IMG/VR virus record: IMGVR_UViG_3300020215_000063 | Coordinates: 1 to 48,338 of that record | Length of the DNA stretch: 48,338 nt | Direction: 5' to 3' (one strand) | Source: a virus | Part shown: positions 1 through 48,338 of the stretch, one piece after another | How positions within the stretch are numbered: the first letter of the stretch is position 1 | How the letters are laid out: every line of letters begins with the position of its first letter | Program-made: the position numbers and the translations under genes | The notes under the pieces: generated by a model | Databases searched by the model: none | What the model was told of the DNA's origin: nothing | Seen by the model: the letters and a program-made list of their open reading frames with translations, nothing else

Positions 1-783
1 GAACCGGGCGGCCTCGGTTGAGATCCCCGAGAGGTCGAAGAGGACGATCCATTTGTTCTTGATGGCCTGCCTCCAGAAGTCGGTCATCCCGTGGTGCAAC
101 CACACCGACGGGGACTCGATGATCCGGAGCGCCCGCCAGGCCGGGCGGGTCTCCATCCAGTACTGGTTCGGGTTCTTCCCCCCGTTCTGGGGGAGGGACT
201 GCTCGATCATCCGGAACACCCGGACGGCATCCGCATCACTCGCGGTGTCGAGCATCCAGTGGTGCTCGCGGCTGTCGGGCTCGAACAGCTTGAGCATCAC
301 ATGCAGGGGCGGCTGCTCGGGGAGCGTCAGGAACACGCGGGTGGCCGCCTCGGCGTACTGCTTAATCCAGGGGTTCTGCTGCCCGTCTTTTTGGCCGCGC
401 TTCGCCCACACCGCTTGCAGGAACTCCTCCCCGATCCGCTCGATCTCGGTCTGCCGGTCGAGGCCCATGCCTGTGGGCGGGCGGACGAAGGGCCAGGGAA
501 GCGCCTTGTCCGTCATCGCGGCGACGTCGACGAACGTCCGCGACTGGTGGCCGTCCACCACCATCCAGCCCGCTGTATCCCTCACGGTGGTCCCGTGCAA
601 ATCGTAAAGGGCCAGGCAGGCCTTCCGTTCACGGGCCATGCGTCGGAAGCGGGCCTTGAGCCCTTCGGATTTACCCGTCCCCCGGTTTCCGATCACCAGC
701 CCGCAGGGGTACGCGGCGGCGTTCTGGACCGAGGACTTGGTCCGTGGCTTCGGGGTGCCGAACAGGTAGTTGAAGATCATCAT
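1..783 (-). CDS. HerA/VirD4-type ATPase, N-terminal part (continues at window end)
   Basis: This is the first 261 codons of a gene cut by the left edge. Near residue 32 it has a Walker A loop, GNRGTGKS, typical of P-loop DNA-pumping ATPases. The last visible strand, WIVLFDLSG, resembles the core sheet of coupling-protein ATPases. The reading frame ends exactly at base 1 and resumes in frame at base 48338, where a Walker B-like LHLVLEEAG lies 18 residues on; the joined product is about 495 residues. The start ATG (the first of two adjacent ATGs) overlaps the upstream stop as ATGA. The family moves or unwinds DNA (conjugative coupling proteins, HerA helicases). Which job it does here is not shown, and no relaxase is visible. 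FtsK-like segregation ATPase is an alternative. Confidence 0.8.
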   Translation of the reverse strand, partial: MMIFNYLFGTPKPRTKSSVQNAAAYPCGLVIGNRGTGKSEGLKARFRRMARERKACLALYDLHGTTVRDTAGWMVVDGHQSRTFVDVAAMTDKALPWPFVRPPTGMGLDRQTEIERIGEEFLQAVWAKRGQKDGQQNPWIKQYAEAATRVFLTLPEQPPLHVMLKLFEPDSREHHWMLDTASDADAVRVFRMIEQSLPQNGGKNPNQYWMETRPAWRALRIIESPSVWLHHGMTDFWRQAIKNKWIVLFDLSGISTEAARF

Positions 784-974
784 TCCTCCAAGGAAAGCAG
801 CAGGCGGCGGTACTCCTGCTCGCGGACCATCAAAGCAATCTCGTCCGCCTCGTCGCGCGACATCTCCCCGGCCGTGACTCGCTGGTCGAGTCCGGCTTTC
901 AGCTCGCGCATCGTCCGGTTGTACAGGTCGATCTTCTGGAGTTGCTGCCTGTGGCGGCGGGGCGAGCGCCACAT
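780..974 (-). CDS. Small charged hypothetical protein
   Basis: 64 residues, basic at the N terminus (MWRSPRRHRQQ) and then acidic and helical, with many Glu and Arg. It probably forms a helical hairpin or coiled coil. No family recognised. Its stop overlaps the ATPase start by 4 bp (ATGA), so the two are translationally coupled and may work together. Confidence 0.65.
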   Translation of the reverse strand: MWRSPRRHRQQLQKIDLYNRTMRELKAGLDQRVTAGEMSRDEADEIALMVREQEYRRLLLSLEE

Positions 975-1000
975 TGACCTTCAGTTTACCATGGTCCGTT

Positions 1001-1375
1001 TCATGGCTTCTCCTTGCGGAGAACCTTCTGCGCCTCCTCGATGAAGTGGGCGGCAGCCTGTGCCCGCAGCGCCTCCTCCTCGTCCGGGAGCAAGTGCATC
1101 GAGCCGATCAGTCGGTCCTGGCGGTGGTGCTCCCGTCGGAGGAGGAACATCCGCCAGGCCACGTCGAGCCCGAACCATTCGATGAAGCCCATCCCGAACT
1201 TCCTCCACAGCCACACCAGCAGGACGACAACGATGAACAGCTCAACCACGAGGAACGCGGGCTGCGCCTTCCTCAGCGCCTCCTGGTTGTAGCGCTCCTG
1301 CTGCTCCCGTTCGAGCTGGCGGACCGCCGCCCACTCGGCCTCGGTCATCGGTTTGTGGCTCTTCGCGGTGTTCAT
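1001..1375 (-). CDS. Single-pass membrane protein with charged tails
   Basis: 124 residues. A charged helix is followed by a strong membrane segment at about residues 40-60 (FLVVELFIVVVLLVWLW) and a charged C-terminal helix with many Arg, His and Glu. An in-frame ATG lies 21 bp upstream, but the chosen start has a GAGGA Shine-Dalgarno 8 nt before it. It sits just upstream of the ATPase gene pair, so a role as a membrane partner of that ATPase is possible but unproven. Confidence 0.6.
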   Translation of the reverse strand: MNTAKSHKPMTEAEWAAVRQLEREQQERYNQEALRKAQPAFLVVELFIVVVLLVWLWRKFGMGFIEWFGLDVAWRMFLLRREHHRQDRLIGSMHLLPDEEEALRAQAAAHFIEEAQKVLRKEKP

Positions 1376-1700
1376 GGCCAAGTCCTCGCGACGCATGATT
1401 ATAAGTAGGAGCGACTTAGGAGATTTGTGGAAAATGAACGATAGCGTGGGGGAGTGGTGTCCGGTCTCGGATGAGCGTCTGCGCTCGGGCCGCGCGAAAG
1501 CGTCTCGGGAGGGCGTTTTCTGAACGTGAGTACACTAAAAAAGAGTAAAAACGCGGGCCTGGAGTAGGTAAAAGTGTCTCGTAAACCAGGTGTCCTGCAA
1601 TTTTCGTCAACCAAAAAAAATAACTCGGCGATAAAATCCCCCACCTCGCGGCAGGGGTGCTTCTACCCGGTTGGGCAGAAGCTGGGTCTTCGGGTTCGCC
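1376..1700. other. Intergenic stretch without a convincing gene
   Basis: About 325 bases with A-rich runs that stand out from the GC-rich surroundings. Short open frames exist on the minus strand but have poor composition and no start signal. It probably holds control sequences for the minus-strand genes to its left. No clear -35/-10 pair was found. Confidence 0.4.
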
Positions 1701-1790
1701 TCACTTGCGGCGCATCTTGAGCACGATCCCCCGCCAGACGTAGACGGGGTTCCGCTTCACGGTGCGGGGCTTGCGCTTCTTCGGACGCAT
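1701..1790 (-). CDS. Very short, highly basic peptide
   Basis: 29 residues beginning MRPKKRKPRTVKRN, with about 12 Lys/Arg. A strong AAGGAG Shine-Dalgarno lies 6 nt before the ATG, which is the main argument that it is translated. It follows the DUF932 gene by 11 bp on the same strand. Such basic peptides often bind nucleic acid; no family is recognised. Confidence 0.5.
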   Translation of the reverse strand: MRPKKRKPRTVKRNPVYVWRGIVLKMRRK

Positions 1791-1801
1791 GTCGGACTCC
1801 T

Positions 1802-2551
1802 TCACGGGACGAGGGTCAGGGACGGGTCGGGGAGGATCAGGCCGTTGAGCCGGATCGTCTGGGCGACGAACGCTTGCGGGGCGGCGACGGCGCGCGGCTT
1901 CAGCACCTCGGTGAAGGCGTTGAAGAGCGACCAGGCCGTCCGGGGGCGGAAGTCTTCGTGCGGCGGCTCTTCCCAGGCCTCGCAGACCTTGGGCAGTTGC
2001 AGGGAGGAGATGATCCCCTTGCGGAACGCGGTCAGGATGACGTGGGACGCCTGGGAGGCGCTCAGCTCCATCTCGGCCATGCGGCGAATCCGTTCGCCTT
2101 CGGCTTCCTTGAACGACGTGAGGGAGGCGACCGCGTTGGAGATCGCGGTCCCGAAGGCCTTCATGCCGTTGATCGTGTGCTTCCGGCGGACGAGCAGTTC
2201 GGCCCTGAATGCGAGGTTGTCGCAGACAAAAACTCTGGAGCCGCAGGCCATACCGAGCGGGAACGACCGGTCCACGGAGTTGCGGACGCCGACCGTGAGG
2301 CCGACGCCCTGGGCGAGCGGGGTTTCGAGGTCGAGGACACCGAAGAACCGGGCATCCGAGCGGGCCAGGCCGTACTTCTCGGACTTGATCGTGTACCCGG
2401 CCCCGTGGAGGGTTTCCTTCACGGTGTCGAGCACCTTGACGTGACTGACGGGGTGCCAGCGGCCTTCCGGCGGCGGCGTTTTGCACTGCCTGAGTTCCTC
2501 CAGGGTGGCGAGCTTGCCACCGGCGTGGAGGATCAGCGTACCTGCGGACAT
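1802..2551 (-). CDS. DUF932-type phage/plasmid protein
   Basis: 249 residues. The middle region (VGVRNSVDRSFPLGMACGSRVFVCDNLAF) matches the style of DUF932 proteins, which are widespread on phages and plasmids but have no settled function. The start MSAGTL is chosen over an ATG 12 codons upstream because AAAGGA lies 7 nt before it. It belongs to the Shine-Dalgarno-using block that includes the ATPase rather than to the lysis genes to its right, from which a hairpin-rich gap separates it. Confidence 0.75.
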   Translation of the reverse strand: MSAGTLILHAGGKLATLEELRQCKTPPPEGRWHPVSHVKVLDTVKETLHGAGYTIKSEKYGLARSDARFFGVLDLETPLAQGVGLTVGVRNSVDRSFPLGMACGSRVFVCDNLAFRAELLVRRKHTINGMKAFGTAISNAVASLTSFKEAEGERIRRMAEMELSASQASHVILTAFRKGIISSLQLPKVCEAWEEPPHEDFRPRTAWSLFNAFTEVLKPRAVAAPQAFVAQTIRLNGLILPDPSLTLVP

Positions 2552-2597
2552 GACGCGGTCCTTTCGTAGTGGGGGCGATGGGGTCAAAGACCCGGGG

Positions 2598-2624
2598 CGA
2601 CACGGGGCGCAGTGCCTCGTGTCG
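2598..2624. terminator. Inverted repeat between lysis cassette and DUF932 gene
   Basis: The 7-bp arms CGACACG and CGTGTCG enclose a 13-base loop. A second small hairpin (GGGTC-AAA-GACCC) lies at 2581-2593. There is no T tract on either strand, so this may be a factor-dependent terminator, a processing site, or an operator for the DUF932 gene. Confidence 0.4.
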
Positions 2625-2659
2625 GGCCACAGTCTAGACCTGTTGAGAGTTTCGCGCGA

Positions 2660-2752
2660 TCAAGCCAGCGTGGAGATGCAGACCACGACGATGAGCGTGG
2701 CGAACACCTGGCAGGCGATGAGCCGCTGGTACGCGGTGGAGAAGCGGGGCAT
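2660..2752 (-). CDS. 30-residue membrane peptide after the holin
   Basis: Starts within the stop of the holin-like gene (TGATG, 1-nt overlap), so it is coupled. The sequence is a short polar start followed by a hydrophobic stretch (VFATLIVVVCISTLA) to the end. A small lysis accessory such as a holin regulator is a reasonable guess from position only. Confidence 0.5.
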   Translation of the reverse strand: MPRFSTAYQRLIACQVFATLIVVVCISTLA

Positions 2753-2928
2753 CAGCGGACCGAAACGGGTTCCGTGGTGTCGAGCCGCAGGATCATGTTT
2801 ATCGCGCCGAGGATCATGCCTTGGAGTTCGGCGGGGATAACGAACCCGAACTGGGCCTGCACGAAGAACGCGACAGCCGCGAGGAGGTTCACCCAGAGGG
2901 TGCGGGACTTGTAGAACTGCTTCGCCAT
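2752..2928 (-). CDS. Holin-like small membrane protein
   Basis: 58 residues: MAKQFYKSRTLWVNLLAAV, then two hydrophobic stretches separated by VIPAEL, ending LRLDTTEPVSVR. The layout (basic start, KSRTLWVN, one or two membrane segments, short polar tail) is common among phage holins, which let the endolysin reach the wall. It lies next to an M23 peptidase, as expected for a lysis cassette. The start follows a C/T-rich leader with no Shine-Dalgarno; an upstream in-frame ATG would add 25 unlikely residues. Confidence 0.7.
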   Translation of the reverse strand: MAKQFYKSRTLWVNLLAAVAFFVQAQFGFVIPAELQGMILGAINMILRLDTTEPVSVR

Positions 2929-2959
2929 GGGGCGTGTGGGGAAGTGAGTAGGGAGTATA

Positions 2960-3448
2960 TCAGCCGAGAGTGATACGCCTCCAAAAAAGGGTGTACTTGG
3001 CAATGTCGAGTGCCCCCTGGAAGCCGTTGTTCTTGTTCATCGTGTACCCGTCCTTGTCCGCAATCTTGTACGTCCAGTGCAGGTGAATCCCGGTCGAGTC
3101 CCCGGTGGTCCCCATGATCCCGATGGGATCGCCGGAGCCGACGTATTGACCATTCTGCACCAAGAAGGCAGAGAGGTGGGCGAGGGTGGACTTCCGGCGG
3201 TGGCCTTCGTTGTTGTAGGGGCGGCTCAGGATCTCCACGTACTTCCCGTATCCGACGTCTCCTTCGTCTTCGAGGCGGACATACCCCTCGTGCGGGGCGA
3301 ACACGTACACGTCCGTCCGGCCACGGATCAGCGGGGCGAAGTCGATGCCGTTGTGTCCCTTGTGGCCGTATTTCTTGTAGTAGCTCGGGCGATCACCAAA
3401 CTTCTGGGAGATGCGGGCGACGGCCTCTGGTTCGGGGGCGTAGAGCAT
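2960..3448 (-). CDS. M23 (LytM-type) peptidase, probable endolysin
   Basis: 162 residues. Zinc-site residues of M23 metallopeptidases are visible: H32 and D36 (GHNGIDF), LAHLS near residue 90, and the HxH motif in GIHLHW near residue 125. The family cuts peptide cross-links of peptidoglycan. There is no signal peptide, which fits release through the adjacent holin-like protein. Together with the lysozyme-like protein at 36.9 kb and the M23 domain on the large virion protein, it gives three separate wall-cutting enzymes in this genome. Confidence 0.85.
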   Translation of the reverse strand: MLYAPEPEAVARISQKFGDRPSYYKKYGHKGHNGIDFAPLIRGRTDVYVFAPHEGYVRLEDEGDVGYGKYVEILSRPYNNEGHRRKSTLAHLSAFLVQNGQYVGSGDPIGIMGTTGDSTGIHLHWTYKIADKDGYTMNKNNGFQGALDIAKYTLFWRRITLG

Positions 3449-3452
3449 GGGG

Positions 3453-3725
3453 CTAATTCCAATTGCAGCGGGATATCTGTTCCTCGGTCGTTGCGGAGTT
3501 CAGGCATTGAGCTTTGACGGTCCGGAAGATCCCCTCCAGCACCGTCTTGCTGTCGGTGGTGTCGGCGTAAAGCATCGGGATTATTCGGAGGCCTTCCATC
3601 AAGGGGGTGGCGACGACACCCGTCATCACGAGGACCAGGAACACCACGAGCGCCGCGAGGACTCCTTCCTTGCTGACAAGTTCTTTAATCCAGGAGAGAA
3701 GGCCGGTGGCGGGCGTGTCGGGCAT
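3453..3725 (-). CDS. Single-pass membrane protein in lysis region
   Basis: 90 residues: an amphipathic start (LLSWIKELVSKEGVL), one membrane segment (LAALVVFLVLVMTGVVATPL), then a polar domain with two Cys. The leader is C/T-rich (CTCTCCCTTC). Position between the fibres and the M23 peptidase suggests a second holin or an inner-membrane spanin-like protein; the sequence alone does not decide. Confidence 0.6.
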   Translation of the reverse strand: MPDTPATGLLSWIKELVSKEGVLAALVVFLVLVMTGVVATPLMEGLRIIPMLYADTTDSKTVLEGIFRTVKAQCLNSATTEEQISRCNWN

Positions 3726-3744
3726 ACCGAAGGGAGAGTATAGC

Positions 3745-4005
3745 TCAGGTAAGGGAAATCTCGGAGTCGACCTTCGCCCGCGCCGCTTCCACGGCAGTCC
3801 GTGAGGCGGCGTTCTCCTCGCTGGAGCGGACGCACTGCTTCAAGTAGTTGATGATGACCTGCTTCGCGAACTGGGCCTTGGTCTGGGGGTTCGACACCTC
3901 GTTGCCCTGCGCATCGCGGACAGTGTCCTGATACGCATTGCACTCGCAGACGGAGTTGATGACGCGGTTCTTGACGGAATCGGGGATCTCAATGGTGAGT
4001 TGCAT
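3745..4005 (-). CDS. Hypothetical protein downstream of the long fibre
   Basis: 86 residues: MQLTIEIPDSVKNRVINSV, then a helical, Gln/Lys/Glu-rich region (QTKAQFAKQVIINYLKQCV). The start resembles small ribbon-helix-helix or phage structural accessory proteins. It follows the fibre gene by 3 bp and could be a fibre chaperone by position only. Not recognised. Confidence 0.6.
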   Translation of the reverse strand: MQLTIEIPDSVKNRVINSVCECNAYQDTVRDAQGNEVSNPQTKAQFAKQVIINYLKQCVRSSEENAASRTAVEAARAKVDSEISLT

Positions 4006-4008
4006 GGG

Positions 4009-7000
4009 TTAGCGGGAAAGGCGGACAAAGACTTGGACGGAGCACTCGGACTTCTTCCAGGGCTTCCACCAGGGGTTGTTCTTCTTGCAGGGTTCCAGGG
4101 CGTAGCCAACCGACTGGTCGTTCTCCCCGGCCTTCATCCCGACACCCGGCGCGGAGGAGATGGTGATTTCGTCGCCTACGTTGATCTCCCCGTTCTCGGT
4201 GGTGACGTAGAGCGGGACGCGGCCGACGAGCGCGACCGGAACCTGTTCCTCCGCCGGAAACTGGGCACCATTGAATGCGCCGAGGTCCACGGACGGGGCG
4301 GTGGAGTAGATGCCGATGAGCTTGTCGCCCTTCACAGCCTTCTTAACGAAAACGGGGTTCTGAAGGTCGAGTGAGAGGAGCGTGGCGGCGGTTAGGGTCT
4401 TGTCCCGCGTCGGGTAGCGCTCGGCCACGTCGTACAGGGTCATCGCGGTGCTGGATGAGTAGACAACACCTTCCGTGTTGTTGTCCGTGTTGCAGTTCGC
4501 ATCCGAGCCGAAGCATCCGCCTCCGCCGGACACCTGGAGTCGGGAGTCGGCGTTGATCGTGCCGACACCCACCTCCCCACGGAAGTACACCTGCTGGTCA
4601 CTTCCACGGATCTCCATGTAGCTGTTGCCTCCCTGCTTGCCGATGGAGAACCCGCCGTTGGAGTCGTCGTGGGCGTTGATCTCGATGGCGGTTCCCGTGA
4701 CCATGGCCTGGGTCATAGACGAACAGTTGCGGCAGATGCCCCAGTTGTTGTCGTTGTTTCCGGCGAGCCAGAGGATCGCGCCGTTGTTGATGGAGACGCT
4801 CTGGGCGAAGTTCACGTTCCCACCGTTGCGGATGATGAAGTGGCGGCCGACACCGAACTCGTCGAGGTACCAGTAGTCGAGACCGGCGTCATACCCCGAG
4901 TCCCACTGCTTGTTGTCCGTGGTGTCGTGCAGACGCCAGATCGGGCTCGTGGCCCGGACTTCCAGACTCTGTTGAGGAGCGGTGGTGCCGATACCCACGC
5001 GGTTGTTCCCGGCATCGACTACGAATGTCGGACCGTCGATCACTGCACCCGTCTCCACAAGGAGAGCGCCGGACGAGGCGAGAAGGCGGTTTGCCTTGAG
5101 GGTCGAGCCGGAGAGCATCCCGGCCACCTCCAGTTCTCCCGCACCGGCAGCGACGAACCGGAGGTTGTTGGCTCCGAGCGTGATGCTCGTGGCTCCGTCC
5201 ACGTCGAGGGAGTCTTGCAATTCCGCGAAGTCGAGGGAGTTCCCCACCACCTCAGACTGACCGATCACGTCGCCGTCGATGGTCAGGTTCGAGGACCCGT
5301 CCGTGGTGATCTCTCCGAAGTCCGTGCTGACACTCAGGTCCGCCTTGTCGAGCGAGCCGTCGGTGATCGTGCCGTCCGCCTCCAGGTCCCCCGCCGCGGC
5401 GAAGTCCCCGGACTCGGGCACGTCGTCGTCGGTGCCGCATCCCGCACGGCCAGCGGCGTTCGTGTCCACGGTGTCACAGTTCACGAGGTTGTCGACGTTC
5501 AGCGTCGATCCGGAGAGGTTCGCGCGGACCTTCAAGGCACCGGTCATGGTGTCGCCGGAGGTGTTGACGAAACGCGCGTCCGCGCGGCTGGTCAGGTAGT
5601 AGAGGTTGCTCCCTTCCGCCAGGTCAGAGGTCGTGTTGTCGGACAAGTCGTCGGCCGTGTCCACGCCCACCCCGTCCACCCCACACACGAGCGCTCCCGC
5701 CGAGTTCGTCTCCAGGGCCGTGCAGGACCGGAAGATGCCGAAGTTGGCGGCCCCGTCCACCGTGAGCGTCGATCCCGACAGGCTGTTTCGTACTTTCAAA
5801 GCCCCGGTCATCGTGTCGCCCTGTTTGAGCACGTAGCGGGCGTCCGTCGCGGCCTGGTCGAAGCTCGCTCCTCCGGCGTCGTCCGCACCGCAGACGAGAG
5901 CCCCCGCGGAGTTGGTTTCGAGAGCCGTGCAAGACTTGAAGCTGCCAAAGGTCATGCCGCTGTCGACGTTCAAGGTGGTCCCGGAAAGGCTCCCCCGCGT
6001 TTTCAGGGCACCGGTCATCGTATCCCCGCTAATGTTCACGTACCGGGCGTCCGTGCGGGAGGAGAGGTAATACAGTCGGGAGCCTTCCGGTAGGTCGGAG
6101 GTCGAGCGGGTGCCGAGCCACGTCAGGGCGCGGGAGTCGTTGTGGTACTGGGTGTGGTCGTCGTCCGCGAGGCCCCCGAGGGAGCCGTGGTCCACGCCCG
6201 CAGGCAGGACTGCCGCCGAGATCGCAGCGCCCGCGTCGTTGTAGGTGAAGTCGATCGAGAGGGTGTCGGTCAGCGTCGCACCGGCCGAGTCCTGGGCACG
6301 CTCGTCAGTGAAGTAGAGGTTTCCGCTCTCGGAGAGGTCCGCCGTGGTGTTGTTCGACAGGTTGTCATCCGCGAGGGAGCCGTCGTTGTTCGTGAAGACG
6401 TTCGTCACGTCCGTGAGGAGGGTTTCCAGCTCCGCCTCGGTGTCCGCCTCGGTGTTCTTCAGGAAGATGGTGTCCAGGGAGCCGGTGGAGGTCCGCAAGT
6501 ACTGGCTGTCGAAGAAGGTCTTCAGGGAGCCGGTCGAGGAGACGAGCAACTGCGGGAAGAAGGCGGCCTTCAGTGCCCCCGTCGAGCTGAGGAGTGCCCC
6601 GTTGGGGTTGGTGGCGACGATGGTCAGCACGTTCCCGGTGCCGAAGGTCGAGGCGGCCCCTCCCGTGTCGTCCGTCCCGCAGGACAGCACCCCGGACGAG
6701 TTCGTCTCCAGGGCGGAGCACGAGGCGAGCCCCGCGAGCGTGAACGTGCCGTCGGCGGCGATCCGGAACCGCTCCGTGGGCGAGTACTGGCTGGCGCTGT
6801 CCTCCGTGCGGAACGCGATGAAGTTGCTGGACGGGGTGGAGTGCCCGGCCACGTCCATGTAGAACGCCCCGCCGCTCGCCAGCCCGAAGCCCGCCTCTTG
6901 CCCGGCACTCCCCGCGTGGAACACGGCCCCGGCGGACCCGATCTTCCCGACGGCGCTGATGTCGAGGAGCGATCCGTTGAGGCCCCAGGTGATGGACGAC

Positions 7001-7710
7001 CCGGGGGAGAGCGTCCCGATGCCGACTTCGTTCCCGGCGGCGTCCACGAAGAGCGTACCGGCATCGAAGGTGGCGTTCCCCCGGACCACCAGCACGCCGG
7101 AGGAAGTGAGGGTGTCTTGCGCGTGTATGGTGCGGCCGGACGCCGTCCCGACGACTTCCAGTCCGTCCCCGGCAGAGATCAGGAGCTTGCCCGTCATCGT
7201 GTCACCCGACGCATTCACGAACCGCGCGTTGTTCAGGGTGTCGAAGTAGGCCTTGAGTGCCCCGGTCGAGGTGCGGAGGTACTGGCCGTCCAGGTAGGTA
7301 CGGAGCGATCCGGTCGAGGAAGCGAGGAAGATCCCTCTAAACGTGTTGGCGAGCGCCCCCGTCGAGGTGGCGTTGTCCATCGCCTGCATCAGGGTGATCA
7401 CGTTCCCGGACCCGAAGTTCCCGGTCCCCCCTCCCGTCCCGCAGTTCCCAAAGGACATCATCCTTCCGCTCCCGCCGCCGGACTTCAGACAGTCACCCGC
7501 TGTTCCGAACGCGGTTGCTCCGGTGCCGACGCCAATGGCTCCATGAGTAGAAACCTCGAACAGCCGCTCCCCCTCGGGGTTCTCGATGCGGAGGGCGGGC
7601 TGGACGAACGCGAAGTAGCTCGCGGCGGCCGTGATGATCAGGCCGACACCGGCGAAGCCGCTGATGACGATCCGGTTGGAACGGCCTTTGGGGGCGTCTG
7701 TGATGCTCAT
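4009..7710 (-). CDS. Long repeat-rich tail fibre with N-terminal membrane segment
   Basis: 1233 residues. Residues ~14-36 are hydrophobic (VISGFAGVGLIITAAASYFAF), unusual for a fibre. The body holds many Ser/Thr/Gly-rich beta units of the kind seen in trimeric phage fibres: SGDTMTGALKV, SCTALETNSAGALVCG, VGIGT motifs and SGSTL. The C-terminal ~160 residues (from DVAERYPTRD on) form a distinct globular region, perhaps a trimerisation or chaperone domain. The gene overlaps the upstream collagen-like gene by 4 bp. Role: host binding. A surface adhesin is the alternative, given the membrane segment. Confidence 0.75.
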   Translation of the reverse strand: MSITDAPKGRSNRIVISGFAGVGLIITAAASYFAFVQPALRIENPEGERLFEVSTHGAIGVGTGATAFGTAGDCLKSGGGSGRMMSFGNCGTGGGTGNFGSGNVITLMQAMDNATSTGALANTFRGIFLASSTGSLRTYLDGQYLRTSTGALKAYFDTLNNARFVNASGDTMTGKLLISAGDGLEVVGTASGRTIHAQDTLTSSGVLVVRGNATFDAGTLFVDAAGNEVGIGTLSPGSSITWGLNGSLLDISAVGKIGSAGAVFHAGSAGQEAGFGLASGGAFYMDVAGHSTPSSNFIAFRTEDSASQYSPTERFRIAADGTFTLAGLASCSALETNSSGVLSCGTDDTGGAASTFGTGNVLTIVATNPNGALLSSTGALKAAFFPQLLVSSTGSLKTFFDSQYLRTSTGSLDTIFLKNTEADTEAELETLLTDVTNVFTNNDGSLADDNLSNNTTADLSESGNLYFTDERAQDSAGATLTDTLSIDFTYNDAGAAISAAVLPAGVDHGSLGGLADDDHTQYHNDSRALTWLGTRSTSDLPEGSRLYYLSSRTDARYVNISGDTMTGALKTRGSLSGTTLNVDSGMTFGSFKSCTALETNSAGALVCGADDAGGASFDQAATDARYVLKQGDTMTGALKVRNSLSGSTLTVDGAANFGIFRSCTALETNSAGALVCGVDGVGVDTADDLSDNTTSDLAEGSNLYYLTSRADARFVNTSGDTMTGALKVRANLSGSTLNVDNLVNCDTVDTNAAGRAGCGTDDDVPESGDFAAAGDLEADGTITDGSLDKADLSVSTDFGEITTDGSSNLTIDGDVIGQSEVVGNSLDFAELQDSLDVDGATSITLGANNLRFVAAGAGELEVAGMLSGSTLKANRLLASSGALLVETGAVIDGPTFVVDAGNNRVGIGTTAPQQSLEVRATSPIWRLHDTTDNKQWDSGYDAGLDYWYLDEFGVGRHFIIRNGGNVNFAQSVSINNGAILWLAGNNDNNWGICRNCSSMTQAMVTGTAIEINAHDDSNGGFSIGKQGGNSYMEIRGSDQQVYFRGEVGVGTINADSRLQVSGGGGCFGSDANCNTDNNTEGVVYSSSTAMTLYDVAERYPTRDKTLTAATLLSLDLQNPVFVKKAVKGDKLIGIYSTAPSVDLGAFNGAQFPAEEQVPVALVGRVPLYVTTENGEINVGDEITISSAPGVGMKAGENDQSVGYALEPCKKNNPWWKPWKKSECSVQVFVRLSR
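5440..6110 (-). repeat. Internal repeats in the long fibre gene
   Basis: Several ~75-85 codon units follow one another, each with an ADARYV/ADARFV element, then SGDTMTGALK, SLSGSTLxVD, SCTALETNSAGALVCG and an Asp-rich linker. A fourth, more diverged copy of the SGDTMTG block lies near 7190. The copies differ enough in DNA to suggest old duplications kept under protein-level selection. Confidence 0.7.
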
Positions 7711-8540
7711 GCGTGCTTGAGGAACCAGTTACCGTTGTGGGCGTACACCTCACGCCCGGAGCCCCGGTTGGGGAGGCTGTCGCTGAGTTCAAATTCCCAC
7801 GTCTCCGCACCCGTGAGCGCCACCGTGACTGCGTTCTCCGAGTCGTCCACGCGCTTGATGTAGTGGCTGTTTCCCTCCTGCCCCTGGGCCGAGTAGAAGG
7901 TCAGGGTGATGTCTCCCGCCGAGGCGTCGATGTGAATCACGTCGTCGAGCGGGTCGATGGTCTGGGAGGAGGTCACGTCCTTGATCTGCCGCCGCTTCGT
8001 GGAGGACGATCCGCCCCTGGCGAAGTACGGCACCGCCTGTTGCTTGGGGAGATCGGTGCAGACGATCTTGCCGTCCCGCACCTGGAAGATCTTCCCGTCC
8101 GCAACAGTTGACTCGTCAAGCGTCAGGGTGCCGAGCTGCTTCGGATCGTGCAGGAGCGTGTGGTCGAACTGCTTCTCGTGGGCCTGGAGGAACTCGCGGC
8201 ACAGCCCACGAAGCTCGTCCATGTCCACCTCGCCGTCGATCCCGTCCCTGCCGTCCTTCCCGTCCCGGCCGTCTACGCCATCACGTCCGTCCTTCCCGTC
8301 CTTACCGTTCTTGCCGTCTTTCCCCGGCAACCCACGCAAGCCCATCGGGCCGGGGTCTCCCCGGTCGCCCTTGTTGGACATCTCCTCGATCTTCCTGACC
8401 AGTGCCAGGAGCGCGGACGCTTCCGACGGGGCGACGGGCGTTTCGGCTACGATCTTCCTCTGACGAGCCGTCTGTGCGGCCATGTCGTTGATCGCACGCA
8501 GAGCGGCAAGGAGCCGTTTCTTTTTCTCGGGAGTGAGCAT
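7707..8540 (-). CDS. Collagen-like fibre protein
   Basis: 277 residues. An N-terminal helical stretch (residues 1-75) is followed by about 15 Gly-X-Y triplets (GDRGDPGPMGLRGLPGKDGK and on), an acidic helix, and a beta-rich C-terminal domain with IDPLDDVIHIDAS. Phage collagen-like proteins form trimeric fibres. Start M (LTPEKKKR) is chosen because it overlaps the preceding stop (TGATG). It is coupled to the long fibre that follows and is probably part of the same appendage. Confidence 0.8.
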   Translation of the reverse strand: MLTPEKKKRLLAALRAINDMAAQTARQRKIVAETPVAPSEASALLALVRKIEEMSNKGDRGDPGPMGLRGLPGKDGKNGKDGKDGRDGVDGRDGKDGRDGIDGEVDMDELRGLCREFLQAHEKQFDHTLLHDPKQLGTLTLDESTVADGKIFQVRDGKIVCTDLPKQQAVPYFARGGSSSTKRRQIKDVTSSQTIDPLDDVIHIDASAGDITLTFYSAQGQEGNSHYIKRVDDSENAVTVALTGAETWEFELSDSLPNRGSGREVYAHNGNWFLKHA

Positions 8541-8695
8541 CAGGAGTGGGGGCACGAGAGCGGCAGCAGGGCGAGAGCGGCGGGGGGCGGCCCTTTCATC
8601 CCGTAGGACGGGGGCACGACAGCCGTTCTCATACCGTGCCCTGCCGCCGGGGAACCGAGTGTGTCACCGTGCCGGTGCAGAGAAAGGAGGATCAT
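8540..8695 (-). CDS. Short Pro/Ala-rich ORF coupled on both sides
   Basis: 51 residues (MILLSLHRHGDTLG..., ending ALALLPLSCPHS). No family. Evidence for translation is positional: its ATG overlaps the upstream stop (ATGA) and its TGA overlaps the next start (TGATG), exactly filling the gap between two virion genes. It may serve mainly to carry ribosomes through. Confidence 0.4.
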   Translation of the reverse strand: MILLSLHRHGDTLGSPAAGHGMRTAVVPPSYGMKGPPPAALALLPLSCPHS

Positions 8696-10410
8696 TGCTT
8701 GAGGAAGTCGAGGCCGATACCGACTCCGGCAGCGCCCAAACCTACCTTGGCGGTCGCGGAAGCGGCCCGACCCGTCGGCGAGCGAAGGAATTTGCTGGCC
8801 CCGGAGCGAAGCGTGTCTTCGCCCATCTGGGAGGAGAGGTTGTCGAGGAGGTCGTACATTTGGCTGATGCGCTTGATCTGGGGCTTGAACTTCCCCCTGG
8901 CGGCCTTGTCGATCATGTCGTTCGCCGTCTGGCGGACAGCGCGGATGGCCTCGGCTCGGGCGTTCCCCTTCTCGAATACGGCCTTCCCGTAGCGGTTCTC
9001 CACATAGTCATCGAAGTCGATCCGGCTCGACCAGTGGCCCGACGTCTTGCCCTGGTAGGTGCTGCTCTTGGCCTTCCAAATCTTCCCGATCTGCTGGACG
9101 ACCTTTTCCTCGCCAGGGAAGTCCTCGGCCACCTGGTTTAGTGCCTTATTGATTGCGGCATTCATCTCCTTATGCGACAGGGCGGCGTCGTTGGCCTCCA
9201 GTGCGGAGCGCAGCGCTTGGGACTCGTTCTTCTTCGCCCGCCAGACGGTGTCGGCATTGTCGATCACGTCCTTCTGTTTGCTCACGCCCAAGCTGCGGGC
9301 CGTCTCGATAAGCCCCTTGTCCGCCTCCTGCGGAGCGATCTTTCCCTTCTTGAAGAAGGTCGCCTTCTGGTCCTTCAGGAGACTCGGGTTGGTCTTACCG
9401 GCCTCGCGGATCGTCGTGTTCGTGACTTTGGGCTGGATCACGTTCCAGAGGTCGTCGTCGGTCTCTTGCACGATCTTGGAACCGATCTTCGGCGGGGTCT
9501 TCATGAACTCCTGCACGCCCTGGGCGGCGTTCTTGCCGAGGGATTTGGCACCTTTGGCGGCGACCGAGGCAACTTTCCCGGCCCCGATCACCTCAGAGGC
9601 GTCGAGGGCGGCCCCGGTGACGGCTTCGAGGGTCTTGAGCTGCTGCGGGGCACGTTTCTTCGCCTCGCCGTACAGCTCGCCCGCCTTCTGGACGGTCGCC
9701 TGGCCGAGCGGGGTCAAGTTCTCGGGGTCGAATGCGGCTCCGGCGGCGTCGGAAAGTCCCGTGGCGTCGGCCACGGTCTCCAGGGAGCCGGTGACGGGCG
9801 ACAACACACCCCGGACGGCGTTCGCGCCCATCTGGATGCCGGTGTCGACGAGACCCTGCTTCCCCGCTGCGAAGTCCTGGGCGGCCTCGCGGACCCCCAC
9901 GCCCGCGTTCTCGATCCCCTCCCCGATGTTCCCGACCAGTTGGCCGAAGAACCCGGGCTCCTCCGGCTGGCCCTCCTCCTCGTCCGTGAGCGGCTGGGCG
10001 ATGATCGACGGGTCCGGCTGGGTCGTGCCGTAGATGGCGTAATTCAGGAAGCGGTCGATGGCGTCCGGGTGGTTGCGGTACTTCTGCTTTGTCGCGTTGT
10101 ACATGCCGACGAACTCCGGGTCTTTGGCCCCGACCTTCGACGCGATGAAGTCGGCGATGAGGGTGGGGCTGATCCCCTGGCGGCGCTGCTCCTCCAGGAA
10201 CGCGGGCGTCTGGTAGATGTTCTGCTTGCCGTTCCCGGCCCGCTCCGGCTGTGGGTAGTCGGAGGCGGCGGCTTTCGGGATCAGTGCGGGCTTCGGCGCG
10301 GGTGCCGGTGCGGCGTACTGCTCGAAGCCTTGCGGGTTCGCCTGGGCGGGGCTTCCCGTGGTCGGGAGGCTGCCCAAGAACTGCTGCTGGGTTTGAGGTC
10401 CGTAGGTCAT
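8692..10410 (-). CDS. Large virion or ejection protein, unknown function
   Basis: 572 residues. Pro/Gln/Ala-rich N terminus (YGPQTQQQFLGSLPTTGSPA), a central Ala/Gly/Val-rich helical region, and a Lys/Glu-rich helical C-terminal half. The composition and place directly after the 896-residue protein suggest an internal or ejected virion protein, as in other short-tailed phages, where two or three large Ala/Gln-rich proteins are injected with the DNA. No catalytic motif seen. Overlaps the upstream gene by 4 bp. Confidence 0.6.
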   Translation of the reverse strand: MTYGPQTQQQFLGSLPTTGSPAQANPQGFEQYAAPAPAPKPALIPKAAASDYPQPERAGNGKQNIYQTPAFLEEQRRQGISPTLIADFIASKVGAKDPEFVGMYNATKQKYRNHPDAIDRFLNYAIYGTTQPDPSIIAQPLTDEEEGQPEEPGFFGQLVGNIGEGIENAGVGVREAAQDFAAGKQGLVDTGIQMGANAVRGVLSPVTGSLETVADATGLSDAAGAAFDPENLTPLGQATVQKAGELYGEAKKRAPQQLKTLEAVTGAALDASEVIGAGKVASVAAKGAKSLGKNAAQGVQEFMKTPPKIGSKIVQETDDDLWNVIQPKVTNTTIREAGKTNPSLLKDQKATFFKKGKIAPQEADKGLIETARSLGVSKQKDVIDNADTVWRAKKNESQALRSALEANDAALSHKEMNAAINKALNQVAEDFPGEEKVVQQIGKIWKAKSSTYQGKTSGHWSSRIDFDDYVENRYGKAVFEKGNARAEAIRAVRQTANDMIDKAARGKFKPQIKRISQMYDLLDNLSSQMGEDTLRSGASKFLRSPTGRAASATAKVGLGAAGVGIGLDFLKQ

Positions 10411-13097
10411 GAGCGGTGGGAATGGGAGGCGATGTGCTTCAGTGTCCGAGGGTTAAAGGGCTTGCCGTCCTTCGTCACCCGGTAGTGGACGTGAGAGCCG
10501 TCCCCGCCGGGTCCGGCGATCACGGTCCCCGAGTTGCCGATCTTCCCGAGGCTGACGCCCGGCTGCACCTTCGCCCCCTGCTGGACTTGCGCCTCGCCCA
10601 GGTGCCCGAACAGGTGCTCGTAGCCCTGGTCGTCGGTGACCACCACGTAGTTGCCGTAGCCGGAATTGCTCTTCACGACCTGGGTCACGGTGCCGGAAAC
10701 CGGCGAGGGGAGCGCGTCCCCCTTTTTGCCATCGATGTCGATGGCGTACTGGTCGAGGCCCTGGTTGTGGTACGGGCTCCCCTTCATCTCCTGGCCCGTG
10801 CCGACCGACTTCTGCCAGTCCTGGAACGACACGGGGCCGGAGGACTGGCCGTAGTTCTGCATGCTGCCGAAGTCGTCGTCCGTGGGCATCTCGCCCTGGT
10901 AGGGAGCGCCGTAGTCCGTCACCCCGCCGGTGTAGCTAGAGAGGAGGTTTTCGTTCTCGGCGGCGTAGGTCTTGTTCATCTCGTCGAGCTTGATGATCAT
11001 GTCCCCGAGCGTGTTGCCGGACATGGCGATGTATTGGCGGGCGCGGTCCAACTCCCCGTCCGTGACGGCGGCACCGTACCGCTCGTTGATGATCACACCG
11101 GCGATGTTCTCGACGCGGGCGAAGATCCGGGCGAGTTCGGGGTCCTTGTCGACACCGAACTTGTTGCGGAGGTTCTGGAGGCCTTTGGCATAAATGTTGA
11201 AGTCGGAGGCGTCGAGCTTCTGAATCCCCTTGTAGATCTGTTCGGCCTTTTTGGGATTCTCCTTCTGGATCGCTTTCAGGTCCTTGAGCAGTTCGGTGGT
11301 CGAGTTCATGATCGTCTTCTGCGTGTTGTAGGTCGTCCGCACGCCGTCGTTCATCTGCTTCTCGGCGAGCTGCACGATGTAGGCGTTGGCCCCGTCCACG
11401 TCTCCGGAGTCGAGGAGCCGCTTCACGTAGTCCTTGTGGACCGCCTTGTCCGCCTCGGTGAACCCGGCCTTGCTGGTGACGACGTTCGCGGAGGTCATCG
11501 CGGACCGCTTCTCGGGCTCCGTGTACTGGAACGGGTCGTACATCGTGGCCGCCTGCTGCTTCTGGAGGAGGTCCATCTGTTTGAGCTGCACGTCGTAGCC
11601 GAAGTTGATCCCGGCCATCCTCTCCTGCTGGGCGAACCCGGCTTGCTGGGCCTGGATGTCCACCGGGAGGGCGTTGAGGTCGATCCCGGACACGTCGTAC
11701 CCAGCCTCCTGCATGGCGGACTGGGCTTTCTGCCGCAGCGCGGGGTCGGTGGACTGGTCGAAGGAGAACTTGAAGAAGTTCCATGCATCGTCGCGCTTCT
11801 GCCTTTTCTCGTCGGCCAGCCGCTTCTTCTCCTCGGCGATCAGGTCGGAGATTTTCGACGCCACGGAGAGGTTCTTGTCGGCCAGCTCCTTCCGGAGGGC
11901 GACTTGCGTATCCCAGCCCTTCGTGATGATGCTCTGCTCGGCCTTCCCGCGTGCCTCCATGCTGGAAATCGACTGCATCCCGATGCGTTCGAGCCCCGCC
12001 CGGAGGTCCTTGACGTTCTGCTCGGTCTTGTTGAGGTAGTTGTTCTGGTTTTCGTTGTAGAGAGCACTGAACTTCGCACTCAGTTCCGTCCTCTGCACCC
12101 CGAATTCGATCTGCAAGTCCCCCATCTTCTGGTCGTACACCGCGTCCGACTCCATCACGGCCCGGATTCCGGCGTCCTGGCCGAACCCGCCCATCAGCGC
12201 GATCTGGGCGACCATTGAATCGCGGTCGCGGCGCTTCTGCTTGGTGATCTCGCGCTCCATCTTCTGCTGGTCCCACGCCAGCCGGTCCTCGGCGGCCTTC
12301 TTCTGGACGTCCAGGTTGGTGCTGTTCTGGTCACGCACCTCCTCGATCAGGCCTTGCATCGCCTCCGACGTGTTGACATACCCCGCCTTCATTTCGGCGA
12401 TCTCTTTAAACACCTGGTCGTAGGTCTGCTTGTTCTGCTGGAGGAGTCCCTGGGTCATCGCCTGGTTCCCCTGCATGCTCCCTTCCATCGTCTGCTGGAA
12501 CTGCTGGAGGAAGGGCGCAAGAAACTGGGCCTCCTCGGGGAGTTGGGCGAACGCGGCGTTCACCCCGGGATCACCCTGGGGCACCGCACCCGCAGCGTTC
12601 GCGGCGGCGTTTTCCTCCTCCCCGCCCTGCTCCTGCTGCTGCTGTTTCCCTTGCACGTCCAGGCGGGCGGCCTCGGTCTCCAGGAAGTTCTTCTCCGCCT
12701 CCTGACGGGCCTTGTTCTCCCCGAGCACGTCGCCGGGGTTGTTGCGGATGTAGAAGCCCGCCGCGTCGTCCCCGGCCTTCTTGGCGGCCTGGTTGGGGTC
12801 GTAGACGCCGTTCGAGAATCCGGGGTTTCCCGTGGCTCCGGGCTTGCCCATCGCGCCCGCCTGGGCACCGCTGATTTGTCCCGTCTGCGTGTTGAGGCTG
12901 TAGGTGCCTTGCGTGTTGGCCTGGGCCTGCTGGAGCACGGGGCTGGGCGTCTGGACGGCCTGGCGCTCGACCACCTGGCCCGCCGCCTGGTTCTCCGCGA
13001 CGGCCTGCTGGTGCTGCACCTGCTGGCTCTGGGCGTTCGCCTGGGCCGTGCGGGGGTTGTAGCGCGTCTGGTCGTTGAAGTCGGCGAGATTGGGCAT
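10407..13097 (-). CDS. Giant Gln-rich virion protein with C-terminal M23 peptidase
   Basis: 896 residues. Residues ~1-200 are Gln/Ala-rich and low complexity. A long helical, coiled-coil-like middle follows (~200-740). The last ~125 residues form an M23/LytM domain with LDQYAIDIDG, HLFGHL and the HxH motif GSHVHYRV. Such proteins in tailed phages open the wall during DNA entry. The first zinc His is not in the textbook HxxxD spacing (YHNQGLDQYAID), so activity needs testing. Start directly follows the upstream TAA. Confidence 0.75.
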   Translation of the reverse strand: MPNLADFNDQTRYNPRTAQANAQSQQVQHQQAVAENQAAGQVVERQAVQTPSPVLQQAQANTQGTYSLNTQTGQISGAQAGAMGKPGATGNPGFSNGVYDPNQAAKKAGDDAAGFYIRNNPGDVLGENKARQEAEKNFLETEAARLDVQGKQQQQEQGGEEENAAANAAGAVPQGDPGVNAAFAQLPEEAQFLAPFLQQFQQTMEGSMQGNQAMTQGLLQQNKQTYDQVFKEIAEMKAGYVNTSEAMQGLIEEVRDQNSTNLDVQKKAAEDRLAWDQQKMEREITKQKRRDRDSMVAQIALMGGFGQDAGIRAVMESDAVYDQKMGDLQIEFGVQRTELSAKFSALYNENQNNYLNKTEQNVKDLRAGLERIGMQSISSMEARGKAEQSIITKGWDTQVALRKELADKNLSVASKISDLIAEEKKRLADEKRQKRDDAWNFFKFSFDQSTDPALRQKAQSAMQEAGYDVSGIDLNALPVDIQAQQAGFAQQERMAGINFGYDVQLKQMDLLQKQQAATMYDPFQYTEPEKRSAMTSANVVTSKAGFTEADKAVHKDYVKRLLDSGDVDGANAYIVQLAEKQMNDGVRTTYNTQKTIMNSTTELLKDLKAIQKENPKKAEQIYKGIQKLDASDFNIYAKGLQNLRNKFGVDKDPELARIFARVENIAGVIINERYGAAVTDGELDRARQYIAMSGNTLGDMIIKLDEMNKTYAAENENLLSSYTGGVTDYGAPYQGEMPTDDDFGSMQNYGQSSGPVSFQDWQKSVGTGQEMKGSPYHNQGLDQYAIDIDGKKGDALPSPVSGTVTQVVKSNSGYGNYVVVTDDQGYEHLFGHLGEAQVQQGAKVQPGVSLGKIGNSGTVIAGPGGDGSHVHYRVTKDGKPFNPRTLKHIASHSHRS

Positions 13098-14582
13098 TTA
13101 GAAGGCGGAAGAGGAGCACTTCTCCAGGGTCAGGAAGTTGAGCTGGTGGGAGTGTCCGGCGTTGCTGGCGTCGTACTTGCCGACGACGGTGAACGGCAGG
13201 ACGTCGTTCGTGGCGACCGAGACGGCGTTGTAGTCCACGAGCACCTTCGAGTCGGCGTTGTTGTCCCCGATCACGGCCTGCATCGCCCCCCGCACGCGGG
13301 CGGAGGCGGAGGCGGCCTGCGTGCCGCTGAACTCGCCCCGGAGAACCCATTCGTGGGCACCTGCGGGGGTGATTTGCGATAGCAGGAGGTCGGTCGTCCC
13401 GAGGCGGGCGCGGTAGTTGATGCCTCCGGAGACCCACGTCCCGCTTCCGGCGGCCGTGAAGCGGTACATCACCCCGTTGATCAGATCGTTGGCGGGGATG
13501 TCGTATCGGTTCGTGTCGAACATGTGGGCCGTCGTCGAGCTGGCACCCGTGGCCGTGGAACTCGTCACCGACAGGAAGACGGGCTTGCAGAAGACCGGAG
13601 CGGAGCCGGACGTCCACGAGCTGCCGTTGCTGATCAGCACGTTGTTTGCCGATCCGGGAGCAACCGACTTCACGGTGGCGGCCCCCTGGCCGATGATGAC
13701 CGATCCGGACGAGACGGCGTTCGTGCCGAGGCCTCCGAGCGAGGCGGCGAGCGCACCCGAGCTGTTCAGGATCGGGATGCGTCCGGCCTGGTACGTGTTG
13801 TTGATCGCACCCGACTGGGTCAGGTGCCTGGCCTGAACGACAGCGGCGGCCCCCGACTCGCCGTTCGCGGTGCGGGCGATCTGGTCGGCGACGGTGGCGA
13901 GTTCGACCTTTCCGGCCGTGGTCGTGTCGGCGTTGCCCACGCCCGTGTTGCCGTAGGCGGTCCAGGTGCCCCCGATGTAGGCGTAGCAAAGGCCCGTGGC
14001 GGTCACGCAGGCCTGCTCGAAGGGCTGGGGAGAGGGGCGCTGGCGGTCGCGCTCGGCGGTCGAAGGGAAGTAGGGCATCTGGTAGCTGCCCGAACCCGAG
14101 AAGCGGACGGCACCCGACGCGGTGAACGTGTTCGCTCCCGCGAGGTCGGACTTGCCGTTCAGCAGGCGGGCGTCGACGTTCCGCTCCACGATGGCACCCT
14201 TGCCCCACGCCCGGCCGGTGCCGCAGGAGGTGTAGCGGTCGGTGACGTGCGGGCAGAGGTCGCGGGTTAGTCCGGTGATCGACACCGTATTGTCCGCGTT
14301 GTAGGAAGCTCCCGTGAACGCCACGTCCTCGGTGAACGCGCCCCAGCGGATGCGGAGCACGCCGCCCGTGAGGGTGCGGAAGACGTAGTTGTCCCCGTTC
14401 CGCTGACGGGACGCGATTTTCAGGGTCGTGGCGGACGGCAGGAGGTTGTCGGCCAGGTTCATCTGCGGCTCGTTCGTGACGTCGTAGGTGACGGCGGCGA
14501 AGGCCGACCCCCCGGCCAGGAGGACGAGAAGGGTCAGGCAGGTGCCGACGAAGTGGTCTGCGAACCAGCGGAGGAGCTTCAT
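13098..14582 (-). CDS. Fibre/appendage protein with apparent signal peptide
   Basis: 494 residues. Starts MKLLRWFADHFVGTCLTLLVLLAGGSAFAAV, a textbook-looking secretion signal with an AFA-type cleavage site and very unusual for a virion protein. The rest is Ser/Thr/Gly-rich beta sequence with fibre-like motifs (ANTFTASGAVRFSGSG, YIGGTWTAYG, NSSGALAASLGG). The ATG overlaps the nozzle stop (ATGA), which fixes this start; a longer open frame upstream is only overlap with the nozzle gene. Probable role: tail fibre or receptor binding; export is an open question. Confidence 0.7.
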   Translation of the reverse strand: MKLLRWFADHFVGTCLTLLVLLAGGSAFAAVTYDVTNEPQMNLADNLLPSATTLKIASRQRNGDNYVFRTLTGGVLRIRWGAFTEDVAFTGASYNADNTVSITGLTRDLCPHVTDRYTSCGTGRAWGKGAIVERNVDARLLNGKSDLAGANTFTASGAVRFSGSGSYQMPYFPSTAERDRQRPSPQPFEQACVTATGLCYAYIGGTWTAYGNTGVGNADTTTAGKVELATVADQIARTANGESGAAAVVQARHLTQSGAINNTYQAGRIPILNSSGALAASLGGLGTNAVSSGSVIIGQGAATVKSVAPGSANNVLISNGSSWTSGSAPVFCKPVFLSVTSSTATGASSTTAHMFDTNRYDIPANDLINGVMYRFTAAGSGTWVSGGINYRARLGTTDLLLSQITPAGAHEWVLRGEFSGTQAASASARVRGAMQAVIGDNNADSKVLVDYNAVSVATNDVLPFTVVGKYDASNAGHSHQLNFLTLEKCSSSAF

Positions 14583-16621
14583 AACGATTTCGAGAAGGAA
14601 TTGGGGTACTGCTTGCCGGACAGGGAGTAGGCGGTCAGGGAGCAATAGCCGCCGTCCTGGAAGTTTTCGAGGACGAGCTGGGCGCGGATGGCCTGGGACG
14701 GGAAGATCCCGAACTGCTTCTTCCACTTGGCTACCTGCGTGCTGGCCCCGGTCATCGCCCCGCCCACGGGCACCGCGCCGACGGTCTGATCGTCGGAGTA
14801 GGAGTACACGTTCCCGTTGATGACCTTGGGGGAGCCGGAGCGCTTCCCGGCCGAGTTGTTCCAGACGTAGCAGCAGATGTTGATCTGGGAGGGCTGGTTT
14901 ACTTCCCCCTCCAGGTGGGCCTTGCCCATCATCGCGTCCCCGACGTTGAACTCCCCCGTGGCGATGGTGACCTGGATCGGGGAGAGGTTGTCCGTGAAGG
15001 TCGTGAAGTAGCTGTACACCTTGTCCGTCGAGGCGTCGGTGCCGTAGAGGACGCCGTTGCGCTCGAAGAACCCCCGGACGGGGGCGATCTGCTGCGGCGG
15101 CTGCCAGGCCCCGTTGATGACGGTCGATCCGACCGTGCGGGTGATGTTGTGGTCCCAGATGAACCAGTACCACTGGCCCCCGCACTTGATCTGAAAGATG
15201 GACTTCCGCTGCCCCTTGTAGTGCCACGCGAGAGCGCCGGTCTGGTCCCTGTCCATGTTCTTCAGATGGTCGCGGATGTCCACGTCGAACGACTCGTCCG
15301 AGAAGGTGACGGCCGCGCCCGTGTCCGTGGCGATCCGCTGCCGCATGATGCGGCGGTCGTTGGTGGGGTAGGCGACTTCCCCGTTGCCCATCGAGATGGC
15401 GCAGTCCTCGTTGAGACAGCCGTGGTTCTTGTCCTGCTCGTCGGGGACGGTCAGGCCGATGGAGTCTCCCGAGGTCGGGATGCTCGACGAGGCCACGTCA
15501 TGCACCTTGTCCTCCGTGAAGAAGTAGAAGGTGTCGTCCACGCCGAGGATGTTGGTCAGCTTGCCTCCCCCGCCGATGACGATCTTCGTGGAGCCGCCCG
15601 CGTTGAGCGGCATGCTTACGATGTCCTCGATGCCGGACGCCCCGGTCTGCCCGATGACGAACTTCCCCGTCAGGACGGTGTTGTTGGGCTGGTCTGCGTT
15701 GGTCGCGTTCGGGAAACCCATGCCGTGCAGCCTGGACTTCCAGAACTCGATCTTGGAGAACTTTTCGAGGCTCGAATAGCTGTTGTCGACGAACAGAACG
15801 AGCGTGTTGTCGGTGTAGGCCTGGCTCGCGGCCCCGGACAGCCGCACGACGCCCGAGATGGAGTGCGCGAAGGTCCCGCCGGAGACGTAGGCGTTCGTGA
15901 AGGTGGAGCCCTGGAGGTCGAAGGTGGTGGCGGAGACGCGCGTGACGGTCCAGGTGCCGTTGGCCTCCGTGGTCCCCGTGACGCCGGAGATCGTCACCTG
16001 CTCGCCGGTCGTCAGGTTGTGGTTCGCGGCGGAGGTGATGCGGATCAGTCCGGACCCGTTGTTCGCGGCGGTCGAGACGCTGCCGAACGGGACGACGGGG
16101 TTGGCGAACCCCTCGTTCGTGCCCCGGATGCGGAGGTTTCCGGTGTAGTCCCCGAAGACGGCCAGGCGGGCGGCCCCGTCCTGGTCGAGCGTCACCGTCT
16201 GCGCACCGGCGGCGACCGCCCCGTTGAGGCGCGTCACAACGACTCGAACGACACCATCGGTCGTATTTGTGAGATATAGATCCCCGAAGAATTCTGCGAA
16301 TCGAGTAGTCGTTCCAGCCGTGAGCGATAGACCCGTGTCGAAGGTCTGTCCGGCGGCAAAATCGCGATAGAACAGCTGAGTACCCAGAGCGAAGAAGGCG
16401 ACGTCATAGGTCTTCATGTAGTAGCAGGTGGCAGCGTTGCCGCTGGAGCCGATGGCGAACTCTTCTTGGTAGCCCATCCTGCTTTCCGCCTTCCCGTCGT
16501 CCGTGATCAGGCAGTTGACCGACGGGGGGGCCAGGTAGCTCGGGTCCGCGTTGTTCGGGTCCGAGGTGTACCCCTGGAACCGCGACGCGCCGATGGGGAG
16601 TTCGCGGAAGGCGTCACTCAT
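14579..16621 (-). CDS. Probable tail nozzle protein
   Basis: 680 residues, beta-rich with many aromatic and Gly-Asp turns (FFALGTQLFYRDF, FGDYTGNLRIRG, VFGVQEP-style absent). It follows the adaptor gene with an 8-bp overlap, the position of tail tube/nozzle proteins in short-tailed phages (T7 gp12, P22 gp10). The N-terminal LPIGASRFQGYTSDPNN resembles phage tail stabilisation proteins. Assignment rests on order, length and fold style. Confidence 0.6.
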   Translation of the reverse strand: MSDAFRELPIGASRFQGYTSDPNNADPSYLAPPSVNCLITDDGKAESRMGYQEEFAIGSSGNAATCYYMKTYDVAFFALGTQLFYRDFAAGQTFDTGLSLTAGTTTRFAEFFGDLYLTNTTDGVVRVVVTRLNGAVAAGAQTVTLDQDGAARLAVFGDYTGNLRIRGTNEGFANPVVPFGSVSTAANNGSGLIRITSAANHNLTTGEQVTISGVTGTTEANGTWTVTRVSATTFDLQGSTFTNAYVSGGTFAHSISGVVRLSGAASQAYTDNTLVLFVDNSYSSLEKFSKIEFWKSRLHGMGFPNATNADQPNNTVLTGKFVIGQTGASGIEDIVSMPLNAGGSTKIVIGGGGKLTNILGVDDTFYFFTEDKVHDVASSSIPTSGDSIGLTVPDEQDKNHGCLNEDCAISMGNGEVAYPTNDRRIMRQRIATDTGAAVTFSDESFDVDIRDHLKNMDRDQTGALAWHYKGQRKSIFQIKCGGQWYWFIWDHNITRTVGSTVINGAWQPPQQIAPVRGFFERNGVLYGTDASTDKVYSYFTTFTDNLSPIQVTIATGEFNVGDAMMGKAHLEGEVNQPSQINICCYVWNNSAGKRSGSPKVINGNVYSYSDDQTVGAVPVGGAMTGASTQVAKWKKQFGIFPSQAIRAQLVLENFQDGGYCSLTAYSLSGKQYPNSFSKSL

Positions 16622-17492
16622 CGTCGTCGAGGTTAGAAGCCGTCGGGTCGTAGTCGGCGTTCATCATCAGGGGGCGGATGCGGAGCCTGCGGCCCACGTT
16701 TCTGTCTTTCAGGATGTCCAATTGCTCCTCGTCGGCCCGCTGCTTGGCGAGGGCGATCAGCTCGTAATCCCCACGCCCGAACAGTCCCATTTCGATGCAC
16801 CGCCAGGCGTACACGAACTGCCAGTCGTCGGGGACCGAGATCAGGTCATCGGTGGAGTCGATGGTGTTGGAGTCCCGGTCGAAGAGGTACGCGAACGTGC
16901 CGCCGGAGCCCTTGGGGAGCCAGAGGTACTTCGTGGTACCGTCGCTGCGCGTGGAGAAGTGCCCCTCGGTCGGAGCGCCTTCCATGTAGAACAGGGGCTC
17001 GCCGTTGAGTTGGACCCCGTCCCCGTACTCTTCCGAGCGGCGGAACTGGCCGAAGTTGCTGGGCAACTCGTAGAGGGCCTGCACTGCGTCGTTGTCGAGC
17101 TTCGCGAAGCCTAGCCCCGAGAGGCCGGTGAAGGTCGTCGCGGTGGTGCCGGTGTAAAAGGCCACGTCCGGCGATCCTTTCGTCCAGAACGCGACCGCGC
17201 CGGTGGACTCGAAGTCGCTGGCGTCGTCGACGGTGGCGCTCGTGGCGGCTGCGGTGACTCCCGCTGCGTCGTTGACCTGGGTGTCCGCGATGCACTCCCC
17301 GCCGCCCTCCAGTGCCCGCTCGACGGGCGTGTTCCCGCCTCCCCTGCGGTACGCGCGGAGCACCTTCTTATCGGTGTTCGCGATCACCTTGAGCATGAAG
17401 CTGTTGCTCATGGCCGGTACGTCGCTCCCCGTCTCCTCGCGGATGAGGTCCCTGGCGATGCCGATGATGGTTTCGCCGGAGGGGTTGGGCAT
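16614..17492 (-). CDS. Probable head-tail adaptor protein
   Basis: 292 residues. N-terminal helices (ETIIGIARDLIREETG), a beta-rich middle with ASDFESTGAVAFW and VAFYTGTTATTFTGL, and a C-terminal helical part (YELIALAKQRADEEQLDILKDRN). This helix/beta/helix layout and place before the nozzle gene match adaptor proteins (T7 gp11-like) that link the portal ring to the tail. Acidic C terminus ending LDDDE. Confidence 0.65.
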   Translation of the reverse strand: MPNPSGETIIGIARDLIREETGSDVPAMSNSFMLKVIANTDKKVLRAYRRGGGNTPVERALEGGGECIADTQVNDAAGVTAAATSATVDDASDFESTGAVAFWTKGSPDVAFYTGTTATTFTGLSGLGFAKLDNDAVQALYELPSNFGQFRRSEEYGDGVQLNGEPLFYMEGAPTEGHFSTRSDGTTKYLWLPKGSGGTFAYLFDRDSNTIDSTDDLISVPDDWQFVYAWRCIEMGLFGRGDYELIALAKQRADEEQLDILKDRNVGRRLRIRPLMMNADYDPTASNLDDDE

Positions 17493-17493
17493 G

Positions 17494-17823
17494 TCAGGCG
17501 AGGTCGATGTTCAGCGTGCAAGCGGCACCAAGGGCGGTGCTGCCGGTCGGAGTCGTGGTGATCGCGTAGCACAGACCGCTGGCGAACAGCGGCGGGTGCG
17601 GAAAGTCGATGGCCTTCTCAACGCTCGCCTCGCACTTGATGACCTTCGTGGGGGCGGTGGTGCCGATGGTCACGTCCGCCGTGGCGGCGGCGTTGAAGAG
17701 CTGCAAATAGGCGACGGCGGCGTTGGCGTTCTGAAGCTGGATGCCGCAGAGCGACGTTGCACCGGCCTGGGCGCGTTCGACGGTGGCGACGACGGAGGAA
17801 TCGAAGATGGGGCGGGACTGCAT
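17494..17823 (-). CDS. Small virion-associated hypothetical protein
   Basis: 109 residues, beta-rich (AAVAYLQLFNAAATADVTIGTT), with repeated Thr/Ala/Val strands and several Cys. The style resembles head-decoration or tail-completion proteins. C/T-rich leader AATTCCCCCTCCTCCC directly before ATG. Lies between head genes and the adaptor. Confidence 0.65.
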   Translation of the reverse strand: MQSRPIFDSSVVATVERAQAGATSLCGIQLQNANAAVAYLQLFNAAATADVTIGTTAPTKVIKCEASVEKAIDFPHPPLFASGLCYAITTTPTGSTALGAACTLNIDLA

Positions 17824-17837
17824 GGGAGGAGGGGGAA

Positions 17838-18215
17838 TTACTTCTTGTTCGACTGTTCGGCCTTCTTCGCGGCCTCTTCTTTGGCCTTGTCTTCAGCCTC
17901 TTTCTTAGCCTTGGCGTCGGCTTCCTCCTTCTCCTTCTTCTCGGCGTCCAGCTCGGCCTTCGTGGGCTTCTTGAGTGCCTTCAGGGCGTCCTTCAGCTCG
18001 GCGGCCTTCTCCTTGTTTTTGTAGTCCTTCACGAACTCGGCGAACTCCTCCTCGTACTCGGGCTTGGCGAGCTGCGGGAGGTAGACACGGAGGTATTCCT
18101 GGTATGAGTCCGTACCCTTGAAGAACCGCAGGTAGCGGGTGATTTCGACGAGGTTCGAGGGCGTGGTCAGGATGCCGTTCTGGAAGTTCAGTTCGTGGTT
18201 AGGGCCGTCGGCCAT
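17838..18215 (-). CDS. Charged helical protein in the head cluster
   Basis: 125 residues. Residues 1-70 form a folded domain (LVEITRYLRFFKGTDSYQEYL); residues 75-125 are an Ala/Lys/Glu single helix or coiled coil (KKEAEDKAKEEAAKKAEQS). Possibly a head assembly or internal protein. Leader is C/T-rich (CATTCCCCCCTTTCCC). Confidence 0.6.
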   Translation of the reverse strand: MADGPNHELNFQNGILTTPSNLVEITRYLRFFKGTDSYQEYLRVYLPQLAKPEYEEEFAEFVKDYKNKEKAAELKDALKALKKPTKAELDAEKKEKEEADAKAKKEAEDKAKEEAAKKAEQSNKK

Positions 18216-18254
18216 GGGAAAGGGGGGAATGAATGGAGGGGAACCCTCTCGATC

Positions 18255-18284
18255 CTCCCCCCAACGCCGTGCGGCGTGGGGGAG
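18255..18284. terminator. Strong intercistronic hairpin
   Basis: Nested arms ACGCC/GGCGT (loop GTGC) and CTCCCCC/GGGGGAG with a 2-base bulge. It lies between two minus-strand head genes and has no T tract in that direction. It could be an RNA-processing or stability element that keeps capsid mRNA abundant. Confidence 0.5.
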
Positions 18285-18297
18285 AGTGTCGAAGGGG

Positions 18298-18543
18298 CTA
18301 GTTGCAGGTGCAAGCGCCGTTCGTCGGGGTGGTCGAGCAGTAGCCGATCACGCCCGTGTTCTTTTTGCAGAGGGCCTGGCCGTTCGCCGCTCCCGGTAGG
18401 CTCACGGTGAGCGTGGTGCCGGAGAGGGTGGCGGCGGTGATCGAGCCGGTGGAGACGACGTTCCCGGCGAAGTAGCCGACGACGCCGGTCGCGAGGGCGG
18501 CGATCACGGTCCCGACCGATAGTTCAGTGAACTGAGAGGGCAT
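18298..18543 (-). CDS. Small membrane-anchored protein beside the capsid gene
   Basis: 81 residues. Residues ~9-28 are hydrophobic (VGTVIAALATGVVGYFAG); the rest is a small Ser/Thr/Gly beta region ending with several Cys (LCKKNTGVIGYCSTTPTNGACTCN). The C-terminal style matches the fibre repeats elsewhere. A third example here of a fibre-like domain behind a membrane segment. Confidence 0.6.
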   Translation of the reverse strand: MPSQFTELSVGTVIAALATGVVGYFAGNVVSTGSITAATLSGTTLTVSLPGAANGQALCKKNTGVIGYCSTTPTNGACTCN

Positions 18544-18558
18544 CAGGAGGAGGGGGAA

Positions 18559-19572
18559 TCAGGCGAGGGTGGGCTTCGTGGTCGAGAGCGAGAAGATCGA
18601 GCCCTGGGGCTGGACGACGGCGAACGCGGCGAACTGGGTAACCAGGATCTTCGCCATGACGTTGTCGTGGTCCGTGAACTGCTGCTCGGGGGTCGGCTCT
18701 TCGGCCATCATGAGCTGCCAAGACTGCTTCGTGATGGACGAGTCCAACAGCGCCCAGCGGTAGATGTTGTCCGTGGTCGGGACGCCAAGGGCGTTGCGGT
18801 CGCCGTACTTGAGGGCGACGACCTTCATGGAACCCTTGCCGCCGTAGTAGTTGACGGCGTTGTTCGCGGTCTCCGGCGTGAGGCTGGAGCCGAACAGCTC
18901 GTGGCACTTGATGACCATGTCCATGTCGTTGGCGATGACGATGGTGTCGGGCTGCGGAGCGAAGTAGGTGCCGAAGTCGTCCGGCGTGTTGCGGACCATC
19001 TGGTTGATGGCGGTCGTCAGGTTAGCCTTGGAGAGCGCGGGGGCTCCGGACACGATGTTGCTGAAGGTCACGCCGCCGTAGCTGTGGTCCGTTGCGGCGA
19101 GGGCCTTGGAATCGCTCGTGGCGATGTTGTAGGCGGGCTTGCCGATGGGCGTGATCGTGGTCTGGTCGGCCTCGGAGAACGCCTGCATGGTCATTTCGAG
19201 GTCGAGGACGTTCACCAAGCGCTCCTTGAGGCGCTGGGCGGACTGGACCGTCTGTGCCTGGTTGTAGCGGTTGTTGAACTTGAACATCCGGCGGGTGATG
19301 TCGAGGCGATCACCGTACTGGATCTGCGTCTTGGAGAGTTCGTTACCCTTCTTCGGGTTCACGATCGGGTACTTCTCGTTCTCGTCGACGCGCTGCGCGA
19401 AGCCGGAGAGGCACACCGAGTTGAAGGTGACTTTCTCGCCGTCGCCGGGAGCCCAGGGCATCGAGGAGAAGAGGGAGCGGACGAGGTTGGGGCGGAGGTC
19501 CTTCAGTTGTTCGAGGACGGTGCGCTCCACGTTGTCCACGAATTCATTGAAGGCGACTGTGTTGTAAGGCAT
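18559..19572 (-). CDS. Major capsid protein
   Basis: 337 residues, a normal length for a HK97-fold capsid protein. Features of phage coat proteins: N-terminal FVDNVERTVLEQLKDLRP, a long helix region with RMFKFNNRYNQAQTV, TITPIGKPAYNIATSD, and VIANDMDMVIKCHELFG. Placed directly after the scaffold and decoration genes. Start follows a long C/T-rich leader (ACCCCCTCCTAGCCCCTCCCA) with no Shine-Dalgarno, although this should be the most highly made protein. Confidence 0.85.
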   Translation of the reverse strand: MPYNTVAFNEFVDNVERTVLEQLKDLRPNLVRSLFSSMPWAPGDGEKVTFNSVCLSGFAQRVDENEKYPIVNPKKGNELSKTQIQYGDRLDITRRMFKFNNRYNQAQTVQSAQRLKERLVNVLDLEMTMQAFSEADQTTITPIGKPAYNIATSDSKALAATDHSYGGVTFSNIVSGAPALSKANLTTAINQMVRNTPDDFGTYFAPQPDTIVIANDMDMVIKCHELFGSSLTPETANNAVNYYGGKGSMKVVALKYGDRNALGVPTTDNIYRWALLDSSITKQSWQLMMAEEPTPEQQFTDHDNVMAKILVTQFAAFAVVQPQGSIFSLSTTKPTLA

Positions 19573-19596
19573 TGGGAGGGGCTAGGAGGGGGTAAA

Positions 19597-19992
19597 TCAG
19601 GCTGCGATGGTGGTCTGGTAGGACTTCATGAACTGGACGTAGGCCTTGCCGGTGCTCACGCCGTCCCAACCAACGATCAAAAGGTCGTTGTTGGACTCCG
19701 TGAGGGTGGCGCCCGTGGAGGTTTCGAGGTCGGCTTCCTCGCCGATCTCGTCGGCGGCCATGGTGCCGGTGGTCACGTCAACAACCCACTCGTCGCCGGG
19801 GTGGTTGATGTCGATGGTGCAGTTGGTGGACGACGTGGCGGCTGCGACGGCAACGCCGACGATGGCCTTGGCGGTCGCGGCGGCGACCACTTCGCCGTTT
19901 TCGTCAAACTGTACGGCGGCACCGGCTGCGATGGTGCCCGCCGAGGGGTAGACCTTGAACTCGGACGTTCCGGTCCTGCGGATGAAACTCAT
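19597..19992 (-). CDS. Head decoration-like protein
   Basis: 131 residues, beta-rich and Ala/Thr/Val-heavy (GTIAAGAAVQFDENGEVVAA, KAIVGVAVAAATSS). The pattern of a repeated 'AAGAAVxFDxxGxVxxA' beta barrel is typical of DUF2190-like capsid decoration proteins, which trimerise on the capsid surface. Lies between scaffold and coat genes. Confidence 0.65.
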   Translation of the reverse strand: MSFIRRTGTSEFKVYPSAGTIAAGAAVQFDENGEVVAAATAKAIVGVAVAAATSSTNCTIDINHPGDEWVVDVTTGTMAADEIGEEADLETSTGATLTESNNDLLIVGWDGVSTGKAYVQFMKSYQTTIAA

Positions 19993-20010
19993 GATGGGAA
20001 GGGAAAGGGG

Positions 20011-20580
20011 CTAGATTTGCCCGCGTTCCTTCTTCAACTGCTGCTGCTTCAGCCAGGTCTCCTTCGAGTACCCCCATTCGGCAGCGGCCTTCGGGTCGAA
20101 GCCCTCTAGCTCGGTGCTTTCCAGGTTGCGGGTGCTCGCGGCGGGGCCGGAAGCGGTAGCCTGCTGACGCTCTAAACGTGCTTTATCGGGGTTGGCCTGG
20201 TAGCGGAGCTTGGCAGTCTCCAGGGCGTAGTCCCTGGGGATGCCGCGCGCGACGTCGGCCTTGTACTGCTCGTCGCCGTAGGACTCGATGTCGGCCTTGT
20301 TCTGGAATTCCCAGAGCTGGTCCTTCGTGACGTAGGGGGTGTCGTCCTTCGGCTCCGGAGTTTCCTCCGGCTCGTCGGAGATGCCCTTCTGGACTTTATC
20401 CAGGCGTCCCTTGTAGCGGTTCTTTTCACGTTCGGCGGCTGAGTGCTCCTCCTGGAGCTTCTGGAACAGCGGATGGCTTTTGACCATCTCATCCGTCAGA
20501 GCGGGTGGGTCCACTTTGGGGGTCTGCTCCGATCCGGAGCCAGTGGGGGCAGCCTGGGGCTGCGGGTTGGCGTCTGTCAT
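20011..20580 (-). CDS. Scaffolding protein
   Basis: 189 residues, highly charged and helical (LQEEHSAAEREKNRYKGRLD), low in aromatics, with a Pro-rich linker (SDEPEETPEPKDD). This is characteristic of phage head scaffolds, which guide coat assembly and leave before packaging. Order portal-scaffold-decoration-coat supports it. Confidence 0.75.
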   Translation of the reverse strand: MTDANPQPQAAPTGSGSEQTPKVDPPALTDEMVKSHPLFQKLQEEHSAAEREKNRYKGRLDKVQKGISDEPEETPEPKDDTPYVTKDQLWEFQNKADIESYGDEQYKADVARGIPRDYALETAKLRYQANPDKARLERQQATASGPAASTRNLESTELEGFDPKAAAEWGYSKETWLKQQQLKKERGQI

Positions 20581-20602
20581 GTGTAATGGGGAAAGTGTCT
20601 AG

Positions 20603-20655
20603 CTCTCGGCTAGGTTTCGGGGCGGGAGTGAAACGCCCCAAGACTCAGCCGAGAG
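20603..20655. other. Large nested RNA hairpin ahead of the head operon
   Basis: A 9-bp outer stem (CTCTCGGCT/AGCCGAGAG) and a 6-bp inner stem (GGGGCG/CGCCCC) are separated by symmetric 7-base internal loops. It lies in the only long gap of the packaging/head run, just before the scaffold gene. Being near-symmetric it would fold on either strand. Possible roles: RNase processing site, attenuator, or stability element. Confidence 0.6.
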
Positions 20656-20718
20656 AGAACAACAGTGTTGTGAAAGGGCGGGGGCTAGACGGAATCCTAT
20701 CCGTTCCGTTACCCCGGC

Positions 20719-20910
20719 TCATGCACGACCGCCTACGCTGCGGGCGGTGAATTCCTTGTAGCGGTGGATCACGGCTCGGACGAAGCTCTGGGAGTTGTAC
20801 TTCTCCCCCGTCATCCGCTCGATGGCCGCGACGGTACGCGGGACGGTCCGCTCCTGCTGAAAGACGTAGATGATGAGCTTCTGGTAGCGGGTGAACTCAG
20901 GCGGCATCAT
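20719..20910 (-). CDS. Small helical protein, possible HTH
   Basis: 63 residues: FTRYQKLIIYVFQQERTVPRTVAAIERMTGEKYNSQSFVRAVIHRYKEF. The spacing of two helices with 'VAAIERMTG..YNSQSFVRAVIHRY' is helix-turn-helix-like. Its ATG overlaps the upstream gene by 14 bp. No family assigned. It may regulate the following capsid genes or be a small portal accessory. Confidence 0.5.
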   Translation of the reverse strand: MMPPEFTRYQKLIIYVFQQERTVPRTVAAIERMTGEKYNSQSFVRAVIHRYKEFTARSVGGRA

Positions 20911-21208
20911 GCGACGGGAGGGAGGGCTTCATCACCTCGGGCAGGAAGTCGGCGGGCCGGGGCTTGCGCACGTCTTGTGCCGTCTGGTTCTGCTTGCCCA
21001 GCGTGTCTTTCATGATCTGGCTGCGGATGAACAGCGCCCCCATGCGGTCCTGGTCGCGGTTGCAGGTGTAGGACAGTTCCGTCAGCCGCCTATAAAGCGC
21101 CTCCCGCAGTGGCCTGGAGAGCGTTTTGAGGAGTTCCCTGTCCTCCGGGCTGGGGAATAGTTGCTCCTGCGTTTGCCGGAGCAGCCATCGGTTGAGGTAC
21201 TTGAGCAT
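20897..21208 (-). CDS. Helical protein overlapping the portal 3' end
   Basis: 103 residues if it starts within the portal gene: MLKYLNRWLLRQTQEQLFPSPEDRELLKTL reads as a normal amphipathic protein although 119 bp overlap the portal's low-complexity tail in another frame. No start signal is obvious there. An internal ATG (position 21043) would give 48 residues after the portal stop. Both options remain open. Confidence 0.5.
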   Translation of the reverse strand: MLKYLNRWLLRQTQEQLFPSPEDRELLKTLSRPLREALYRRLTELSYTCNRDQDRMGALFIRSQIMKDTLGKQNQTAQDVRKPRPADFLPEVMKPSLPSHDAA

Positions 21209-23246
21209 TGGGCTGGGCGGAAAGGGGCTGCTGGTTCAGTTCCATCTGCTGGAGCTTGCCGAGGAGGTCTTTGACCTGCGTAAGTTTCTCGGAACCCTCC
21301 TCGTCGGTCTTGAGGACGCGCTTCGGGTCGATGCTGGCGAACTCCAGCGTCTCGGCGGCGAGCTTGTCGAGGTCGAGGTTCTGGTAGCCGAGCACAGACG
21401 CGAGCTGGACGAGGAAGTCGGTCGCCGTTTTGAAGTTCTGGGCGTCCTGGTTCTTCATGTCCCCGAGCATGCGCTTGGAATCGACGATGCAATCCGGGAG
21501 CATCCCGCACTCGATGTACTCGGCGGGGTAAACGTACTCTTTCACGAGCGGGATGTAGCTCGTCTCGACCTTCATGTCCTTGTCGATGACGAGGGTGTTG
21601 TCGGTCTCGTTGTAGTTGAGCTTCCGCGTCTTGGTGGTCGTGAAGTCCTCCCGCATCTTCTCGCCCTTGAGCGGGATGTACTGCACCCGCTTTCTCTCAG
21701 GCTTCTTGTCCTTCTTCTTGCTGTTGAGGTTTTTGTAGTCGGAGAGGGGCTTCTTCCCCGCCTTGATGGCTTCCCGGGCCGTCTTCACGTCCTCCTCGGT
21801 CATCTCCTCGTAGTCCTGGACCGTGAGCACCGTGAGCGAGTTTGCGAGGAGCAGGGAGCCGACCGGCCTGAACACCTCGTTTTCGAGACGCTGGAGGCGT
21901 TGCTCGGCCCCGCGGTTGGCCAGGCGGATGCGCTGGGCGAACTCGAAGGCCGTCTTGCTGGTGTCCCCCACCATCTGCTGGTGGTTGACGCCCGTGGCCG
22001 GGATGGTTTGCTTGTCGAACATTTCCACCATCGCCTGGGTGTCGTCGATGCGCGCGATCCCCAGGGGCATGGGGGTGATCTCGCCGTCGATCAACTCGGC
22101 ACCGTACAGGCGGTTGGCGTCCACGTCGATGTAGCTGTCCGCGTTCGCCCCCTTGTAGTTCAGGGCAACCGTCTGGCTCCAGCGGTAGTTGTCCAGGTTC
22201 ATGTTAAAGATCGTCTGCAAGGCCGTGTCCTCGCCCTCGATCCTCTGGGGAAGGCCCATGCCGTAGGGGCAGTGCTGGCCGTCGTACCCCTTGTCGTAGG
22301 AGTCGAAGAACGTCCCCCAGCGCAGCGAACACAGGCCGGGGATGTTCAACCCCGTCGAGCGCAGGACCACGCCGTCCTTCACCTCCTCGTGAATCTTCAG
22401 GGAGGTGTCGAAGATCAGGATGCCCAGGTCGTCATCCGTGGGCGTCGAGGCGTGCCCGTCAGATTCCGTCCCGAAGGACTTGGCGTAGTAGCGGAGCACG
22501 TCGCGGATCTCGTCCTCATAGCGGTAGAGACAGACGTGGCTCCCCTTCGCGATCAGGTCGAGGTTGATGTAGGGGTTCGGTTCGCACCGCCCGAACTCCT
22601 GGGCGAACTGGTTCCAGGTGATGATGCGGCGGCGGAGGCACGAAGGGACCTGGGTCGAGTCGTCGATGTTCGGGTTCCGCCAGCAGTTCATCGGGTTCAC
22701 GGCGCGGACGCCGACCCTCGCGCGGCGGTAGTCGGGGGCCTGGACCGACTCGAAGTTCCCCTTGTCGTCTTTGATCCGGAGCGTGCGGCGGGGGTAGTCG
22801 ATGTACACCTCGAACACGCCGGAACCGAGGACGAAGTAGTCCCGGAAGAACATCTCCTGGTGGAGCTTGTACTGGCAGTCGGAGAGCACCTTCTTGATCA
22901 GGTGCTTCCAGATGATCGTCTTGATGTGGTCGGACGGGCCGAAGGGCTCGAAGCTGAAATCGGGTTCGCCTTCGGTCATCTGCTCGATGCCCTTGTCGAT
23001 GATCGTGCGAGTCCCGCCGAAAAAGATCCTGGACACCTCGTCCGTGGGCTTCATGGTCTGGACGACGTTGTAGATCTTCATGCCCCGGATCGCCTTCGCG
23101 TCCCATCCGGTGTTCCTGCGGTAGTCCCGCATGTACCGCGAATCCTCCTGGTCCCAGTCGCGGAGCTTCCGGTGCTCGTCACTCATCTCTCCGTTTTGAA
23201 GACGCTCCTTGGGGTCGATCTCGTGGTAAAACGGGAACAGGGGCAA
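21090..23246 (-). CDS. Portal protein
   Basis: 718 residues. Large mixed alpha/beta protein with portal-like elements: FFGGTRTIIDKGIEQMTEG, a central ALNYKGANADSYIDVDANRL, and a long C-terminal helical region ending in a Pro/Gln/Ala tail. It follows the large terminase and precedes scaffold, as expected for the dodecameric DNA channel. The start given is TTG; an in-frame ATG at 23186 (MSDEHRKLRD) with GGAG nearby is an alternative. Confidence 0.8.
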   Translation of the reverse strand: MPLFPFYHEIDPKERLQNGEMSDEHRKLRDWDQEDSRYMRDYRRNTGWDAKAIRGMKIYNVVQTMKPTDEVSRIFFGGTRTIIDKGIEQMTEGEPDFSFEPFGPSDHIKTIIWKHLIKKVLSDCQYKLHQEMFFRDYFVLGSGVFEVYIDYPRRTLRIKDDKGNFESVQAPDYRRARVGVRAVNPMNCWRNPNIDDSTQVPSCLRRRIITWNQFAQEFGRCEPNPYINLDLIAKGSHVCLYRYEDEIRDVLRYYAKSFGTESDGHASTPTDDDLGILIFDTSLKIHEEVKDGVVLRSTGLNIPGLCSLRWGTFFDSYDKGYDGQHCPYGMGLPQRIEGEDTALQTIFNMNLDNYRWSQTVALNYKGANADSYIDVDANRLYGAELIDGEITPMPLGIARIDDTQAMVEMFDKQTIPATGVNHQQMVGDTSKTAFEFAQRIRLANRGAEQRLQRLENEVFRPVGSLLLANSLTVLTVQDYEEMTEEDVKTAREAIKAGKKPLSDYKNLNSKKKDKKPERKRVQYIPLKGEKMREDFTTTKTRKLNYNETDNTLVIDKDMKVETSYIPLVKEYVYPAEYIECGMLPDCIVDSKRMLGDMKNQDAQNFKTATDFLVQLASVLGYQNLDLDKLAAETLEFASIDPKRVLKTDEEGSEKLTQVKDLLGKLQQMELNQQPLSAQPNAQVPQPMAAPANAGATIPQPGGQGTPQNALQATAGGAL

Positions 23247-23287
23247 GTTTCAGTGGGGCAACTTACACTCCGAGCGAAGGATACACC

Positions 23288-23422
23288 CTAGCGCAAGGCG
23301 CGGTAAATGGACGGACGCTTGGGATGCTCTCTTCGCTTGACGCGCTCTTCCATTCGCTGCTTGGCGGCAAGTGCTTCGGGCTCGTCCTCCAGGGGCTCGG
23401 TGGTCTGGGAATAGTCATCCAT
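23288..23422 (-). CDS. Small charged protein between terminase and portal
   Basis: 44 residues: MDDYSQTTEPLEDEPEALAA, then a basic helix (KQRMEERVKRREHPKRPS). Overlaps the terminase stop by 8 bp. Possibly a packaging accessory; no family recognised. Confidence 0.55.
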   Translation of the reverse strand: MDDYSQTTEPLEDEPEALAAKQRMEERVKRREHPKRPSIYRALR

Positions 23423-24677
23423 GCACACCAGCGTAGATCGAGCGGCGGGGTTTTGTCTGCTTCTTCTTCTCGACGAGCTGGGCGGCCATGCCCGCGCACT
23501 GGAACGCATCCGCCCCGTGGCTCCACGGCGTGTCGTGCTCTGGCTCGGGACTGGTCTTCTGGGTCTCGGGATCGAACTTGTAGGCGTACCGCTGAAGACA
23601 GACAATCCCATCGGCGCAGTTCTCGCGGTCCCACCACGAGTTGCCCATGATCGACCGGGCTGCGTCGATGGCGAGCGCCTTCCGTGGGGTCCGCTGGATC
23701 GGCTCCTGGACGCCGGAGAACACGGAGCGCATCTGATTCAGGATGCTCTTCTCCTGGCCCAATAGTTCATTGGCCGCGTCGTGGGGGAGGTAGTGGTTCC
23801 CGTAGGCGTAAGGAAGCTCTTTGAGGTACTTGATGTAGTGACTGAAGTGCTCCCCGGAGTTCTCGTAGTAGCGGATGAAGCGGAACTGCCCGCCGATGGT
23901 CTGCATGAACCATACGGCGGTCTTGTCGTTCCTCCCAAGGTCCCAGTACGTGTTCACGGGCTTCAGGGGGTCGTAACGTACTTCGGTGATCCGCTGCTCC
24001 TCGACGGCCTTCCCGATCTCCTTGGCGAACACGGCACCTGCGACAGCAGCTCGGCACTCCCCGAGCCAGACGTTGCGGTACTCTTCGGGGTCGGTGGCCT
24101 TGCAGTGCTCCATCTCTTGGCGGAGCACGTCCGGGAAGTAGGGGTTCTGGTCGTAGTTCACCTTCCGGACGATGGCGTAGGGCGGCGGATTCGCCACAAG
24201 CCTCTGGTACGTCGGGGAGTCGGGCAGATCGGGGTTGAAGGTGGCGATGATCTCGGAGTCCTTGGCGCGGATCGTGGGGAAGATGACCTTCCACGAGGCG
24301 TCCGAGACGGTTTCCGCCTCCTCCACCCAGAACTTCTTCACGTCGTACATGGATTTGATGTTCGCGATGTTGTGGTGCAAGCCGACGAACGCGAAGCTGG
24401 TCCCGTTCTTCCCCCGGATCTCGGTCTTGAGGACCTGGTAGAAGTCGGACAGGCCGTGGACGGCGATCAGCTCGGCGAGCATCTCGTGGACGGAGTCCTT
24501 GATGGAATTCTGGTACTCGCGGGCGCAGACGATCTTCATCGGCTCGCTGGCACCCACGGCCAGGAGGTAGCGGCCCACGGATTCGGACTTCGCCCCGCCT
24601 CGTCCGCCGTGGAAGACCTTCAGGCGGCAGGGCGTGAAGAGTTCCCGGAAGGCGTAGGGGATTTCAATCGGGATCAT
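23415..24677 (-). CDS. terL: Large terminase subunit
   Basis: 420 residues, normal for PBSX/terminase_3-like motors. Walker A at residues 24-31 (GGRGGAKS), Walker B in KKFWVEEAETVS, and the RNase H-like nuclease with its Asp in YWDLGRND and near the end in HGADAFQCAG. It cuts and pumps phage DNA into the head. Start MIPIEIPYAF overlaps the upstream zinc-ribbon stop (ATGA); a longer frame of 28 extra residues is only that gene's shadow. Confidence 0.92.
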   Translation of the reverse strand: MIPIEIPYAFRELFTPCRLKVFHGGRGGAKSESVGRYLLAVGASEPMKIVCAREYQNSIKDSVHEMLAELIAVHGLSDFYQVLKTEIRGKNGTSFAFVGLHHNIANIKSMYDVKKFWVEEAETVSDASWKVIFPTIRAKDSEIIATFNPDLPDSPTYQRLVANPPPYAIVRKVNYDQNPYFPDVLRQEMEHCKATDPEEYRNVWLGECRAAVAGAVFAKEIGKAVEEQRITEVRYDPLKPVNTYWDLGRNDKTAVWFMQTIGGQFRFIRYYENSGEHFSHYIKYLKELPYAYGNHYLPHDAANELLGQEKSILNQMRSVFSGVQEPIQRTPRKALAIDAARSIMGNSWWDRENCADGIVCLQRYAYKFDPETQKTSPEPEHDTPWSHGADAFQCAGMAAQLVEKKKQTKPRRSIYAGVHG

Positions 24678-24844
24678 CGGGAGTGGGAACCGCCCGCCCA
24701 GCCTTCTCCGACGAACATCACCGGGGGGACGCTGATCTCTCGCTCCATCAGCTTTCCGCACAGGCAGTAGGCCTTTCCGGGCTTCCCCATCGGGTAGGTC
24801 CGTTCGGCCGTGTTCCCGCAGCGGCAGCGGTAGGCGTATCTCAT
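24674..24844 (-). CDS. Mini zinc-ribbon protein
   Basis: 56 residues starting MRYAYRCRCGNTAERTYPMG, with two CxC pairs (RCRCG and YCLCGK). The layout is that of FmdB-type small zinc ribbons. Coupled to terL (ATGA) and to the preceding gene (4-bp overlap). C/T-rich sequence precedes it (ACCCCCTTCCA). Confidence 0.6.
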   Translation of the reverse strand: MRYAYRCRCGNTAERTYPMGKPGKAYCLCGKLMEREISVPPVMFVGEGWAGGSHSR

Positions 24845-25155
24845 TGGAAGGGGGTAAATTCTTTCACGGGGTCGTTCTTGATCCTGATGCCGAAGCCCGT
24901 GTCCGTCTGGGAGAGACCGTCGAGCATCTTGGCCATGTCCGATTCCTGGGCGGTTCGCTCCGGGTAGCCCGCGTAGTGCTTCACGTACCGCAGGGAGTTG
25001 CGGAACCGCTCGTTCAGGGCTCCGAGAGTAGCGGGGGTTATAGGTCCCTCGATCTTGTCGGCGAAGCGGATGCCGTTCCCCCGAAGGGTGTAGTAGGTCA
25101 CGCCGTCTTTCTGGAACTTGTAGTAGTCGGTGACTTTCAGGACGCGGCGCTGCAT
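24841..25155 (-). CDS. Hypothetical protein upstream of terL
   Basis: 104 residues: MQRRVLKVTDYYKFQKDGVTYYTL, then NGIRFADKIEGPITPATLG and a helical, charged end. No family recognised. Position between small and large terminase suggests packaging or a DNA-binding accessory. Confidence 0.6.
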   Translation of the reverse strand: MQRRVLKVTDYYKFQKDGVTYYTLRGNGIRFADKIEGPITPATLGALNERFRNSLRYVKHYAGYPERTAQESDMAKMLDGLSQTDTGFGIRIKNDPVKEFTPFQ

Positions 25156-25250
25156 TGCATCGTGGGGAAGCGGAAGACGGGGGGCTCGTCGATCTCCTCC
25201 TGGTACGGGTAGGCCCGAATGAACTCGGATTCGGGAACGTCAGGCTCCAT
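25137..25250 (-). CDS. Overlapping 37-residue ORF
   Basis: MEPDVPESEFIRAYPYQEEI... ending CSAAS. Starts 11 bp inside the small terminase gene's end and ends 19 bp inside the next gene. It fills an 84-bp gap that otherwise has no gene. Acidic and Pro-rich; no family. Low-to-moderate support. Confidence 0.4.
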   Translation of the reverse strand: MEPDVPESEFIRAYPYQEEIDEPPVFRFPTMQCSAAS

Positions 25251-25557
25251 CGGGTTTGACGAAGGTGATGGTGATGCTCTGCTCAACCGGTCCCCCGTCC
25301 TTCCCCGACAGCTCGACGGCCTGGTTTGCCTTCCCGTCTATCCGGTCCCCGAACTCCTTGAGGGCGGTCACGTCCCCGTCGGCGGCCTTCTCGACGAGCT
25401 TGCGGGCGAGGATCTTCTTCCGGGGCTCCTTGCTCCCTTCCGCCACCTCCTCGGCGGCTTCCATCAAGAGACCGCGCCAGGTCCAGGGCTCCATCGGTCT
25501 CCCTTCGCGGTTGATGTTCTGGGGGTTGACGTTGAAGCCTGCTACTGGTGTAGCCAT
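25240..25557 (-). CDS. Probable small terminase subunit
   Basis: 105 residues. N-terminal GFNVNPQNINREGRP, then WTWRGLLMEAAEEVAEG and a helical KKILARKLVEKAADGDVTALKEFGDRIDG stretch, ending with a beta-strand tail. The 'A..GD..ALK.. .RIDG' motif is typical of small terminase-like proteins, which recognise phage DNA. Position upstream of terL supports this. Confidence 0.65.
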   Translation of the reverse strand: MATPVAGFNVNPQNINREGRPMEPWTWRGLLMEAAEEVAEGSKEPRKKILARKLVEKAADGDVTALKEFGDRIDGKANQAVELSGKDGGPVEQSITITFVKPDGA

Positions 25558-25594
25558 AGTTAATTGATTGTTACGTTAAGCTGACCCTACACCT

Positions 25595-25765
25595 TCAGGG
25601 CCGTTCTGAAAAGAGATCCCGTACCGCGCGGCTCTTGGAAAGCTCGGCCGCCAACTCACGGTGCAGGTCACGCATCTGTTGATCGAACTTCCGCCGGATC
25701 ACGAGCGGCCCATGCCTCTGCCCGCGAGGAACGCCTGCCAGCCACCAGAGGAAACCAATGAGCAT
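25595..25765 (-). CDS. Small membrane protein
   Basis: 56 residues: MLIGFLWWLAGVPRG, a short hydrophobic start, then a basic/acidic helix (RRKFDQQMRDLHRELAAELSKS). Its ATG overlaps the preceding TAA (TAATG). A small inner-membrane anchored coiled-coil, i-spanin-like in layout but short. Confidence 0.5.
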   Translation of the reverse strand: MLIGFLWWLAGVPRGQRHGPLVIRRKFDQQMRDLHRELAAELSKSRAVRDLFSERP

Positions 25766-26106
25766 TAGGGCTTGTCTGGGAAGAGCTTCTCGGCTGTGGT
25801 CAGTCCTTCCTCGGAGAGCTTCGGGGGCAACTCGAACATGTCGAGGAACACAGTCATCAACCGGGCGTAGAGCCTTCCTCCCTCGTCCATGTGGCTGCTC
25901 TCGATGTCCCGGAGGACGCGCGGCTCAAGAAGCATGACGCGGTTCGTGAACTCCTCCACCGCCTTCCTGCGTTCCCTCTCGATGAGGGCGAGCAGACGGT
26001 GGATGACAGGAACGTGTGCAGAGAACGAGCTGCCGCATTCGGGATCGAGTTGTTTCAGGATGCTGTCGATCTCCTCCCGGAGCTGGTTGGTGGGGTCAGG
26101 GTTCAT
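25765..26106 (-). CDS. Helical hypothetical protein
   Basis: 113 residues: MNPDPTNQLREEIDSILKQLDPECGSSF, then helices rich in Arg and Glu. No family recognised. Overlaps the preceding gene by 4 bp (ATGA). Confidence 0.6.
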   Translation of the reverse strand: MNPDPTNQLREEIDSILKQLDPECGSSFSAHVPVIHRLLALIERERRKAVEEFTNRVMLLEPRVLRDIESSHMDEGGRLYARLMTVFLDMFELPPKLSEEGLTTAEKLFPDKP

Positions 26107-26282
26107 AACGCAAGGAGAAGGGGTAACGTCACGGCTGCAAGCGGGAGGATGAGCCAGCCCAGCTTGGGTTCCATTGCCTTCGCAGCCATCCGCTGCGGCT
26201 CTGCGAGGTCCTGCCATTTGAAAGACGCGAGGGATTGGAAGCGATCGACAAGGACCTTCGCTGTCTTGGGGTTAGAGGTCAT
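26103..26282 (-). CDS. C-tail-anchored small membrane protein
   Basis: 59 residues: polar helix (VLVDRFQSLASFKWQDLAEPQR) followed by one C-terminal membrane segment (LGWLILPLAAVTLPLLLAL). Overlaps the upstream lipoprotein end by 11 bp. Function unknown. Confidence 0.55.
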   Translation of the reverse strand: MTSNPKTAKVLVDRFQSLASFKWQDLAEPQRMAAKAMEPKLGWLILPLAAVTLPLLLAL

Positions 26283-26544
26283 GGGAGCTGGGGAAGCAGT
26301 CGGTCTTTCCGAGTAGGCAGGTGACGCCCTGGGAGGGAGGAGGGATATCGCATACCGGCGGATGGTTCGCTTCCGGATCGCAGACACGCCAGCAGAGACA
26401 GCCGTCGATGCCGGGCTGTGTGATGCAACGGTGGAAACAGGCATCTTGTTCTTGGCGGATAAGGGAGCCACTGTAGGATTCTCTGTCCGGAAGAGAGGAA
26501 CACCCCACCAGCAGGAGAACCAGGAGGAGAGGGAGGCGGGTCAC
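26272..26544 (-). CDS. Cys-rich lipoprotein, o-spanin candidate
   Basis: 90 residues, GTG start inside the preceding stop (GTGA). Residues 1-15 are a lipoprotein signal with lipobox LVGC (modified Cys15). The mature part has eight Cys and Pro-rich linkers. A membrane protein and a lipoprotein in overlapping genes recall Rz/Rz1 spanins, which fuse inner and outer membranes at lysis, but the partner lacks the usual coiled coil, so this is tentative. Confidence 0.55.
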   Translation of the reverse strand: MTRLPLLLVLLLVGCSSLPDRESYSGSLIRQEQDACFHRCITQPGIDGCLCWRVCDPEANHPPVCDIPPPSQGVTCLLGKTDCFPSSHDL

Positions 26545-26732
26545 AGGAGAGAGCCGGAAGAGTAGCAGAGGACGTGACAGGTTTGGTTTCCGCAGGGGAG
26601 ATCGCAGATACGGGCATGCTCGACGGGAACGGACTGGATGACACGGGCACCGGGGATCTTCGTGGCGACAAATGGGAGCACGGAGATTGCCACGCAAATC
26701 ATAAGCGGAACGAGGATGGAGGGGGAGCGCAT
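26541..26732 (-). CDS. Small membrane protein with Cys-rich tail
   Basis: 63 residues: one membrane segment at ~5-24 (SILVPLMICVAISVLPFVAT) and a short exported tail with four Cys (CDLPCGNQTCHVLC). Coupled to the lipoprotein that follows. Possible partner in a two-component lysis or envelope complex. Confidence 0.55.
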   Translation of the reverse strand: MRSPSILVPLMICVAISVLPFVATKIPGARVIQSVPVEHARICDLPCGNQTCHVLCYSSGSLL

Positions 26733-26733
26733 A

Positions 26734-27333
26734 TCAGAGGAAGCGGGAGCGGAGGTCTTCGATGGAGTTCTTCTTAGAATTCCAAGCTCCGTCCGCATCG
26801 TAAGGCGGCACTTCCTCGAACAAGTGCTCCAGCAGTGCCTTCCGGAACTCGCGTTCCTCGTCGTAGGACGAGTTGTTGGTTATCGTAATTCGTTCTTTCA
26901 GCGCTGCGAACCGCTTGTCCACCTCTGCTTTGGTCGCGAACTTCTGGTCCCTGCGGAAGTCGTCGCAGTTGTGGGTGTCGTAATGGCCCCCTCCTTCCGT
27001 CTTCGTGAACTCCATGAAGTAGCCGCAATCGGGACAGGCCTTCCCCTCCCCGGCGGTCATGCGGGGCAGAATGCGTTTCTGGTGGCAGTCGTCGCACCAA
27101 TGGTACTTGCCTGGCTCGATGGGGCCGCCACAATAGATGCAGCCTTTGCACTTCCCGGCGTCGGGCTCCTTGCACACGCACTCCGCCTTCCCGCAGGTGC
27201 GGCAGGGATGGAAGTGGGGGGTGGGGTCGTCGCAGAGAGAGCACTTCGGCTCCTTGGGGATGAACTCCTGGCCGCACTCTTTGCAGAACCACTGGATGGT
27301 ATCGCCGTAGATGTCGAGGTGCTTGCAGGTCAT
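26734..27333 (-). CDS. Multi-zinc-ribbon protein
   Basis: 199 residues with at least five Cys pairs in the first 115 residues: CKECG, CSLCDD, CRTCGK, CKGCIYCGG, CDDCHQ, CPDCG, then a charged helical C terminus (DQKFATKAEVDKRFAALKERI). Each pair looks like a separate zinc knuckle. Such strings usually bind nucleic acid or protein. No named family recognised. Confidence 0.65.
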   Translation of the reverse strand: MTCKHLDIYGDTIQWFCKECGQEFIPKEPKCSLCDDPTPHFHPCRTCGKAECVCKEPDAGKCKGCIYCGGPIEPGKYHWCDDCHQKRILPRMTAGEGKACPDCGYFMEFTKTEGGGHYDTHNCDDFRRDQKFATKAEVDKRFAALKERITITNNSSYDEEREFRKALLEHLFEEVPPYDADGAWNSKKNSIEDLRSRFL

Positions 27334-27602
27334 TGGGGAGAGGGGAGAAAGGCTTTGGCCTGTTTGATAGCGGCTTGGAGTTCGTCGGATTGCCACTCTT
27401 CACCTGGCGGGCCACGGTCGAGCATGTACGTGTCGAATTCCAGCAGCCCCTCCAACGCCTTCTGCTGTCCGGCGATAACGGAGAGGAGGAAGGGGATACC
27501 GTCATCGAGCAGCCATTCCATTTCGTCTTCGTCGTGGGATCTCTGGCAAGAACCAGCTACTTCGCGTATCTCCTCCAGCCGCTTCTGGTCTTCGGGCGTC
27601 AT
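27330..27602 (-). CDS. Acidic hypothetical protein
   Basis: 90 residues, helical (KRLEEIREVAGSCQRSHDEDEMEWLL), acidic. Coupled to the zinc-ribbon gene (ATGA). Its C-terminal ELQAAIKQAKAFL resembles small phage accessory proteins of unknown role. Confidence 0.6.
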   Translation of the reverse strand: MTPEDQKRLEEIREVAGSCQRSHDEDEMEWLLDDGIPFLLSVIAGQQKALEGLLEFDTYMLDRGPPGEEWQSDELQAAIKQAKAFLPSPQ

Positions 27603-27694
27603 ACGGAACCGGGGAAGCGGAGAAGGTGATCGGCACCCAGAATGCCTAAAGCGAAGCAGGCGAGGCCGAATGCGATGTGGAGGAGCTTAGTCAT
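27599..27694 (-). CDS. 31-residue membrane peptide
   Basis: MTKLLHIAFGLACFALGILGADHLLRFPGSV: one membrane segment. Its ATG overlaps the upstream end by 8 bp and its TGA the next ATG. One of at least eight such tiny membrane peptides in the genome. Confidence 0.5.
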   Translation of the reverse strand: MTKLLHIAFGLACFALGILGADHLLRFPGSV

Positions 27695-27890
27695 GGGAAG
27701 GCATCGGAAGAGGCTCGATGATTTGCTTCGTGAAGCCTCCCACGTTCATTCTCAGGCCGAGGGCGTAGACTTCCGCAGTCAGTTTTCTGCGGAAGTCGTC
27801 GGTCCGGATCAGCTTTTTCCCTTTGTAGCTCTTTACACGCCAAAACACGGGCTTGGGCTTCTTGCCGGTGGGGGTGCGGGAGGGGGTCAT
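27687..27890 (-). CDS. Small basic protein
   Basis: 67 residues, basic, beta then helical (FWRVKSYKGKKLIRTDDFRRKLTAEVYALG). Leader AATCCCCCTC. Start M(TPSRTP) chosen over an in-frame ATG 23 codons upstream, which would extend into the preceding gene. No family. Confidence 0.55.
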   Translation of the reverse strand: MTPSRTPTGKKPKPVFWRVKSYKGKKLIRTDDFRRKLTAEVYALGLRMNVGGFTKQIIEPLPMPSHD

Positions 27891-28606
27891 GAGGGGGATT
27901 GCTGCGGTACTTTCGGCTGCCGGTCGCAGGTCTGGTGGAAGATCGCGTCTCCGCTCCAAGTGCCTATGACGGGCTCATTCTTTGCGAATCTACGGCCGCA
28001 GTGGCTGCACCGGTCCAGGAAGCGGCGGCGGAACTGCTGCCAGGGATGCACCTGGATGCGCCAGTGCCAGACGTGCCAACGTGGATGTCTGTACCAGGGC
28101 TGCGACCAGCGCAGGATGCAGCCGTAGACCATTTCCGCCGTGCGATTCACCCGCTCCTGCTTCTCTTCGGGGCCGTACCTTTGCACGATACCGTCGTGCA
28201 TGGAATCGGTGGAATTCTCCGCGAACGAGAGGATGTCGTACAGGTGACGCTTCATGAAATTGTCCGTGCGACGCCAACTATGGTTGAAGTGTTCATAGGC
28301 CGCGCGGCGGAACATCATGAGGGCTATTGCCATCGAGGTGAAGCGGGGCTTTCCCTCTTCCGTAAACCAGCCGCCGTAGCTCTGGCACCAATCGAAGGCG
28401 AATTCCCGAACGATCTTCTTCAGGATTTCCTGGTCGCCATGCCGGGCGCGCTTAAACCAGCCGCAGCTATCGTCGGTGCCGTCGGTCTCCGGATCCCTGT
28501 GCCAGATCGTGATGACGGAGGGGCGCCACCCCTTGGGAAACAGAGGCGATGGCCTATCTCGCCAGGGGCGACGGATCTCGAAGGCAACGATCAGAGGGTC
28601 GTGCAT
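27887..28606 (-). CDS. Conserved phage hypothetical protein with zinc finger
   Basis: 239 residues. The N-terminal part has WHRDPETDGTDDSCGWF, a signature I associate with a protein seen in many environmental phages, of unknown function. The C-terminal CSHCGRRF...CDRQ is a zinc-ribbon-like motif. Many Trp and Arg in between suggest RNA or DNA binding. Confidence 0.6.
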   Translation of the reverse strand: MHDPLIVAFEIRRPWRDRPSPLFPKGWRPSVITIWHRDPETDGTDDSCGWFKRARHGDQEILKKIVREFAFDWCQSYGGWFTEEGKPRFTSMAIALMMFRRAAYEHFNHSWRRTDNFMKRHLYDILSFAENSTDSMHDGIVQRYGPEEKQERVNRTAEMVYGCILRWSQPWYRHPRWHVWHWRIQVHPWQQFRRRFLDRCSHCGRRFAKNEPVIGTWSGDAIFHQTCDRQPKVPQQSPS

Positions 28607-28636
28607 ATAGCGGGGGTTAACATAAAGGAGAATCTG

Positions 28637-28774
28637 TCAAGTATTGCGAAGCGTGTCCCAAGCGAAGAAGCCGAGGACGATCCAGAAGAAGATGGCCATG
28701 CTCAGGCTCGGCCGCATGTAGTTGGCGAACCATACTGCCAGAGTGATGATGAACAGGCGGTCGTTGCGGGTCAT
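28637..28774 (-). CDS. Small membrane protein
   Basis: 45 residues with two short hydrophobic stretches (LFIITLAVWF and MAIFFWIVLGFFAW) joined by NYMRPSL. ATGA overlap with the upstream gene. Probable two-pass membrane peptide. Confidence 0.55.
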   Translation of the reverse strand: MTRNDRLFIITLAVWFANYMRPSLSMAIFFWIVLGFFAWDTLRNT

Positions 28775-28893
28775 TTCTCAGAGGGAACAGGAACCTGCTT
28801 CGCCCAGGCCACGAGGGCGTCAGCCGCCCGTCGCACCCACGGCTCATCGGGTGATGGCACGTAGTCTTCCGAGATAGGGCAGGAGGGAGTCAT
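28771..28893 (-). CDS. Small acidic/Pro protein
   Basis: 40 residues: MTPSCPISEDYVPSPDEPWVRRAADALVAWAKQ. The leader is CTAGCTCCCCCCTCTCCCCGCA immediately before ATG, one of the clearest C/T-rich leaders. No family. Confidence 0.5.
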   Translation of the reverse strand: MTPSCPISEDYVPSPDEPWVRRAADALVAWAKQVPVPSEK

Positions 28894-28911
28894 TGCGGGG
28901 AGAGGGGGGAG

Positions 28912-29100
28912 CTAGCGGGGTTCGTCTGTACCGAGGCGGTCTGCCTGTTCAATCATCTTGGATGCGATCTTCAGGCATGCGGCGGCGTAGCCGTGCTTCC
29001 AGTCCTCGGACTTCCCTTCGGGGATGTCCAGCCCGGTCTCCGCGACGTACTGGGCGAAGCCTTTGAGGACGTGCCGAATGAAGGTGTCGGAGGGGTTCAT
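28912..29100 (-). CDS. Hypothetical protein downstream of repressor
   Basis: 62 residues, helical (FIRHVLKGFAQYVAETGLDIPEGKSEDW). Starts inside the stop of the XRE gene (TGATG), so the two are co-translated. Could be a repressor partner or antirepressor by position. Confidence 0.55.
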   Translation of the reverse strand: MNPSDTFIRHVLKGFAQYVAETGLDIPEGKSEDWKHGYAAACLKIASKMIEQADRLGTDEPR

Positions 29101-29360
29101 CAGCGAGCACGGAAGAAAGACGGGTTCTCGGTGATTCCAAGAAGAGTCGGCATGTCCACCTGGAGAAGCTGGGAGAGTTGGTAGATGACGTAGGCTGAGG
29201 GGCTTTTGCGGCCCTCCGTGTCCTGTTCGAGTTCCCAGAGGTACGTTCGCGATATGCCCGCCTCCTTTGCGAGCAATGCGAGGGAGTAGCGTTGCTTCTT
29301 CCGGATCGCTTTAAGCTGTGTTGCGAAGCCAGGGAAGTACGCTTTCTGCGTGGTAGTCAT
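29100..29360 (-). CDS. XRE/Cro-CI family repressor
   Basis: 86 residues with a standard helix-turn-helix at ~11-65: FATQLKAIRKKQRYSLALLAKEAGISRTYLWELEQ. It binds operators as a dimer. A promoter with an inverted repeat in its spacer lies directly upstream and the -10 box ends 8 nt before the ATG, so the transcript is likely leaderless and self-regulated, as known for lambda cI. Probable lysogeny regulator. Confidence 0.8.
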   Translation of the reverse strand: MTTTQKAYFPGFATQLKAIRKKQRYSLALLAKEAGISRTYLWELEQDTEGRKSPSAYVIYQLSQLLQVDMPTLLGITENPSFFRAR

Positions 29361-29368
29361 GTAGCCAG

Positions 29369-29397
29369 AGTATCACTAATCATCCGCCATTAGCAAA
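29369..29397 (-). promoter_or_regulatory. Promoter and operator of the XRE repressor
   Basis: Read on the minus strand: -35 TTTGCT, 17-bp spacer, -10 GATACT, then 8 nt to the ATG. The spacer carries the inverted repeat CTAAT-N8-ATTAG, a good size for an XRE dimer site, so the repressor would block its own promoter. Confidence 0.6.
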
Positions 29398-29426
29398 CAC
29401 TCCGCCTTGACGTTCCCTCCTGGTCG

Positions 29427-29684
29427 TCAGTCCCTATCGAGCCGCTCGGTCAGCCTGTGGATCTCCCGGCAGAGCTGGAGCTGGATTGCGTCTCCGTCCA
29501 TCAGGTGGGCCTTTCCTGCCGCTTCGTACACGTCGGGGTCGAGGAAGGGCTTCAACTCGGGGAGCCACTCCACCTGCACCTGGATCGGCCCCTTGATCTC
29601 CGGGATCAGCGCACGGCCTGTGGCGTCCTGGGGGACGTGCAGGTCGGAGGTCAGCTCGGAAACGACGTCGACCTCTTTGGTCAT
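29427..29684 (-). CDS. Hypothetical protein
   Basis: 85 residues: MTKEVDVVSELTSDLHVPQDATG, then PIQVQVEWLPELKPFLDPDVYEAAGKAHLMDGDAI, ending HRLTERLDRD. Alpha/beta; no family. Coupled to the upstream membrane peptide (ATGA). Confidence 0.55.
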   Translation of the reverse strand: MTKEVDVVSELTSDLHVPQDATGRALIPEIKGPIQVQVEWLPELKPFLDPDVYEAAGKAHLMDGDAIQLQLCREIHRLTERLDRD

Positions 29685-29794
29685 TTGCCGACAGCCATCA
29701 GAACGCAGCCAACCACGGCGACAAGCATCCCGATCAGGAAGTAGGGAGAGTGGAACGACAGTGCCGCTCCGGTGATGACAACGCCAAGGCCCAT
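29681..29794 (-). CDS. 37-residue membrane peptide after tRNA-His
   Basis: MGLGVVITGAALSFHSPYFLIGMLVAVVGCVLMAVGK: two hydrophobic stretches. A longer open frame begins inside the tRNA and is not real. Leader CACCATCTTCCCCCTCAACCCT follows the tRNA end directly, so both are probably on one transcript. Confidence 0.55.
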   Translation of the reverse strand: MGLGVVITGAALSFHSPYFLIGMLVAVVGCVLMAVGK

Positions 29795-29811
29795 AGGGTT
29801 GAGGGGGAAGA

Positions 29812-29885
29812 TGGTGTGGGCGACGAGAATCGAACTCGCGTCACCGGTTCCACATACCGGGGTCCTGCCACTGAACGACACCCAC
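29812..29885 (-). tRNA. tRNA-His (GTG), CCA encoded
   Basis: Complete cloverleaf: acceptor GTGGGTG/CGCCCAC, D stem GTTC/GGAC, anticodon stem CCGGT/ACCGG with loop ATGTGGA (GTG), T loop TTCGATT. The 3' CCA is encoded. A G precedes the first base, as needed for the extra G of tRNA-His, but base 73 is A rather than the usual C. It lies at the head of the minus-strand run, between the two divergent gene blocks. Confidence 0.9.
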
Positions 29886-29957
29886 CATGCGTGGGTCAGC
29901 TATGCCGTTCGGTGTTCCGCAGAAACATGCCCCGATTCTGCTCTTCCTGTGGCCAAA

Positions 29958-29986
29958 CTGCAAGGGATTCGGGATTCAGGTAGACT
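29958..29986 (+). promoter_or_regulatory. Possible promoter of GP88-like gene
   Basis: -10 TAGACT with a weak -35 CTGCAA at 17 bp. The -10 ends exactly 7 nt before the TTG start, which suggests a leaderless transcript like others in this genome. Confidence 0.4.
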
Positions 29987-29993
29987 GTGACCG

Positions 29994-30707
29994 TTGCGGT
30001 CGCTGACTGTTCTGCCCCCGGCCCCCGAAGGAGAGATCCCAGTTTGGGAGGGAACGGACGCCGAGCTGGAAGAGAAGGTCGCGGAGCTGTCCCGTGGTCG
30101 GCAGTGGGAAGAGATCATCGGCGGCTTCTCCCATCCCCGAAAGATGCCCGGCATCGCCTACGGCTACCCCGCCTCGACGTGCAAGACGGGCTCCAAGCTC
30201 GCGGAGAAGCCCGGGACGGTGTGTAACTCCTGCTACGCGAGGAAAGGGACGTTCCGCTTCGGGAACGTGCAGAAGGCCCTCTGGAAGCGGTACCATTCCC
30301 TGTTCGATCCGCTGTGGACCCCCGCAATCGTCGCCGGGGTGCGTTCCGAAGCCCGGCCAGGGGACCATGTGCGGTTGAACGACTCCGGGGACTTCCAGAG
30401 CCTTAATCACCTGAAGAACATCTTCACGTTGTGCCGCTCGGTGCGGGATGTCCTCTTCTGGGGACCGACGCGGGAGCCGGGGTTACTCAAGCTGATCAAG
30501 CCGGAGGACGTGCCCGACAACCTGACCATCCGCTTGTCCGGGAACCTGCTCAACGGAAAACCCCCGAAGGGATGGCCGTGGACCAGTACGGTCGTCTCGG
30601 AGGATGGGACCTGTCCGACCAGCCAGGAAGGCGGATCGTGTGCGGACTTCGGTTGCTTCGCCTGCTGGAGCCGGGACGTGGCGAACGTGGAGTACGAGCT
30701 GCACTAA
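29994..30707 (+). CDS. GP88-like phage protein
   Basis: 237 residues. Matches the gene product 88 domain of phages (mycobacteriophage L5 gp88 and relatives): GIAYGYPASTCKTGSKL, CNSCYARKGTFRF, HVRLNDSGDFQS, and a closing Cys set (GGSCADFGCFACW). The conserved Cys suggest metal or iron-sulfur binding; biochemical role unknown. Start is TTG: the N-terminal 50 residues read as protein (EEIIGGFSHPRKMPG) and the next ATG would remove part of the conserved block. Followed by a terminator. Confidence 0.75.
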   Translation: MRSLTVLPPAPEGEIPVWEGTDAELEEKVAELSRGRQWEEIIGGFSHPRKMPGIAYGYPASTCKTGSKLAEKPGTVCNSCYARKGTFRFGNVQKALWKRYHSLFDPLWTPAIVAGVRSEARPGDHVRLNDSGDFQSLNHLKNIFTLCRSVRDVLFWGPTREPGLLKLIKPEDVPDNLTIRLSGNLLNGKPPKGWPWTSTVVSEDGTCPTSQEGGSCADFGCFACWSRDVANVEYELH

Positions 30708-30708
30708 A

Positions 30709-30735
30709 CAAAACCCCCTTGCGGGGGCCTGTTGT
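30709..30735. terminator. Bidirectional-looking terminator
   Basis: CCCCC-TTGC-GGGGG stem, flanked by AACAAAA on the left and TGTTGTTT on the right, so it can end transcription of the GP88-like gene and perhaps also from the other direction. Confidence 0.75.
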
Positions 30736-30759
30736 TTCCTGGCAGGATGCGTGTGCTTA

Positions 30760-31000
30760 GTACGCGGGAACAGTAAACACCTATCCCGCCATCGGAGCAA
30801 CCAGATCCTTCCTCTTCAGCGGTGTGCCGACTGACCCGTCCCCTTCCTTGGCGATACGCTCGGGAAACGGACTGGCGGGCAGAAGTGTTTCGTCACGCTG
30901 CCAGTGGCCGCCTAAAGAGTGCGCACGAAGAGAAGGGGCAGTCCTCGGCTTCACGTTTCCCCGGAAGCCCGGTACCCATCGCACTGCCAGACGCCTTCTA
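30760..31000 (+). ncRNA. Candidate structured RNA with alternative stems
   Basis: No credible gene lies in 30736-31142. The stretch contains long-range perfect stems: GCGGGA (30764-30769)/TCCCGC (30784-30789); CCCGCCA (30785-30791)/TGGCGGG (30873-30879), which competes with the first; TTCGT..CGC (30889-30898)/GCG.ACGAA (30921-30929); and the nested pair GGCAGT(30937)..GGCTTC/GAAGCC..ACTGCC(30988). The shared bases of the first two stems allow a two-state switch. Strand is assumed from neighbours. Confidence 0.45.
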
Positions 31001-31076
31001 AAAACCCTGCTGCTGCGGGAGGCAATCTGATGCCCTGACGAGGGAAAACTGGCGGAAAAGGCGATTATGCTACCCT

Positions 31077-31119
31077 GGAGACGCGAAACGAAGTGAGCGT
31101 CACACCGGAGACGCGAAAC
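31077..31119 (+). repeat. Direct repeat in leader of the 31.1-kb gene
   Basis: The 13-mer GGAGACGCGAAAC occurs at 31077-31089 and 31107-31119 (30-bp period). Between them GACGC/GCGTC can form a hairpin. An extended -10-like TGCTACCCT (31068-31076) lies just before, with only a weak -35. Confidence 0.5.
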
Positions 31120-31142
31120 CACCATTCCCCCCTACCAACTCC

Positions 31143-31340
31143 ATGTACTACTGCCTTGCTCTCCTGGTCTGTCTCTCTCTGATGACACAGAAACCAGCGT
31201 CCTTCTGGGATTGGGTGTACCGGGGAGTCTCTGCTCAGATCGTTCCGGGCCATCCGTATCGAGCTGCTCTCGTGGTCTTCGCTTCTTTTGCTGTCCCCTC
31301 CCTGCTCGTGTTCTCTCTGCTGGCACTTGGGTATTGGTAG
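31143..31340 (+). CDS. Two-pass membrane protein
   Basis: 65 residues with hydrophobic N and C termini (YYCLALLVCLSL and AALVVFASFAVPSLLVFSLLALGYW) around SFWDWVYRGVSAQIVPGHP. Leader CACCATTCCCCCCTACCAACTCC, no Shine-Dalgarno. Function unknown. Confidence 0.6.
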   Translation: MYYCLALLVCLSLMTQKPASFWDWVYRGVSAQIVPGHPYRAALVVFASFAVPSLLVFSLLALGYW

Positions 31341-31426
31341 GCACGAAGCCACCATGCTGCCGCAGGCTCATAATCAACAATCCCTAGATTCTTGACACTC
31401 AGGATCGGAAGTAGTCAACACCTTGC

Positions 31427-31756
31427 CTATCGCTTCACGAGGGAAAGGAATGAGGGGTCGTAGTAGATCAGCTCGGGGTTCTCGTCTCTCTGGGGGTCTC
31501 CTCTGCGGTAGGGGAGTCTTGTGGGAAGCTCGATCCATTCCAGGACGGGAACGGCGTAGAGGTCCTTCTTGTATCGCTTCTTCTCCCGTCGTGCTTCCGC
31601 TTCGGTCATCAACGCTGTTTTCGGTCCTCGGTTGATGGCTTTCCGCTCGATGTGGTTGTACTTCCTGGCCCACCGGCGGATTGCTCTTTCCCACTTCGGG
31701 AAGGGGATGTCTTTGGTCTTCTCTTTCCACTCTGCGGGGGTCATGGAGGCTTTCAC
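31427..31756 (-). CDS. Basic helical hypothetical protein
   Basis: 109 residues, rich in Lys, Arg and Trp (FPKWERAIRRWARKYNHIERKAINRG, EARREKKRYKKDLY). GTG start overlapping the preceding stop (GTGA) fits the coupling habit here; an ATG four codons later is the alternative. Nucleic-acid binding is plausible from charge only. Confidence 0.6.
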   Translation of the reverse strand: MKASMTPAEWKEKTKDIPFPKWERAIRRWARKYNHIERKAINRGPKTALMTEAEARREKKRYKKDLYAVPVLEWIELPTRLPYRRGDPQRDENPELIYYDPSFLSLVKR

Positions 31757-32064
31757 AGTCCTTTCGGGTTTTGGAGGTAGTAAGTTATCCCTCCGTCGAG
31801 GAGACCTTTGGCTGCCCCCTGGCAAAGTTCGATGACCTCCTGGCGGTATTCCTCGTAATTCGTGCTCCGGTCGCGTGCCAGGGCATTTATCGCGGCAATG
31901 GCGAGGCTCATCATCTGCGTGTCTGATCCCTCTCCGTAGAGTTCCCCGTCCTTCTCCGCGAGCCAGCAGATTCCCTCCCGCTGCTTCGGAGTCATCGCGG
32001 CCCAGAGGTCTTGGAACATCTCGATCACTCTGCAATTCTGCGCTTCCCCCTGCTGAAAAGCCAT
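31753..32064 (-). CDS. Hypothetical protein opposite the HNH gene
   Basis: 103 residues, helical, with MTPKQREGICWLAEKDGELYGEG and a C-terminal region ending LLDGGITYYLQNPKGL. Divergent from the HNH gene with a 43-bp gap. No family. Confidence 0.6.
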   Translation of the reverse strand: MAFQQGEAQNCRVIEMFQDLWAAMTPKQREGICWLAEKDGELYGEGSDTQMMSLAIAAINALARDRSTNYEEYRQEVIELCQGAAKGLLDGGITYYLQNPKGL

Positions 32065-32107
32065 TGCGAGATTAACTCAAGAGGTTCACAATATTCCTGT
32101 TTTGACC

Positions 32108-32602
32108 ATGAAGACTATTCCGCTTTCCCAGGGGCGATACACGATTGTCGATGATGATGACTTCGACTACCTTTCTCAGTTCCGATGGCACGTCGTCAGG
32201 TACGGTTACGGAAAGCATGAATACGCAGCTCGTAACAGCCGAACCGATGGCAAGCTCCGGATCGTTCGCATGCACCGGGAATTAATGCAACCGCCCGAGG
32301 GGATGTGGGTGGATCACATCAACGGGGATGGCCTGGACAATCGGCGTTGCAACCTTCGCCTTTGCACGCCGCATCAAAACACAATGAACCGCCGACCAAG
32401 CTACAACAGGTTCAAGGGAGTCCAGCACGTTTCCTACCGACACAAGGAGTCCTTTATAGCTATCATTCAAGAGAGCGGCAGGGTACACCACATCGGCTCC
32501 TTCAAGACGCCTGAGGAGGCTGCGATGGCATACGATAAAGCCGCTCTCCGCTACCACGGTGAATATGCCTGCCTGAATTTCCCACCCGTCGCACGAAATT
32601 GA
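32108..32602 (+). CDS. HNH endonuclease with AP2-like domain
   Basis: 164 residues. HNH block: MHRELMQPPEGMWVDHINGDGLDNRRCNLRLCT, then a DNA-binding AP2/ERF-like domain (YRHKESFIAIIQESGRVHHIGSFKTPEEAAMAYDKAA). This pairing is typical of phage homing endonucleases. A second, diverged copy lies at 37.97-38.4 kb on the other strand. No interrupted gene or intron is visible around it, so it is free-standing. Confidence 0.85.
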   Translation: MKTIPLSQGRYTIVDDDDFDYLSQFRWHVVRYGYGKHEYAARNSRTDGKLRIVRMHRELMQPPEGMWVDHINGDGLDNRRCNLRLCTPHQNTMNRRPSYNRFKGVQHVSYRHKESFIAIIQESGRVHHIGSFKTPEEAAMAYDKAALRYHGEYACLNFPPVARN

Positions 32603-32663
32603 CTGCGGATCGGGAGAGGTTCAGAATCCGGGCAGTTTTGGAGACCGCTTTTTCCCGCTCAGG

Positions 32664-32750
32664 ACCCCTAACGCAGCCCACCGTGTTGCAAGCTCCCTCC
32701 ACGGAGGGGTGATGCCGAAGAATAAGGCATACGGTCGGGCTCTTGGGGGT
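32664..32750 (+). ncRNA. Tandem structured RNA, unit A
   Basis: Four stems: P1 ACCCC/GGGGT at the ends, P2 AGCCCACCGT (32675-32684) with ACGGTcGGGCT (32731-32741, one bulged C), P3 CCCTC-CACG-GAGGG, P4 ATGCC-9nt-GGCAT. Linkers TAACGCA, GCAAG, GATGCCG, ATACGG and TCTTGGGGG recur in unit B. There is no open frame with a start. The strand is inferred from a U-G pair in unit B. I could not assign it to a known RNA class. Confidence 0.6.
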
Positions 32751-32806
32751 GCTTGCCTGCCGTGGTACGATCCGGGTGGCATTAGTGCACGAGTGCCGTC
32801 ATAGAA

Positions 32807-32891
32807 GCCCCTAACGCAATCGCGTCGCAAGAACATCCCTCACGGGATGCCGCCCAAATACCCAATACGGCGAGGACGGGGTTCTTGGGGG
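32807..32891 (+). ncRNA. Tandem structured RNA, unit B
   Basis: Same plan as unit A, 57 bp downstream: P1 CCCC/GGGG; P2 AATCGCGTC (32818-32826) with GACGGGGTT (32875-32883), eight of nine paired including one U-G; P3 CATCCC-TCAC-GGGATG; P4 GCCG/CGGC. P2, P3 and P4 differ in sequence from unit A but keep pairing, which is compensatory change. The five linkers are kept. This supports selection on RNA structure. Confidence 0.6.
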
Positions 32892-32904
32892 AATCTGGTA
32901 AGAG

Positions 32905-32934
32905 TTGACACCCCTGCGCGTCTTGGTTGATAGT
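32905..32934 (+). promoter_or_regulatory. Promoter of the small RNA
   Basis: Consensus -35 TTGACA, 18-bp spacer, -10 GATAGT. Predicted start near 32939-32941, where the first hairpin begins. The hexamer GTTGAC that overlaps the -35 also occurs at other promoters here. Confidence 0.6.
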
Positions 32935-32938
32935 GTCG

Positions 32939-33030
32939 CCTTTCCCGGCTCCGCAGAGATGCCAGTGCCGGAAAGGAGCAACTACTGCGGGGGCGCGGTA
33001 GTCAACCCGGTGCGGGCGTGCCGGGTTTTT
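32939..33030 (+). ncRNA. Small RNA gene with three hairpins and terminator
   Basis: About 92 nt with its own promoter. Hairpin 1: CCTTTCcCGGC/GCCGGAAAGG, 10 bp with one bulge. Hairpin 2: ACTACTGCG-GGGG-CGCGGTAGT, 9 bp with a GGGG loop. Hairpin 3: AACCCGG/CCGGGTT followed by a T tract (33026-33030), a standard intrinsic terminator. No open frame. The purine run GGAAAGGAG is complementary to the C/T-rich leaders of many phage genes, but part of it is in stem 1. Function unknown. Confidence 0.65.
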
Positions 33031-33057
33031 GCTGTACACAAAAAGTAGGCGTATACT
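33029..33057 (+). promoter_or_regulatory. Promoter of the 33.1-kb gene
   Basis: -35 TTGCTG, 17-bp spacer, -10 TATACT. The -35 begins inside the terminator T tract of the small RNA. The -10 ends 7 nt before an in-frame ATT codon. Confidence 0.65.
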
Positions 33058-33064
33058 TCTCGCC

Positions 33065-33340
33065 ATTCCCGAGAACGCCCCCCTCTCGCGGCAGGAATGG
33101 ACAGAACAGATCCAGCGTGACTGGCCGGACCTGAAGATGGAAGTGCTCGACTACGTGATGTTCGCGGTGATGCACATGGTCACCCCGGAGATGGTCAAGG
33201 CGAAGGTACTCCAGGCGGAGGGGAAGTACGGCCCCCTCGACTTCTCGACGTGGAACCCGGGGACCGAAGCTCTGCAAGAAGTGATCGATCTGTTCGCGTA
33301 CTGTCACGCTTCCCGCTTCTCGGATGTCCCGAAAGCATAG
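33065..33340 (+). CDS. Hypothetical protein, start uncertain (possible leaderless ATT)
   Basis: 91 residues from the ATT: IPENAPLSRQEWTEQIQRDW, then helices (YVMFAVMHMVTPEMVKAKVL) and a C-terminal EALQEVIDLFAYCHASRFSD. The frame is open further upstream only through the promoter. The first ATG (MEVLDYV) would drop ~24 plausible residues. With the -10 box 7 nt away, a leaderless ATT start fits the genome's pattern but is unusual. Overlaps the next gene by 17 bp. Confidence 0.55.
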   Translation: MPENAPLSRQEWTEQIQRDWPDLKMEVLDYVMFAVMHMVTPEMVKAKVLQAEGKYGPLDFSTWNPGTEALQEVIDLFAYCHASRFSDVPKA

Positions 33341-34121
33341 CCCGTGGCTTGATGGTCTGATTTTCAGTGACGCGCACGGCGTCTACCTGGACCGGAAGGC
33401 TTATCGATGCTTCCTGGGGGCCGCTGAAGAGTTCCCGTGGGACTTCTGCATCGACAACGGCGACACCTGCGATTTTTCCCAGATCAGTAACCACGTCCGC
33501 AAGGTCGGGGCGTTCCAGCGGGAGTTCGCGGAGGAGTACTCCCTCTCGGAGGAGCTGCACGTCATCCGTACCGAAATCCTGGCCCCGCTCCGGAAGGCCC
33601 TGGGGAAGACTCCGATCACGATGCGGCTTGGGAACCACGACACCCGCTGGCTCTCGATTGCCGAAAACAACCCCACCGCCCTCGCCGAGCTGCTCAAGAA
33701 CATGCGAAAGCACAAGTCCCTCTACCTGGAGGATGCGTTGCAGCTCGACAAGTACGGGATCAAGCTCTCGTACAACGCCGTGGACGTGCTGTACGGCTCG
33801 TTCACCGTGATCCATGGGGTGAAGTGCTCCCCGGGCGTGGCGAAGGCCAACCTGATGCGGTATGGGTCAGGGACGAGCGGCCATACCCATCGGCTCAACT
33901 GTTGGACCCAGGTGATGCACGGGAAGATTCAGGGCTGGTGGGAGTCGGGATGCCTCCGAACAGTCAAGAACGTCGAGTACCTCCCGATGGGGGACCGCCC
34001 CGATTGGGCTCAGGGGTTCCTGACTTTAAAGATCAACAAGGACACGGGCGAGTTCTTCTGCCAGCCGCACTTCATCATCAACGGTCGCGCCGAGGTGCGG
34101 GGTCAGCTCCTGTCGGCGTAG
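33324..34121 (+). CDS. Calcineurin-like metallophosphoesterase
   Basis: 265 residues with the full metal-site motif set: D16xH18 (FSDAHG), GD at 46-47 (DNGDTCD), GNHD at 103-106, and GHTH near residue 187. The family cleaves phosphoester bonds in nucleotides, nucleic acids or proteins with two metals. Phage members often sit with recombination or replication genes, and here a RusA-like gene is convergent at the 3' end (19-bp overlap). Confidence 0.85.
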   Translation: MSRKHSPWLDGLIFSDAHGVYLDRKAYRCFLGAAEEFPWDFCIDNGDTCDFSQISNHVRKVGAFQREFAEEYSLSEELHVIRTEILAPLRKALGKTPITMRLGNHDTRWLSIAENNPTALAELLKNMRKHKSLYLEDALQLDKYGIKLSYNAVDVLYGSFTVIHGVKCSPGVAKANLMRYGSGTSGHTHRLNCWTQVMHGKIQGWWESGCLRTVKNVEYLPMGDRPDWAQGFLTLKINKDTGEFFCQPHFIINGRAEVRGQLLSA

Positions 34122-34462
34122 GTGATCGTCAGTTCCATGTGGGGCTCCTCGCCCTTCTCGCACTTCCGCTGGTCGGCCGTGACTTCGACCTGGCCGTACC
34201 CGTCGCCCGGGAACCAGCCCATCAGGACAAGGGCGTCGAGAAGCCACTTCAGGCCCGCGTAGACGTTGAGCGGGTCGATCACCCGCTTGGACACCCGAAC
34301 AACGTGGAGGGAGCCTTCCCGGGGCTCTCGGGGGCATCTGCCGATGCCGTACCCGACCGCCTCGTGCCAGGACTCCTTCTGCGACTGCTTCACGGTCCAG
34401 TGCTTCCCGTCGAGTTCGTTCTGGGAGAGGGTGACGCCGGGGAGGGAGAAGGAGTAGGTCAA
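34103..34462 (-). CDS. RusA-like Holliday-junction resolvase
   Basis: 119 residues with TTG start overlapping the upstream stop (TTGA). N-terminal SFSLPGVTLSQNELDGKHW, central IDPLNVYAGLKWLLDALVLMGW, and C-terminal VEVTADQRKCEKGEEPHMELTI match the RusA pattern, in which Asp residues after a D-x-x-N turn bind metal. RusA cuts recombination or replication junctions. The second Asp of the usual pair is replaced by PGDGYG spacing, so homology should be checked. Confidence 0.65.
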   Translation of the reverse strand: MTYSFSLPGVTLSQNELDGKHWTVKQSQKESWHEAVGYGIGRCPREPREGSLHVVRVSKRVIDPLNVYAGLKWLLDALVLMGWFPGDGYGQVEVTADQRKCEKGEEPHMELTITYADRS

Positions 34463-34587
34463 TCTTTGCGGGTACGTTTCCTGCGGAGGTTTTCGACGTT
34501 GCGGCACTGGGGACAGATGCCGTAGGTGTGACTCGCGTGCCGGAGCTGACAGCGGGGGCAGAGCTTCTTGGGTCTAACGATGCTCAT
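34459..34587 (-). CDS. Mini zinc-ribbon protein, copy 1
   Basis: 42 residues with two CxxC pairs: LCPRCQLRHASHTYGICPQCRN, then a basic tail (LRRKRTRKD). Clearly related to the next gene upstream. Coupled at both ends. Likely a zinc-dependent nucleic-acid-binding peptide. Confidence 0.65.
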   Translation of the reverse strand: MSIVRPKKLCPRCQLRHASHTYGICPQCRNVENLRRKRTRKD

Positions 34588-34733
34588 GGTTTCGAGGGGG
34601 ATCGTTTTGCACGGTACTCAGCTACCTGGCGGCACTGCCAGCATGTTCCGATGGTGTGGGACCGCCAGCGTAGCTCGCAGACGGGGCAGAGAACCTTTCG
34701 GGGCGTCAGGCGGACTTTGGGGGCGTGGGTCAT
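34584..34733 (-). CDS. Mini zinc-ribbon protein, copy 2
   Basis: 49 residues: LCPVCELRWRSHTIGTCWQCRQ and basic tail. Same Cys spacing and SHT-x-G core as copy 1, so the pair is a tandem duplication. ATGA overlap between the two copies. Confidence 0.65.
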   Translation of the reverse strand: MTHAPKVRLTPRKVLCPVCELRWRSHTIGTCWQCRQVAEYRAKRSPSKP

Positions 34734-35098
34734 ACGGGGTTATTGGAAATCCAGTTGTCGGCGAAGGCCAGGAACGCCTCGTCCTCGGGCCGCAGCTCGT
34801 ACCGGCCTTCGGAGACGGCCTGCATGACGTGCTCGCGGGCCAGGCGGAGGAAGAGGTGTCGCATCTCGGGGGAGTCCTTCTGGGGGCCTTTGTGGATGTC
34901 ACGCTGGAGCGGGCAGAAGTTGAAGACGGAGGAGAACATCTTCCGCTGCACGTCGTTCGGCCGGTACCCGTTCACGTATCCCCGGCCGAGGATGTGGTGG
35001 GCGTCGACGAACTGCCAGTGCAGGGTGATCCAGCACTTCGGCCGCTCTCCGTAGACGGCGTGGACATCCCGAGGGCGGAAGGCGGCGGGGTCACTCAT
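34730..35098 (-). CDS. HNH-like nuclease
   Basis: 122 residues. CWITLHWQFVDAHHILGRGYVNGYR, then FSSVFNFCPLQRDIHKG: a His-His pair, an Asn in the middle and a final His in HNH order. Start M (SDPAAF) chosen since it overlaps the upstream stop. Possibly a recombination endonuclease of the NinG/Rap sort, given the RusA-like neighbour. Confidence 0.65.
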   Translation of the reverse strand: MSDPAAFRPRDVHAVYGERPKCWITLHWQFVDAHHILGRGYVNGYRPNDVQRKMFSSVFNFCPLQRDIHKGPQKDSPEMRHLFLRLAREHVMQAVSEGRYELRPEDEAFLAFADNWISNNPV

Positions 35099-35405
35099 CG
35101 TATTCGGGGGCACAGCCGATTTGGATGGTCTCTTCTATTTCGTAATCACGGTAGAACGTCAGCCAACATCTCTTTCGCAATGCCTTGCTGCCTGATCCTG
35201 TCACTCTGAATGGGTTGCTTTCTGAGTACGTCATCCATCGATCCTGCGCATTCACTGGTTCCAGCCCCTCCCGGACGTAGGTGTAAAGGGCGGATGATTT
35301 CTCCCATACCCACGCACCGCCAAGAAACAAGCCAACGATGGCAAGGATGGTAATCGCCCAGAAAATTATGTGCTCGTACCATTTAAAATCGTCGTCTGTA
35401 CTCAT
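35091..35405 (-). CDS. Single-pass membrane protein, lower GC
   Basis: 104 residues: MSTDDDFKWYEHIIFWAITILAIVGLFLGGAWVW as anchor, then an outer domain with two Cys (GSGSKALRKRCWLTFYRDYE, IQIGCAPEYDE). Base composition is lower in GC than its neighbours, hinting at recent acquisition. Leader AACCCCTTCC. Confidence 0.6.
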   Translation of the reverse strand: MSTDDDFKWYEHIIFWAITILAIVGLFLGGAWVWEKSSALYTYVREGLEPVNAQDRWMTYSESNPFRVTGSGSKALRKRCWLTFYRDYEIEETIQIGCAPEYDE

Positions 35406-35584
35406 CGGAGAAATTGGAAGGGGTTAAGCAGCTTCCCGCACGCTCCCTGTACCTCGTCCGTCGAGTGCAGGAGGTGGAAGCCGAAGCGGGCGTGGACGGT
35501 GCAGTCGAACCAACGGCCGTAGAGGGTCAGCAGGAAGATCGCGACGAGAAGGATGCCGATGGCGGAGAGCTGCCAGTGCTTCAC
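35402..35584 (-). CDS. Small membrane protein
   Basis: 60 residues: MKHWQLSAIGILLVAIFLLTLYGRWFDC, a membrane anchor, then a short domain with two Cys. Coupled both sides (4-bp overlaps). Confidence 0.6.
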   Translation of the reverse strand: MKHWQLSAIGILLVAIFLLTLYGRWFDCTVHARFGFHLLHSTDEVQGACGKLLNPFQFLR

Positions 35585-35736
35585 TGTGTCAGGAGGGAAA
35601 GCTGCTTCTCCAGGGCGAGAGCGTAGTCACAGACCTTCACAATCGTCCGGTAGGGCTGGGCCGCCGTGGTCCCGAGGCCGTTGTTGAGTTTCCAGGCGGC
35701 GGAGGAGCGGATTTGGCGGAGGTCGTGGGGGGTCAT
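35581..35736 (-). CDS. Small helical protein
   Basis: 51 residues, MTPHDLRQIRSSAAWKLNNGLG, ending ALALEKQLSLLTQ. No family. In the same coupled run as the ribbon-helix-helix gene. Confidence 0.5.
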   Translation of the reverse strand: MTPHDLRQIRSSAAWKLNNGLGTTAAQPYRTIVKVCDYALALEKQLSLLTQ

Positions 35737-35876
35737 TCGAGATAGGAAAGATTGTCGAAGTAGTGGGCGACCTGGGCTGACAGGGTGCGACCGCGTTGCC
35801 GGGCCTTCCGCTGGGCCTCCTCCTTCTTCTTGGCGTTCCGGAAGCTGATGGTTGCTGTGACTCTTTGGCGTGGCAT
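35733..35876 (-). CDS. Ribbon-helix-helix (Arc-like) repressor
   Basis: 47 residues: a short strand (RVTATISFRN), helix (AKKKEEAQRKARQRG), turn and helix (RTLSAQVAHYFDNL), the Arc/MetJ layout. RHH dimers bind short inverted repeats through the strand. A divergent promoter pair with a perfect inverted repeat lies directly upstream, a natural operator. -10 ends 6 nt before the ATG, so the transcript appears leaderless. Confidence 0.75.
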   Translation of the reverse strand: MPRQRVTATISFRNAKKKEEAQRKARQRGRTLSAQVAHYFDNLSYLE

Positions 35877-35882
35877 GGCCGA

Positions 35883-35910
35883 AGAGTACACCTACCCTTC
35901 TCCCTGTCAA
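35883..35910 (-). promoter_or_regulatory. Promoter of RHH operon
   Basis: On the minus strand: -35 TTGACA, 16-bp spacer, -10 TACTCT. The -35 lies inside the left arm of the GTCAAC-N9-GTTGAC repeat. Confidence 0.65.
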
Positions 35911-35951
35911 CTCAAGATCGGTTGACGATGTGTGTTACCCAGTGCTACCAT
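35906..35951 (+). promoter_or_regulatory. Rightward promoter and shared RHH operator
   Basis: -35 TTGACG (35922-35927), 18-bp spacer, extended -10 TGCTACCAT (-10 at 35946-35951). The perfect inverted repeat GTCAAC (35906-35911) - 9 bp - GTTGAC (35921-35926) covers both divergent -35 boxes, so one bound repressor would shut both promoters. Confidence 0.65.
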
Positions 35952-35976
35952 GTTCACGTCACTTCCCCCCGCGCAC

Positions 35977-36273
35977 ATGACGCACACTCCCGGACCCTGG
36001 ACCCTCGGCCCGACGATCAGAGACGAGAATGGCTTCGTTGGCAGGAACGTCTACGGCCAACACAACGGACAAGACCGATTCGTGTGCAACGTTTCGACAC
36101 ATGAGCACAAGGGAGAAGAGGATCAGGGCGTCGCCAACGCCCGCCTGATGGCCGCCGCTCCGACGATGCTCGCCGCTCTCAAGTTCTCCCTGGAGTGCCC
36201 GGACGAAGAAGAGGCCATGCGTGTCGTCCAGGCCGCCATAGCCCAAGCCGAAGGTTCCCCCCTCGCCGCATGA
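35977..36273 (+). CDS. Phage early protein of MxHTPGPW type
   Basis: 98 residues beginning MTHTPGPWTLGPTIRDENGF, a start shared by many small phage proteins of unknown role, with a helical end (ARLMAAAPTMLAALKFSLE). Start chosen for that motif and for the C/T leader CACTTCCCCCCGCGCAC. First gene of the rightward run controlled by the RHH switch. Confidence 0.7.
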   Translation: MTHTPGPWTLGPTIRDENGFVGRNVYGQHNGQDRFVCNVSTHEHKGEEDQGVANARLMAAAPTMLAALKFSLECPDEEEAMRVVQAAIAQAEGSPLAA

Positions 36274-36350
36274 TGGTCCTCAAGATCCCCTCCTTCGTTG
36301 CCGCCCTCCTGATCGGGTTCCTGCTCTATCAGGTGGCCCAGATCGCGTAG
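36270..36350 (+). CDS. 26-residue membrane peptide
   Basis: MMVLKIPSFVAALLIGFLLYQVAQIA; ATG overlaps the previous TGA. Single membrane helix. Confidence 0.5.
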   Translation: MMVLKIPSFVAALLIGFLLYQVAQIA

Positions 36351-36395
36351 AGAGTTCGCAGACCTTTGTCAGCATCGGCCCGAAGGATCGATCCC

Positions 36396-36532
36396 GGCGG
36401 TGTGGCGGAATAGGTAGACGCTAGTCTCCAAAGGCCACGGTTACGAGGCCTGGGCCTGAAAAACCCCGGCTATGCGGGGTGACAACTTGGGATCAAGGAG
36501 TCGCTATCCTCCCACAACTCCCCGCCACCGTC
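36396..36532 (+). pseudogene. tRNA-Leu-like 5' half with distant acceptor partner
   Basis: GGCGGTG-TG-GCGGAATAGGTAGACGC (36396-36421) matches the 5' half of class II tRNA-Leu, with the D stem GCG/CGC and the AGG and TAGACGC D-arm features. No anticodon stem, anticodon or T arm follows. CACCGTC at 36526-36532 could pair with the acceptor (one G-U). The insert contains CCCC-GGCTATG-GGGG and GGCC/GGCC hairpins. Could be a decayed or interrupted tRNA, or a tRNA-mimic. Confidence 0.35.
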
Positions 36533-36569
36533 CGGATCGGTCCTTTGGAATCACTCCCTTTGGCGATTC

Positions 36570-36589
36570 AAGCCCCTTCCTGGGGGCTT
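36570..36589. terminator. Hairpin before the 36.6-kb promoter
   Basis: AAGCCCC/GGGGCTT, 7 bp with a 6-base loop, no T tract. It overlaps the -35 of the next promoter and may insulate it. Confidence 0.5.
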
Positions 36590-36616
36590 GCGCATTAGTT
36601 GACATTCTGCTACAAT
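36588..36616 (+). promoter_or_regulatory. Promoter with extended -10
   Basis: -35 TTGCGC, 17-bp spacer, -10 TACAAT preceded by TGC (extended -10). GTTGAC, the RHH half-site, sits in the spacer (36598-36603). Confidence 0.65.
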
Positions 36617-36650
36617 TGTTACAGTTTCATATCCAATACCCACCTCCAAT

Positions 36651-36896
36651 ATGTTCCGCTCCGTTTCCCTCTCCCCGTCCCGCGAAACGTTCCGTTTCCC
36701 GGTCCAGTCTTTCGCTTTCATGCTTCTATCGCTGGTCCTTCTCTCGTACACCGTCCGCTTGGCCTACCTCGGCTACGAGGACTACCGAGCCCAGAAGCTC
36801 CGCAACTGCATCGCCGCTCACTCTATGAACCCCATGAGCAACGGTATGACGAGAGACGAGATCCGTTTCGCCTGCGTCAAAGGCCTCGGCTTCTAA
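36651..36896 (+). CDS. Small membrane protein
   Basis: 81 residues: basic start (FRSVSLSPSRETFRFP), one membrane segment (FAFMLLSLVLLSYTVRLAYLG), then a polar domain ending RFACVKGLGF. Leader ends CCCACCTCCAAT. Confidence 0.6.
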   Translation: MFRSVSLSPSRETFRFPVQSFAFMLLSLVLLSYTVRLAYLGYEDYRAQKLRNCIAAHSMNPMSNGMTRDEIRFACVKGLGF

Positions 36897-36915
36897 TCCC
36901 TTCCGCCCCCCAACA

Positions 36916-37548
36916 ATGAAAACCAATACGAAAGCCAAGCTGTTCGACCTTACCTGGAAGTCCGGCGTTGCCGTCGGCCTCTCCCTGGCGACTCTTCACC
37001 TCTCCCTGGCTCCTCTGGCCGAGCGGGTCGTCCGGCTCGACCGGGCACTGTTCCCGACCGTCCAGGCCCAAGGAGCCCCCCTGTCTGCTGTCCTGTTCCC
37101 CTGGACGCTCCCAAAACGAACGGTGAAGCTCCCGAAGCCTGTTCCGAAGCCGACCGGCAAGGGCTGCACCCGCGACTACAAAGCCATTCACGCCCTGGAC
37201 TGCTCGGAACTCGTCGCCCTGCTCAAGCAAGCCGGGTTTGAGGGTCCGGCCCTTCGCACCGCCTACGCCGTCGCCCGTGCCGAGTCCTCCGGACGTCCGA
37301 AAGCCTTCAACGGCAACACCCGCACCGGGGATCAGTCCTACGGGGTGTTCCAGGTGAACATGCTCAACCGGCTCGGTCCCGCCCGCCGAAAGCAGTTCGG
37401 CCTGAAGTCGAACGACGAACTGTATGATCCCCTCGTGAACGCCAAAGCAGCCTTTCAGATCTCCTCCGGTGGCAAGAACTGGCGTCCGTGGGGAGCACAC
37501 TCGAATGGCTCGTACCGGAAGTTCCTGTCTGAATTTGACACCCTCTGA
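36916..37548 (+). CDS. Lysozyme-like / transglycosylase enzyme
   Basis: 210 residues. N-terminal anchor or signal (SGVAVGLSLATLHLSLAPLA), a Pro/Lys linker (residues 65-82), and a lysozyme-fold domain: AYAVARAESSGRPKAF with likely catalytic E123, then TGDQSYGVFQVNM and WRPWGAHSNGSYR. The domain cuts glycan strands. Its place in the early/rightward block and its N-terminal membrane segment argue against a simple endolysin; a signal-anchor endolysin or secreted wall enzyme are options. Confidence 0.8.
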   Translation: MKTNTKAKLFDLTWKSGVAVGLSLATLHLSLAPLAERVVRLDRALFPTVQAQGAPLSAVLFPWTLPKRTVKLPKPVPKPTGKGCTRDYKAIHALDCSELVALLKQAGFEGPALRTAYAVARAESSGRPKAFNGNTRTGDQSYGVFQVNMLNRLGPARRKQFGLKSNDELYDPLVNAKAAFQISSGGKNWRPWGAHSNGSYRKFLSEFDTL

Positions 37549-37563
37549 CTTCTCTGCTTTAAT
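37535..37563 (+). promoter_or_regulatory. Promoter of secreted-protein gene
   Basis: -35 TTGACA, 17-bp spacer, -10 TTTAAT, inside the end of the lysozyme gene. The best match to the sigma70 consensus in the window. Confidence 0.75.
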
Positions 37564-37599
37564 CCCCTACTTCGCGTTTTACCCCTCCCCCTCTCTCCC

Positions 37600-37896
37600 A
37601 TGAAGCGTCTTCTCGCTTCCCTCCTCTCCGCCGCCACGCTCGCGGCTCCTCTCGCTGCCAGTGCAGCCCCCGCCCGCCTGGGCAACACTCTGGTCCCCGC
37701 CCGCTTCTGCGAGGGCGTCCGGTTCGATGACCAGAAGTACGGCCCCTTCATCGAGGCCTACGCCCTGGACCTGAAGGTCGCGGCCCTGATGAACGATCCC
37801 GTCATCCGCGAGGCTGTCCGCCGCGCGAACGCCGAGAAGTGGTCCGGCCAGGTCCGTGCTGGTCAGAAGGCCAAGTGCGGCAAAGCATCGTTCTGA
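37600..37896 (+). CDS. Small secreted protein
   Basis: 98 residues. Signal peptide MKRLLASLLSAATLAAPLAASAAPA with ASA cleavage site, then a ~75-residue domain with two Cys (FCEGVRFDDQKYGPF, KAKCGKASF). Own promoter and own terminator, so it is an independently expressed unit, in style like a prophage moron gene. Leader TTTTACCCCTCCCCCTCTCTCCC. Function unknown. Confidence 0.7.
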   Translation: MKRLLASLLSAATLAAPLAASAAPARLGNTLVPARFCEGVRFDDQKYGPFIEAYALDLKVAALMNDPVIREAVRRANAEKWSGQVRAGQKAKCGKASF

Positions 37897-37913
37897 GCAA
37901 GCCAAGGAAGGCC

Positions 37914-37950
37914 AAGGCCCCGACCCCCAAGAGAGTCGCGGGCCTTTTTT
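37914..37950 (+). terminator. Intrinsic terminator
   Basis: AAGGCCC-CGAC paired with GTCG-c-GGGCCTT, followed by six T. Strong stem, 11 bp with one bulge. Confidence 0.85.
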
Positions 37951-37968
37951 CGTGGGGGCTTGCGTTGC

Positions 37969-38415
37969 TCAGAACGTTTCTTGTCGATGGAACTCGCCTC
38001 GAAGCAACCTTGCTGCCGCCTCGTATGCGGCCTTAGCGTCTTCGCGCCTTCCAAAAATCCCGAGGTACTTGGACTTCCCTCCGTGTCGGATCACAGCTCG
38101 CCACTTCCGATTCGCCGACTCCCATTTTGTACCTGTCCATTTCCCCTTGCGTCTGTTCCAGGCATTTTCCGAGGGCGTACAAAGCCGCAAGTTCCTTGAG
38201 CGGTTGTCCTTTTTGTCGCCGTTTCTGTGGTCCACGTAGAACGGCTCGCAGGGCTCCATTATCATGCGATGGAGATAAACCGTTTTCCCATCCGGCCCCC
38301 GTCTGCATACATATCCCGTCACTTTGTTCTCGGCCCATCCAAACTCCTTCGCCCACCAGTAGTCCTCGTCATCGACGATTGTCGTTCCACCGTTGAGCAA
38401 GTAGATGGTTGCCAT
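37969..38415 (-). CDS. HNH endonuclease with AP2-like domain, copy 2
   Basis: 148 residues from MATIYLLNGG. HNH block: YLHRMIMEPCEPFYVDHRNGDKKDNRSRNLRLCT, and AP2-like SANRKWRAVIRHGGKSKYLGIF with REDAKAAYEAAARLL. Shares the order and motif spacing of the 32.1-kb copy. An upstream start (20 residues longer) is open but overlaps an opposing promoter. Probably a mobile homing gene inserted between terminator and promoter. Confidence 0.85.
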   Translation of the reverse strand: MATIYLLNGGTTIVDDEDYWWAKEFGWAENKVTGYVCRRGPDGKTVYLHRMIMEPCEPFYVDHRNGDKKDNRSRNLRLCTPSENAWNRRKGKWTGTKWESANRKWRAVIRHGGKSKYLGIFGRREDAKAAYEAAARLLRGEFHRQETF

Positions 38416-38432
38416 CGCCCGCATGATGCCCC

Positions 38433-38461
38433 TTGCGTACCGTGTTCGCAACCTGTACTTT
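38433..38461 (+). promoter_or_regulatory. Promoter, leaderless gene
   Basis: -35 TTGCGT, 17-bp spacer, -10 TACTTT. The -10 ends 7 nt before the ATG of the next gene. Confidence 0.65.
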
Positions 38462-38468
38462 TCTCGCC

Positions 38469-38663
38469 ATGTCACACACCCCGATTCCCCAGTGGGCCAA
38501 AGCCCGCAAGATGAGCCGTAGGAAAGCTGAGTACATAGCCAAAAACTACCCGGAATACGTGGTCCTCAAACCGAAAAAGATAGTCCGCACCGTCTTCGTG
38601 AAATGTCTAGACGACTCAGCCCCGATTGAGTTGCGCGGAAAGGACGCAGAGAGTAGTCTGTAG
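38469..38663 (+). CDS. Small basic protein
   Basis: 64 residues: MSHTPIPQWAKARKMSRRKAEYIAKNYPEYVV, then beta strands (KKIVRTVFVKCLDDSAPIELRG). Start fixed by the promoter 7 nt upstream. Possibly nucleic-acid binding by charge. Confidence 0.6.
   Translation: MSHTPIPQWAKARKMSRRKAEYIAKNYPEYVVLKPKKIVRTVFVKCLDDSAPIELRGKDAESSL
38631..38659 (+). promoter_or_regulatory. Promoter of 38.7-kb operon
   Basis: -35 TTGCGC, 17-bp spacer, -10 TAGTCT, inside the end of the previous gene. Leads into the leader ACATTCCCCCATCCAC. Confidence 0.6.
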
Positions 38664-38679
38664 ACATTCCCCCATCCAC

Positions 38680-38802
38680 ATGGACCGCGAAGCACAACAA
38701 CTCGCAGAACTCCGGGAGTTCATGGAAGAGAACCCGGACGAGATGGCGACTCGCGAAGAGATGTACGACGAGCAGGACGCGAATTACGATAGCCAGCTTT
38801 GA
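38680..38802 (+). CDS. Small acidic peptide
   Basis: 40 residues, strongly acidic and helical: MDREAQQLAELREFMEENPD, ending DEQDANYDSQL. Such acidic phage peptides often inhibit host nucleic-acid enzymes, but nothing specific is visible. Confidence 0.55.
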   Translation: MDREAQQLAELREFMEENPDEMATREEMYDEQDANYDSQL

Positions 38803-38822
38803 TATTCCTTCCCCCTCTACCC

Positions 38823-39083
38823 GTGAAATCCTACTCCGCTTGGGTCACAATCACCGGAAAGGTCTTCGTGGATGAAGACGAAATGATGGAAGTCCTGCAA
38901 GAGAAGTACCCTGATCTCTGCGTGTGGAACGAGGAAGAGGCCGAGTGGGTTAACGACTGCACGGCGGAGCAGGAGCGGGAGACGTTTGAAGAGATCGCCC
39001 GTCGCAAGCTCAGTGAGCACTTCCCCACTGACGAACCTCTTAAGTTCAACGAAGCTATCATCGACCTTTCCACCTTCCAGTGA
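38823..39083 (+). CDS. Hypothetical acidic protein
   Basis: 86 residues, GTG start after TATTCCTTCCCCCTCTACCC. Beta-start (YSAWVTITGKVFVDEDEMMEV), then acidic helices. Resembles small phage proteins that are otherwise unnamed. Confidence 0.6.
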   Translation: MKSYSAWVTITGKVFVDEDEMMEVLQEKYPDLCVWNEEEAEWVNDCTAEQERETFEEIARRKLSEHFPTDEPLKFNEAIIDLSTFQ

Positions 39084-39241
39084 TGTTCCTCGCCTTCACC
39101 CCTCCCGAGCCCTCCGGCCAGTACCAAGACGCCGAAGCACGGCTCGCCTGCCTCGCTGCCGAGAAGCTCCTGGCCCTCCACTTCGATGGGTGCCCTTGTG
39201 ACCGCTGCGAGAAGTGCCGTCTCGTTCTCTCCTTCCAATGA
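39083..39241 (+). CDS. Small Cys-rich protein
   Basis: 52 residues: helical start, then FDGCPCDRCEKCRLV, four Cys in ten residues, likely one zinc site. ATG overlaps the previous stop (TGATG). Confidence 0.6.
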   Translation: MFLAFTPPEPSGQYQDAEARLACLAAEKLLALHFDGCPCDRCEKCRLVLSFQ

Positions 39242-39303
39242 TCCCCACCTTCTACTTCTCCCTTGTGGCCTTTGGTGCCCTTCTAGCCTCTTTCCTCCTC
39301 TAA
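39238..39303 (+). CDS. 21-residue membrane peptide
   Basis: MIPTFYFSLVAFGALLASFLL, one hydrophobic helix; ATGA overlap with the previous gene. Among the shortest plausible genes here. Confidence 0.4.
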   Translation: MIPTFYFSLVAFGALLASFLL

Positions 39304-39307
39304 ACCC

Positions 39308-39859
39308 ATGGACAAAGCTCCCAAGCTCAACACCGTGATCCAGACCAACATCCCCCTGCGTCTGCGGATCAAAAAGTACGGCGGGGAGTTCGACGACAAG
39401 TTCAACCCCGGCAAGAAGACCTACTTCTACGTCTTCACCGACGAGAAAGGCAACGAGTACACCCACTCTGCTTCTGCCATCCAGCACGAAGCCCTCTCGA
39501 TCTTCCAAGAGGGGGATCTGGTGCAGGTCGTCCGCACTGAGAAGATGAGCGACGGCAAGCGGATGACGTACTACAACTGGACGCCTCCGGAGGGTGCCGA
39601 AGCCCGTGCCGCTGCGACCCCGCAATTCCAGAGCAACACCGCCGTCCAGCGACAGGAGCGGCAGCAGGAGGACCACCAGAAGGCCGCACGGATCAAGGAT
39701 GCCTGCATCTCTCTGCAAGGGCTGGTCCAGGCCTACATCATCCAGGGCAGAGAAGACCCCCTCGAAGCTGCCATCCTCATGCGTGAACAGATCATCAAGG
39801 AAGCTACCAAGATCGTTTCCCCCAAGCCTGGACCTGAACCCGCCGATTCCATTTTCTGA
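39308..39859 (+). CDS. OB-fold / SSB-like protein
   Basis: 183 residues. Residues 10-95 are beta-rich with FVTD-like strands (TYFYVFTDEKGNEYTHSAS, FQEGDLVQVVRTEKMSDGKRMTYYNW). A helical, Gln-rich linker follows, and the C terminus ends PEPADSIF, reminiscent of the acidic SSB tip that recruits replication proteins. A single-strand DNA-binding role is a good guess. No close family named. Confidence 0.55.
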   Translation: MDKAPKLNTVIQTNIPLRLRIKKYGGEFDDKFNPGKKTYFYVFTDEKGNEYTHSASAIQHEALSIFQEGDLVQVVRTEKMSDGKRMTYYNWTPPEGAEARAAATPQFQSNTAVQRQERQQEDHQKAARIKDACISLQGLVQAYIIQGREDPLEAAILMREQIIKEATKIVSPKPGPEPADSIF

Positions 39860-39878
39860 TTCCCTTTCCCCACTTTTC

Positions 39879-40061
39879 ATGGAAACCCGCACTATCTTCA
39901 TCGACAAGCGATTCCCCTCCGTAGAGCTGCTCGTCATCCCCACCGGCCTCCGCATCCGCAACGGTAAACCCGGCAAGCCCGAAGAAATGGAATGCGGTGA
40001 ACACCCCGATCTCGTCGCCGAAGCCTTCTACCGGGGCATGGCCTACGCTTCCGGCAAGTAA
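39879..40061 (+). CDS. Small hypothetical protein
   Basis: 60 residues, alpha/beta: METRTIFIDKRFPSVELLVIPTGLRIRNG, ending FYRGMAYASGK. Leader TTCCCTTTCCCCACTTTTC. No family. Confidence 0.6.
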   Translation: METRTIFIDKRFPSVELLVIPTGLRIRNGKPGKPEEMECGEHPDLVAEAFYRGMAYASGK

Positions 40062-40083
40062 CCCCCTCTGTTACGGTCTGGCC

Positions 40084-40203
40084 ATACCGACCGACTCTCT
40101 CCCTCCCGGCCCCTCTTTCGAGTCTTCCGCGAACATCCCGGAACTCGAAGAGGAAGAACGCCAGGATCTCCTCTCCTACCTCCGTTCCGAACTTGACCAA
40201 TGA
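40084..40203 (+). CDS. Small acidic ORF without clear start codon
   Basis: The 39 codons before the next gene read IPTDSLPPGPSFESSANIPELEEEERQDLLSYLRSELDQ-like protein (acidic helix at the end), and the stop overlaps the next ATG. No ATG/GTG/TTG lies in frame near its beginning; ATA or a GTG within the previous gene would be needed. Coordinates are approximate. Confidence 0.35.
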   Translation: MPTDSLPPGPSFESSANIPELEEEERQDLLSYLRSELDQ

Positions 40204-40607
40204 CTGGTGACCTTCTCACTCAACGGCTCGATTCCATCCTCTCCCTGCTCGAAGGCTCCGTGCGGCAGGCTGGACAGTTCGCGGTCGATCAGGCCCCTGA
40301 CCTCGTGCAGCAGCTTCTCGCTTGGAGCCTTATCCGCAGCATCATTCTGTCCCTCGCTTTTATCACCCTGTCCGTTGCAACTGCTCTTGTCGCCCCACGC
40401 CTCTGGCGAATCGGGATGAGGCGGAAAAGCGAAAGTGAGTACGGTACGGCAGGCGACGGATGGTTTGCCCTGTGCTTCATTCTTGTGGGTTCATCGTGTC
40501 TTTCCTTCGCCATGTTCATTGGGGGCGTACTGAATTGCGTTCAGATCCTGATCGCGCCGAAAGTCTGGCTCCTTGAGTATGCCGCTTCCTTCCTCAACCA
40601 CCCATGA
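40200..40607 (+). CDS. Two-pass membrane protein
   Basis: 135 residues. Helical start (LTQRLDSILSLLEGSVRQAG), membrane segments at ~45-66 (IRSIILSLAFITLSVATALV) and ~88-112 (WFALCFILVGSSCLSFAMFIGGV). Unknown role. Confidence 0.65.
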   Translation: MTGDLLTQRLDSILSLLEGSVRQAGQFAVDQAPDLVQQLLAWSLIRSIILSLAFITLSVATALVAPRLWRIGMRRKSESEYGTAGDGWFALCFILVGSSCLSFAMFIGGVLNCVQILIAPKVWLLEYAASFLNHP

Positions 40608-40954
40608 ACGTCACTGAAATCCTCCAGAACGGCCCCGAGATGATCCGCCAACGCGAGGACGTGGTGGAAGCCTTCCGGAAGACGCTCGACGAAGCTGAGC
40701 ACCGCCTGGACGTCGCCAAGGCCCTTGCCGCGTTGAAGTACGAAGGAGCGAAGAACCAGAAGCTCCTCGAAGCCGCCGTGACGACCGACAAGGACGTCCT
40801 CGAAGCGGAGGCCAAGGTGATCCAGGCGAAGGGGCAGTACAAGTCCGCCGAAATCGCCCTCCGGGAAGCGGAGAACCAATTTACTTCCGCCCGGAAGCTC
40901 GGCGGGATGGGAAACACCATCGCCGAGATCCGGTCTACCACCGATCAGCGGTGA
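40604..40954 (+). CDS. Coiled-coil protein
   Basis: 116 residues, almost wholly helical: REDVVEAFRKTLDEAEHRLDVAKALAAL and on, with heptad-like patterns. Coupled to its neighbours. Function unknown. Confidence 0.65.
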   Translation: MNVTEILQNGPEMIRQREDVVEAFRKTLDEAEHRLDVAKALAALKYEGAKNQKLLEAAVTTDKDVLEAEAKVIQAKGQYKSAEIALREAENQFTSARKLGGMGNTIAEIRSTTDQR

Positions 40955-41307
40955 CCGATCTCTCCGCCCATCTTGGCTGTCCGTTCCGTCTTAAGAATCC
41001 TTACCGGGTTTCTGGTGTTCACGAGGACAGTCTGGTCGAGATCCCCGCTACCGCCGTTGGCCACTGCTACGCCGTCTCCGGTCCAAAAATCACGGTTGCT
41101 TTCGCCGTCGAGCGAGGATGGATTAAGCGGTGGAACGACTGGCACATCCTCGGACGCGGCGGCTATGGGCATGCCGTCGTTTCTCTTCCACCCGAAGACT
41201 TCCTGCCAGCCGAAGCCACTGATCTGCTGAACGAGCAACCTTGCGGGTGCCACGACGACCCGACCTACGGACACGTCATCATGGCCGGGTGCCCTCTTCA
41301 CGACTGA
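40951..41307 (+). CDS. Small His/Cys-containing protein
   Basis: 118 residues, GTG start overlapping the previous stop (GTGA). Beta-rich (CYAVSGPKITVAFAVERGWI), with a C-terminal set CGCHDDPTYGHVIMAGCPLHD that could bind metal. No family recognised. Confidence 0.6.
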   Translation: MTDLSAHLGCPFRLKNPYRVSGVHEDSLVEIPATAVGHCYAVSGPKITVAFAVERGWIKRWNDWHILGRGGYGHAVVSLPPEDFLPAEATDLLNEQPCGCHDDPTYGHVIMAGCPLHD

Positions 41308-41356
41308 CCTGGCGCGACAGAAGGAAAGACGCTCTAATGCGGGATGGAGGTGTTCC

Positions 41357-41563
41357 GTGAAGTGTCCCAAGTGCCATCGTCCCGTTTTCCGCTGCATCTG
41401 CGTGTTCGACCTTACCGGGCGAGTTCCCGCAAGGTCTGCTTCAGCCGCTTCCGTGCCTCCTCCGCGATCAGGGAGGGGACCGGGTTCTCCTTCAGTGCCT
41501 TCGCCTCCTGCTCGAACTGGGCCAGGGCGAGCCTGGCTTGCTGCTCCTTCGAGGAGCCCCTGA
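41357..41563 (+). CDS. Truncated zinc-ribbon gene running into antisense sequence
   Basis: GTG start with a strong GGAGG 6 nt upstream. The first ~24 residues are a zinc ribbon (MKCPKCHRPVFRCICVFDLTG); the remaining ~44 are Pro/Ser/Arg-rich and lie antisense to the convergent gene at 41412-41597, so they look like chance coding. The original 3' end was probably replaced when the integration module joined. Confidence 0.45.
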   Translation: MKCPKCHRPVFRCICVFDLTGRVPARSASAASVPPPRSGRGPGSPSVPSPPARTGPGRAWLAAPSRSP

Positions 41564-41597
41564 CTTCACCCAGCATCTCGGCGATCTCGCGGTCCAT
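41412..41597 (-). CDS. Helical hypothetical protein
   Basis: 61 residues: MDREIAEMLGEVRGSSKEQQARLALAQFEQ, helical with balanced charge. Coupled to the gene before it (TGATG). First gene of the minus-strand module that contains attP. Confidence 0.6.
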   Translation of the reverse strand: MDREIAEMLGEVRGSSKEQQARLALAQFEQEAKALKENPVPSLIAEEARKRLKQTLRELAR

Positions 41598-41800
41598 CAG
41601 GGCACCACGGAACGGACCTGATCGTGGAAGCTGCCCATCTCCGCGAGGATGCGGTATCCCGCCTCTTCCGGGTTCACCCCTTCTCGTTCCAGCTCCCTCC
41701 GCTTCTGGTCGAACCGGACCATGAAGGCCTGGTACTCCCGCTCGCGCTGGCGGTTCTGATCGCGGGGGTCCTCGTTCCGAAGGGGCTCAGGGGCGTTCAC
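41597..41800 (-). CDS. Charged helical protein next to attP
   Basis: 67 residues, GTG start with GGAGG close upstream: MNAPEPLRNEDPRDQNRQRE, then VRFDQKRRELEREGVNPEEAGYRI. A longer open frame continues into the attP arm region and is not credible. Function unknown; might be an integration accessory by position. Confidence 0.55.
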   Translation of the reverse strand: MNAPEPLRNEDPRDQNRQREREYQAFMVRFDQKRRELEREGVNPEEAGYRILAEMGSFHDQVRSVVP

Positions 41801-41889
41801 GGCCTCCAGCTTACGCCGACCCGTGTTTCCGCGCCACTGGACACCGGCGGGGAGCGCCCTACAACACGCGAGCGTGGCGTCGGCAGGCG

Positions 41890-42142
41890 GATACGGTTCG
41901 ATACGGTAAGGGTGGAAAATCGAGGCATCGAACCGTATCATGGACGGTAACGGTGACCCCAAAAGTCATCCGTTTAGCCTGAAAACACGCAAAAGGGCAG
42001 TTAGCTCAGTTGGTAGAGCGAGCGACTGAAAATCGCTAGGTCGCCGGTTCAACCCCGGCTCTGCCCACTCTAGAAAACAAGGGGTTTTAAGCGAACCCCG
42101 ACCAGTCCAGAGCCCGCGTGATACGGTAAACGGATACGGTAA
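41890..42142. other. attP region with repeated arm-type sites
   Basis: The motif GATACGGTAA or GATACGGTTC appears at 41890, 41900 and inverted at 41930-41939 on the left of tRNA-Phe, with a weaker copy at 41942, and twice on the right at 42120 and 42133. The left copies form a perfect 13-bp inverted repeat (GATACGGTTCGAT/ATCGAACCGTATC, 41890-41902 and 41927-41939). Such repeats flanking a tRNA core are what lambda-type integrases bind at attP. Confidence 0.7.
41995..42067 (+). tRNA. tRNA-Phe (GAA), attP core
   Basis: Cloverleaf: acceptor GGGCAGT/TCTGCCC with a mismatch at the innermost pair (7:66), D stem GCTC/GAGC, anticodon stem AGCGA/TCGCT with loop CTGAAAA, T stem GCCGG/CCGGC. No encoded CCA (unlike tRNA-His). 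It sits between the arm-site repeats and 132 bp before the integrase gene, so it likely serves as the integration core and can restore the host tRNA gene on insertion. Confidence 0.9.
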
Positions 42143-42149
42143 AGACAAA

Positions 42150-42179
42150 CCCCCGCCCCGGCGGCAACCGGGACGGGGG
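42150..42179 (+). promoter_or_regulatory. Hairpin in integrase leader
   Basis: CCCCCG-c-CCCGG / CCGGG-a-CGGGGG, 11 bp with one C-A mismatch and a CGGCAA loop, ending 19 bp before the start codon. It may limit integrase translation or end transcription entering from tRNA-Phe. Confidence 0.55.
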
Positions 42180-42198
42180 CGGCAACCCGAGGGTCACC

Positions 42199-43515
42199 GT
42201 GCACCCCTTGGGAGTCCGAACCGTGAAAAATCCTGCTCCGTGGTACTGGGAAAACCGGAACTGCTGGGCCGTCGTCATCGACGGCAAGCGGCACGTCCTG
42301 GGCGAGCATCCGTCCGATGCCCCGCCGCCCCGCAAGAAGAACAACAAGTGGGTCGTCCCGAAGGCCATCCAGGATCGCTATGACGATCTGAAGATGGAAC
42401 TCCGGGGCAAGCCCGTGGTCCCCTCCCCGCACGCCCCGAAGGCCGTGGTCACGGTCGGGGACGTGTTCGAGAAGTTCCTGGAGTGGTGCCAGGGCAACCG
42501 CTCCGAGCGGACCTACGAGTGGTCCCGCAACCACATCCAGTCCTTCGTCAACGCGCTCAAGGCCCGCGGCGAGCCCGCCGGGAAACTCCCCGCCACCGAC
42601 CTGAAGCCGTTCCACGTCTCCGAGTGGGTGGACGAGAACCGCAAGAAGCGGCCCGGCAAGCGGGCCTGGGGGCCGAACCACTCCCGCGGGGCGATCACCG
42701 CGGTGAAGCGTGCCTACGCCTGGGCGGTCAACGAGGGCCACATCGACCGCAACCCCATCCGCGGGGTCAAAAAGCCCCCGGCCAAACGCCGGGAACAGGT
42801 GCTGACCCGCGGGGAGTTCGACCACCTGCTCTCCCAGGTGAAGGACGCGGCATTCCGCGACGTCCTCGAATTCTGCTGGGAGACCGGCTGCCGGGTGCAG
42901 GAGGTCCGGGTCCTCGAAGCCGAGCACTACAAGGCCGACCGCGGCCGGTTCGAGCTGCCCCCGACGCAGGCCAAGGGCAAGAAGCGGTGGCGGCTGATTT
43001 ACCTCACGCCGCGGGCCGAGGAGATCGTCCGGCCGCTCGTCCTCCGGCACCCCGAAGGCCCGGTCTTCCGGAACACCGACGGCAACCCGTGGGACGCCCA
43101 GAACTTCAACTGCCGCTTCTTCCGCCTCCAGCGGCGGCTCGGCCGCGAGGCCCTGGGCGGCGTCGAGCCGGACCCCGAGCTGGTCACGGCCCTGGCGAAG
43201 ACGCTCCCGAGGACGACGCGGGAGAAGGGCGTGGTGCGGCCGAAGACGGAGAAGGAGCTGCTCCGCGAGGCCCGCAAGAAGCTGTCCGGGGACATCGCCG
43301 CGAAGGCCGGGACGAAGTTCGCCCTCACGGCCATCCGCCACTCGTTCGCCACCCGCCTGCTGGAGAGCGGCTGCGACCACGTCACGGTCGCGATGTTGAT
43401 GGGCCACGTAGACGCCGTAATGCTGGCCCGGGTCTATTCCCACGTCGGCGAGCGGACCGACTTCCTCCGGGAAGCCCTGCTCAAAATTGCAGGTGCTTCG
43501 GCTTCGGCGGCGTAG
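42199..43515 (+). CDS. int: Tyrosine integrase
   Basis: 438 residues, GTG start with GAGGG 7 nt upstream. N-terminal arm-binding region, SAM-like core-binding domain at ~85-190 (VGDVFEKFLEWCQGN), and the catalytic domain with R232 (TGCRVQEV), R380 and H381 (AIRHSFAT), H403 (MGHVDAV) and nucleophile Y413 (ARVYSHV). The first His of the usual HxxR box is Thr377, a tolerated variant. Inserts the circular genome at a tRNA-Phe site. Confidence 0.93.
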   Translation: MHPLGVRTVKNPAPWYWENRNCWAVVIDGKRHVLGEHPSDAPPPRKKNNKWVVPKAIQDRYDDLKMELRGKPVVPSPHAPKAVVTVGDVFEKFLEWCQGNRSERTYEWSRNHIQSFVNALKARGEPAGKLPATDLKPFHVSEWVDENRKKRPGKRAWGPNHSRGAITAVKRAYAWAVNEGHIDRNPIRGVKKPPAKRREQVLTRGEFDHLLSQVKDAAFRDVLEFCWETGCRVQEVRVLEAEHYKADRGRFELPPTQAKGKKRWRLIYLTPRAEEIVRPLVLRHPEGPVFRNTDGNPWDAQNFNCRFFRLQRRLGREALGGVEPDPELVTALAKTLPRTTREKGVVRPKTEKELLREARKKLSGDIAAKAGTKFALTAIRHSFATRLLESGCDHVTVAMLMGHVDAVMLARVYSHVGERTDFLREALLKIAGASASAA

Positions 43516-43726
43516 TCACGGTGGGCACGGATGCCTCCGTCTCGTGCCGGTTGCCCTGGAGCCAGGCGAGGAAGTCCGCTTCCTTGATCAGGTACTTCCC
43601 CCTGGCCCCTCGCTTGCTCGGGACGCGGAAGAACGGCAGCAGGCCGTCCTTCATGGCGCTGTACAGCAGGCTGCGGCTCAGCGGGTAGTTCTCCGCGTAG
43701 TACGCGGGTGGATGTAGGTCGCTCAC
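43481..43726 (-). CDS. Excisionase-like HTH protein
   Basis: 81 residues, GTG start overlapping the TIGR02996 stop (GTGA). A MerR/AlpA-type helix-turn-helix: YPLSRSLLYSAMKDGLLPFFRVPSKRGARGKYLIKEADFLAWL. Such proteins direct integrase toward excision. It is convergent with int, overlapping its end by 35 bp, so antisense effects between the two are possible. Confidence 0.75.
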   Translation of the reverse strand: MSDLHPPAYYAENYPLSRSLLYSAMKDGLLPFFRVPSKRGARGKYLIKEADFLAWLQGNRHETEASVPTVTTPPKPKHLQF

Positions 43727-44364
43727 GGGAGCCTCAGCAGCAGGTAGAACGCTCGGGCGGTTTCCTTGACCTCTTTGACAAGTCCGGACAGCGGGTGCGG
43801 CGCTCGTGGGCGCTTCGGTGCCCACCGTGGCCGCTGCGGGGGAGCTGGCTTCGCCCAGAAGGCCGACACGCGCGTCCACCACCACTGGTCCACGTCAAGC
43901 TGGTACACCCCTAAGTACCAAGTGATCTGGTTCACGAGCGCCGGGTCCGCGTCGTCCCAGCGGCCTTTCTCCGTCCAGGACCAGAGCCAGATACAGAAGG
44001 CTTCTGCGAACCGGCCGGTCTCGAACAGCCAATCGGCGTACTCCAGCACCAGAGGCTCGTTCCACCGCTCGCTGTACAGGACGGGCAGGACAACATCGTC
44101 GTGCATGGAACGCTTCGGCCGGGGGAGGAACCGCTTCCTCCACTCCTCGGGCACGGTCCCGGCCCGATGGATGCGGATCATCTCGAACAGGAGGTCGAGG
44201 CGGCGCTTCTCCTCGTCCTCCCGCTGCACCGCGACGAACAGCCGGAGCCACCGCGCCTTCTCTTCCTCGTGGTGCTCGTCGAGCCAGTCGGCCAGCACCA
44301 GCTTCGGGGTGTCGTCCTGGGGGTGGGCCAGGCACGTCAGTTCCAGGGCTTCGCGATCATCCAT
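43723..44364 (-). CDS. TIGR02996-domain protein
   Basis: 213 residues. Residues 1-45 (REALELTCLAHPQDDTPKLVLADWLDEH) match the TIGR02996 repeat-companion domain, a family expanded in Gemmata and related planctomycetes and of unknown function. The rest is helical with many Trp. AAGGAG lies 7 nt before the start. The best single clue to the host. Confidence 0.75.
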   Translation of the reverse strand: MDDREALELTCLAHPQDDTPKLVLADWLDEHHEEEKARWLRLFVAVQREDEEKRRLDLLFEMIRIHRAGTVPEEWRKRFLPRPKRSMHDDVVLPVLYSERWNEPLVLEYADWLFETGRFAEAFCIWLWSWTEKGRWDDADPALVNQITWYLGVYQLDVDQWWWTRVSAFWAKPAPPQRPRWAPKRPRAPHPLSGLVKEVKETARAFYLLLRLP

Positions 44365-44605
44365 GGGACGGCTCCTTGAAGCGGCGGAACCACTCGGCCC
44401 GCTTCTGCTCCAGAATCCTCAACCATTCCTTGTTGAGTTCCTTCCGGCTCTCCTCCACGGCCTCGTTGATCCGGCGAAGGACGATCTCGAAGATGGGCTC
44501 GAAGAACGCGCGATTCTCGCACTGGTCCGTGCTCCACACGCCGAGGCGGAAGCAGTGCTCAACGATGTCGTCGTAGGTGTGCTCGGCCTTGTGGAGCGTG
44601 TTCAT
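44357..44605 (-). CDS. Helical hypothetical protein
   Basis: 82 residues: EHTYDDIVEHCFRLGVWSTDQ, then FEPIFEIVLRRINEAVEESRKELNKEW, charged and helical. Overlaps the TIGR02996 start by 8 bp. No family. Confidence 0.6.
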   Translation of the reverse strand: MNTLHKAEHTYDDIVEHCFRLGVWSTDQCENRAFFEPIFEIVLRRINEAVEESRKELNKEWLRILEQKRAEWFRRFKEPSHG

Positions 44606-44606
44606 C

Positions 44607-44813
44607 TCACATCCCCAGCGTCCGAAAGAGTCCCTGAAGCAGGAGATAAAGAATCCCCATGCTTAGTAAGTAAATCCGCACGAGACGCTTGCTCGTCAGG
44701 ACGGGGTGCTCCCCGCTCTTCTGTCCAGCCATGTACGCCAGGTGGACCGCCGTCGCGCTCCAGGCGACGAACACGACGGCGCTGATCATCGGGTTCTCGA
44801 CGGTGAACTTCAC
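44607..44813 (-). CDS. Two-pass membrane protein
   Basis: 68 residues; membrane segments MISAVVFVAWSATAVHLAYMAG and VRIYLLSMGILYLLLQGLF. Coupled to the upstream gene (ATGA). Confidence 0.6.
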   Translation of the reverse strand: MKFTVENPMISAVVFVAWSATAVHLAYMAGQKSGEHPVLTSKRLVRIYLLSMGILYLLLQGLFRTLGM

Positions 44814-45043
44814 GGCTCGTCCCCGAGCGGCAGGAACACTTCCCCGTTGGGCTTGATGACGACCTTGTCGAATCCCTGGATGACGAGTTCAAAGTCTTCG
44901 TCCTCCGGCTTCGGGGCCGGTTGCACGGGTTGGACTTTGGCAGGAGCGGGGGGATCGTCGCTCGCTGAGTACCCGATCACGAGGCCCAGCGCGGCGCACC
45001 CCAGATAGAACGACAGGCAGCGCCAGGTGAAGTGGGTCTTCAC
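44810..45043 (-). CDS. Membrane-anchored exported protein
   Basis: 77 residues, GTG start overlapping the zinc-ribbon stop (GTGA). Anchor TWRCLSFYLGCAALGLVIGYSA, Pro-rich linker (DDPPAPAKVQPVQPAP), then a small acidic beta domain. Unknown role. Confidence 0.6.
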   Translation of the reverse strand: MKTHFTWRCLSFYLGCAALGLVIGYSASDDPPAPAKVQPVQPAPKPEDEDFELVIQGFDKVVIKPNGEVFLPLGDEP

Positions 45044-45237
45044 TGCCCCCCAGATGCCTCCTTCCCCCGGCTGGCCGCCCGCGCCTTGCACTGGCGTTCC
45101 ACGCACTTCGGGCACAGGGGCTCGTCCGTCAGCGTCCCCCGCTCGCAGGTCCAGGTCAGGTTCGTCGCCTTCTCGCAGAGCGTGCATGTCATCCCCTCTT
45201 TGAAGTTGGTGATCCGGAAAAACTTCCCCTCGTTCAT
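45040..45237 (-). CDS. Small zinc-ribbon protein
   Basis: 65 residues with CTLC (residues 18-21), then CERGTLTDEPLCPKC and a basic Ala-rich tail. Probable nucleic-acid-binding accessory of the replication module. Confidence 0.6.
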   Translation of the reverse strand: MNEGKFFRITNFKEGMTCTLCEKATNLTWTCERGTLTDEPLCPKCVERQCKARAASRGKEASGGQ

Positions 45238-45238
45238 G

Positions 45239-46009
45239 TCATCTCCCGAACACGGACTTGATGGCGGAGCGGCACTTATGAATCAGCTCAGCCTCGCTCC
45301 ATTCAGGCTGGGCATTCCCCGAAGCGTTCCACTCACGCATCAGGGCAAGTGTCTTCTCGAAGTCTCCCCCGGTCGCCTCGGCCACTCGACAGGCGGCTCG
45401 GAAACAGGCCCGGTCACCGCCCTCGCCCTGGACGCTCAGAATTCGCCCTATGTACCGACGGACCTTCTCGATCTCGTCCGTCAGCGGGAATGTCGGTCGG
45501 ATCGGCGCGAGCTTCGGCTTCTCGAATTCCTTCAGTAGCTCGACAGGAAAGATGGGCAGTTCTTCTTGTCGAGTAATTCCGTTCTCCCAGCGGTACAGCC
45601 AGTCAGTAGCGGGATGACGCGAGGGGCTTACGGTCACCACGCCATGCGTCAAGATGTCCACGTCCAGGCCGCCGATCTTGATCCGGTTCGGGAACTCCAC
45701 GCCCTCCGGAAGCTGGAAGAAATCGTGGCGACCGCGCGACGTAAGGGACGCCATCGGGGACCGCAACCCAGCGAACGGCCCCTGCCTTGGTCCGTCTTCG
45801 TCCTTCACCAAGAGCCGATCCCACAATCGGAACCCCAGGTTGAACTCGCCCCGCCGAAGCTGGATCTCCAGCGAGGCGCGGTCCATCGGCCCCGTCTCCT
45901 TGAAGGCCAGCGCCTTCCCCTTCAGCAGCCGCAAGCGGTCGCCGTACCCGTAGCTCCGGTATTGCCTGGCCGCGTGGATCTTCATCTCGGCTTCCAACGG
46001 GGACAGCAT
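45239..46009 (-). CDS. Reduced Prim-Pol-like replication protein
   Basis: 256 residues. The middle (TSRGRHDFF, GGLDVDILTHGVVTVSPSRHPATDWLYRWENG) matches the later motifs of bifunctional primase/polymerases: the GxH block and 'G-VV-PSRHP-G--Y-W'. The C-terminal ~90 residues (CRVAEATGGDFEKTLALMREWNAS) resemble the PriCT-type helical domain. The first acidic DxD motif is unclear (LVKDEDGP), so priming activity is not certain. Likely the replication initiator of the element. No helicase domain is present. Confidence 0.65.
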   Translation of the reverse strand: MLSPLEAEMKIHAARQYRSYGYGDRLRLLKGKALAFKETGPMDRASLEIQLRRGEFNLGFRLWDRLLVKDEDGPRQGPFAGLRSPMASLTSRGRHDFFQLPEGVEFPNRIKIGGLDVDILTHGVVTVSPSRHPATDWLYRWENGITRQEELPIFPVELLKEFEKPKLAPIRPTFPLTDEIEKVRRYIGRILSVQGEGGDRACFRAACRVAEATGGDFEKTLALMREWNASGNAQPEWSEAELIHKCRSAIKSVFGR

Positions 46010-46016
46010 ACCTGGG

Positions 46017-46241
46017 TCAACCTTGCTCCCACGCCATCATGAGGAACACGAAACCGACGGTCAGCGATCCGCACCCCACGTACATCAGGAACCTCGACAT
46101 CGCCGCCACGCCGAAGAGGATGGCGATACAGCCCAAGAGCCACAGCACGAGCCCGACGTCCTTGCGGTAGCGGTCAAGCCACTCGTCAAAGTTCCGCGGA
46201 GGGCCTTCGTCGAACTCCTCTTCGTCTTCATCAGCGCGCAC
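46017..46241 (-). CDS. Two-pass membrane protein
   Basis: 74 residues, GTG start with GAGG 5 nt upstream. Acidic N terminus, then two membrane segments (VGLVLWLLGCIAILFGVAAM and FLMYVGCGSLTVGFVFLMMAW). Confidence 0.6.
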   Translation of the reverse strand: MRADEDEEEFDEGPPRNFDEWLDRYRKDVGLVLWLLGCIAILFGVAAMSRFLMYVGCGSLTVGFVFLMMAWEQG

Positions 46242-46321
46242 GGGACCTCTATCAGCCTTTGGCTGTTGATTCGGGGGGAGCGGAGGCGACGGGTGGGCGG
46301 GTACGATAAGCCCCGGAGGGC

Positions 46322-46507
46322 TTACCCGAGGAACAGTCGGCGGAGGATGCCGCGGCGGTCGTTGAAGACTTCCGCGTCCTCCAACTCGAAGAACTGCTCG
46401 GGGCGTTCCTTCAGCAGCTCACAGAGACGTTTCGCGGCGGCCTCGCGGGTTTCGCCGTAGGCCCGCCAGTGGTTCCAGCGGATGCGGAAGGCGTGAAGGT
46501 TTTTCAT
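46322..46507 (-). CDS. Small helical protein
   Basis: 61 residues: MKNLHAFRIRWNHWRAYGETREAAAKRLCELLKERPEQFFE. Basic then acidic. Overlaps the preceding gene by 4 bp (ATGA). Confidence 0.6.
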   Translation of the reverse strand: MKNLHAFRIRWNHWRAYGETREAAAKRLCELLKERPEQFFELEDAEVFNDRRGILRRLFLG

Positions 46508-46689
46508 TGGCGGGTGGGGTAAAGGGCTTGAAGGGCGGCGTCGAGGGCCGCGGTGATCTCGGCAGGAACCTCCTGCGATTCTTCGAGCTGTTCGAGGTAG
46601 CGAAGCGCTGCCCGGGACGCTCGGACCAGGTCCCAGTGGGCCTGTTCCTTGGCGACGTAGCCGGTGAGGATGTCCGTAAGGCTGGACAT
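46504..46689 (-). CDS. Small helical protein
   Basis: 61 residues: MSSLTDILTGYVAKEQAHWDLVRASRAALR, fully helical. Leader CTACTTCCTACCCCACACACCC, one of the few C/T-rich leaders in this module. Confidence 0.6.
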   Translation of the reverse strand: MSSLTDILTGYVAKEQAHWDLVRASRAALRYLEQLEESQEVPAEITAALDAALQALYPTRQ

Positions 46690-46863
46690 GGGTGTGTGGG
46701 GTAGGAAGTAGATGGCCCAGTAACACCGCGAGACGCGCAGCGGTCAGGGAAGAGAGCGGCCGGTGATCCCGCAGGTTTGCAAGCCGACAGGCGCCGCAAA
46801 CCTCTTGCGCGGTCACCCCGCGAACGACCTTGACGGCGAGCATCGAGCGGTACACTTCGGACA
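46690..46863 (-). CDS. ORF with strong start signal but no own stop
   Basis: ATG preceded by AGGAGGAAG at good spacing, giving MSEVYRSMLAVKVVRGVTAQEVCGACRL..., protein-like for about 50 residues. The frame then stays open through the next gene in another frame and joins MKNLHAF in frame at 46507. Either the real stop was lost, there is an assembly error, or it is a ~180-residue protein. End given is where the next gene starts. Confidence 0.4.
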
Positions 46864-47016
46864 TCTCTTCCTCCTTGGGGGGTGAAGCCCTTACTTCCTT
46901 CCGCCAGGCCACCCTGGGGGATAGCCGACGCGAGGTTCGCGTTTGTAATCAATCAGTGCGGGACATTAAGGGGTGCAAACAAGTCCGCGCGGTTTCGCCC
47001 TTCGTTGCGGGGTTCT
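46864..47016. other. Intergenic region downstream of replication-relaxation gene
   Basis: About 150 bases with no convincing gene. It includes CCTTCGTTGC near 46999, repeated about 24 bp later just inside the neighbouring gene end. A small iteron-like or terminator role is possible; nothing firm is seen. Confidence 0.35.
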
Positions 47017-47610
47017 TTAGGGCCTTCGTTGCAGGATTGTTTTCAGGCTTATTGCCTTCCCCCCGCCGTCCGCCCACTGGGCATCCCACCCCTTCCTGCG
47101 GATCTCGTCCAGGGAGACGTACAGGGCGATCCGGTCCACCGCTTCTCCCCACGCCATGAGCCGCATCACCCGCTTCGCGGTCTGGTCCGGTGAATCCGCG
47201 TTGTGGACGACGATCAGGAGCGGGTCCTGGCACCCCCGGTAGCTGTCCATCCGGTCGCGGAACTGGGCCTCGGACTCCCGCCCGGTGTCCATCTCCACGT
47301 TGCAGAACACTCCCGGGTTCCACTCCCCGTCCGGGCGGCGCTTCCCGACCTTCGGCCCCCGGACCCAGTCTCCCCCCGGGAGAGCAATGGCGAACTCGGT
47401 CAGCAGGTACTCGTGCTCGTCCGCGTTCCCGACGTCGTAGCCCGCGTACTGGTACTGCGGCCGTCCGTCCCGGTCTGCATGAAGCACGTTCAGGTACGGG
47501 ATGCGTGCCCGCTTCCGCTTCCGGAGCCTGCGGAGCGTCCGGGCCGCCGCGTGGTATCTGCCCTGGAAGAACTTCCGGGCCACCTGCTCGATAGTCGAGG
47601 GGTGCGTCAT
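47017..47610 (-). CDS. Replication-relaxation-like winged-helix protein
   Basis: 197 residues from the first ATG after the ATPase stop. Winged-helix start (STIEQVARKFFQGRYHAAARTLRRLRKRKRA), then DEHEYLLTEFAIAL, KRRPDGEWNPGVFCNVEMDTGRESEAQFRDRMDSY, the pattern of replication-relaxation family proteins of plasmids and integrative elements. An in-frame GTG at 47682 would restore an extra helix (VDKAVTSWV) and overlap the ATPase end; that start is quite possible. Pairing with a coupling-type ATPase is a known arrangement on actinobacterial elements. Confidence 0.65.
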   Translation of the reverse strand: MTHPSTIEQVARKFFQGRYHAAARTLRRLRKRKRARIPYLNVLHADRDGRPQYQYAGYDVGNADEHEYLLTEFAIALPGGDWVRGPKVGKRRPDGEWNPGVFCNVEMDTGRESEAQFRDRMDSYRGCQDPLLIVVHNADSPDQTAKRVMRLMAWGEAVDRIALYVSLDEIRRKGWDAQWADGGGKAISLKTILQRRP

Positions 47611-47633
47611 GACCCACGACGTGACGGCCTTGT

Positions 47634-48338
47634 CTACGAGCCACCAAACCTGCTGGCCGCCCCGCCCCTCGGGACCGACCACACCTGCGGCGGGAGGTAC
47701 TGGGGCCGCTTGCGGATCTCCTCGATGAGGCGTTCCGTGCGCTTCTTGTTGATGGATGACGGCCATGCGGTGCCCACCAGTCTATCAGTGAGGGGTTCCG
47801 GGGTGACTCCGGCCTTCGTCCGGAGGAAGTACTGCCCGACCTGGAGGTTCGAGACTCTCGTCTCCCACTCCTGCAACTGGAGTTGGGGGGACTTGTAGAA
47901 CTCGTCGGTGACGGTCTTCTGGATCGGCCGGAAGCTGACACCCTCGGTATGCCCCTGCTTCTCCCCGTCGTGGCCCTTTCGGACGGACTTCGTGTGCACC
48001 TCTTCGTGCCCGGCGGTCACGTTCCGCTCTCTCGTGTAGTGGACGGCCAGCGCGTCGAAGCTGGGGTCAACGAGGTCACGCGCCGCGCGGTCGGCCCCGC
48101 TGTTCACCCGGTACCACCTGTGCTCGTCCGTCAAGGACATCAACTGCTCGAAGAGGTCCTGGTCGTGGAAGTCGCGGGACGTCTGGCTCATCGGCTCCCA
48201 GCTCACGCCGCGCTTTCGGTCCTGTTGCAGGGAGTCGATCACGAACGGCGTCACGGTGTCGTTCGCCCCCGCCTCCTCCAGAACGAGGTGCAGCGGGTGG
48301 GGCTTCTGGTCCTCCTCGAACATCTCCCGGGCCGCGTT
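47634..48338 (-). CDS. HerA/VirD4-type ATPase, C-terminal part (continues from window start)
   Basis: 234 codons plus stop, in frame with the part ending at base 1. It has the Walker B-like LHLVLEEAGAND, then SWEPMSQTSRDFHDQDLFEQLMSLTDEHRWYRVNSGADRA, which matches the coupling-protein/HerA pattern after Walker B, and a C-terminal VGQYFLRT region. An internal ATG at 48323 is not the true start, since five in-frame codons link it to base 1. See the N-terminal entry for function. Confidence 0.8.
   Translation of the reverse strand, partial: NAAREMFEEDQKPHPLHLVLEEAGANDTVTPFVIDSLQQDRKRGVSWEPMSQTSRDFHDQDLFEQLMSLTDEHRWYRVNSGADRAARDLVDPSFDALAVHYTRERNVTAGHEEVHTKSVRKGHDGEKQGHTEGVSFRPIQKTVTDEFYKSPQLQLQEWETRVSNLQVGQYFLRTKAGVTPEPLTDRLVGTAWPSSINKKRTERLIEEIRKRPQYLPPQVWSVPRGGAASRFGGS

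Follow-up and report, generated by a model that had tools for sequence, protein, structure and literature searches.

A temperate tailed phage genome linked to Gemmataceae, with both contig ends in one P-loop ATPase gene

Introduction

IMG/VR record IMGVR_UViG_3300020215_000063 is a viral sequence of 48,338 nucleotides (analysed over its whole length and called the window here), in which a minus-strand reading frame runs off the left end and resumes at the right. Do the two ends meet, as in the original prediction of a complete circular phage or phage-plasmid genome closing with no gap, and what kind of element does the sequence represent? Background is given in a report on the putative Gemmata phage BHS (MF098554), a partial fragment of 26950 bp; as of 2017, according to the portion of that report drawn on here, no genome of an isolated Gemmata phage was available (PMC5707555).

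Our analysis identifies the sequence as a virtually complete bacterial virus genome, for which integration into Gemmataceae bacteria is possible. In the reading that we hold to be very probable, it comes from a temperate tailed phage of Gemmataceae (Planctomycetota) with podovirus-type head and tail genes, its DNA is circular or circularly permuted, and a single P-loop ATPase gene holds both ends, which are separated by a gap of about 30 nt (10 codons). Closing into a ring is ordinary for temperate tailed phages that integrate; a near-complete temperate phage genome, linked to Gemmataceae through its attachment site, is useful.

Results

As predicted, the minus-strand frame runs from position 783 to 1 in 261 whole codons and carries on in the same frame from 48338 to 47634 (234 codons and a stop), giving a joined frame of 495 aa without internal stops. 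Of the two parts, the first carries the Walker A motif (GNRGTGKS, residues 32–39) and the second LHLVLEEAG, a strand that reads like Walker B; in the sequence and in the homologue alignment (A2) the two motifs stand in order within one domain. Since two ends would agree in phase by chance in one case out of three, the reading frame alone is weak proof of closure, and homology carries the proof. Residues 25–479 of the joined protein match one unbroken Gemmataceae frame (E 4.1e-57; one of 95 family genomes), in which both halves occur in order, and homologues were detected in 9 of 397 genomes of the class. Alignment A2 covers 12 of the 14 ATPase places, with the more distant L051 and L052 omitted; among the places, the frame of L046 is short and L049 is truncated where its contig stops. 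Both ends of the window thus fall within one gene, which implies that the sequence derives from a ring.

The predicted identity, a single HerA/VirD4-type ATPase, held at the level of P-loop class and gene partner, but the window protein stayed under every curated Pfam cut-off. The 13 rows compared with family profiles gave weak matches to TraG-D_C (4), TrwB (3) and FtsK (2), and a PDB profile search returned FtsK, HerA and TrwB at E 0.002–0.013, ranked below F1-ATPase matches that span the P-loop part only. Membership of the FtsK/HerA/VirD4 P-loop class is supported as a prediction from sequence. We found no close ATPase relatives in viral contigs (with a single protein or a two-row alignment as query), none in plasmids and none in 22 viral records; closure at this exact gene has therefore not been seen in another phage.

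Table 1 Features of the window, with coordinates, strand and supporting evidence
Feature	Position	Strand	Evidence or remark
ATPase, N-terminal 261 codons, Walker A	1..783	-	profile from 12 homologues, this half E 9.4e-26
DUF932 protein, near ATPase N-terminal half	1802..2551	-	PF06067 E 2.3e-7
M23 peptidase, probably for lysis or entry	2960..3448	-	PF01551 E 3.8e-16
Tail fibre-like protein	4009..7710	-	PHROG tail-fibre matches
Major capsid protein homologue	18559..19572	-	28% identity over 98% with the capsid annotated in MW202647
Portal / head-tail connector	21090..23186	-	phrog_332 E 9.2e-7
Terminase large subunit	23415..24677	-	PF04466 E 1.9e-37; phrog_3717 E 5.7e-54
GP88-like protein	30144..30707	+	PF17338 E 3.1e-24
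Five GATACGGT arm-type sites, both sides of tRNA-Phe	41890..42140	four +, one -	5 found, 0.53 expected
Complete tRNA-Phe gene inside attP	41995..42068	+	3' 45 nt = probable attachment core
Tyrosine integrase	42223..43515	+	PF00589 E 6e-16
Prim-Pol-like replication protein	45239..46009	-	PF09250 E 2.9e-5, above its cut-off
Replic_Relax-like partner, 3' of ATPase, start uncertain	47017..47682	-	PF13814 18.2 bits, cut-off 25.3
ATPase, C-terminal 234 codons + stop, Walker B and later motifs	47634..48338	-	homologue profile, this half E 2.2e-24

The claim of a complete sequence without a gap did not survive comparison with the homologues. Exactly after residue 261, 10 alignment columns occupied in all 12 homologues are empty in the directly joined protein; none of these homologues misses more than five well-filled columns in a row. 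In a scan of spacer lengths at the join, 10 residues gave the best fit among those tried (165.0 bits, against 156.2 for the plain join), and placing 10 placeholders at nine other positions always scored below the plain join. Similarly, the sheet strand and Walker B lie 32 residues apart in the window protein as against 36–47 in the 14 homologues. A break in the alignment at residue 261 had been named as a sign against closure; the break found there refutes seamless joining and leaves the ring itself standing, as each half matches its own part of one family. The contig thus appears to end about 30 nt before closure, with some 10 codons seemingly missing between 48338 and 1, an exact number of bases that we infer from these fits. 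We regard as decidedly unlikely that the ring closes without a missing base and that the phage protein has a helix naturally about three turns shorter at this point. The frame is kept across the join, and 10–11 residues make about three helical turns, so that a deletion of this size would preserve the helix face; against this stand the column counts and strand spacing above, and a natural deletion would have to coincide exactly with the contig join. In practice, ends that join in frame may still not close seamlessly, and a short missing stretch can come to light through homologues.

Gene neighbourhood also bears on the join. Of 14 homologous loci, 11 have a Replic_Relax-like partner next to the ATPase, downstream of it in 10 of those 11; in the window it adjoins the C-terminal half at the right end. 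The closest ATPase homologue has its partner upstream instead, which counts against the ring reading. The window partner does not reach the Replic_Relax cut-off, which was passed by one of the 10 partner proteins scanned (L047, 28.0 bits). A DUF932 gene, 44% identical to that of the window, also adjoins the closest homologue. In the linear contig about 45 kb separates the Replic_Relax-like and DUF932 neighbours, and end-joining alone restores the neighbourhood. The contig might instead be a linear segment from some larger element in which two related ATPase genes occur, each contig end truncating one of them; such a reading would suit three planctomycete genomes that carry 2–3 ATPase homologues each, as well as the lack of a terminal repeat in the window. 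We judge this very improbable: two independent cuts would have to yield almost exactly complementary halves, and in size and structural gene set the window resembles a contig that does have a terminal repeat, IMGVR_UViG_3300012001_000001 (G020, 44260 bp).

The window itself has no exact direct or inverted terminal repeat of 5–399 nt, so closure rests on the gene and not on an overlap, and neither contig end, used as an exact DNA pattern, had a match in viral contigs (0 each). Trimming of a terminal repeat by the collection step was considered and rejected; G020 retains a 99-bp repeat in the same collection, making a general trimming step unlikely. Taken together, the split gene and its neighbours, an intact internal attP and the terminal repeat of a related contig support a circular or circularly permuted molecule.

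That the sequence is a phage is supported by its terminase, portal, capsid homologue, tail fibre and integrase. The portal is 64–68% identical in four IMG/VR relatives; in G020 (about 67%) the portal-scaffold-capsid-tail region is collinear with the window, whereas G+C content differs (45%, against about 62%), and no ATPase match or tRNA was found in G020, unlike the window. The circular Podoviridae sp. ctMEh928 (MW202647, 47594 bp), the source of the capsid match, shares the gene order from terminase to capsid, although no integrase or ATPase is named in the stretch examined. At the DNA level, window positions 10001–34000 had no relatives among phages. The terminase large subunit, the one protein covered by this comparison, is about 38% identical over 95% to those of Pseudomonas phages such as H66 and vB_PaeP_E220, which have different hosts. 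We take both to be F116-like; F116 uses headful packaging, and for the window phage the packaging mode is one that we infer.

As to the other half of the predicted label, phage-plasmid, the intact attP and integrase favour an integrating temperate phage; no partition genes were seen among the proteins scanned (32 of 72 predicted genes). Integration at tRNA-Phe is marked by a tyrosine integrase next to an attP that has arm sites and a core drawn from a host tRNA, and all these elements are present. The integrase was matched in 47 of 95 Gemmataceae-family genomes (best 61–64% identity), and the 3' 45 nt of the tRNA-Phe had a sole match, in a Gemmataceae MAG. No GATACGGT site lies in the window outside 41890..42140. 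The integrase would recombine attP with the tRNA-Phe gene of the host, using as core the 3' portion of the phage-borne tRNA-Phe, and the ring would form after infection or excision.

Could the contig be an integrated prophage, its tRNA-Phe being the host gene at attL? The 5' half of the tRNA-Phe, nearly identical to the host's, would agree with this, and related integrases adjoin whole tRNA-Phe genes at 10 of 16 Gemmataceae loci. Yet arm sites flank the tRNA-Phe on both sides, two genes to the left of attP (34730–35098 and 38823–39083) have homologues in G020, and a linear integrated form would not divide the ATPase gene between its ends; we consider this explanation extremely unlikely. As attP is intact within the contig, the temperate phage is not represented here in its integrated form. 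The portal had no match in the 95 family genomes, a small set searched without a positive control, and hence none of them was found to carry this phage as an integrated prophage.

Discussion

The ATPase, its Replic_Relax-like partner, the Prim-Pol and the DUF932 protein make up a minus-strand module spanning the join, with a putative role in DNA processing. The pair of ATPase and partner, common to this phage and to integrase-bearing planctomycete loci, is the more interesting part of the genome. A homologue of the GP88-like protein (46% identity) lies on the same 22.7-kb Gemmataceae contig as the closest ATPase homologue. It is conceivable, though we think it rather doubtful, that the non-structural half (tRNA integrase, Prim-Pol, ATPase/Replic_Relax pair, DUF932 and GP88) is a backbone common to planctomycete integrative elements, most of them perhaps non-phage. 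On that view, this hybrid phage would pair podovirus particle genes with an element-type module for DNA processing, whose ATPase would move or load DNA to serve a circular, plasmid-like stage that follows excision and precedes integration. No distal attachment repeats were detected for ATPase-bearing planctomycete loci (five contigs, five tRNAs), and the Replic_Relax partner was not found in viral contigs.

The pair offers a testable lead on DNA processing by such elements. By description, a similar pair of proteins occurs in phages of Bacillus: the portions of the literature drawn on here list gp17 (a type IV secretion protein) and gp18 (replication-relaxation) as consecutive genes in Bacillus Tyroviruses, and a replication-relaxation protein together with an FtsK/SpoIIIE ATPase in podophage Pony (PMC9703825, PMC3853050).

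A split ATPase gene spans the ends of the genome

The window is the entire virus record (48,338 bases), and, as the original prediction stated, a minus-strand frame leaves base 1 after 261 whole codons and resumes at base 48,338 for 234 codons and a stop. Since two minus-strand frames running off the ends would agree in phase one time in three by chance, this observation requires independent support. The window has neither a direct nor an inverted exact repeat of 5–399 nt at its ends. On its own, the joined 495-residue protein gave weak P-loop matches (best Pfam family AAA_16, E 0.014) and no match in a PHROG search.

Among 95 Gemmataceae genomes, one contains a match to the joined protein across residues 25–479 (E 4.1e-57, 34% identity), and the closest homologue is a single frame without stops. 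When a two-row alignment served as a second query against 397 genomes of the class, nine gave matches, at 14 places in all. A profile of 12 of these homologues, built without the window row but including columns originally aligned with it, matched both the N-terminal (E 9.4e-26) and the C-terminal half (E 2.2e-24). A Replic_Relax-like gene adjoins the ATPase at 11 of the 14 loci (L037 and L039 being one locus), downstream at 10 of these 11 and upstream at the closest homologue, whose DUF932 neighbour is 44% identical to that of the window. The Walker A half and the DUF932 gene lie at or near the left end of the window and the C-terminal half, followed by the Replic_Relax-like gene, at the right; these neighbours meet only when the ends are joined. 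Homology and gene order together show the split gene to be one gene. With one gene family spanning the ends and its neighbours restored by joining, the predicted ring is very probably genuine; closure into a circle is nothing unusual for temperate tailed phages.

A short stretch appears to be missing at the join

The comparison with homologues contradicts a join without a gap. Aligned to just the closest homologue, by BLAST and by MAFFT, the joined protein shows an 11-residue gap at residues 260/261. Ten columns that all 12 homologues fill hold no residue in the joined protein, and they lie directly behind residue 261, while the longest run of such columns absent from any homologue is at most five. 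In the joined protein, 32 residues separate the sheet strand and Walker B, compared with 36–47 in the 14 homologues. Of the placeholder lengths tried at the join (4, 8, 9, 10, 11, 12, 16, 20 and 40), 10 scored highest, at 165.0 bits versus 156.2 for the plain join and 161.7 at 8, 9 and 11. Moving the 10 placeholders to any of nine other positions brought the score below that of the plain join. Together, the empty columns, the spacing and the placeholder peak suggest that ~30 nt are absent between base 48,338 and base 1, giving a true ring length of about 48.37 kb.

The ATPase lies in a shared, putative DNA-processing module

Motifs and weak profile matches indicate that the ATPase belongs to the FtsK/HerA/VirD4 class, in partial agreement with the HerA/VirD4 assignment made originally, although the window protein falls below every curated cut-off; a PDB profile search ranked F1-ATPase P-loop regions best, with FtsK, HerA and TrwB weaker. 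Its Replic_Relax-like partner scored 18.2 bits against PF13814, under a cut-off passed by one of 10 partner proteins scanned.

Around the join, Prim-Pol, Replic_Relax-like, ATPase and DUF932 genes all lie on the minus strand. Among 13 further ATPase places, Prim-Pol occurs nearby at three, DUF932 at two, and a relative of the window integrase within the fetched stretch at seven; at four of these integrase-bearing loci a tRNA gene adjoins the integrase (planctomycete L075, L080, L083 and L086, with tRNA-Pro, -Pro, -Arg and -Met). The window structural proteins had no match in the 13 contexts at E 1e-5, and no element borders or distal repeats were found on five ATPase-bearing contigs tested. 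Genes for a serine recombinase and a GP88-like protein also occur on the 22.7-kb contig that bears the closest ATPase.

The Tyrovirus report describes type IV secretion and replication-relaxation proteins encoded by consecutive genes, and its authors propose a plasmid stage (PMC9703825); podophage Pony is described as having an FtsK/SpoIIIE ATPase as well as a replication-relaxation protein (PMC3853050). The ATPase/Replic_Relax module may handle DNA in a circular stage. This shared module and the link to a host make the record of interest.

The ring encodes a tailed phage

A scan against Pfam or PHROGs covered 32 of 72 genes predicted with a simple home-made caller. Genes for terminase (PF04466, E 1.9e-37) and portal, together with those for a capsid homologue, a tail fibre, an M23 peptidase and a tyrosine integrase, mark the ring as a tailed phage. 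The related contig G020 (IMGVR_UViG_3300012001_000001) is collinear with the window across the structural region, with a portal ~67% identical, and bears a 99-bp terminal repeat. The sole capsid match among 50,697 phage records is MW202647, a circular podovirus record of 47,594 bp. The 896-residue structural-region protein is perhaps an ejected wall-cutting protein.

Coordinates of features in the window and in the Gemmataceae MAG Baikal-deep-G171
Feature	Position	Strand	Remark
ATPase, N-terminal part	783–1	−	Walker A half
ATPase, C-terminal part	48338–47634	−	
DUF932 gene	1802–2551	−	
Tail-fibre-like gene, internal repeats	5472–6104		diverged
896-aa structural-region protein	10407–13097		metallo-endopeptidase match at C-terminus, residues ~786–890
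tRNA-His, second tRNA gene	29812–29885	−	within small-gene region
SLT_3 lysozyme-like protein	36916–37548	+	second candidate wall enzyme, in addition to M23 peptidase
GATACGGT, arm-type site motif	41890–42140		five occurrences
tRNA-Phe, complete	41995–42068		precedes integrase at 42223
tRNA-Phe, 45 nt	42023–42067		exact matches in MAG
Prim-Pol	45239–46009	−	
Replic_Relax-like gene	47017–47682	−	after C-terminal ATPase half
MAG contig L030 (SIAJ01000004.1)	6989–7033		tRNA-Phe sequence
MAG contig L031 (SIAJ01000012.1)	926–998		tRNA-Phe sequence

The attachment site points to a Gemmataceae host

All five occurrences of GATACGGT in the window (0.53 expected) flank the tRNA-Phe gene on both sides, an intact attP layout, so the DNA was not in the integrated state. 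Within the genome collection, the 45 nt of this tRNA match exactly only on two contigs of one Gemmataceae MAG, Baikal-deep-G171, one with a complete tRNA-Phe and the other with just its 3' part, as expected for an element inserted in tRNA-Phe. Integrase matches occur in 47 of the 95 Gemmataceae genomes. At 16 inspected loci (L054–L069, out of 20 fetched), the integrase adjoins a complete tRNA-Phe in 10, its 3' part alone in three (L057, L061 and L065), and tRNA-Asn, -Lys or -Ile in the remaining three. A portal search of the 95 genomes found no integrated copy of the phage. The attachment site and the integrase are thus the basis for assigning a probable Gemmataceae host. The attP tRNA-Phe is entire, rather than a 3' part alone, and its 5' half is near-identical to that of the MAG, so integration might yield two full tRNA-Phe genes.

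Follow-up and report, generated by a model that had tools for sequence, protein, structure and literature searches.

How ribosomes choose start codons without a Shine-Dalgarno (SD) site is a long-standing question, and it is raised here by the window, the 48,338-nucleotide stretch of viral DNA (IMG/VR record IMGVR_UViG_3300020215_000063) that was analysed. The preliminary description had listed at least 18 start codons between 17.8 and 39.9 kb preceded by C/T-rich leaders of the type CCCCCTCC, said to carry the anti-SD sequence itself, and had proposed that these leaders take the place of SD sites. With moderate confidence, resting on sequence comparison, we interpret the C/T leaders as a ribosome-binding element that, in one clade of podovirus-like phages, would stand in for the SD site; ribosome recruitment by these viruses is probably unusual.

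Each of the 18 cited leaders is followed by an open reading frame starting with ATG or GTG, and every one is C/T-rich when read along its own gene; minus-strand genes lie mostly below 36 kb, those on the plus strand at 31.1 and 36-40 kb. On the minus strand, the major capsid protein gene (18559-19572), assigned from sequence through tblastn matches to the MW202647 capsid and to viral contigs (65-71% identical), starts with TTTACCCCCTCCTAGCCCCTCCCA-ATG (leader 19573..19597). A scaffold/decoration-like gene (19597-19992), with weak PHROG matches to scaffolding and decoration proteins, has CCCCTTTCCCTTCCCATC-ATG (leader 19993..20017), and a scaffold-like gene (20011-20580), most of whose orthologues in the relatives are preceded by similar elements, has CACTTTCCCCATTACAC-ATG (leader 20581..20605). 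The same strand carries AATTCCCCCTCCTCCC-ATG at gene 17494-17823 (leader 17824..17848), CATTCCCCCCTTTCCC-ATG at 17838-18215 (leader 18216..18240), GATTCCCCCTCCTCCTG-ATG at 18298-18543 (leader 18544..18568) and CTTCCCCCTCAACCCT-ATG at 29681-29794 (leader 29795..29819), together with gene 24674-24844, the leader of which (24845..24869) lies within the upstream ORF 24841-25155. On the plus strand are found CACTTCCCCCCGCGCAC-ATG at gene 35977-36273 (leader 35952..35976), a weak C/T leader, ATACCCACCTCCAAT-ATG, at 36651-36896 (leader 36626..36650), CCCTTCCGCCCCCCAACA-ATG at the SLT-lysozyme gene 36916-37548 (leader 36891..36915), TTACCCCTCCCCCTCTCTCCC-ATG at 37600-37896 (leader 37575..37599), CATTCCCCCATCCAC-ATG at 38680-38802 (leader 38655..38679), CCTTCCCCCTCTACCC-GTG at 38823-39083, which uses a GTG start (leader 38798..38822), CTCTTTCCTCCTCTAAACCC-ATG at 39308-39859, a gene with homologues in W01 and G001 (leader 39283..39307), and CCCTTTCCCCACTTTTC-ATG at 39879-40061 (leader 39854..39878). 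For fifteen of the 18 cited leaders, gene calling that ignored the leader placed a start at the same site. The remaining three, cited at 28894, 31120 and 35406, adjoin ORFs passed over by the gene caller: a 40-aa ORF at 28771-28893 (-) with leader 28894..28918 (-), a 65-aa ORF at 31143-31340 (+) with ATTCCCCCCTACCAACTCC-ATG (leader 31118..31142, +) and a 104-aa ORF at 35091-35405 (-) with leader 35406..35430 (-). Gene callers tuned to SD sites may misplace starts in such phages.

The pyrimidine content of these leaders is neither diffuse nor confined to the stretch originally described. The rule reported for 17.8-39.9 kb holds there, and its true extent is wider, from 1.0 to 41.4 kb. Among genes below 41 kb that start with ATG, pyrimidines make up 0.667 of the last 25 nt of leader, versus 0.479 before in-frame internal ATGs (p 9e-16) and 0.514 before out-of-frame ones (p 1e-9), and the longest pyrimidine run is 8.0 versus 3.9 and 4.7, respectively. 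The same bias before random ATGs had been named in advance as an outcome that would speak against the proposal; the leader bias exceeds that of internal ATGs, so the composition test fails to refute the observation. The element, UUUCCCC, occupies the usual place of the purine-rich SD site in a fixed register, with U at -15..-13 followed by C at -12..-8, G being rare and SD cores depleted (8% of leaders below 41 kb versus 21-23% of internal-ATG controls); this positioned element stands out from internal ATGs with p ~1e-12. Pyrimidine leaders were thus correctly recognized in the preliminary description, while the exact motif has to be replaced by the positional consensus UU(U/C)CCC(C) at about -15..-8. 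CCUCC occurs in 18% of leaders versus 5% of controls, and since it is present in so few of them the anti-SD sequence inside the leader is incidental; the remark that the leaders cannot pair with the anti-SD is nonetheless fair. The register score (3.32) lies above every within-leader shuffle (2.40 ± 0.08), and it also exceeds shuffles when models trained on other phages are used (z 3.5-6.8). A test on every ATG, independent of the gene caller, gave the same picture: TTCC at -15/-14 is followed by an ORF of 60 aa or longer in 47-59% of cases versus a base of 23%, while GGAG shows no peak at the SD position in these phages and the reverse is seen in SD phages. The leaders are more accessible than the contexts of internal ATGs; the upstream sequence is pyrimidine-rich and weakly structured, as in S1-dependent pyrimidine-rich leaders, while a purine-rich CCUCC complement 5-13 nt before the start does not characterize the genes below 41 kb or those of the relatives. 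By a simple pattern, about one third of the window genes are without the motif. No consistent difference in pyrimidine content was found between virion genes and others, both carrying the element alike.

The element is restricted to a clade of podovirus-like phages. Six relatives carry it, with GC contents of 38-63% and capsid identity down to 28%; G007, recovered through tail-protein similarity alone, is among the phages that have it. It is absent from 47 contigs linked by terminase or one tail domain only, most of which are SD-type. In the window, G001, G002, G003 and W01 the T peak lies at -15..-13 and the C peak at -12..-8 (p 1e-6 to 1e-12 versus internal ATGs), and motif finding, with none imposed, returned TTCCCCCC, TTTCCACC, TTTCCCCC and TTCTTTCC at comparable positions. 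A model trained on the relatives predicts the window starts with an AUC of 0.81, and leave-one-out AUCs across phages are 0.80-0.88. Low-GC relatives often have UCUUUC-type tracts, and the SD signal of the relatives is genome-wide at or below background. The proposal that the leaders stand in place of SD sites is therefore well supported, as they are positioned, kept between diverged phages, accompanied by SD depletion and present where coding regions overlap. The literature searched, in which few subscription journals were covered, gave no description of an element with a fixed register shared across a clade.

A misread strand or base composition could in principle produce such an appearance, given that C/T-rich sequence opposite an SD site would look identical and that the AT skew is negative over much of the window. 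We give this practically no weight: read in the sense direction, the leaders of plus- and minus-strand genes alike are rich in pyrimidines, which rules out a strand error, and composition is ruled out by the internal ATGs, the all-ATG test and the within-leader shuffles. It is also very improbable that the motif serves leaderless transcripts as a promoter element, at about -10, and carries no translation signal. The distance between motif and start codon would suit a -10 box, but the motif is commonest at starts overlapping the upstream ORF (63%), frequent at operon-internal starts with gaps of 1-60 nt (43-52%) and unenriched in genes that open a run (36%, n=11). Its persistence at starts overlapped by the preceding gene makes it a feature of the mRNA rather than of a leaderless promoter. 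We infer that the element drives initiation; it would act on the mRNA gene by gene, including at starts that overlap an upstream gene.

Two leader modes are found on the one contig. In the C/T-leader region (1001..41411) the motif precedes 39 of 58 genes and an SD core 4 of 58, while in a block at 41412..46241 an SD core is present in 7 of 11 leaders and the C/T motif in 1 of 11 (block versus remainder of the contig, p 8e-5; PWM score -4.8 versus +2.6). This SD-using block is of lysogeny type, containing an integrase (42223-43515, +), an HTH/excisionase-like gene (43481-43654, -), a TIGR02996 protein (43723-44364, -) and a primase-like gene (45239-46009, -). The integrase had no match among viral contigs or plasmids, and the tRNA-Phe 3' end is present within the contig in a single copy, with no duplicated attachment site. 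Since the SD-type block coexists with the element in the window, the same cell apparently reads SD sites too. The TIGR02996 domain, located in that block, leads us to suspect a Gemmataceae host; the label "planctomycete phage", resting on this one domain, is not proven, and two scans of genome contigs revealed no prophage of the clade.

As to what reads the element, we infer that the 30S initiation machinery of the host would most likely do so, since the element occurs before virion and other genes alike and no clade-shared phage-encoded reader is seen. The contact would be made by S1 or by another part of the mRNA exit, and low structure would assist it. S1 is a possible reader. In E. coli it touches U-rich sequence of the mRNA some 11 nt before the SD site (PMC5397173), whereas the element lies nearly in the SD position with a C-rich 3' half, and its fixed U-then-C register is left unexplained by known S1 behaviour. 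An overlapping explanation is that the host lineage itself uses UUUCCCC-type leaders and the phages follow its practice, the element being a host trait. All fully read clade members have the trait regardless of GC, as expected from adaptation to one host group, and biases of a related kind, such as the G-poor, C-rich leaders of Syn5 (AUC 0.80), can occur in phages whose hosts make little use of SD. If the host belongs to the Gemmataceae, however, a Gemmataceae plasmid (SD in 57% of genes, motif in 4%), a Singulisphaera plasmid (61% and 4%) and the normal anti-SD and 48% SD genes of Planctomycetia (PMC10783764) speak against this; a further argument is the SD block of the window, which points to a host that reads SD sites. 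We therefore regard host practice as unlikely.

More specific readers were considered as well. Direct pairing of UUCCCC with GGGGAA of the 16S rRNA, at the h45 loop (1514-1519, beside the anti-SD) or at 359-364, is suggested by TTCCCC being the most enriched 6-mer of the pooled leaders (22 versus 4.8 expected from composition shuffles) and an exact complement of both sites in the E. coli 16S, scored as a stand-in that may not match that of the host. The 7-mer extensions ATTCCCC and TTCCCCA suit the 359 site, and in vitro selection with E. coli ribosomes gave C-rich sites with 16S complementarity (PMC3310771). Against it, the h45 core matches but the flanks do not extend the helix, with G before TTCCCC in 0/27 cases and T after it in 1/27, and the UCUUUC-type tracts of the low-GC relatives have weaker complementarity. 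The 359 site lies away from the mRNA exit of the 30S subunit, and A1518/A1519 of h45 are dimethylated and folded, which weighs further against either contact. Pairing is weakly supported, and quite unlikely in our view. A phage-encoded RNA-binding protein or small RNA that switches ribosomes to phage messages, leaving the lysogeny genes with SD sites for the unmodified host ribosome, would fit both the fixed register, which suggests a specific reader, and the use of SD sites by the integrase/HTH/TIGR02996 block but not by the remainder of the contig. In the relatives, however, SD does not rise above background, and the element precedes virion genes and others alike, so that genes expressed before any phage product must be among them. 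Moreover, proteins found in all of the window, W01, G001, G002 and G003 are virion or packaging proteins only, no S1, CSD or S21 domain was found in the phage proteins, leaving no phage-encoded candidate, and GGGGAA in noncoding gaps revealed no small RNA common to the clade, several occurrences looking like complements of the leaders of uncalled genes. Such a factor is decidedly improbable. In a further reading, UUUCCCC would be a sequence-specific, fixed-register start signal with a dedicated ribosome contact, in rRNA or protein, other than the anti-SD, and one cell would then start lytic genes in one mode and SD-type lysogeny or host genes in another; this is tentative and somewhat doubtful. 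If lysogeny and lytic genes do differ in this way, translational control of the phage life cycle would be indicated.

Precedents are known in C-rich sites obtained in vitro (Barendt et al. 2012) and in the diffuse C-rich leaders of one cyanophage. In the former (PMC3310771), C-rich non-SD sequences directly upstream of the AUG drive fast initiation on E. coli ribosomes, 16S complementarity is proposed and C-rich leaders are named in phages KS14, Nigel and Syn5; the sites were selected in a purified system and were inefficient in E. coli cells, and pure poly-C failed. The likeness is a C-rich non-SD sequence before the AUG; here it is additionally a positioned genome-wide element, none being described in the parts consulted of that paper. 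Under the test used here, KS14 and Nigel prove to be SD users overall, and the C-richness of Syn5 is diffuse and lacks the register. For C-rich sites, which until now have come only from in vitro selection, a clade with a compact, positioned and conserved pyrimidine element offers a test system from nature. S1-dependent pyrimidine- or U-rich leaders share with the element that they are pyrimidine-rich, unstructured and G-poor and work without SD, but in E. coli the S1 contacts are more distant from the start (some 11 nt 5' to the SD), with no fixed U-then-C register described (PMC5397173). Bacteroidota, where SD sites are unused or depleted (PMC9976891), and phage crAss001 have the loss of SD in common with the clade, although leaders there are A/U-rich, and crAss001 shows no C/T element in the same test (AUC 0.52). 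The SD leaders of the terminase relatives (such as Pseudomonas phage H66 and the Manatee Spring podoviruses) occupy nearly the same place in a similar kind of phage with the opposite base class: GGAG at -13..-9 marks their starts and TTCC does not.

Since a C/T leader on the minus strand could be a misread Shine-Dalgarno (SD) site of the opposite strand, leaders were extracted in the sense direction first; read along the gene they proved rich in pyrimidines whichever strand the gene was on, which rules out such misreading. A codon-usage gene caller, blind to leaders, returned 78 genes in the window. Pyrimidines make up a fraction of 0.667 of the last 25 nt before its ATG genes below 41 kb, against 0.479 at in-frame (p 9e-16) and 0.514 at out-of-frame (p 1e-9) internal ATGs, and SD cores precede 8% of these genes vs 21-23% of internal ATGs. 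The preliminary description, which had proposed C/T-rich leaders without SD sites, is thus borne out: all 18 cited leaders precede open frames, the bias is absent from internal ATGs, used here for the proposed random-ATG check, and SD cores are depleted. Its further claim, that the leaders contain the anti-SD sequence, concerns something incidental, CCUCC being only a minor form.

The base profile of the leaders shows U at positions -15 to -13 and C at -12 to -8 from the start codon. When motifs were sought with none imposed, the window yielded TTCCCCCC, and three relatives yielded related consensus sequences. The pooled register score of 3.32 falls to 2.40 ± 0.08 after shuffling within leaders, and the leave-one-out register test gave z values of 3.5-6.8; because the shuffling abolishes the signal, the element exceeds mere composition. 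In a test independent of gene calls, in which every ATG of seven phages was scored for an ORF of 60 aa or more, TTCC at -15/-14 raised the chance of such an ORF from 23% to 47-59%, and GGAG gave no peak at the SD position. In six SD-using phages, by contrast, GGAG at -13 to -9 gave 57-77% and TTCC had no effect. The leaders are also less structured than the contexts of internal ATGs.

Among relatives gathered by capsid and by tail-protein similarity, the element is present in G001, G002, G003, G006, G007 and W01 (MW202647), whose GC content is 38-51% vs 63% in the window and whose capsids are as little as 28% identical to that of the window; the 8 kb G005 goes in the same direction without significance (p 0.075). 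Contigs whose sole link was the terminase or an FCCH-like tail domain (L001-L018, L040-L049 minus plasmid L046, and L061-L090) served as contrast; none of the 47 with enough genes to test carried the element, and most were clearly SD-type. A model trained on the relatives predicted window starts with an AUC of 0.81, compared with 0.2-0.6 on the other records tested, except cyanophage Syn5 (L094; 0.80). The leaders of Syn5 are C/A-rich, G-poor and SD-depleted but have no register (z 0.4). Among L098-L100, Pf-WMP4 and MaMV-DC use SD, and P-SSP7 neither SD nor the element. The nearest precedents are this more diffuse version in one cyanophage and C-rich sites in vitro, which bacterial ribosomes can use (PMC3310771). 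Judged from these sequence comparisons, the element is real: a start signal other than SD, conserved and fixed in position, that belongs to one phage clade; whatever concerns its function we infer.

A leaderless promoter would place the motif preferentially in the first genes of runs, where no enrichment was found (36%, n=11); it is commonest at starts overlapping the upstream ORF (63%) and common 1-60 nt behind one (43-52%), which favours a signal read on polycistronic mRNA. Such reading might involve pairing of UUCCCC, the most enriched 6-mer of the leaders, with its complement GGGGAA in 16S rRNA (at 359 and 1514), although the flanks match the h45 site badly. In relatives with SD at or below background the element stands on virion and other genes alike, so that the first genes after infection have to be readable by an unmodified host. 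As no candidate reader common to the clade was found either, the view we favour is that the host 30S machinery reads the element directly, a process in which S1 and low structure would be the least demanding components; known S1 behaviour leaves the fixed U-then-C register unexplained.

The leaders at 41.4-46.2 kb are of another type, with an SD core in 7/11 vs 4/58 elsewhere (p 8e-5) and the C/T motif in 1/11 vs 39/58 (p 5e-4). This block holds, at 41995-46241, a tRNA-Phe gene adjoined by a tyrosine integrase, an HTH gene in excisionase-like placement, a TIGR02996 protein (NCBIfam rpt_mate_G_obs, a domain originally reported from Gemmata) and a primase-like gene; integrase, TIGR02996 and tRNA were not found in the relatives searched (for the integrase, those other than G007). 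The block may have been acquired recently, possibly as a lysogeny or mobilisable module, or may derive from the host; with either origin its presence suggests that the host reads SD. SD precedes 57% of the genes of a Gemmataceae plasmid and 61% of those of a Singulisphaera plasmid, and Planctomycetia have a normal anti-SD and SD before 48% of genes (PMC10783764). An SD-reading host would fit a planctomycete, if that is the host.

The window comprises a complete IMG/VR virus record (48,338 bases). Its products include a large terminase, a capsid protein, a portal-like protein and an SLT lysozyme, and there are two M23 peptidase domains, one of them in a protein of 896 aa. The record is classified as linear, but the genome is probably circular, because the ORFs open at its two ends (47634-48338 and 1-783, both minus strand) fuse in frame into one of 495 aa. 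The joined protein would be ATPase-like, with GNRGTGKS in one half and an ATPase as its only, sub-threshold, Pfam match. A gene for tRNA-His occupies 29812-29885 on the minus strand, between called genes; the relatives scanned yielded no tRNA.

The large terminase is 67-71% identical among W01, G001 and G005, and 39% identical between these three and the window; the capsid of W01, however, is only 26-27% identical to those of G001 and G005. This points to an exchange of terminases inside the clade. G003 encodes an RtcB RNA ligase (G003:C1:34189-35250), absent from the other seven records searched; the family elsewhere rejoins cleaved RNAs. Uncalled noncoding gaps of 1-5 kb in W01, G001 and G002 hold CAT...GGGGAA strings resembling reverse complements of C/T leaders, from which the motif could reveal genes missed by the caller used. 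Short inverted repeats of CTAGC/GCTAG type stand just before the C/T element of the scaffold-like gene (20581-20612) and of its orthologues in some relatives.

Follow-up and report, generated by a model that had tools for sequence, protein, structure and literature searches.

Two related units of 87 and 86 nt are present in tandem on the plus strand of the phage record IMGVR_UViG_3300020215_000063. They form a duplicated element with a shared predicted fold that matches no known family, and which is probably RNA. The best explanation, and on balance a probable one, is that the two copies (A and B) are paralogous plus-strand RNA elements that would be bound at their closing helix or three-way junction and would act in cis in the transcript on the HNH side, a mechanism put forward here as an unproven proposal. 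The window analysed is the entire record (48,338 bases, 62.6% G+C).

The phage record and the two units

The phage encodes a terminase with a Terminase_3 domain, tail-fibre and peptidase-domain proteins, an integrase-family protein, an HTH regulator, a lysozyme-like protein, a prim-pol and two HNH genes. One phage protein contains a Gemmata-type repeat, TIGR02996 (rpt_mate_G_obs; nt 44227–44358). This repeat family is named after Gemmata, and it hints that the host is probably a Gemmata-like planctomycete, which backs the guess made in the first-pass annotation. By terminase, the closest relative is a 42-kb contig in IMG/VR (58% identity), followed by phages of freshwater springs at 48% identity or less, in some of which P22-like portal and coat proteins are annotated. 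The two HNH genes (nt 32102–32602 and 37969–38475) are related to each other, and both match one HNH pair in the relative IMGVR_UViG_3300032104_000038. A tRNA-Phe gene (nt 41995–42068) adjoins the integrase-family gene (nt 42199–43515), a possible attachment site, and a tRNA-His gene is found on the minus strand at nt 29812–29885.

Unit A (87 nt; nt 32664–32750, +) and unit B (86 nt; nt 32807–32892, +) are located in a non-coding region (nt 32603–33030) between the first HNH gene (+) and an ORF starting at nt 33029. Structured units had previously been proposed for nt 32664–32891 and are indeed present there, with all five of the shared words claimed for them found in both A and B. Two of these words, CCCCTAACGCA and TCTTGGGGG, lie at the ends of the units and are common to both exactly, in the same order and at similar spacing, while the other three are short words situated between them. 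The 11-mer and 9-mer end words occur as a pair at matching spacing once in the window (nt 32665/32808), and in none of 300 dinucleotide shuffles. The spacing from A to B is 143 nt. A covariance model built from B alone recovers A at 29.6 bits (E 3e-5 in the 48-kb window), and a model of A alone recovers B at 22.6 bits (E 0.0034). Searches with A- and B-derived models, on both strands and with filters off, gave no further copies in the window, all other matches scoring 15 bits or less. On this sequence evidence, A and B are a duplicated element consisting of homologous units. The top background match of the covariance models is a very strong hairpin between structural genes (nt 18254–18285), which is stable on both strands (z −3.1) and is perhaps a bidirectional terminator.

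The divergence between the two copies is uneven. Their end words are identical at all 20 positions, whereas the middle has diverged strongly but retains its pairing, and the duplication does not reach the flanks. Both observations argue against a relic of tandem duplication that has no present function, to which only a small chance is given here, even though homologues were not found where searched and B folds only moderately.

The region is non-coding. The only ORF of more than 80 aa across it is on the minus strand (94 aa), with a codon usage of −0.54 bits/codon vs +0.57 for a confident phage gene, and the remaining ORFs across A and B are short.

Predicted fold, strand and covariation

Pairing was read from the computed pair probabilities of A and B. 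The two units have a common predicted fold, in which a bulged closing helix (P1) is followed by P2 and then by a three-way junction that contains GCAAG and carries two hairpins, P3 and P4. The closing helix is invariant (CCCCUAA-c-G-c-A paired with U-C-UUGGGGG): a CCCCUAA/UUGGGGG segment with one U·G pair is followed by a bulged C, a G–C pair, a second bulged C and an A–U pair. Pair probabilities in this helix are 0.95–1.0 in A and B, with about 0.7 for the G–C pair. In A, the 5′ side is ACCCCUAA-c-G-c-A (nt 32664–32675, with the bulged C residues at nt 32672 and 32674) and the 3′ side, also evident directly from the sequence, is UCUUGGGGGU (nt 32741–32750); the corresponding strands of B, CCCCUAACGCA (nt 32808–32818) and UCUUGGGGG (nt 32883–32891), are identical to those of A. 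The outer words, which the first-pass annotation had taken to be linkers, are therefore not linkers but are paired together as the closing helix.

The strands of P2 are as originally described in both units. In A, AGCCCACCGU (nt 32675–32684) is predicted to pair with ACGGUcGGGCU (nt 32731–32741), and in B AAUCGCGUC (nt 32818–32826) pairs with GACGGGGUU (nt 32875–32883) with one G·G mismatch. The conserved GCAAG of the three-way junction is at nt 32688–32692 in A and nt 32827–32831 in B, by direct sequence and, for B, also by pair probabilities. Hairpin P3 is CCCUC CACG GAGGG in A (nt 32695–32708) and CAUCCC UCAC GGGAUG in B (nt 32834–32849), and hairpin P4 is formed by AUGCC ... GGCAU in A (nt 32712–32730) and by CGCC ... 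GGCG in B (nt 32851–32872). The P3 hairpins correspond roughly, and the P3/P4 register is not strictly equal between the units. GATGCCG forms P4 in A, whereas in B its GAUG sits in P3 and its CG starts P4; ATACGG is within P2 in A and partly within P4 in B. As these two words differ in role, the P4 hairpins of A and B are not strictly equivalent. The proposal that the stems differ in sequence yet keep their pairing is thus borne out for P2 in both units, but not for P4 as a strictly equivalent stem.

On the plus strand, the fold z-scores were −3.4 for A and −2.2 for B, and on the minus strand −1.3 and −1.5. Among 403 windows of this genome, the fold value of A was reached by 0.7% and that of B by 4%, so that A stands out in the genome and B does not. 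With the shared words held fixed and the variable stretches shuffled, the fraction folding at least as well was 0.008/0.001 for A and 0.05/0.03 for B. The predicted fold shared by A and B is independently supported.

Covariation was counted on a model-guided alignment of the two sequences (n = 2), fitted to the structure of B. This alignment has 26 pairs, with 96% of the structural cells paired, and sliding the 3′ side by 1–3 columns lowers the paired cells to 45–57%. Three of the 26 pairs are changed on both sides and another three on one side, and 74 of 500 column shuffles equal the observed covariation. Given two sequences, an alignment fitted to B and this number of equally good shuffles, covariation is unprovable from A and B and is suggestive only. 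Of the covariation inside one genome that had been reported earlier, the kept pairing stands, but the compensatory changes are few. Selection for RNA shape, the conclusion then drawn, is still the best reading, albeit one made from two sequences, a third homologue not having been found in the searches.

The plus-strand z-scores exceed those of the minus strand, and a U·G wobble is conserved in both copies, with a second U·G in B; on the opposite strand these would be A·C. When folded as DNA, the common fold is kept for A and is lost for B on either strand. Taken with the non-coding nature of the region, these data favour an RNA read from the plus strand, which is also the strand of the HNH gene upstream and of the next genes, and we infer that A and B are transcribed from it. 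The same data weigh against an element acting at the DNA level, i.e. a site of recombination or replication in folded single-stranded form (attC-like or a hairpin att) or a palindromic insertion, and such an element is given little probability. The long imperfect inverted repeats with extrahelical bases would suit it, as would the integrase-family gene, although the latter is 9 kb distant. Resemblance to integron attC extends to the imperfect hairpin with extrahelical bases and to a CTAAC box, the 5′ box CCCTAAC agreeing with RYYYAAC at 6 of 7 positions, but the 3′ box is CTTGGGG, without the GTT of GTTRRRY, and the inner P2 arms and three-way junction are not attC-like. A and B were rejected as attC on the 3′ box.

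Comparison with known families

A search of the whole window against Rfam at gathering thresholds returned two tRNAs only, and Rfam 15 at E ≤ 10 gave no family for the A/B region, so the earlier remark that the class is not a recognised one holds. Searched singly, the units gave fragments of 8.7 and 12.6 bits, which are at chance level and far under threshold. The Rfam ribozymes (twister, twister-sister, hammerhead, HDV, pistol, hatchet) and Y RNA showed no match. There is no tRNA in A or B, ARAGORN and Rfam placing tRNAs at nt 29812 and 41995 only, and neither unit has a cloverleaf with a T arm.

Bacterial Y RNAs (YrlA or Deinococcus Y RNA) have a long end-to-end stem with a bulged C. A and B similarly have a long stem formed from both ends with a bulged C, but are without a tRNA-like module. 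The Ro/TROVE protein (PF05731) is absent from the phage record, in a search in which one control genome was positive; the host could supply it. Twister-sister ribozymes share with A and B the GCAAG word and a G-rich closing strand, but in A and B GCAAG is in the junction and not in the P4 terminal loop. The first-pass annotation was right to discount this class. In twister ribozymes the first P1 strand is followed at once by UAAC, the 3′ strand of P1 is rich in G and there is loop-to-loop complementarity, all of which recur in A and B. The order of twister elements is P1-L1-P2-L2-P4-L4, with two pseudoknots from hairpin loop L4 to L1 and L2 (PMC6154101). A and B differ in element order, have no L4 double pseudoknot, and carry GCAAG in the junction before P3 rather than in a hairpin loop; with this different nested fold, they were rejected as twister.

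It is very improbable that A and B are two self-cleaving ribozymes whose class is new or strongly diverged. This reading would be in keeping with the tandem layout and with the invariant internal segments UAACGC, GCAAG and CUUGG within helical scaffolds, and an active site might possibly be formed from UAAC, which follows the first strand of the helix, together with a pseudoknot between the CAAG of GCAAG and CUUG at nt 32742–32745, which are complementary in A. However, the Rfam ribozymes were unmatched at E ≤ 10, the helix alone fully accounts for the invariant end strands, and the nested UAA/UUG pairing is better than free CAAG and CUUG by about 5.5 kcal/mol, a cost that leaves the pseudoknot's own pairs uncounted. 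As both of its words are invariant, the CAAG/CUUG pseudoknot offers no covariation. A separate complementarity exists in A between the junction GCAAGC (nt 32688–32693) and GCUUGC (nt 32751–32756) directly 3′ of the unit, which is perfect; B has no counterpart of GCUUGC at that place.

Relatives of the units were also sought beyond Rfam. The model of B gave at best 17.2 bits against 1.8 Mb of other viral DNA (195 of the viral loci retrieved). Some of the IMG/VR pattern scans were without matches, and the matches elsewhere (62, 45 and at least 120 stretches, screened by sequence and structure) were judged to be coding or chance. The best among the IMG/VR matches listed, with a P1 of 6 bp and a P2 of 4 bp, was rejected as it runs from the end of one ORF into the beginning of the following one. 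BLAST against GenBank phages and plasmids gave nothing useful, and scans of genome contigs detected no relative. The unit was not found in the record with the 58% identical terminase, in HNH-carrying contigs or in five related GenBank phages, and since it is missing from the HNH contigs and related phages, this HNH family is not generally accompanied by the RNA. As far as tested, A and B are an orphan within the IMG/VR patterns, phages, plasmids and related records searched.

Transcriptional setting and proposed role

A sigma70-like promoter, TTGACA-18-GATAGT (nt 32905–32934, +; 10 of 12 matches), is located just 3′ of B and outside the units, and further downstream is an intrinsic terminator (nt 33004–33027, +) indicated by terminator scan and fold. 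The promoter is also followed by a structured RNA of ~90 nt with two predicted hairpins (z −2.65). In the loop region of hairpin 1, CUCCGCAG (nt 32949–32956) can pair with CUGCGGGG (nt 32986–32993) of hairpin 2, as an 8-bp pseudoknot or switch. From its predicted structure, the block at nt 32905–33030 resembles either an sRNA in its own right or an attenuating leader belonging to the ORF that starts at nt 33029.

No promoter above 9/12 was detected by the scan directly upstream of A, where there is a weak promoter-like site (nt 32599–32627), and the scan gave neither a terminator after A or B nor a promoter of B's own. These results count against two separately transcribed small trans-acting RNAs, or a single transcript that offers a host RNA-binding protein two decoy sites. 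Either arrangement is unlikely, though the 143-nt spacing, the weak site before A and the clear promoter–terminator sRNA-like unit next door lend it some weight.

The put RNAs of phage HK022 act in protein-independent antitermination via the beta' zinc-binding domain. They are ~70 nt long and have two stem-loops forming a V, putL and putR being similar (PMC9378689). In common with putL and putR, A and B would be small RNAs that a phage carries in duplicate, alike in sequence and with bulged stems, on phage transcripts ahead of terminators (PMC9378689). By analogy, the nascent RNA might bind the elongating polymerase and let it pass the terminator at nt 33004–33027. The presence of two copies in the phage, a size similar to put, and a sense-strand location with a strong intrinsic terminator and plus-strand genes further downstream would all agree with such RNA-only antitermination. 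It is nevertheless very unlikely, as put RNAs have two stem-loops and occur as one copy per early operon, one for each early transcript, whereas A and B are tandem closed three-way junctions on one strand, and the phage is not evidently without other antiterminators. As HK022 put RNA itself they were rejected, the predicted fold being a three-way junction and not a V of two stem-loops.

Under the preferred explanation, A and B would be paralogues, two copies of a single structured RNA element read from the plus strand. A protein or RNA polymerase would bind its invariant bulged helix, its GCAAG junction or both, and P2–P4 would need only shape and not sequence. A binding element fits because the ends are constrained in sequence and the middle in shape, and we infer both the binding partner and an effect on the transcript. 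The role would be cis-acting in the HNH-side transcript (binding, processing, stability or read-through). Such a cis role is likeliest, rather than one in coding or at the DNA level, because the units share the strand of the HNH gene and precede the promoter and intrinsic terminator. It is quite unlikely that planctomycete phages have a new class of functional RNA of which A and B would be the first two representatives; such a class might be, for instance, an RNA-only antiterminator that binds the polymerase, or a new self-cleaving ribozyme, with the invariant bulged helix and GCAAG junction as the active or binding site. The two units are not yet evidence of a new mechanism.

If real and transcribed, A and B would represent a family of structured phage RNAs that Rfam does not include, from phages whose hosts belong to a poorly studied group, and the two diverged copies in one genome would constitute a natural compensatory pair. 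The element would then become a candidate either for control of phage transcription by RNA alone or for a new RNA motif that binds protein.
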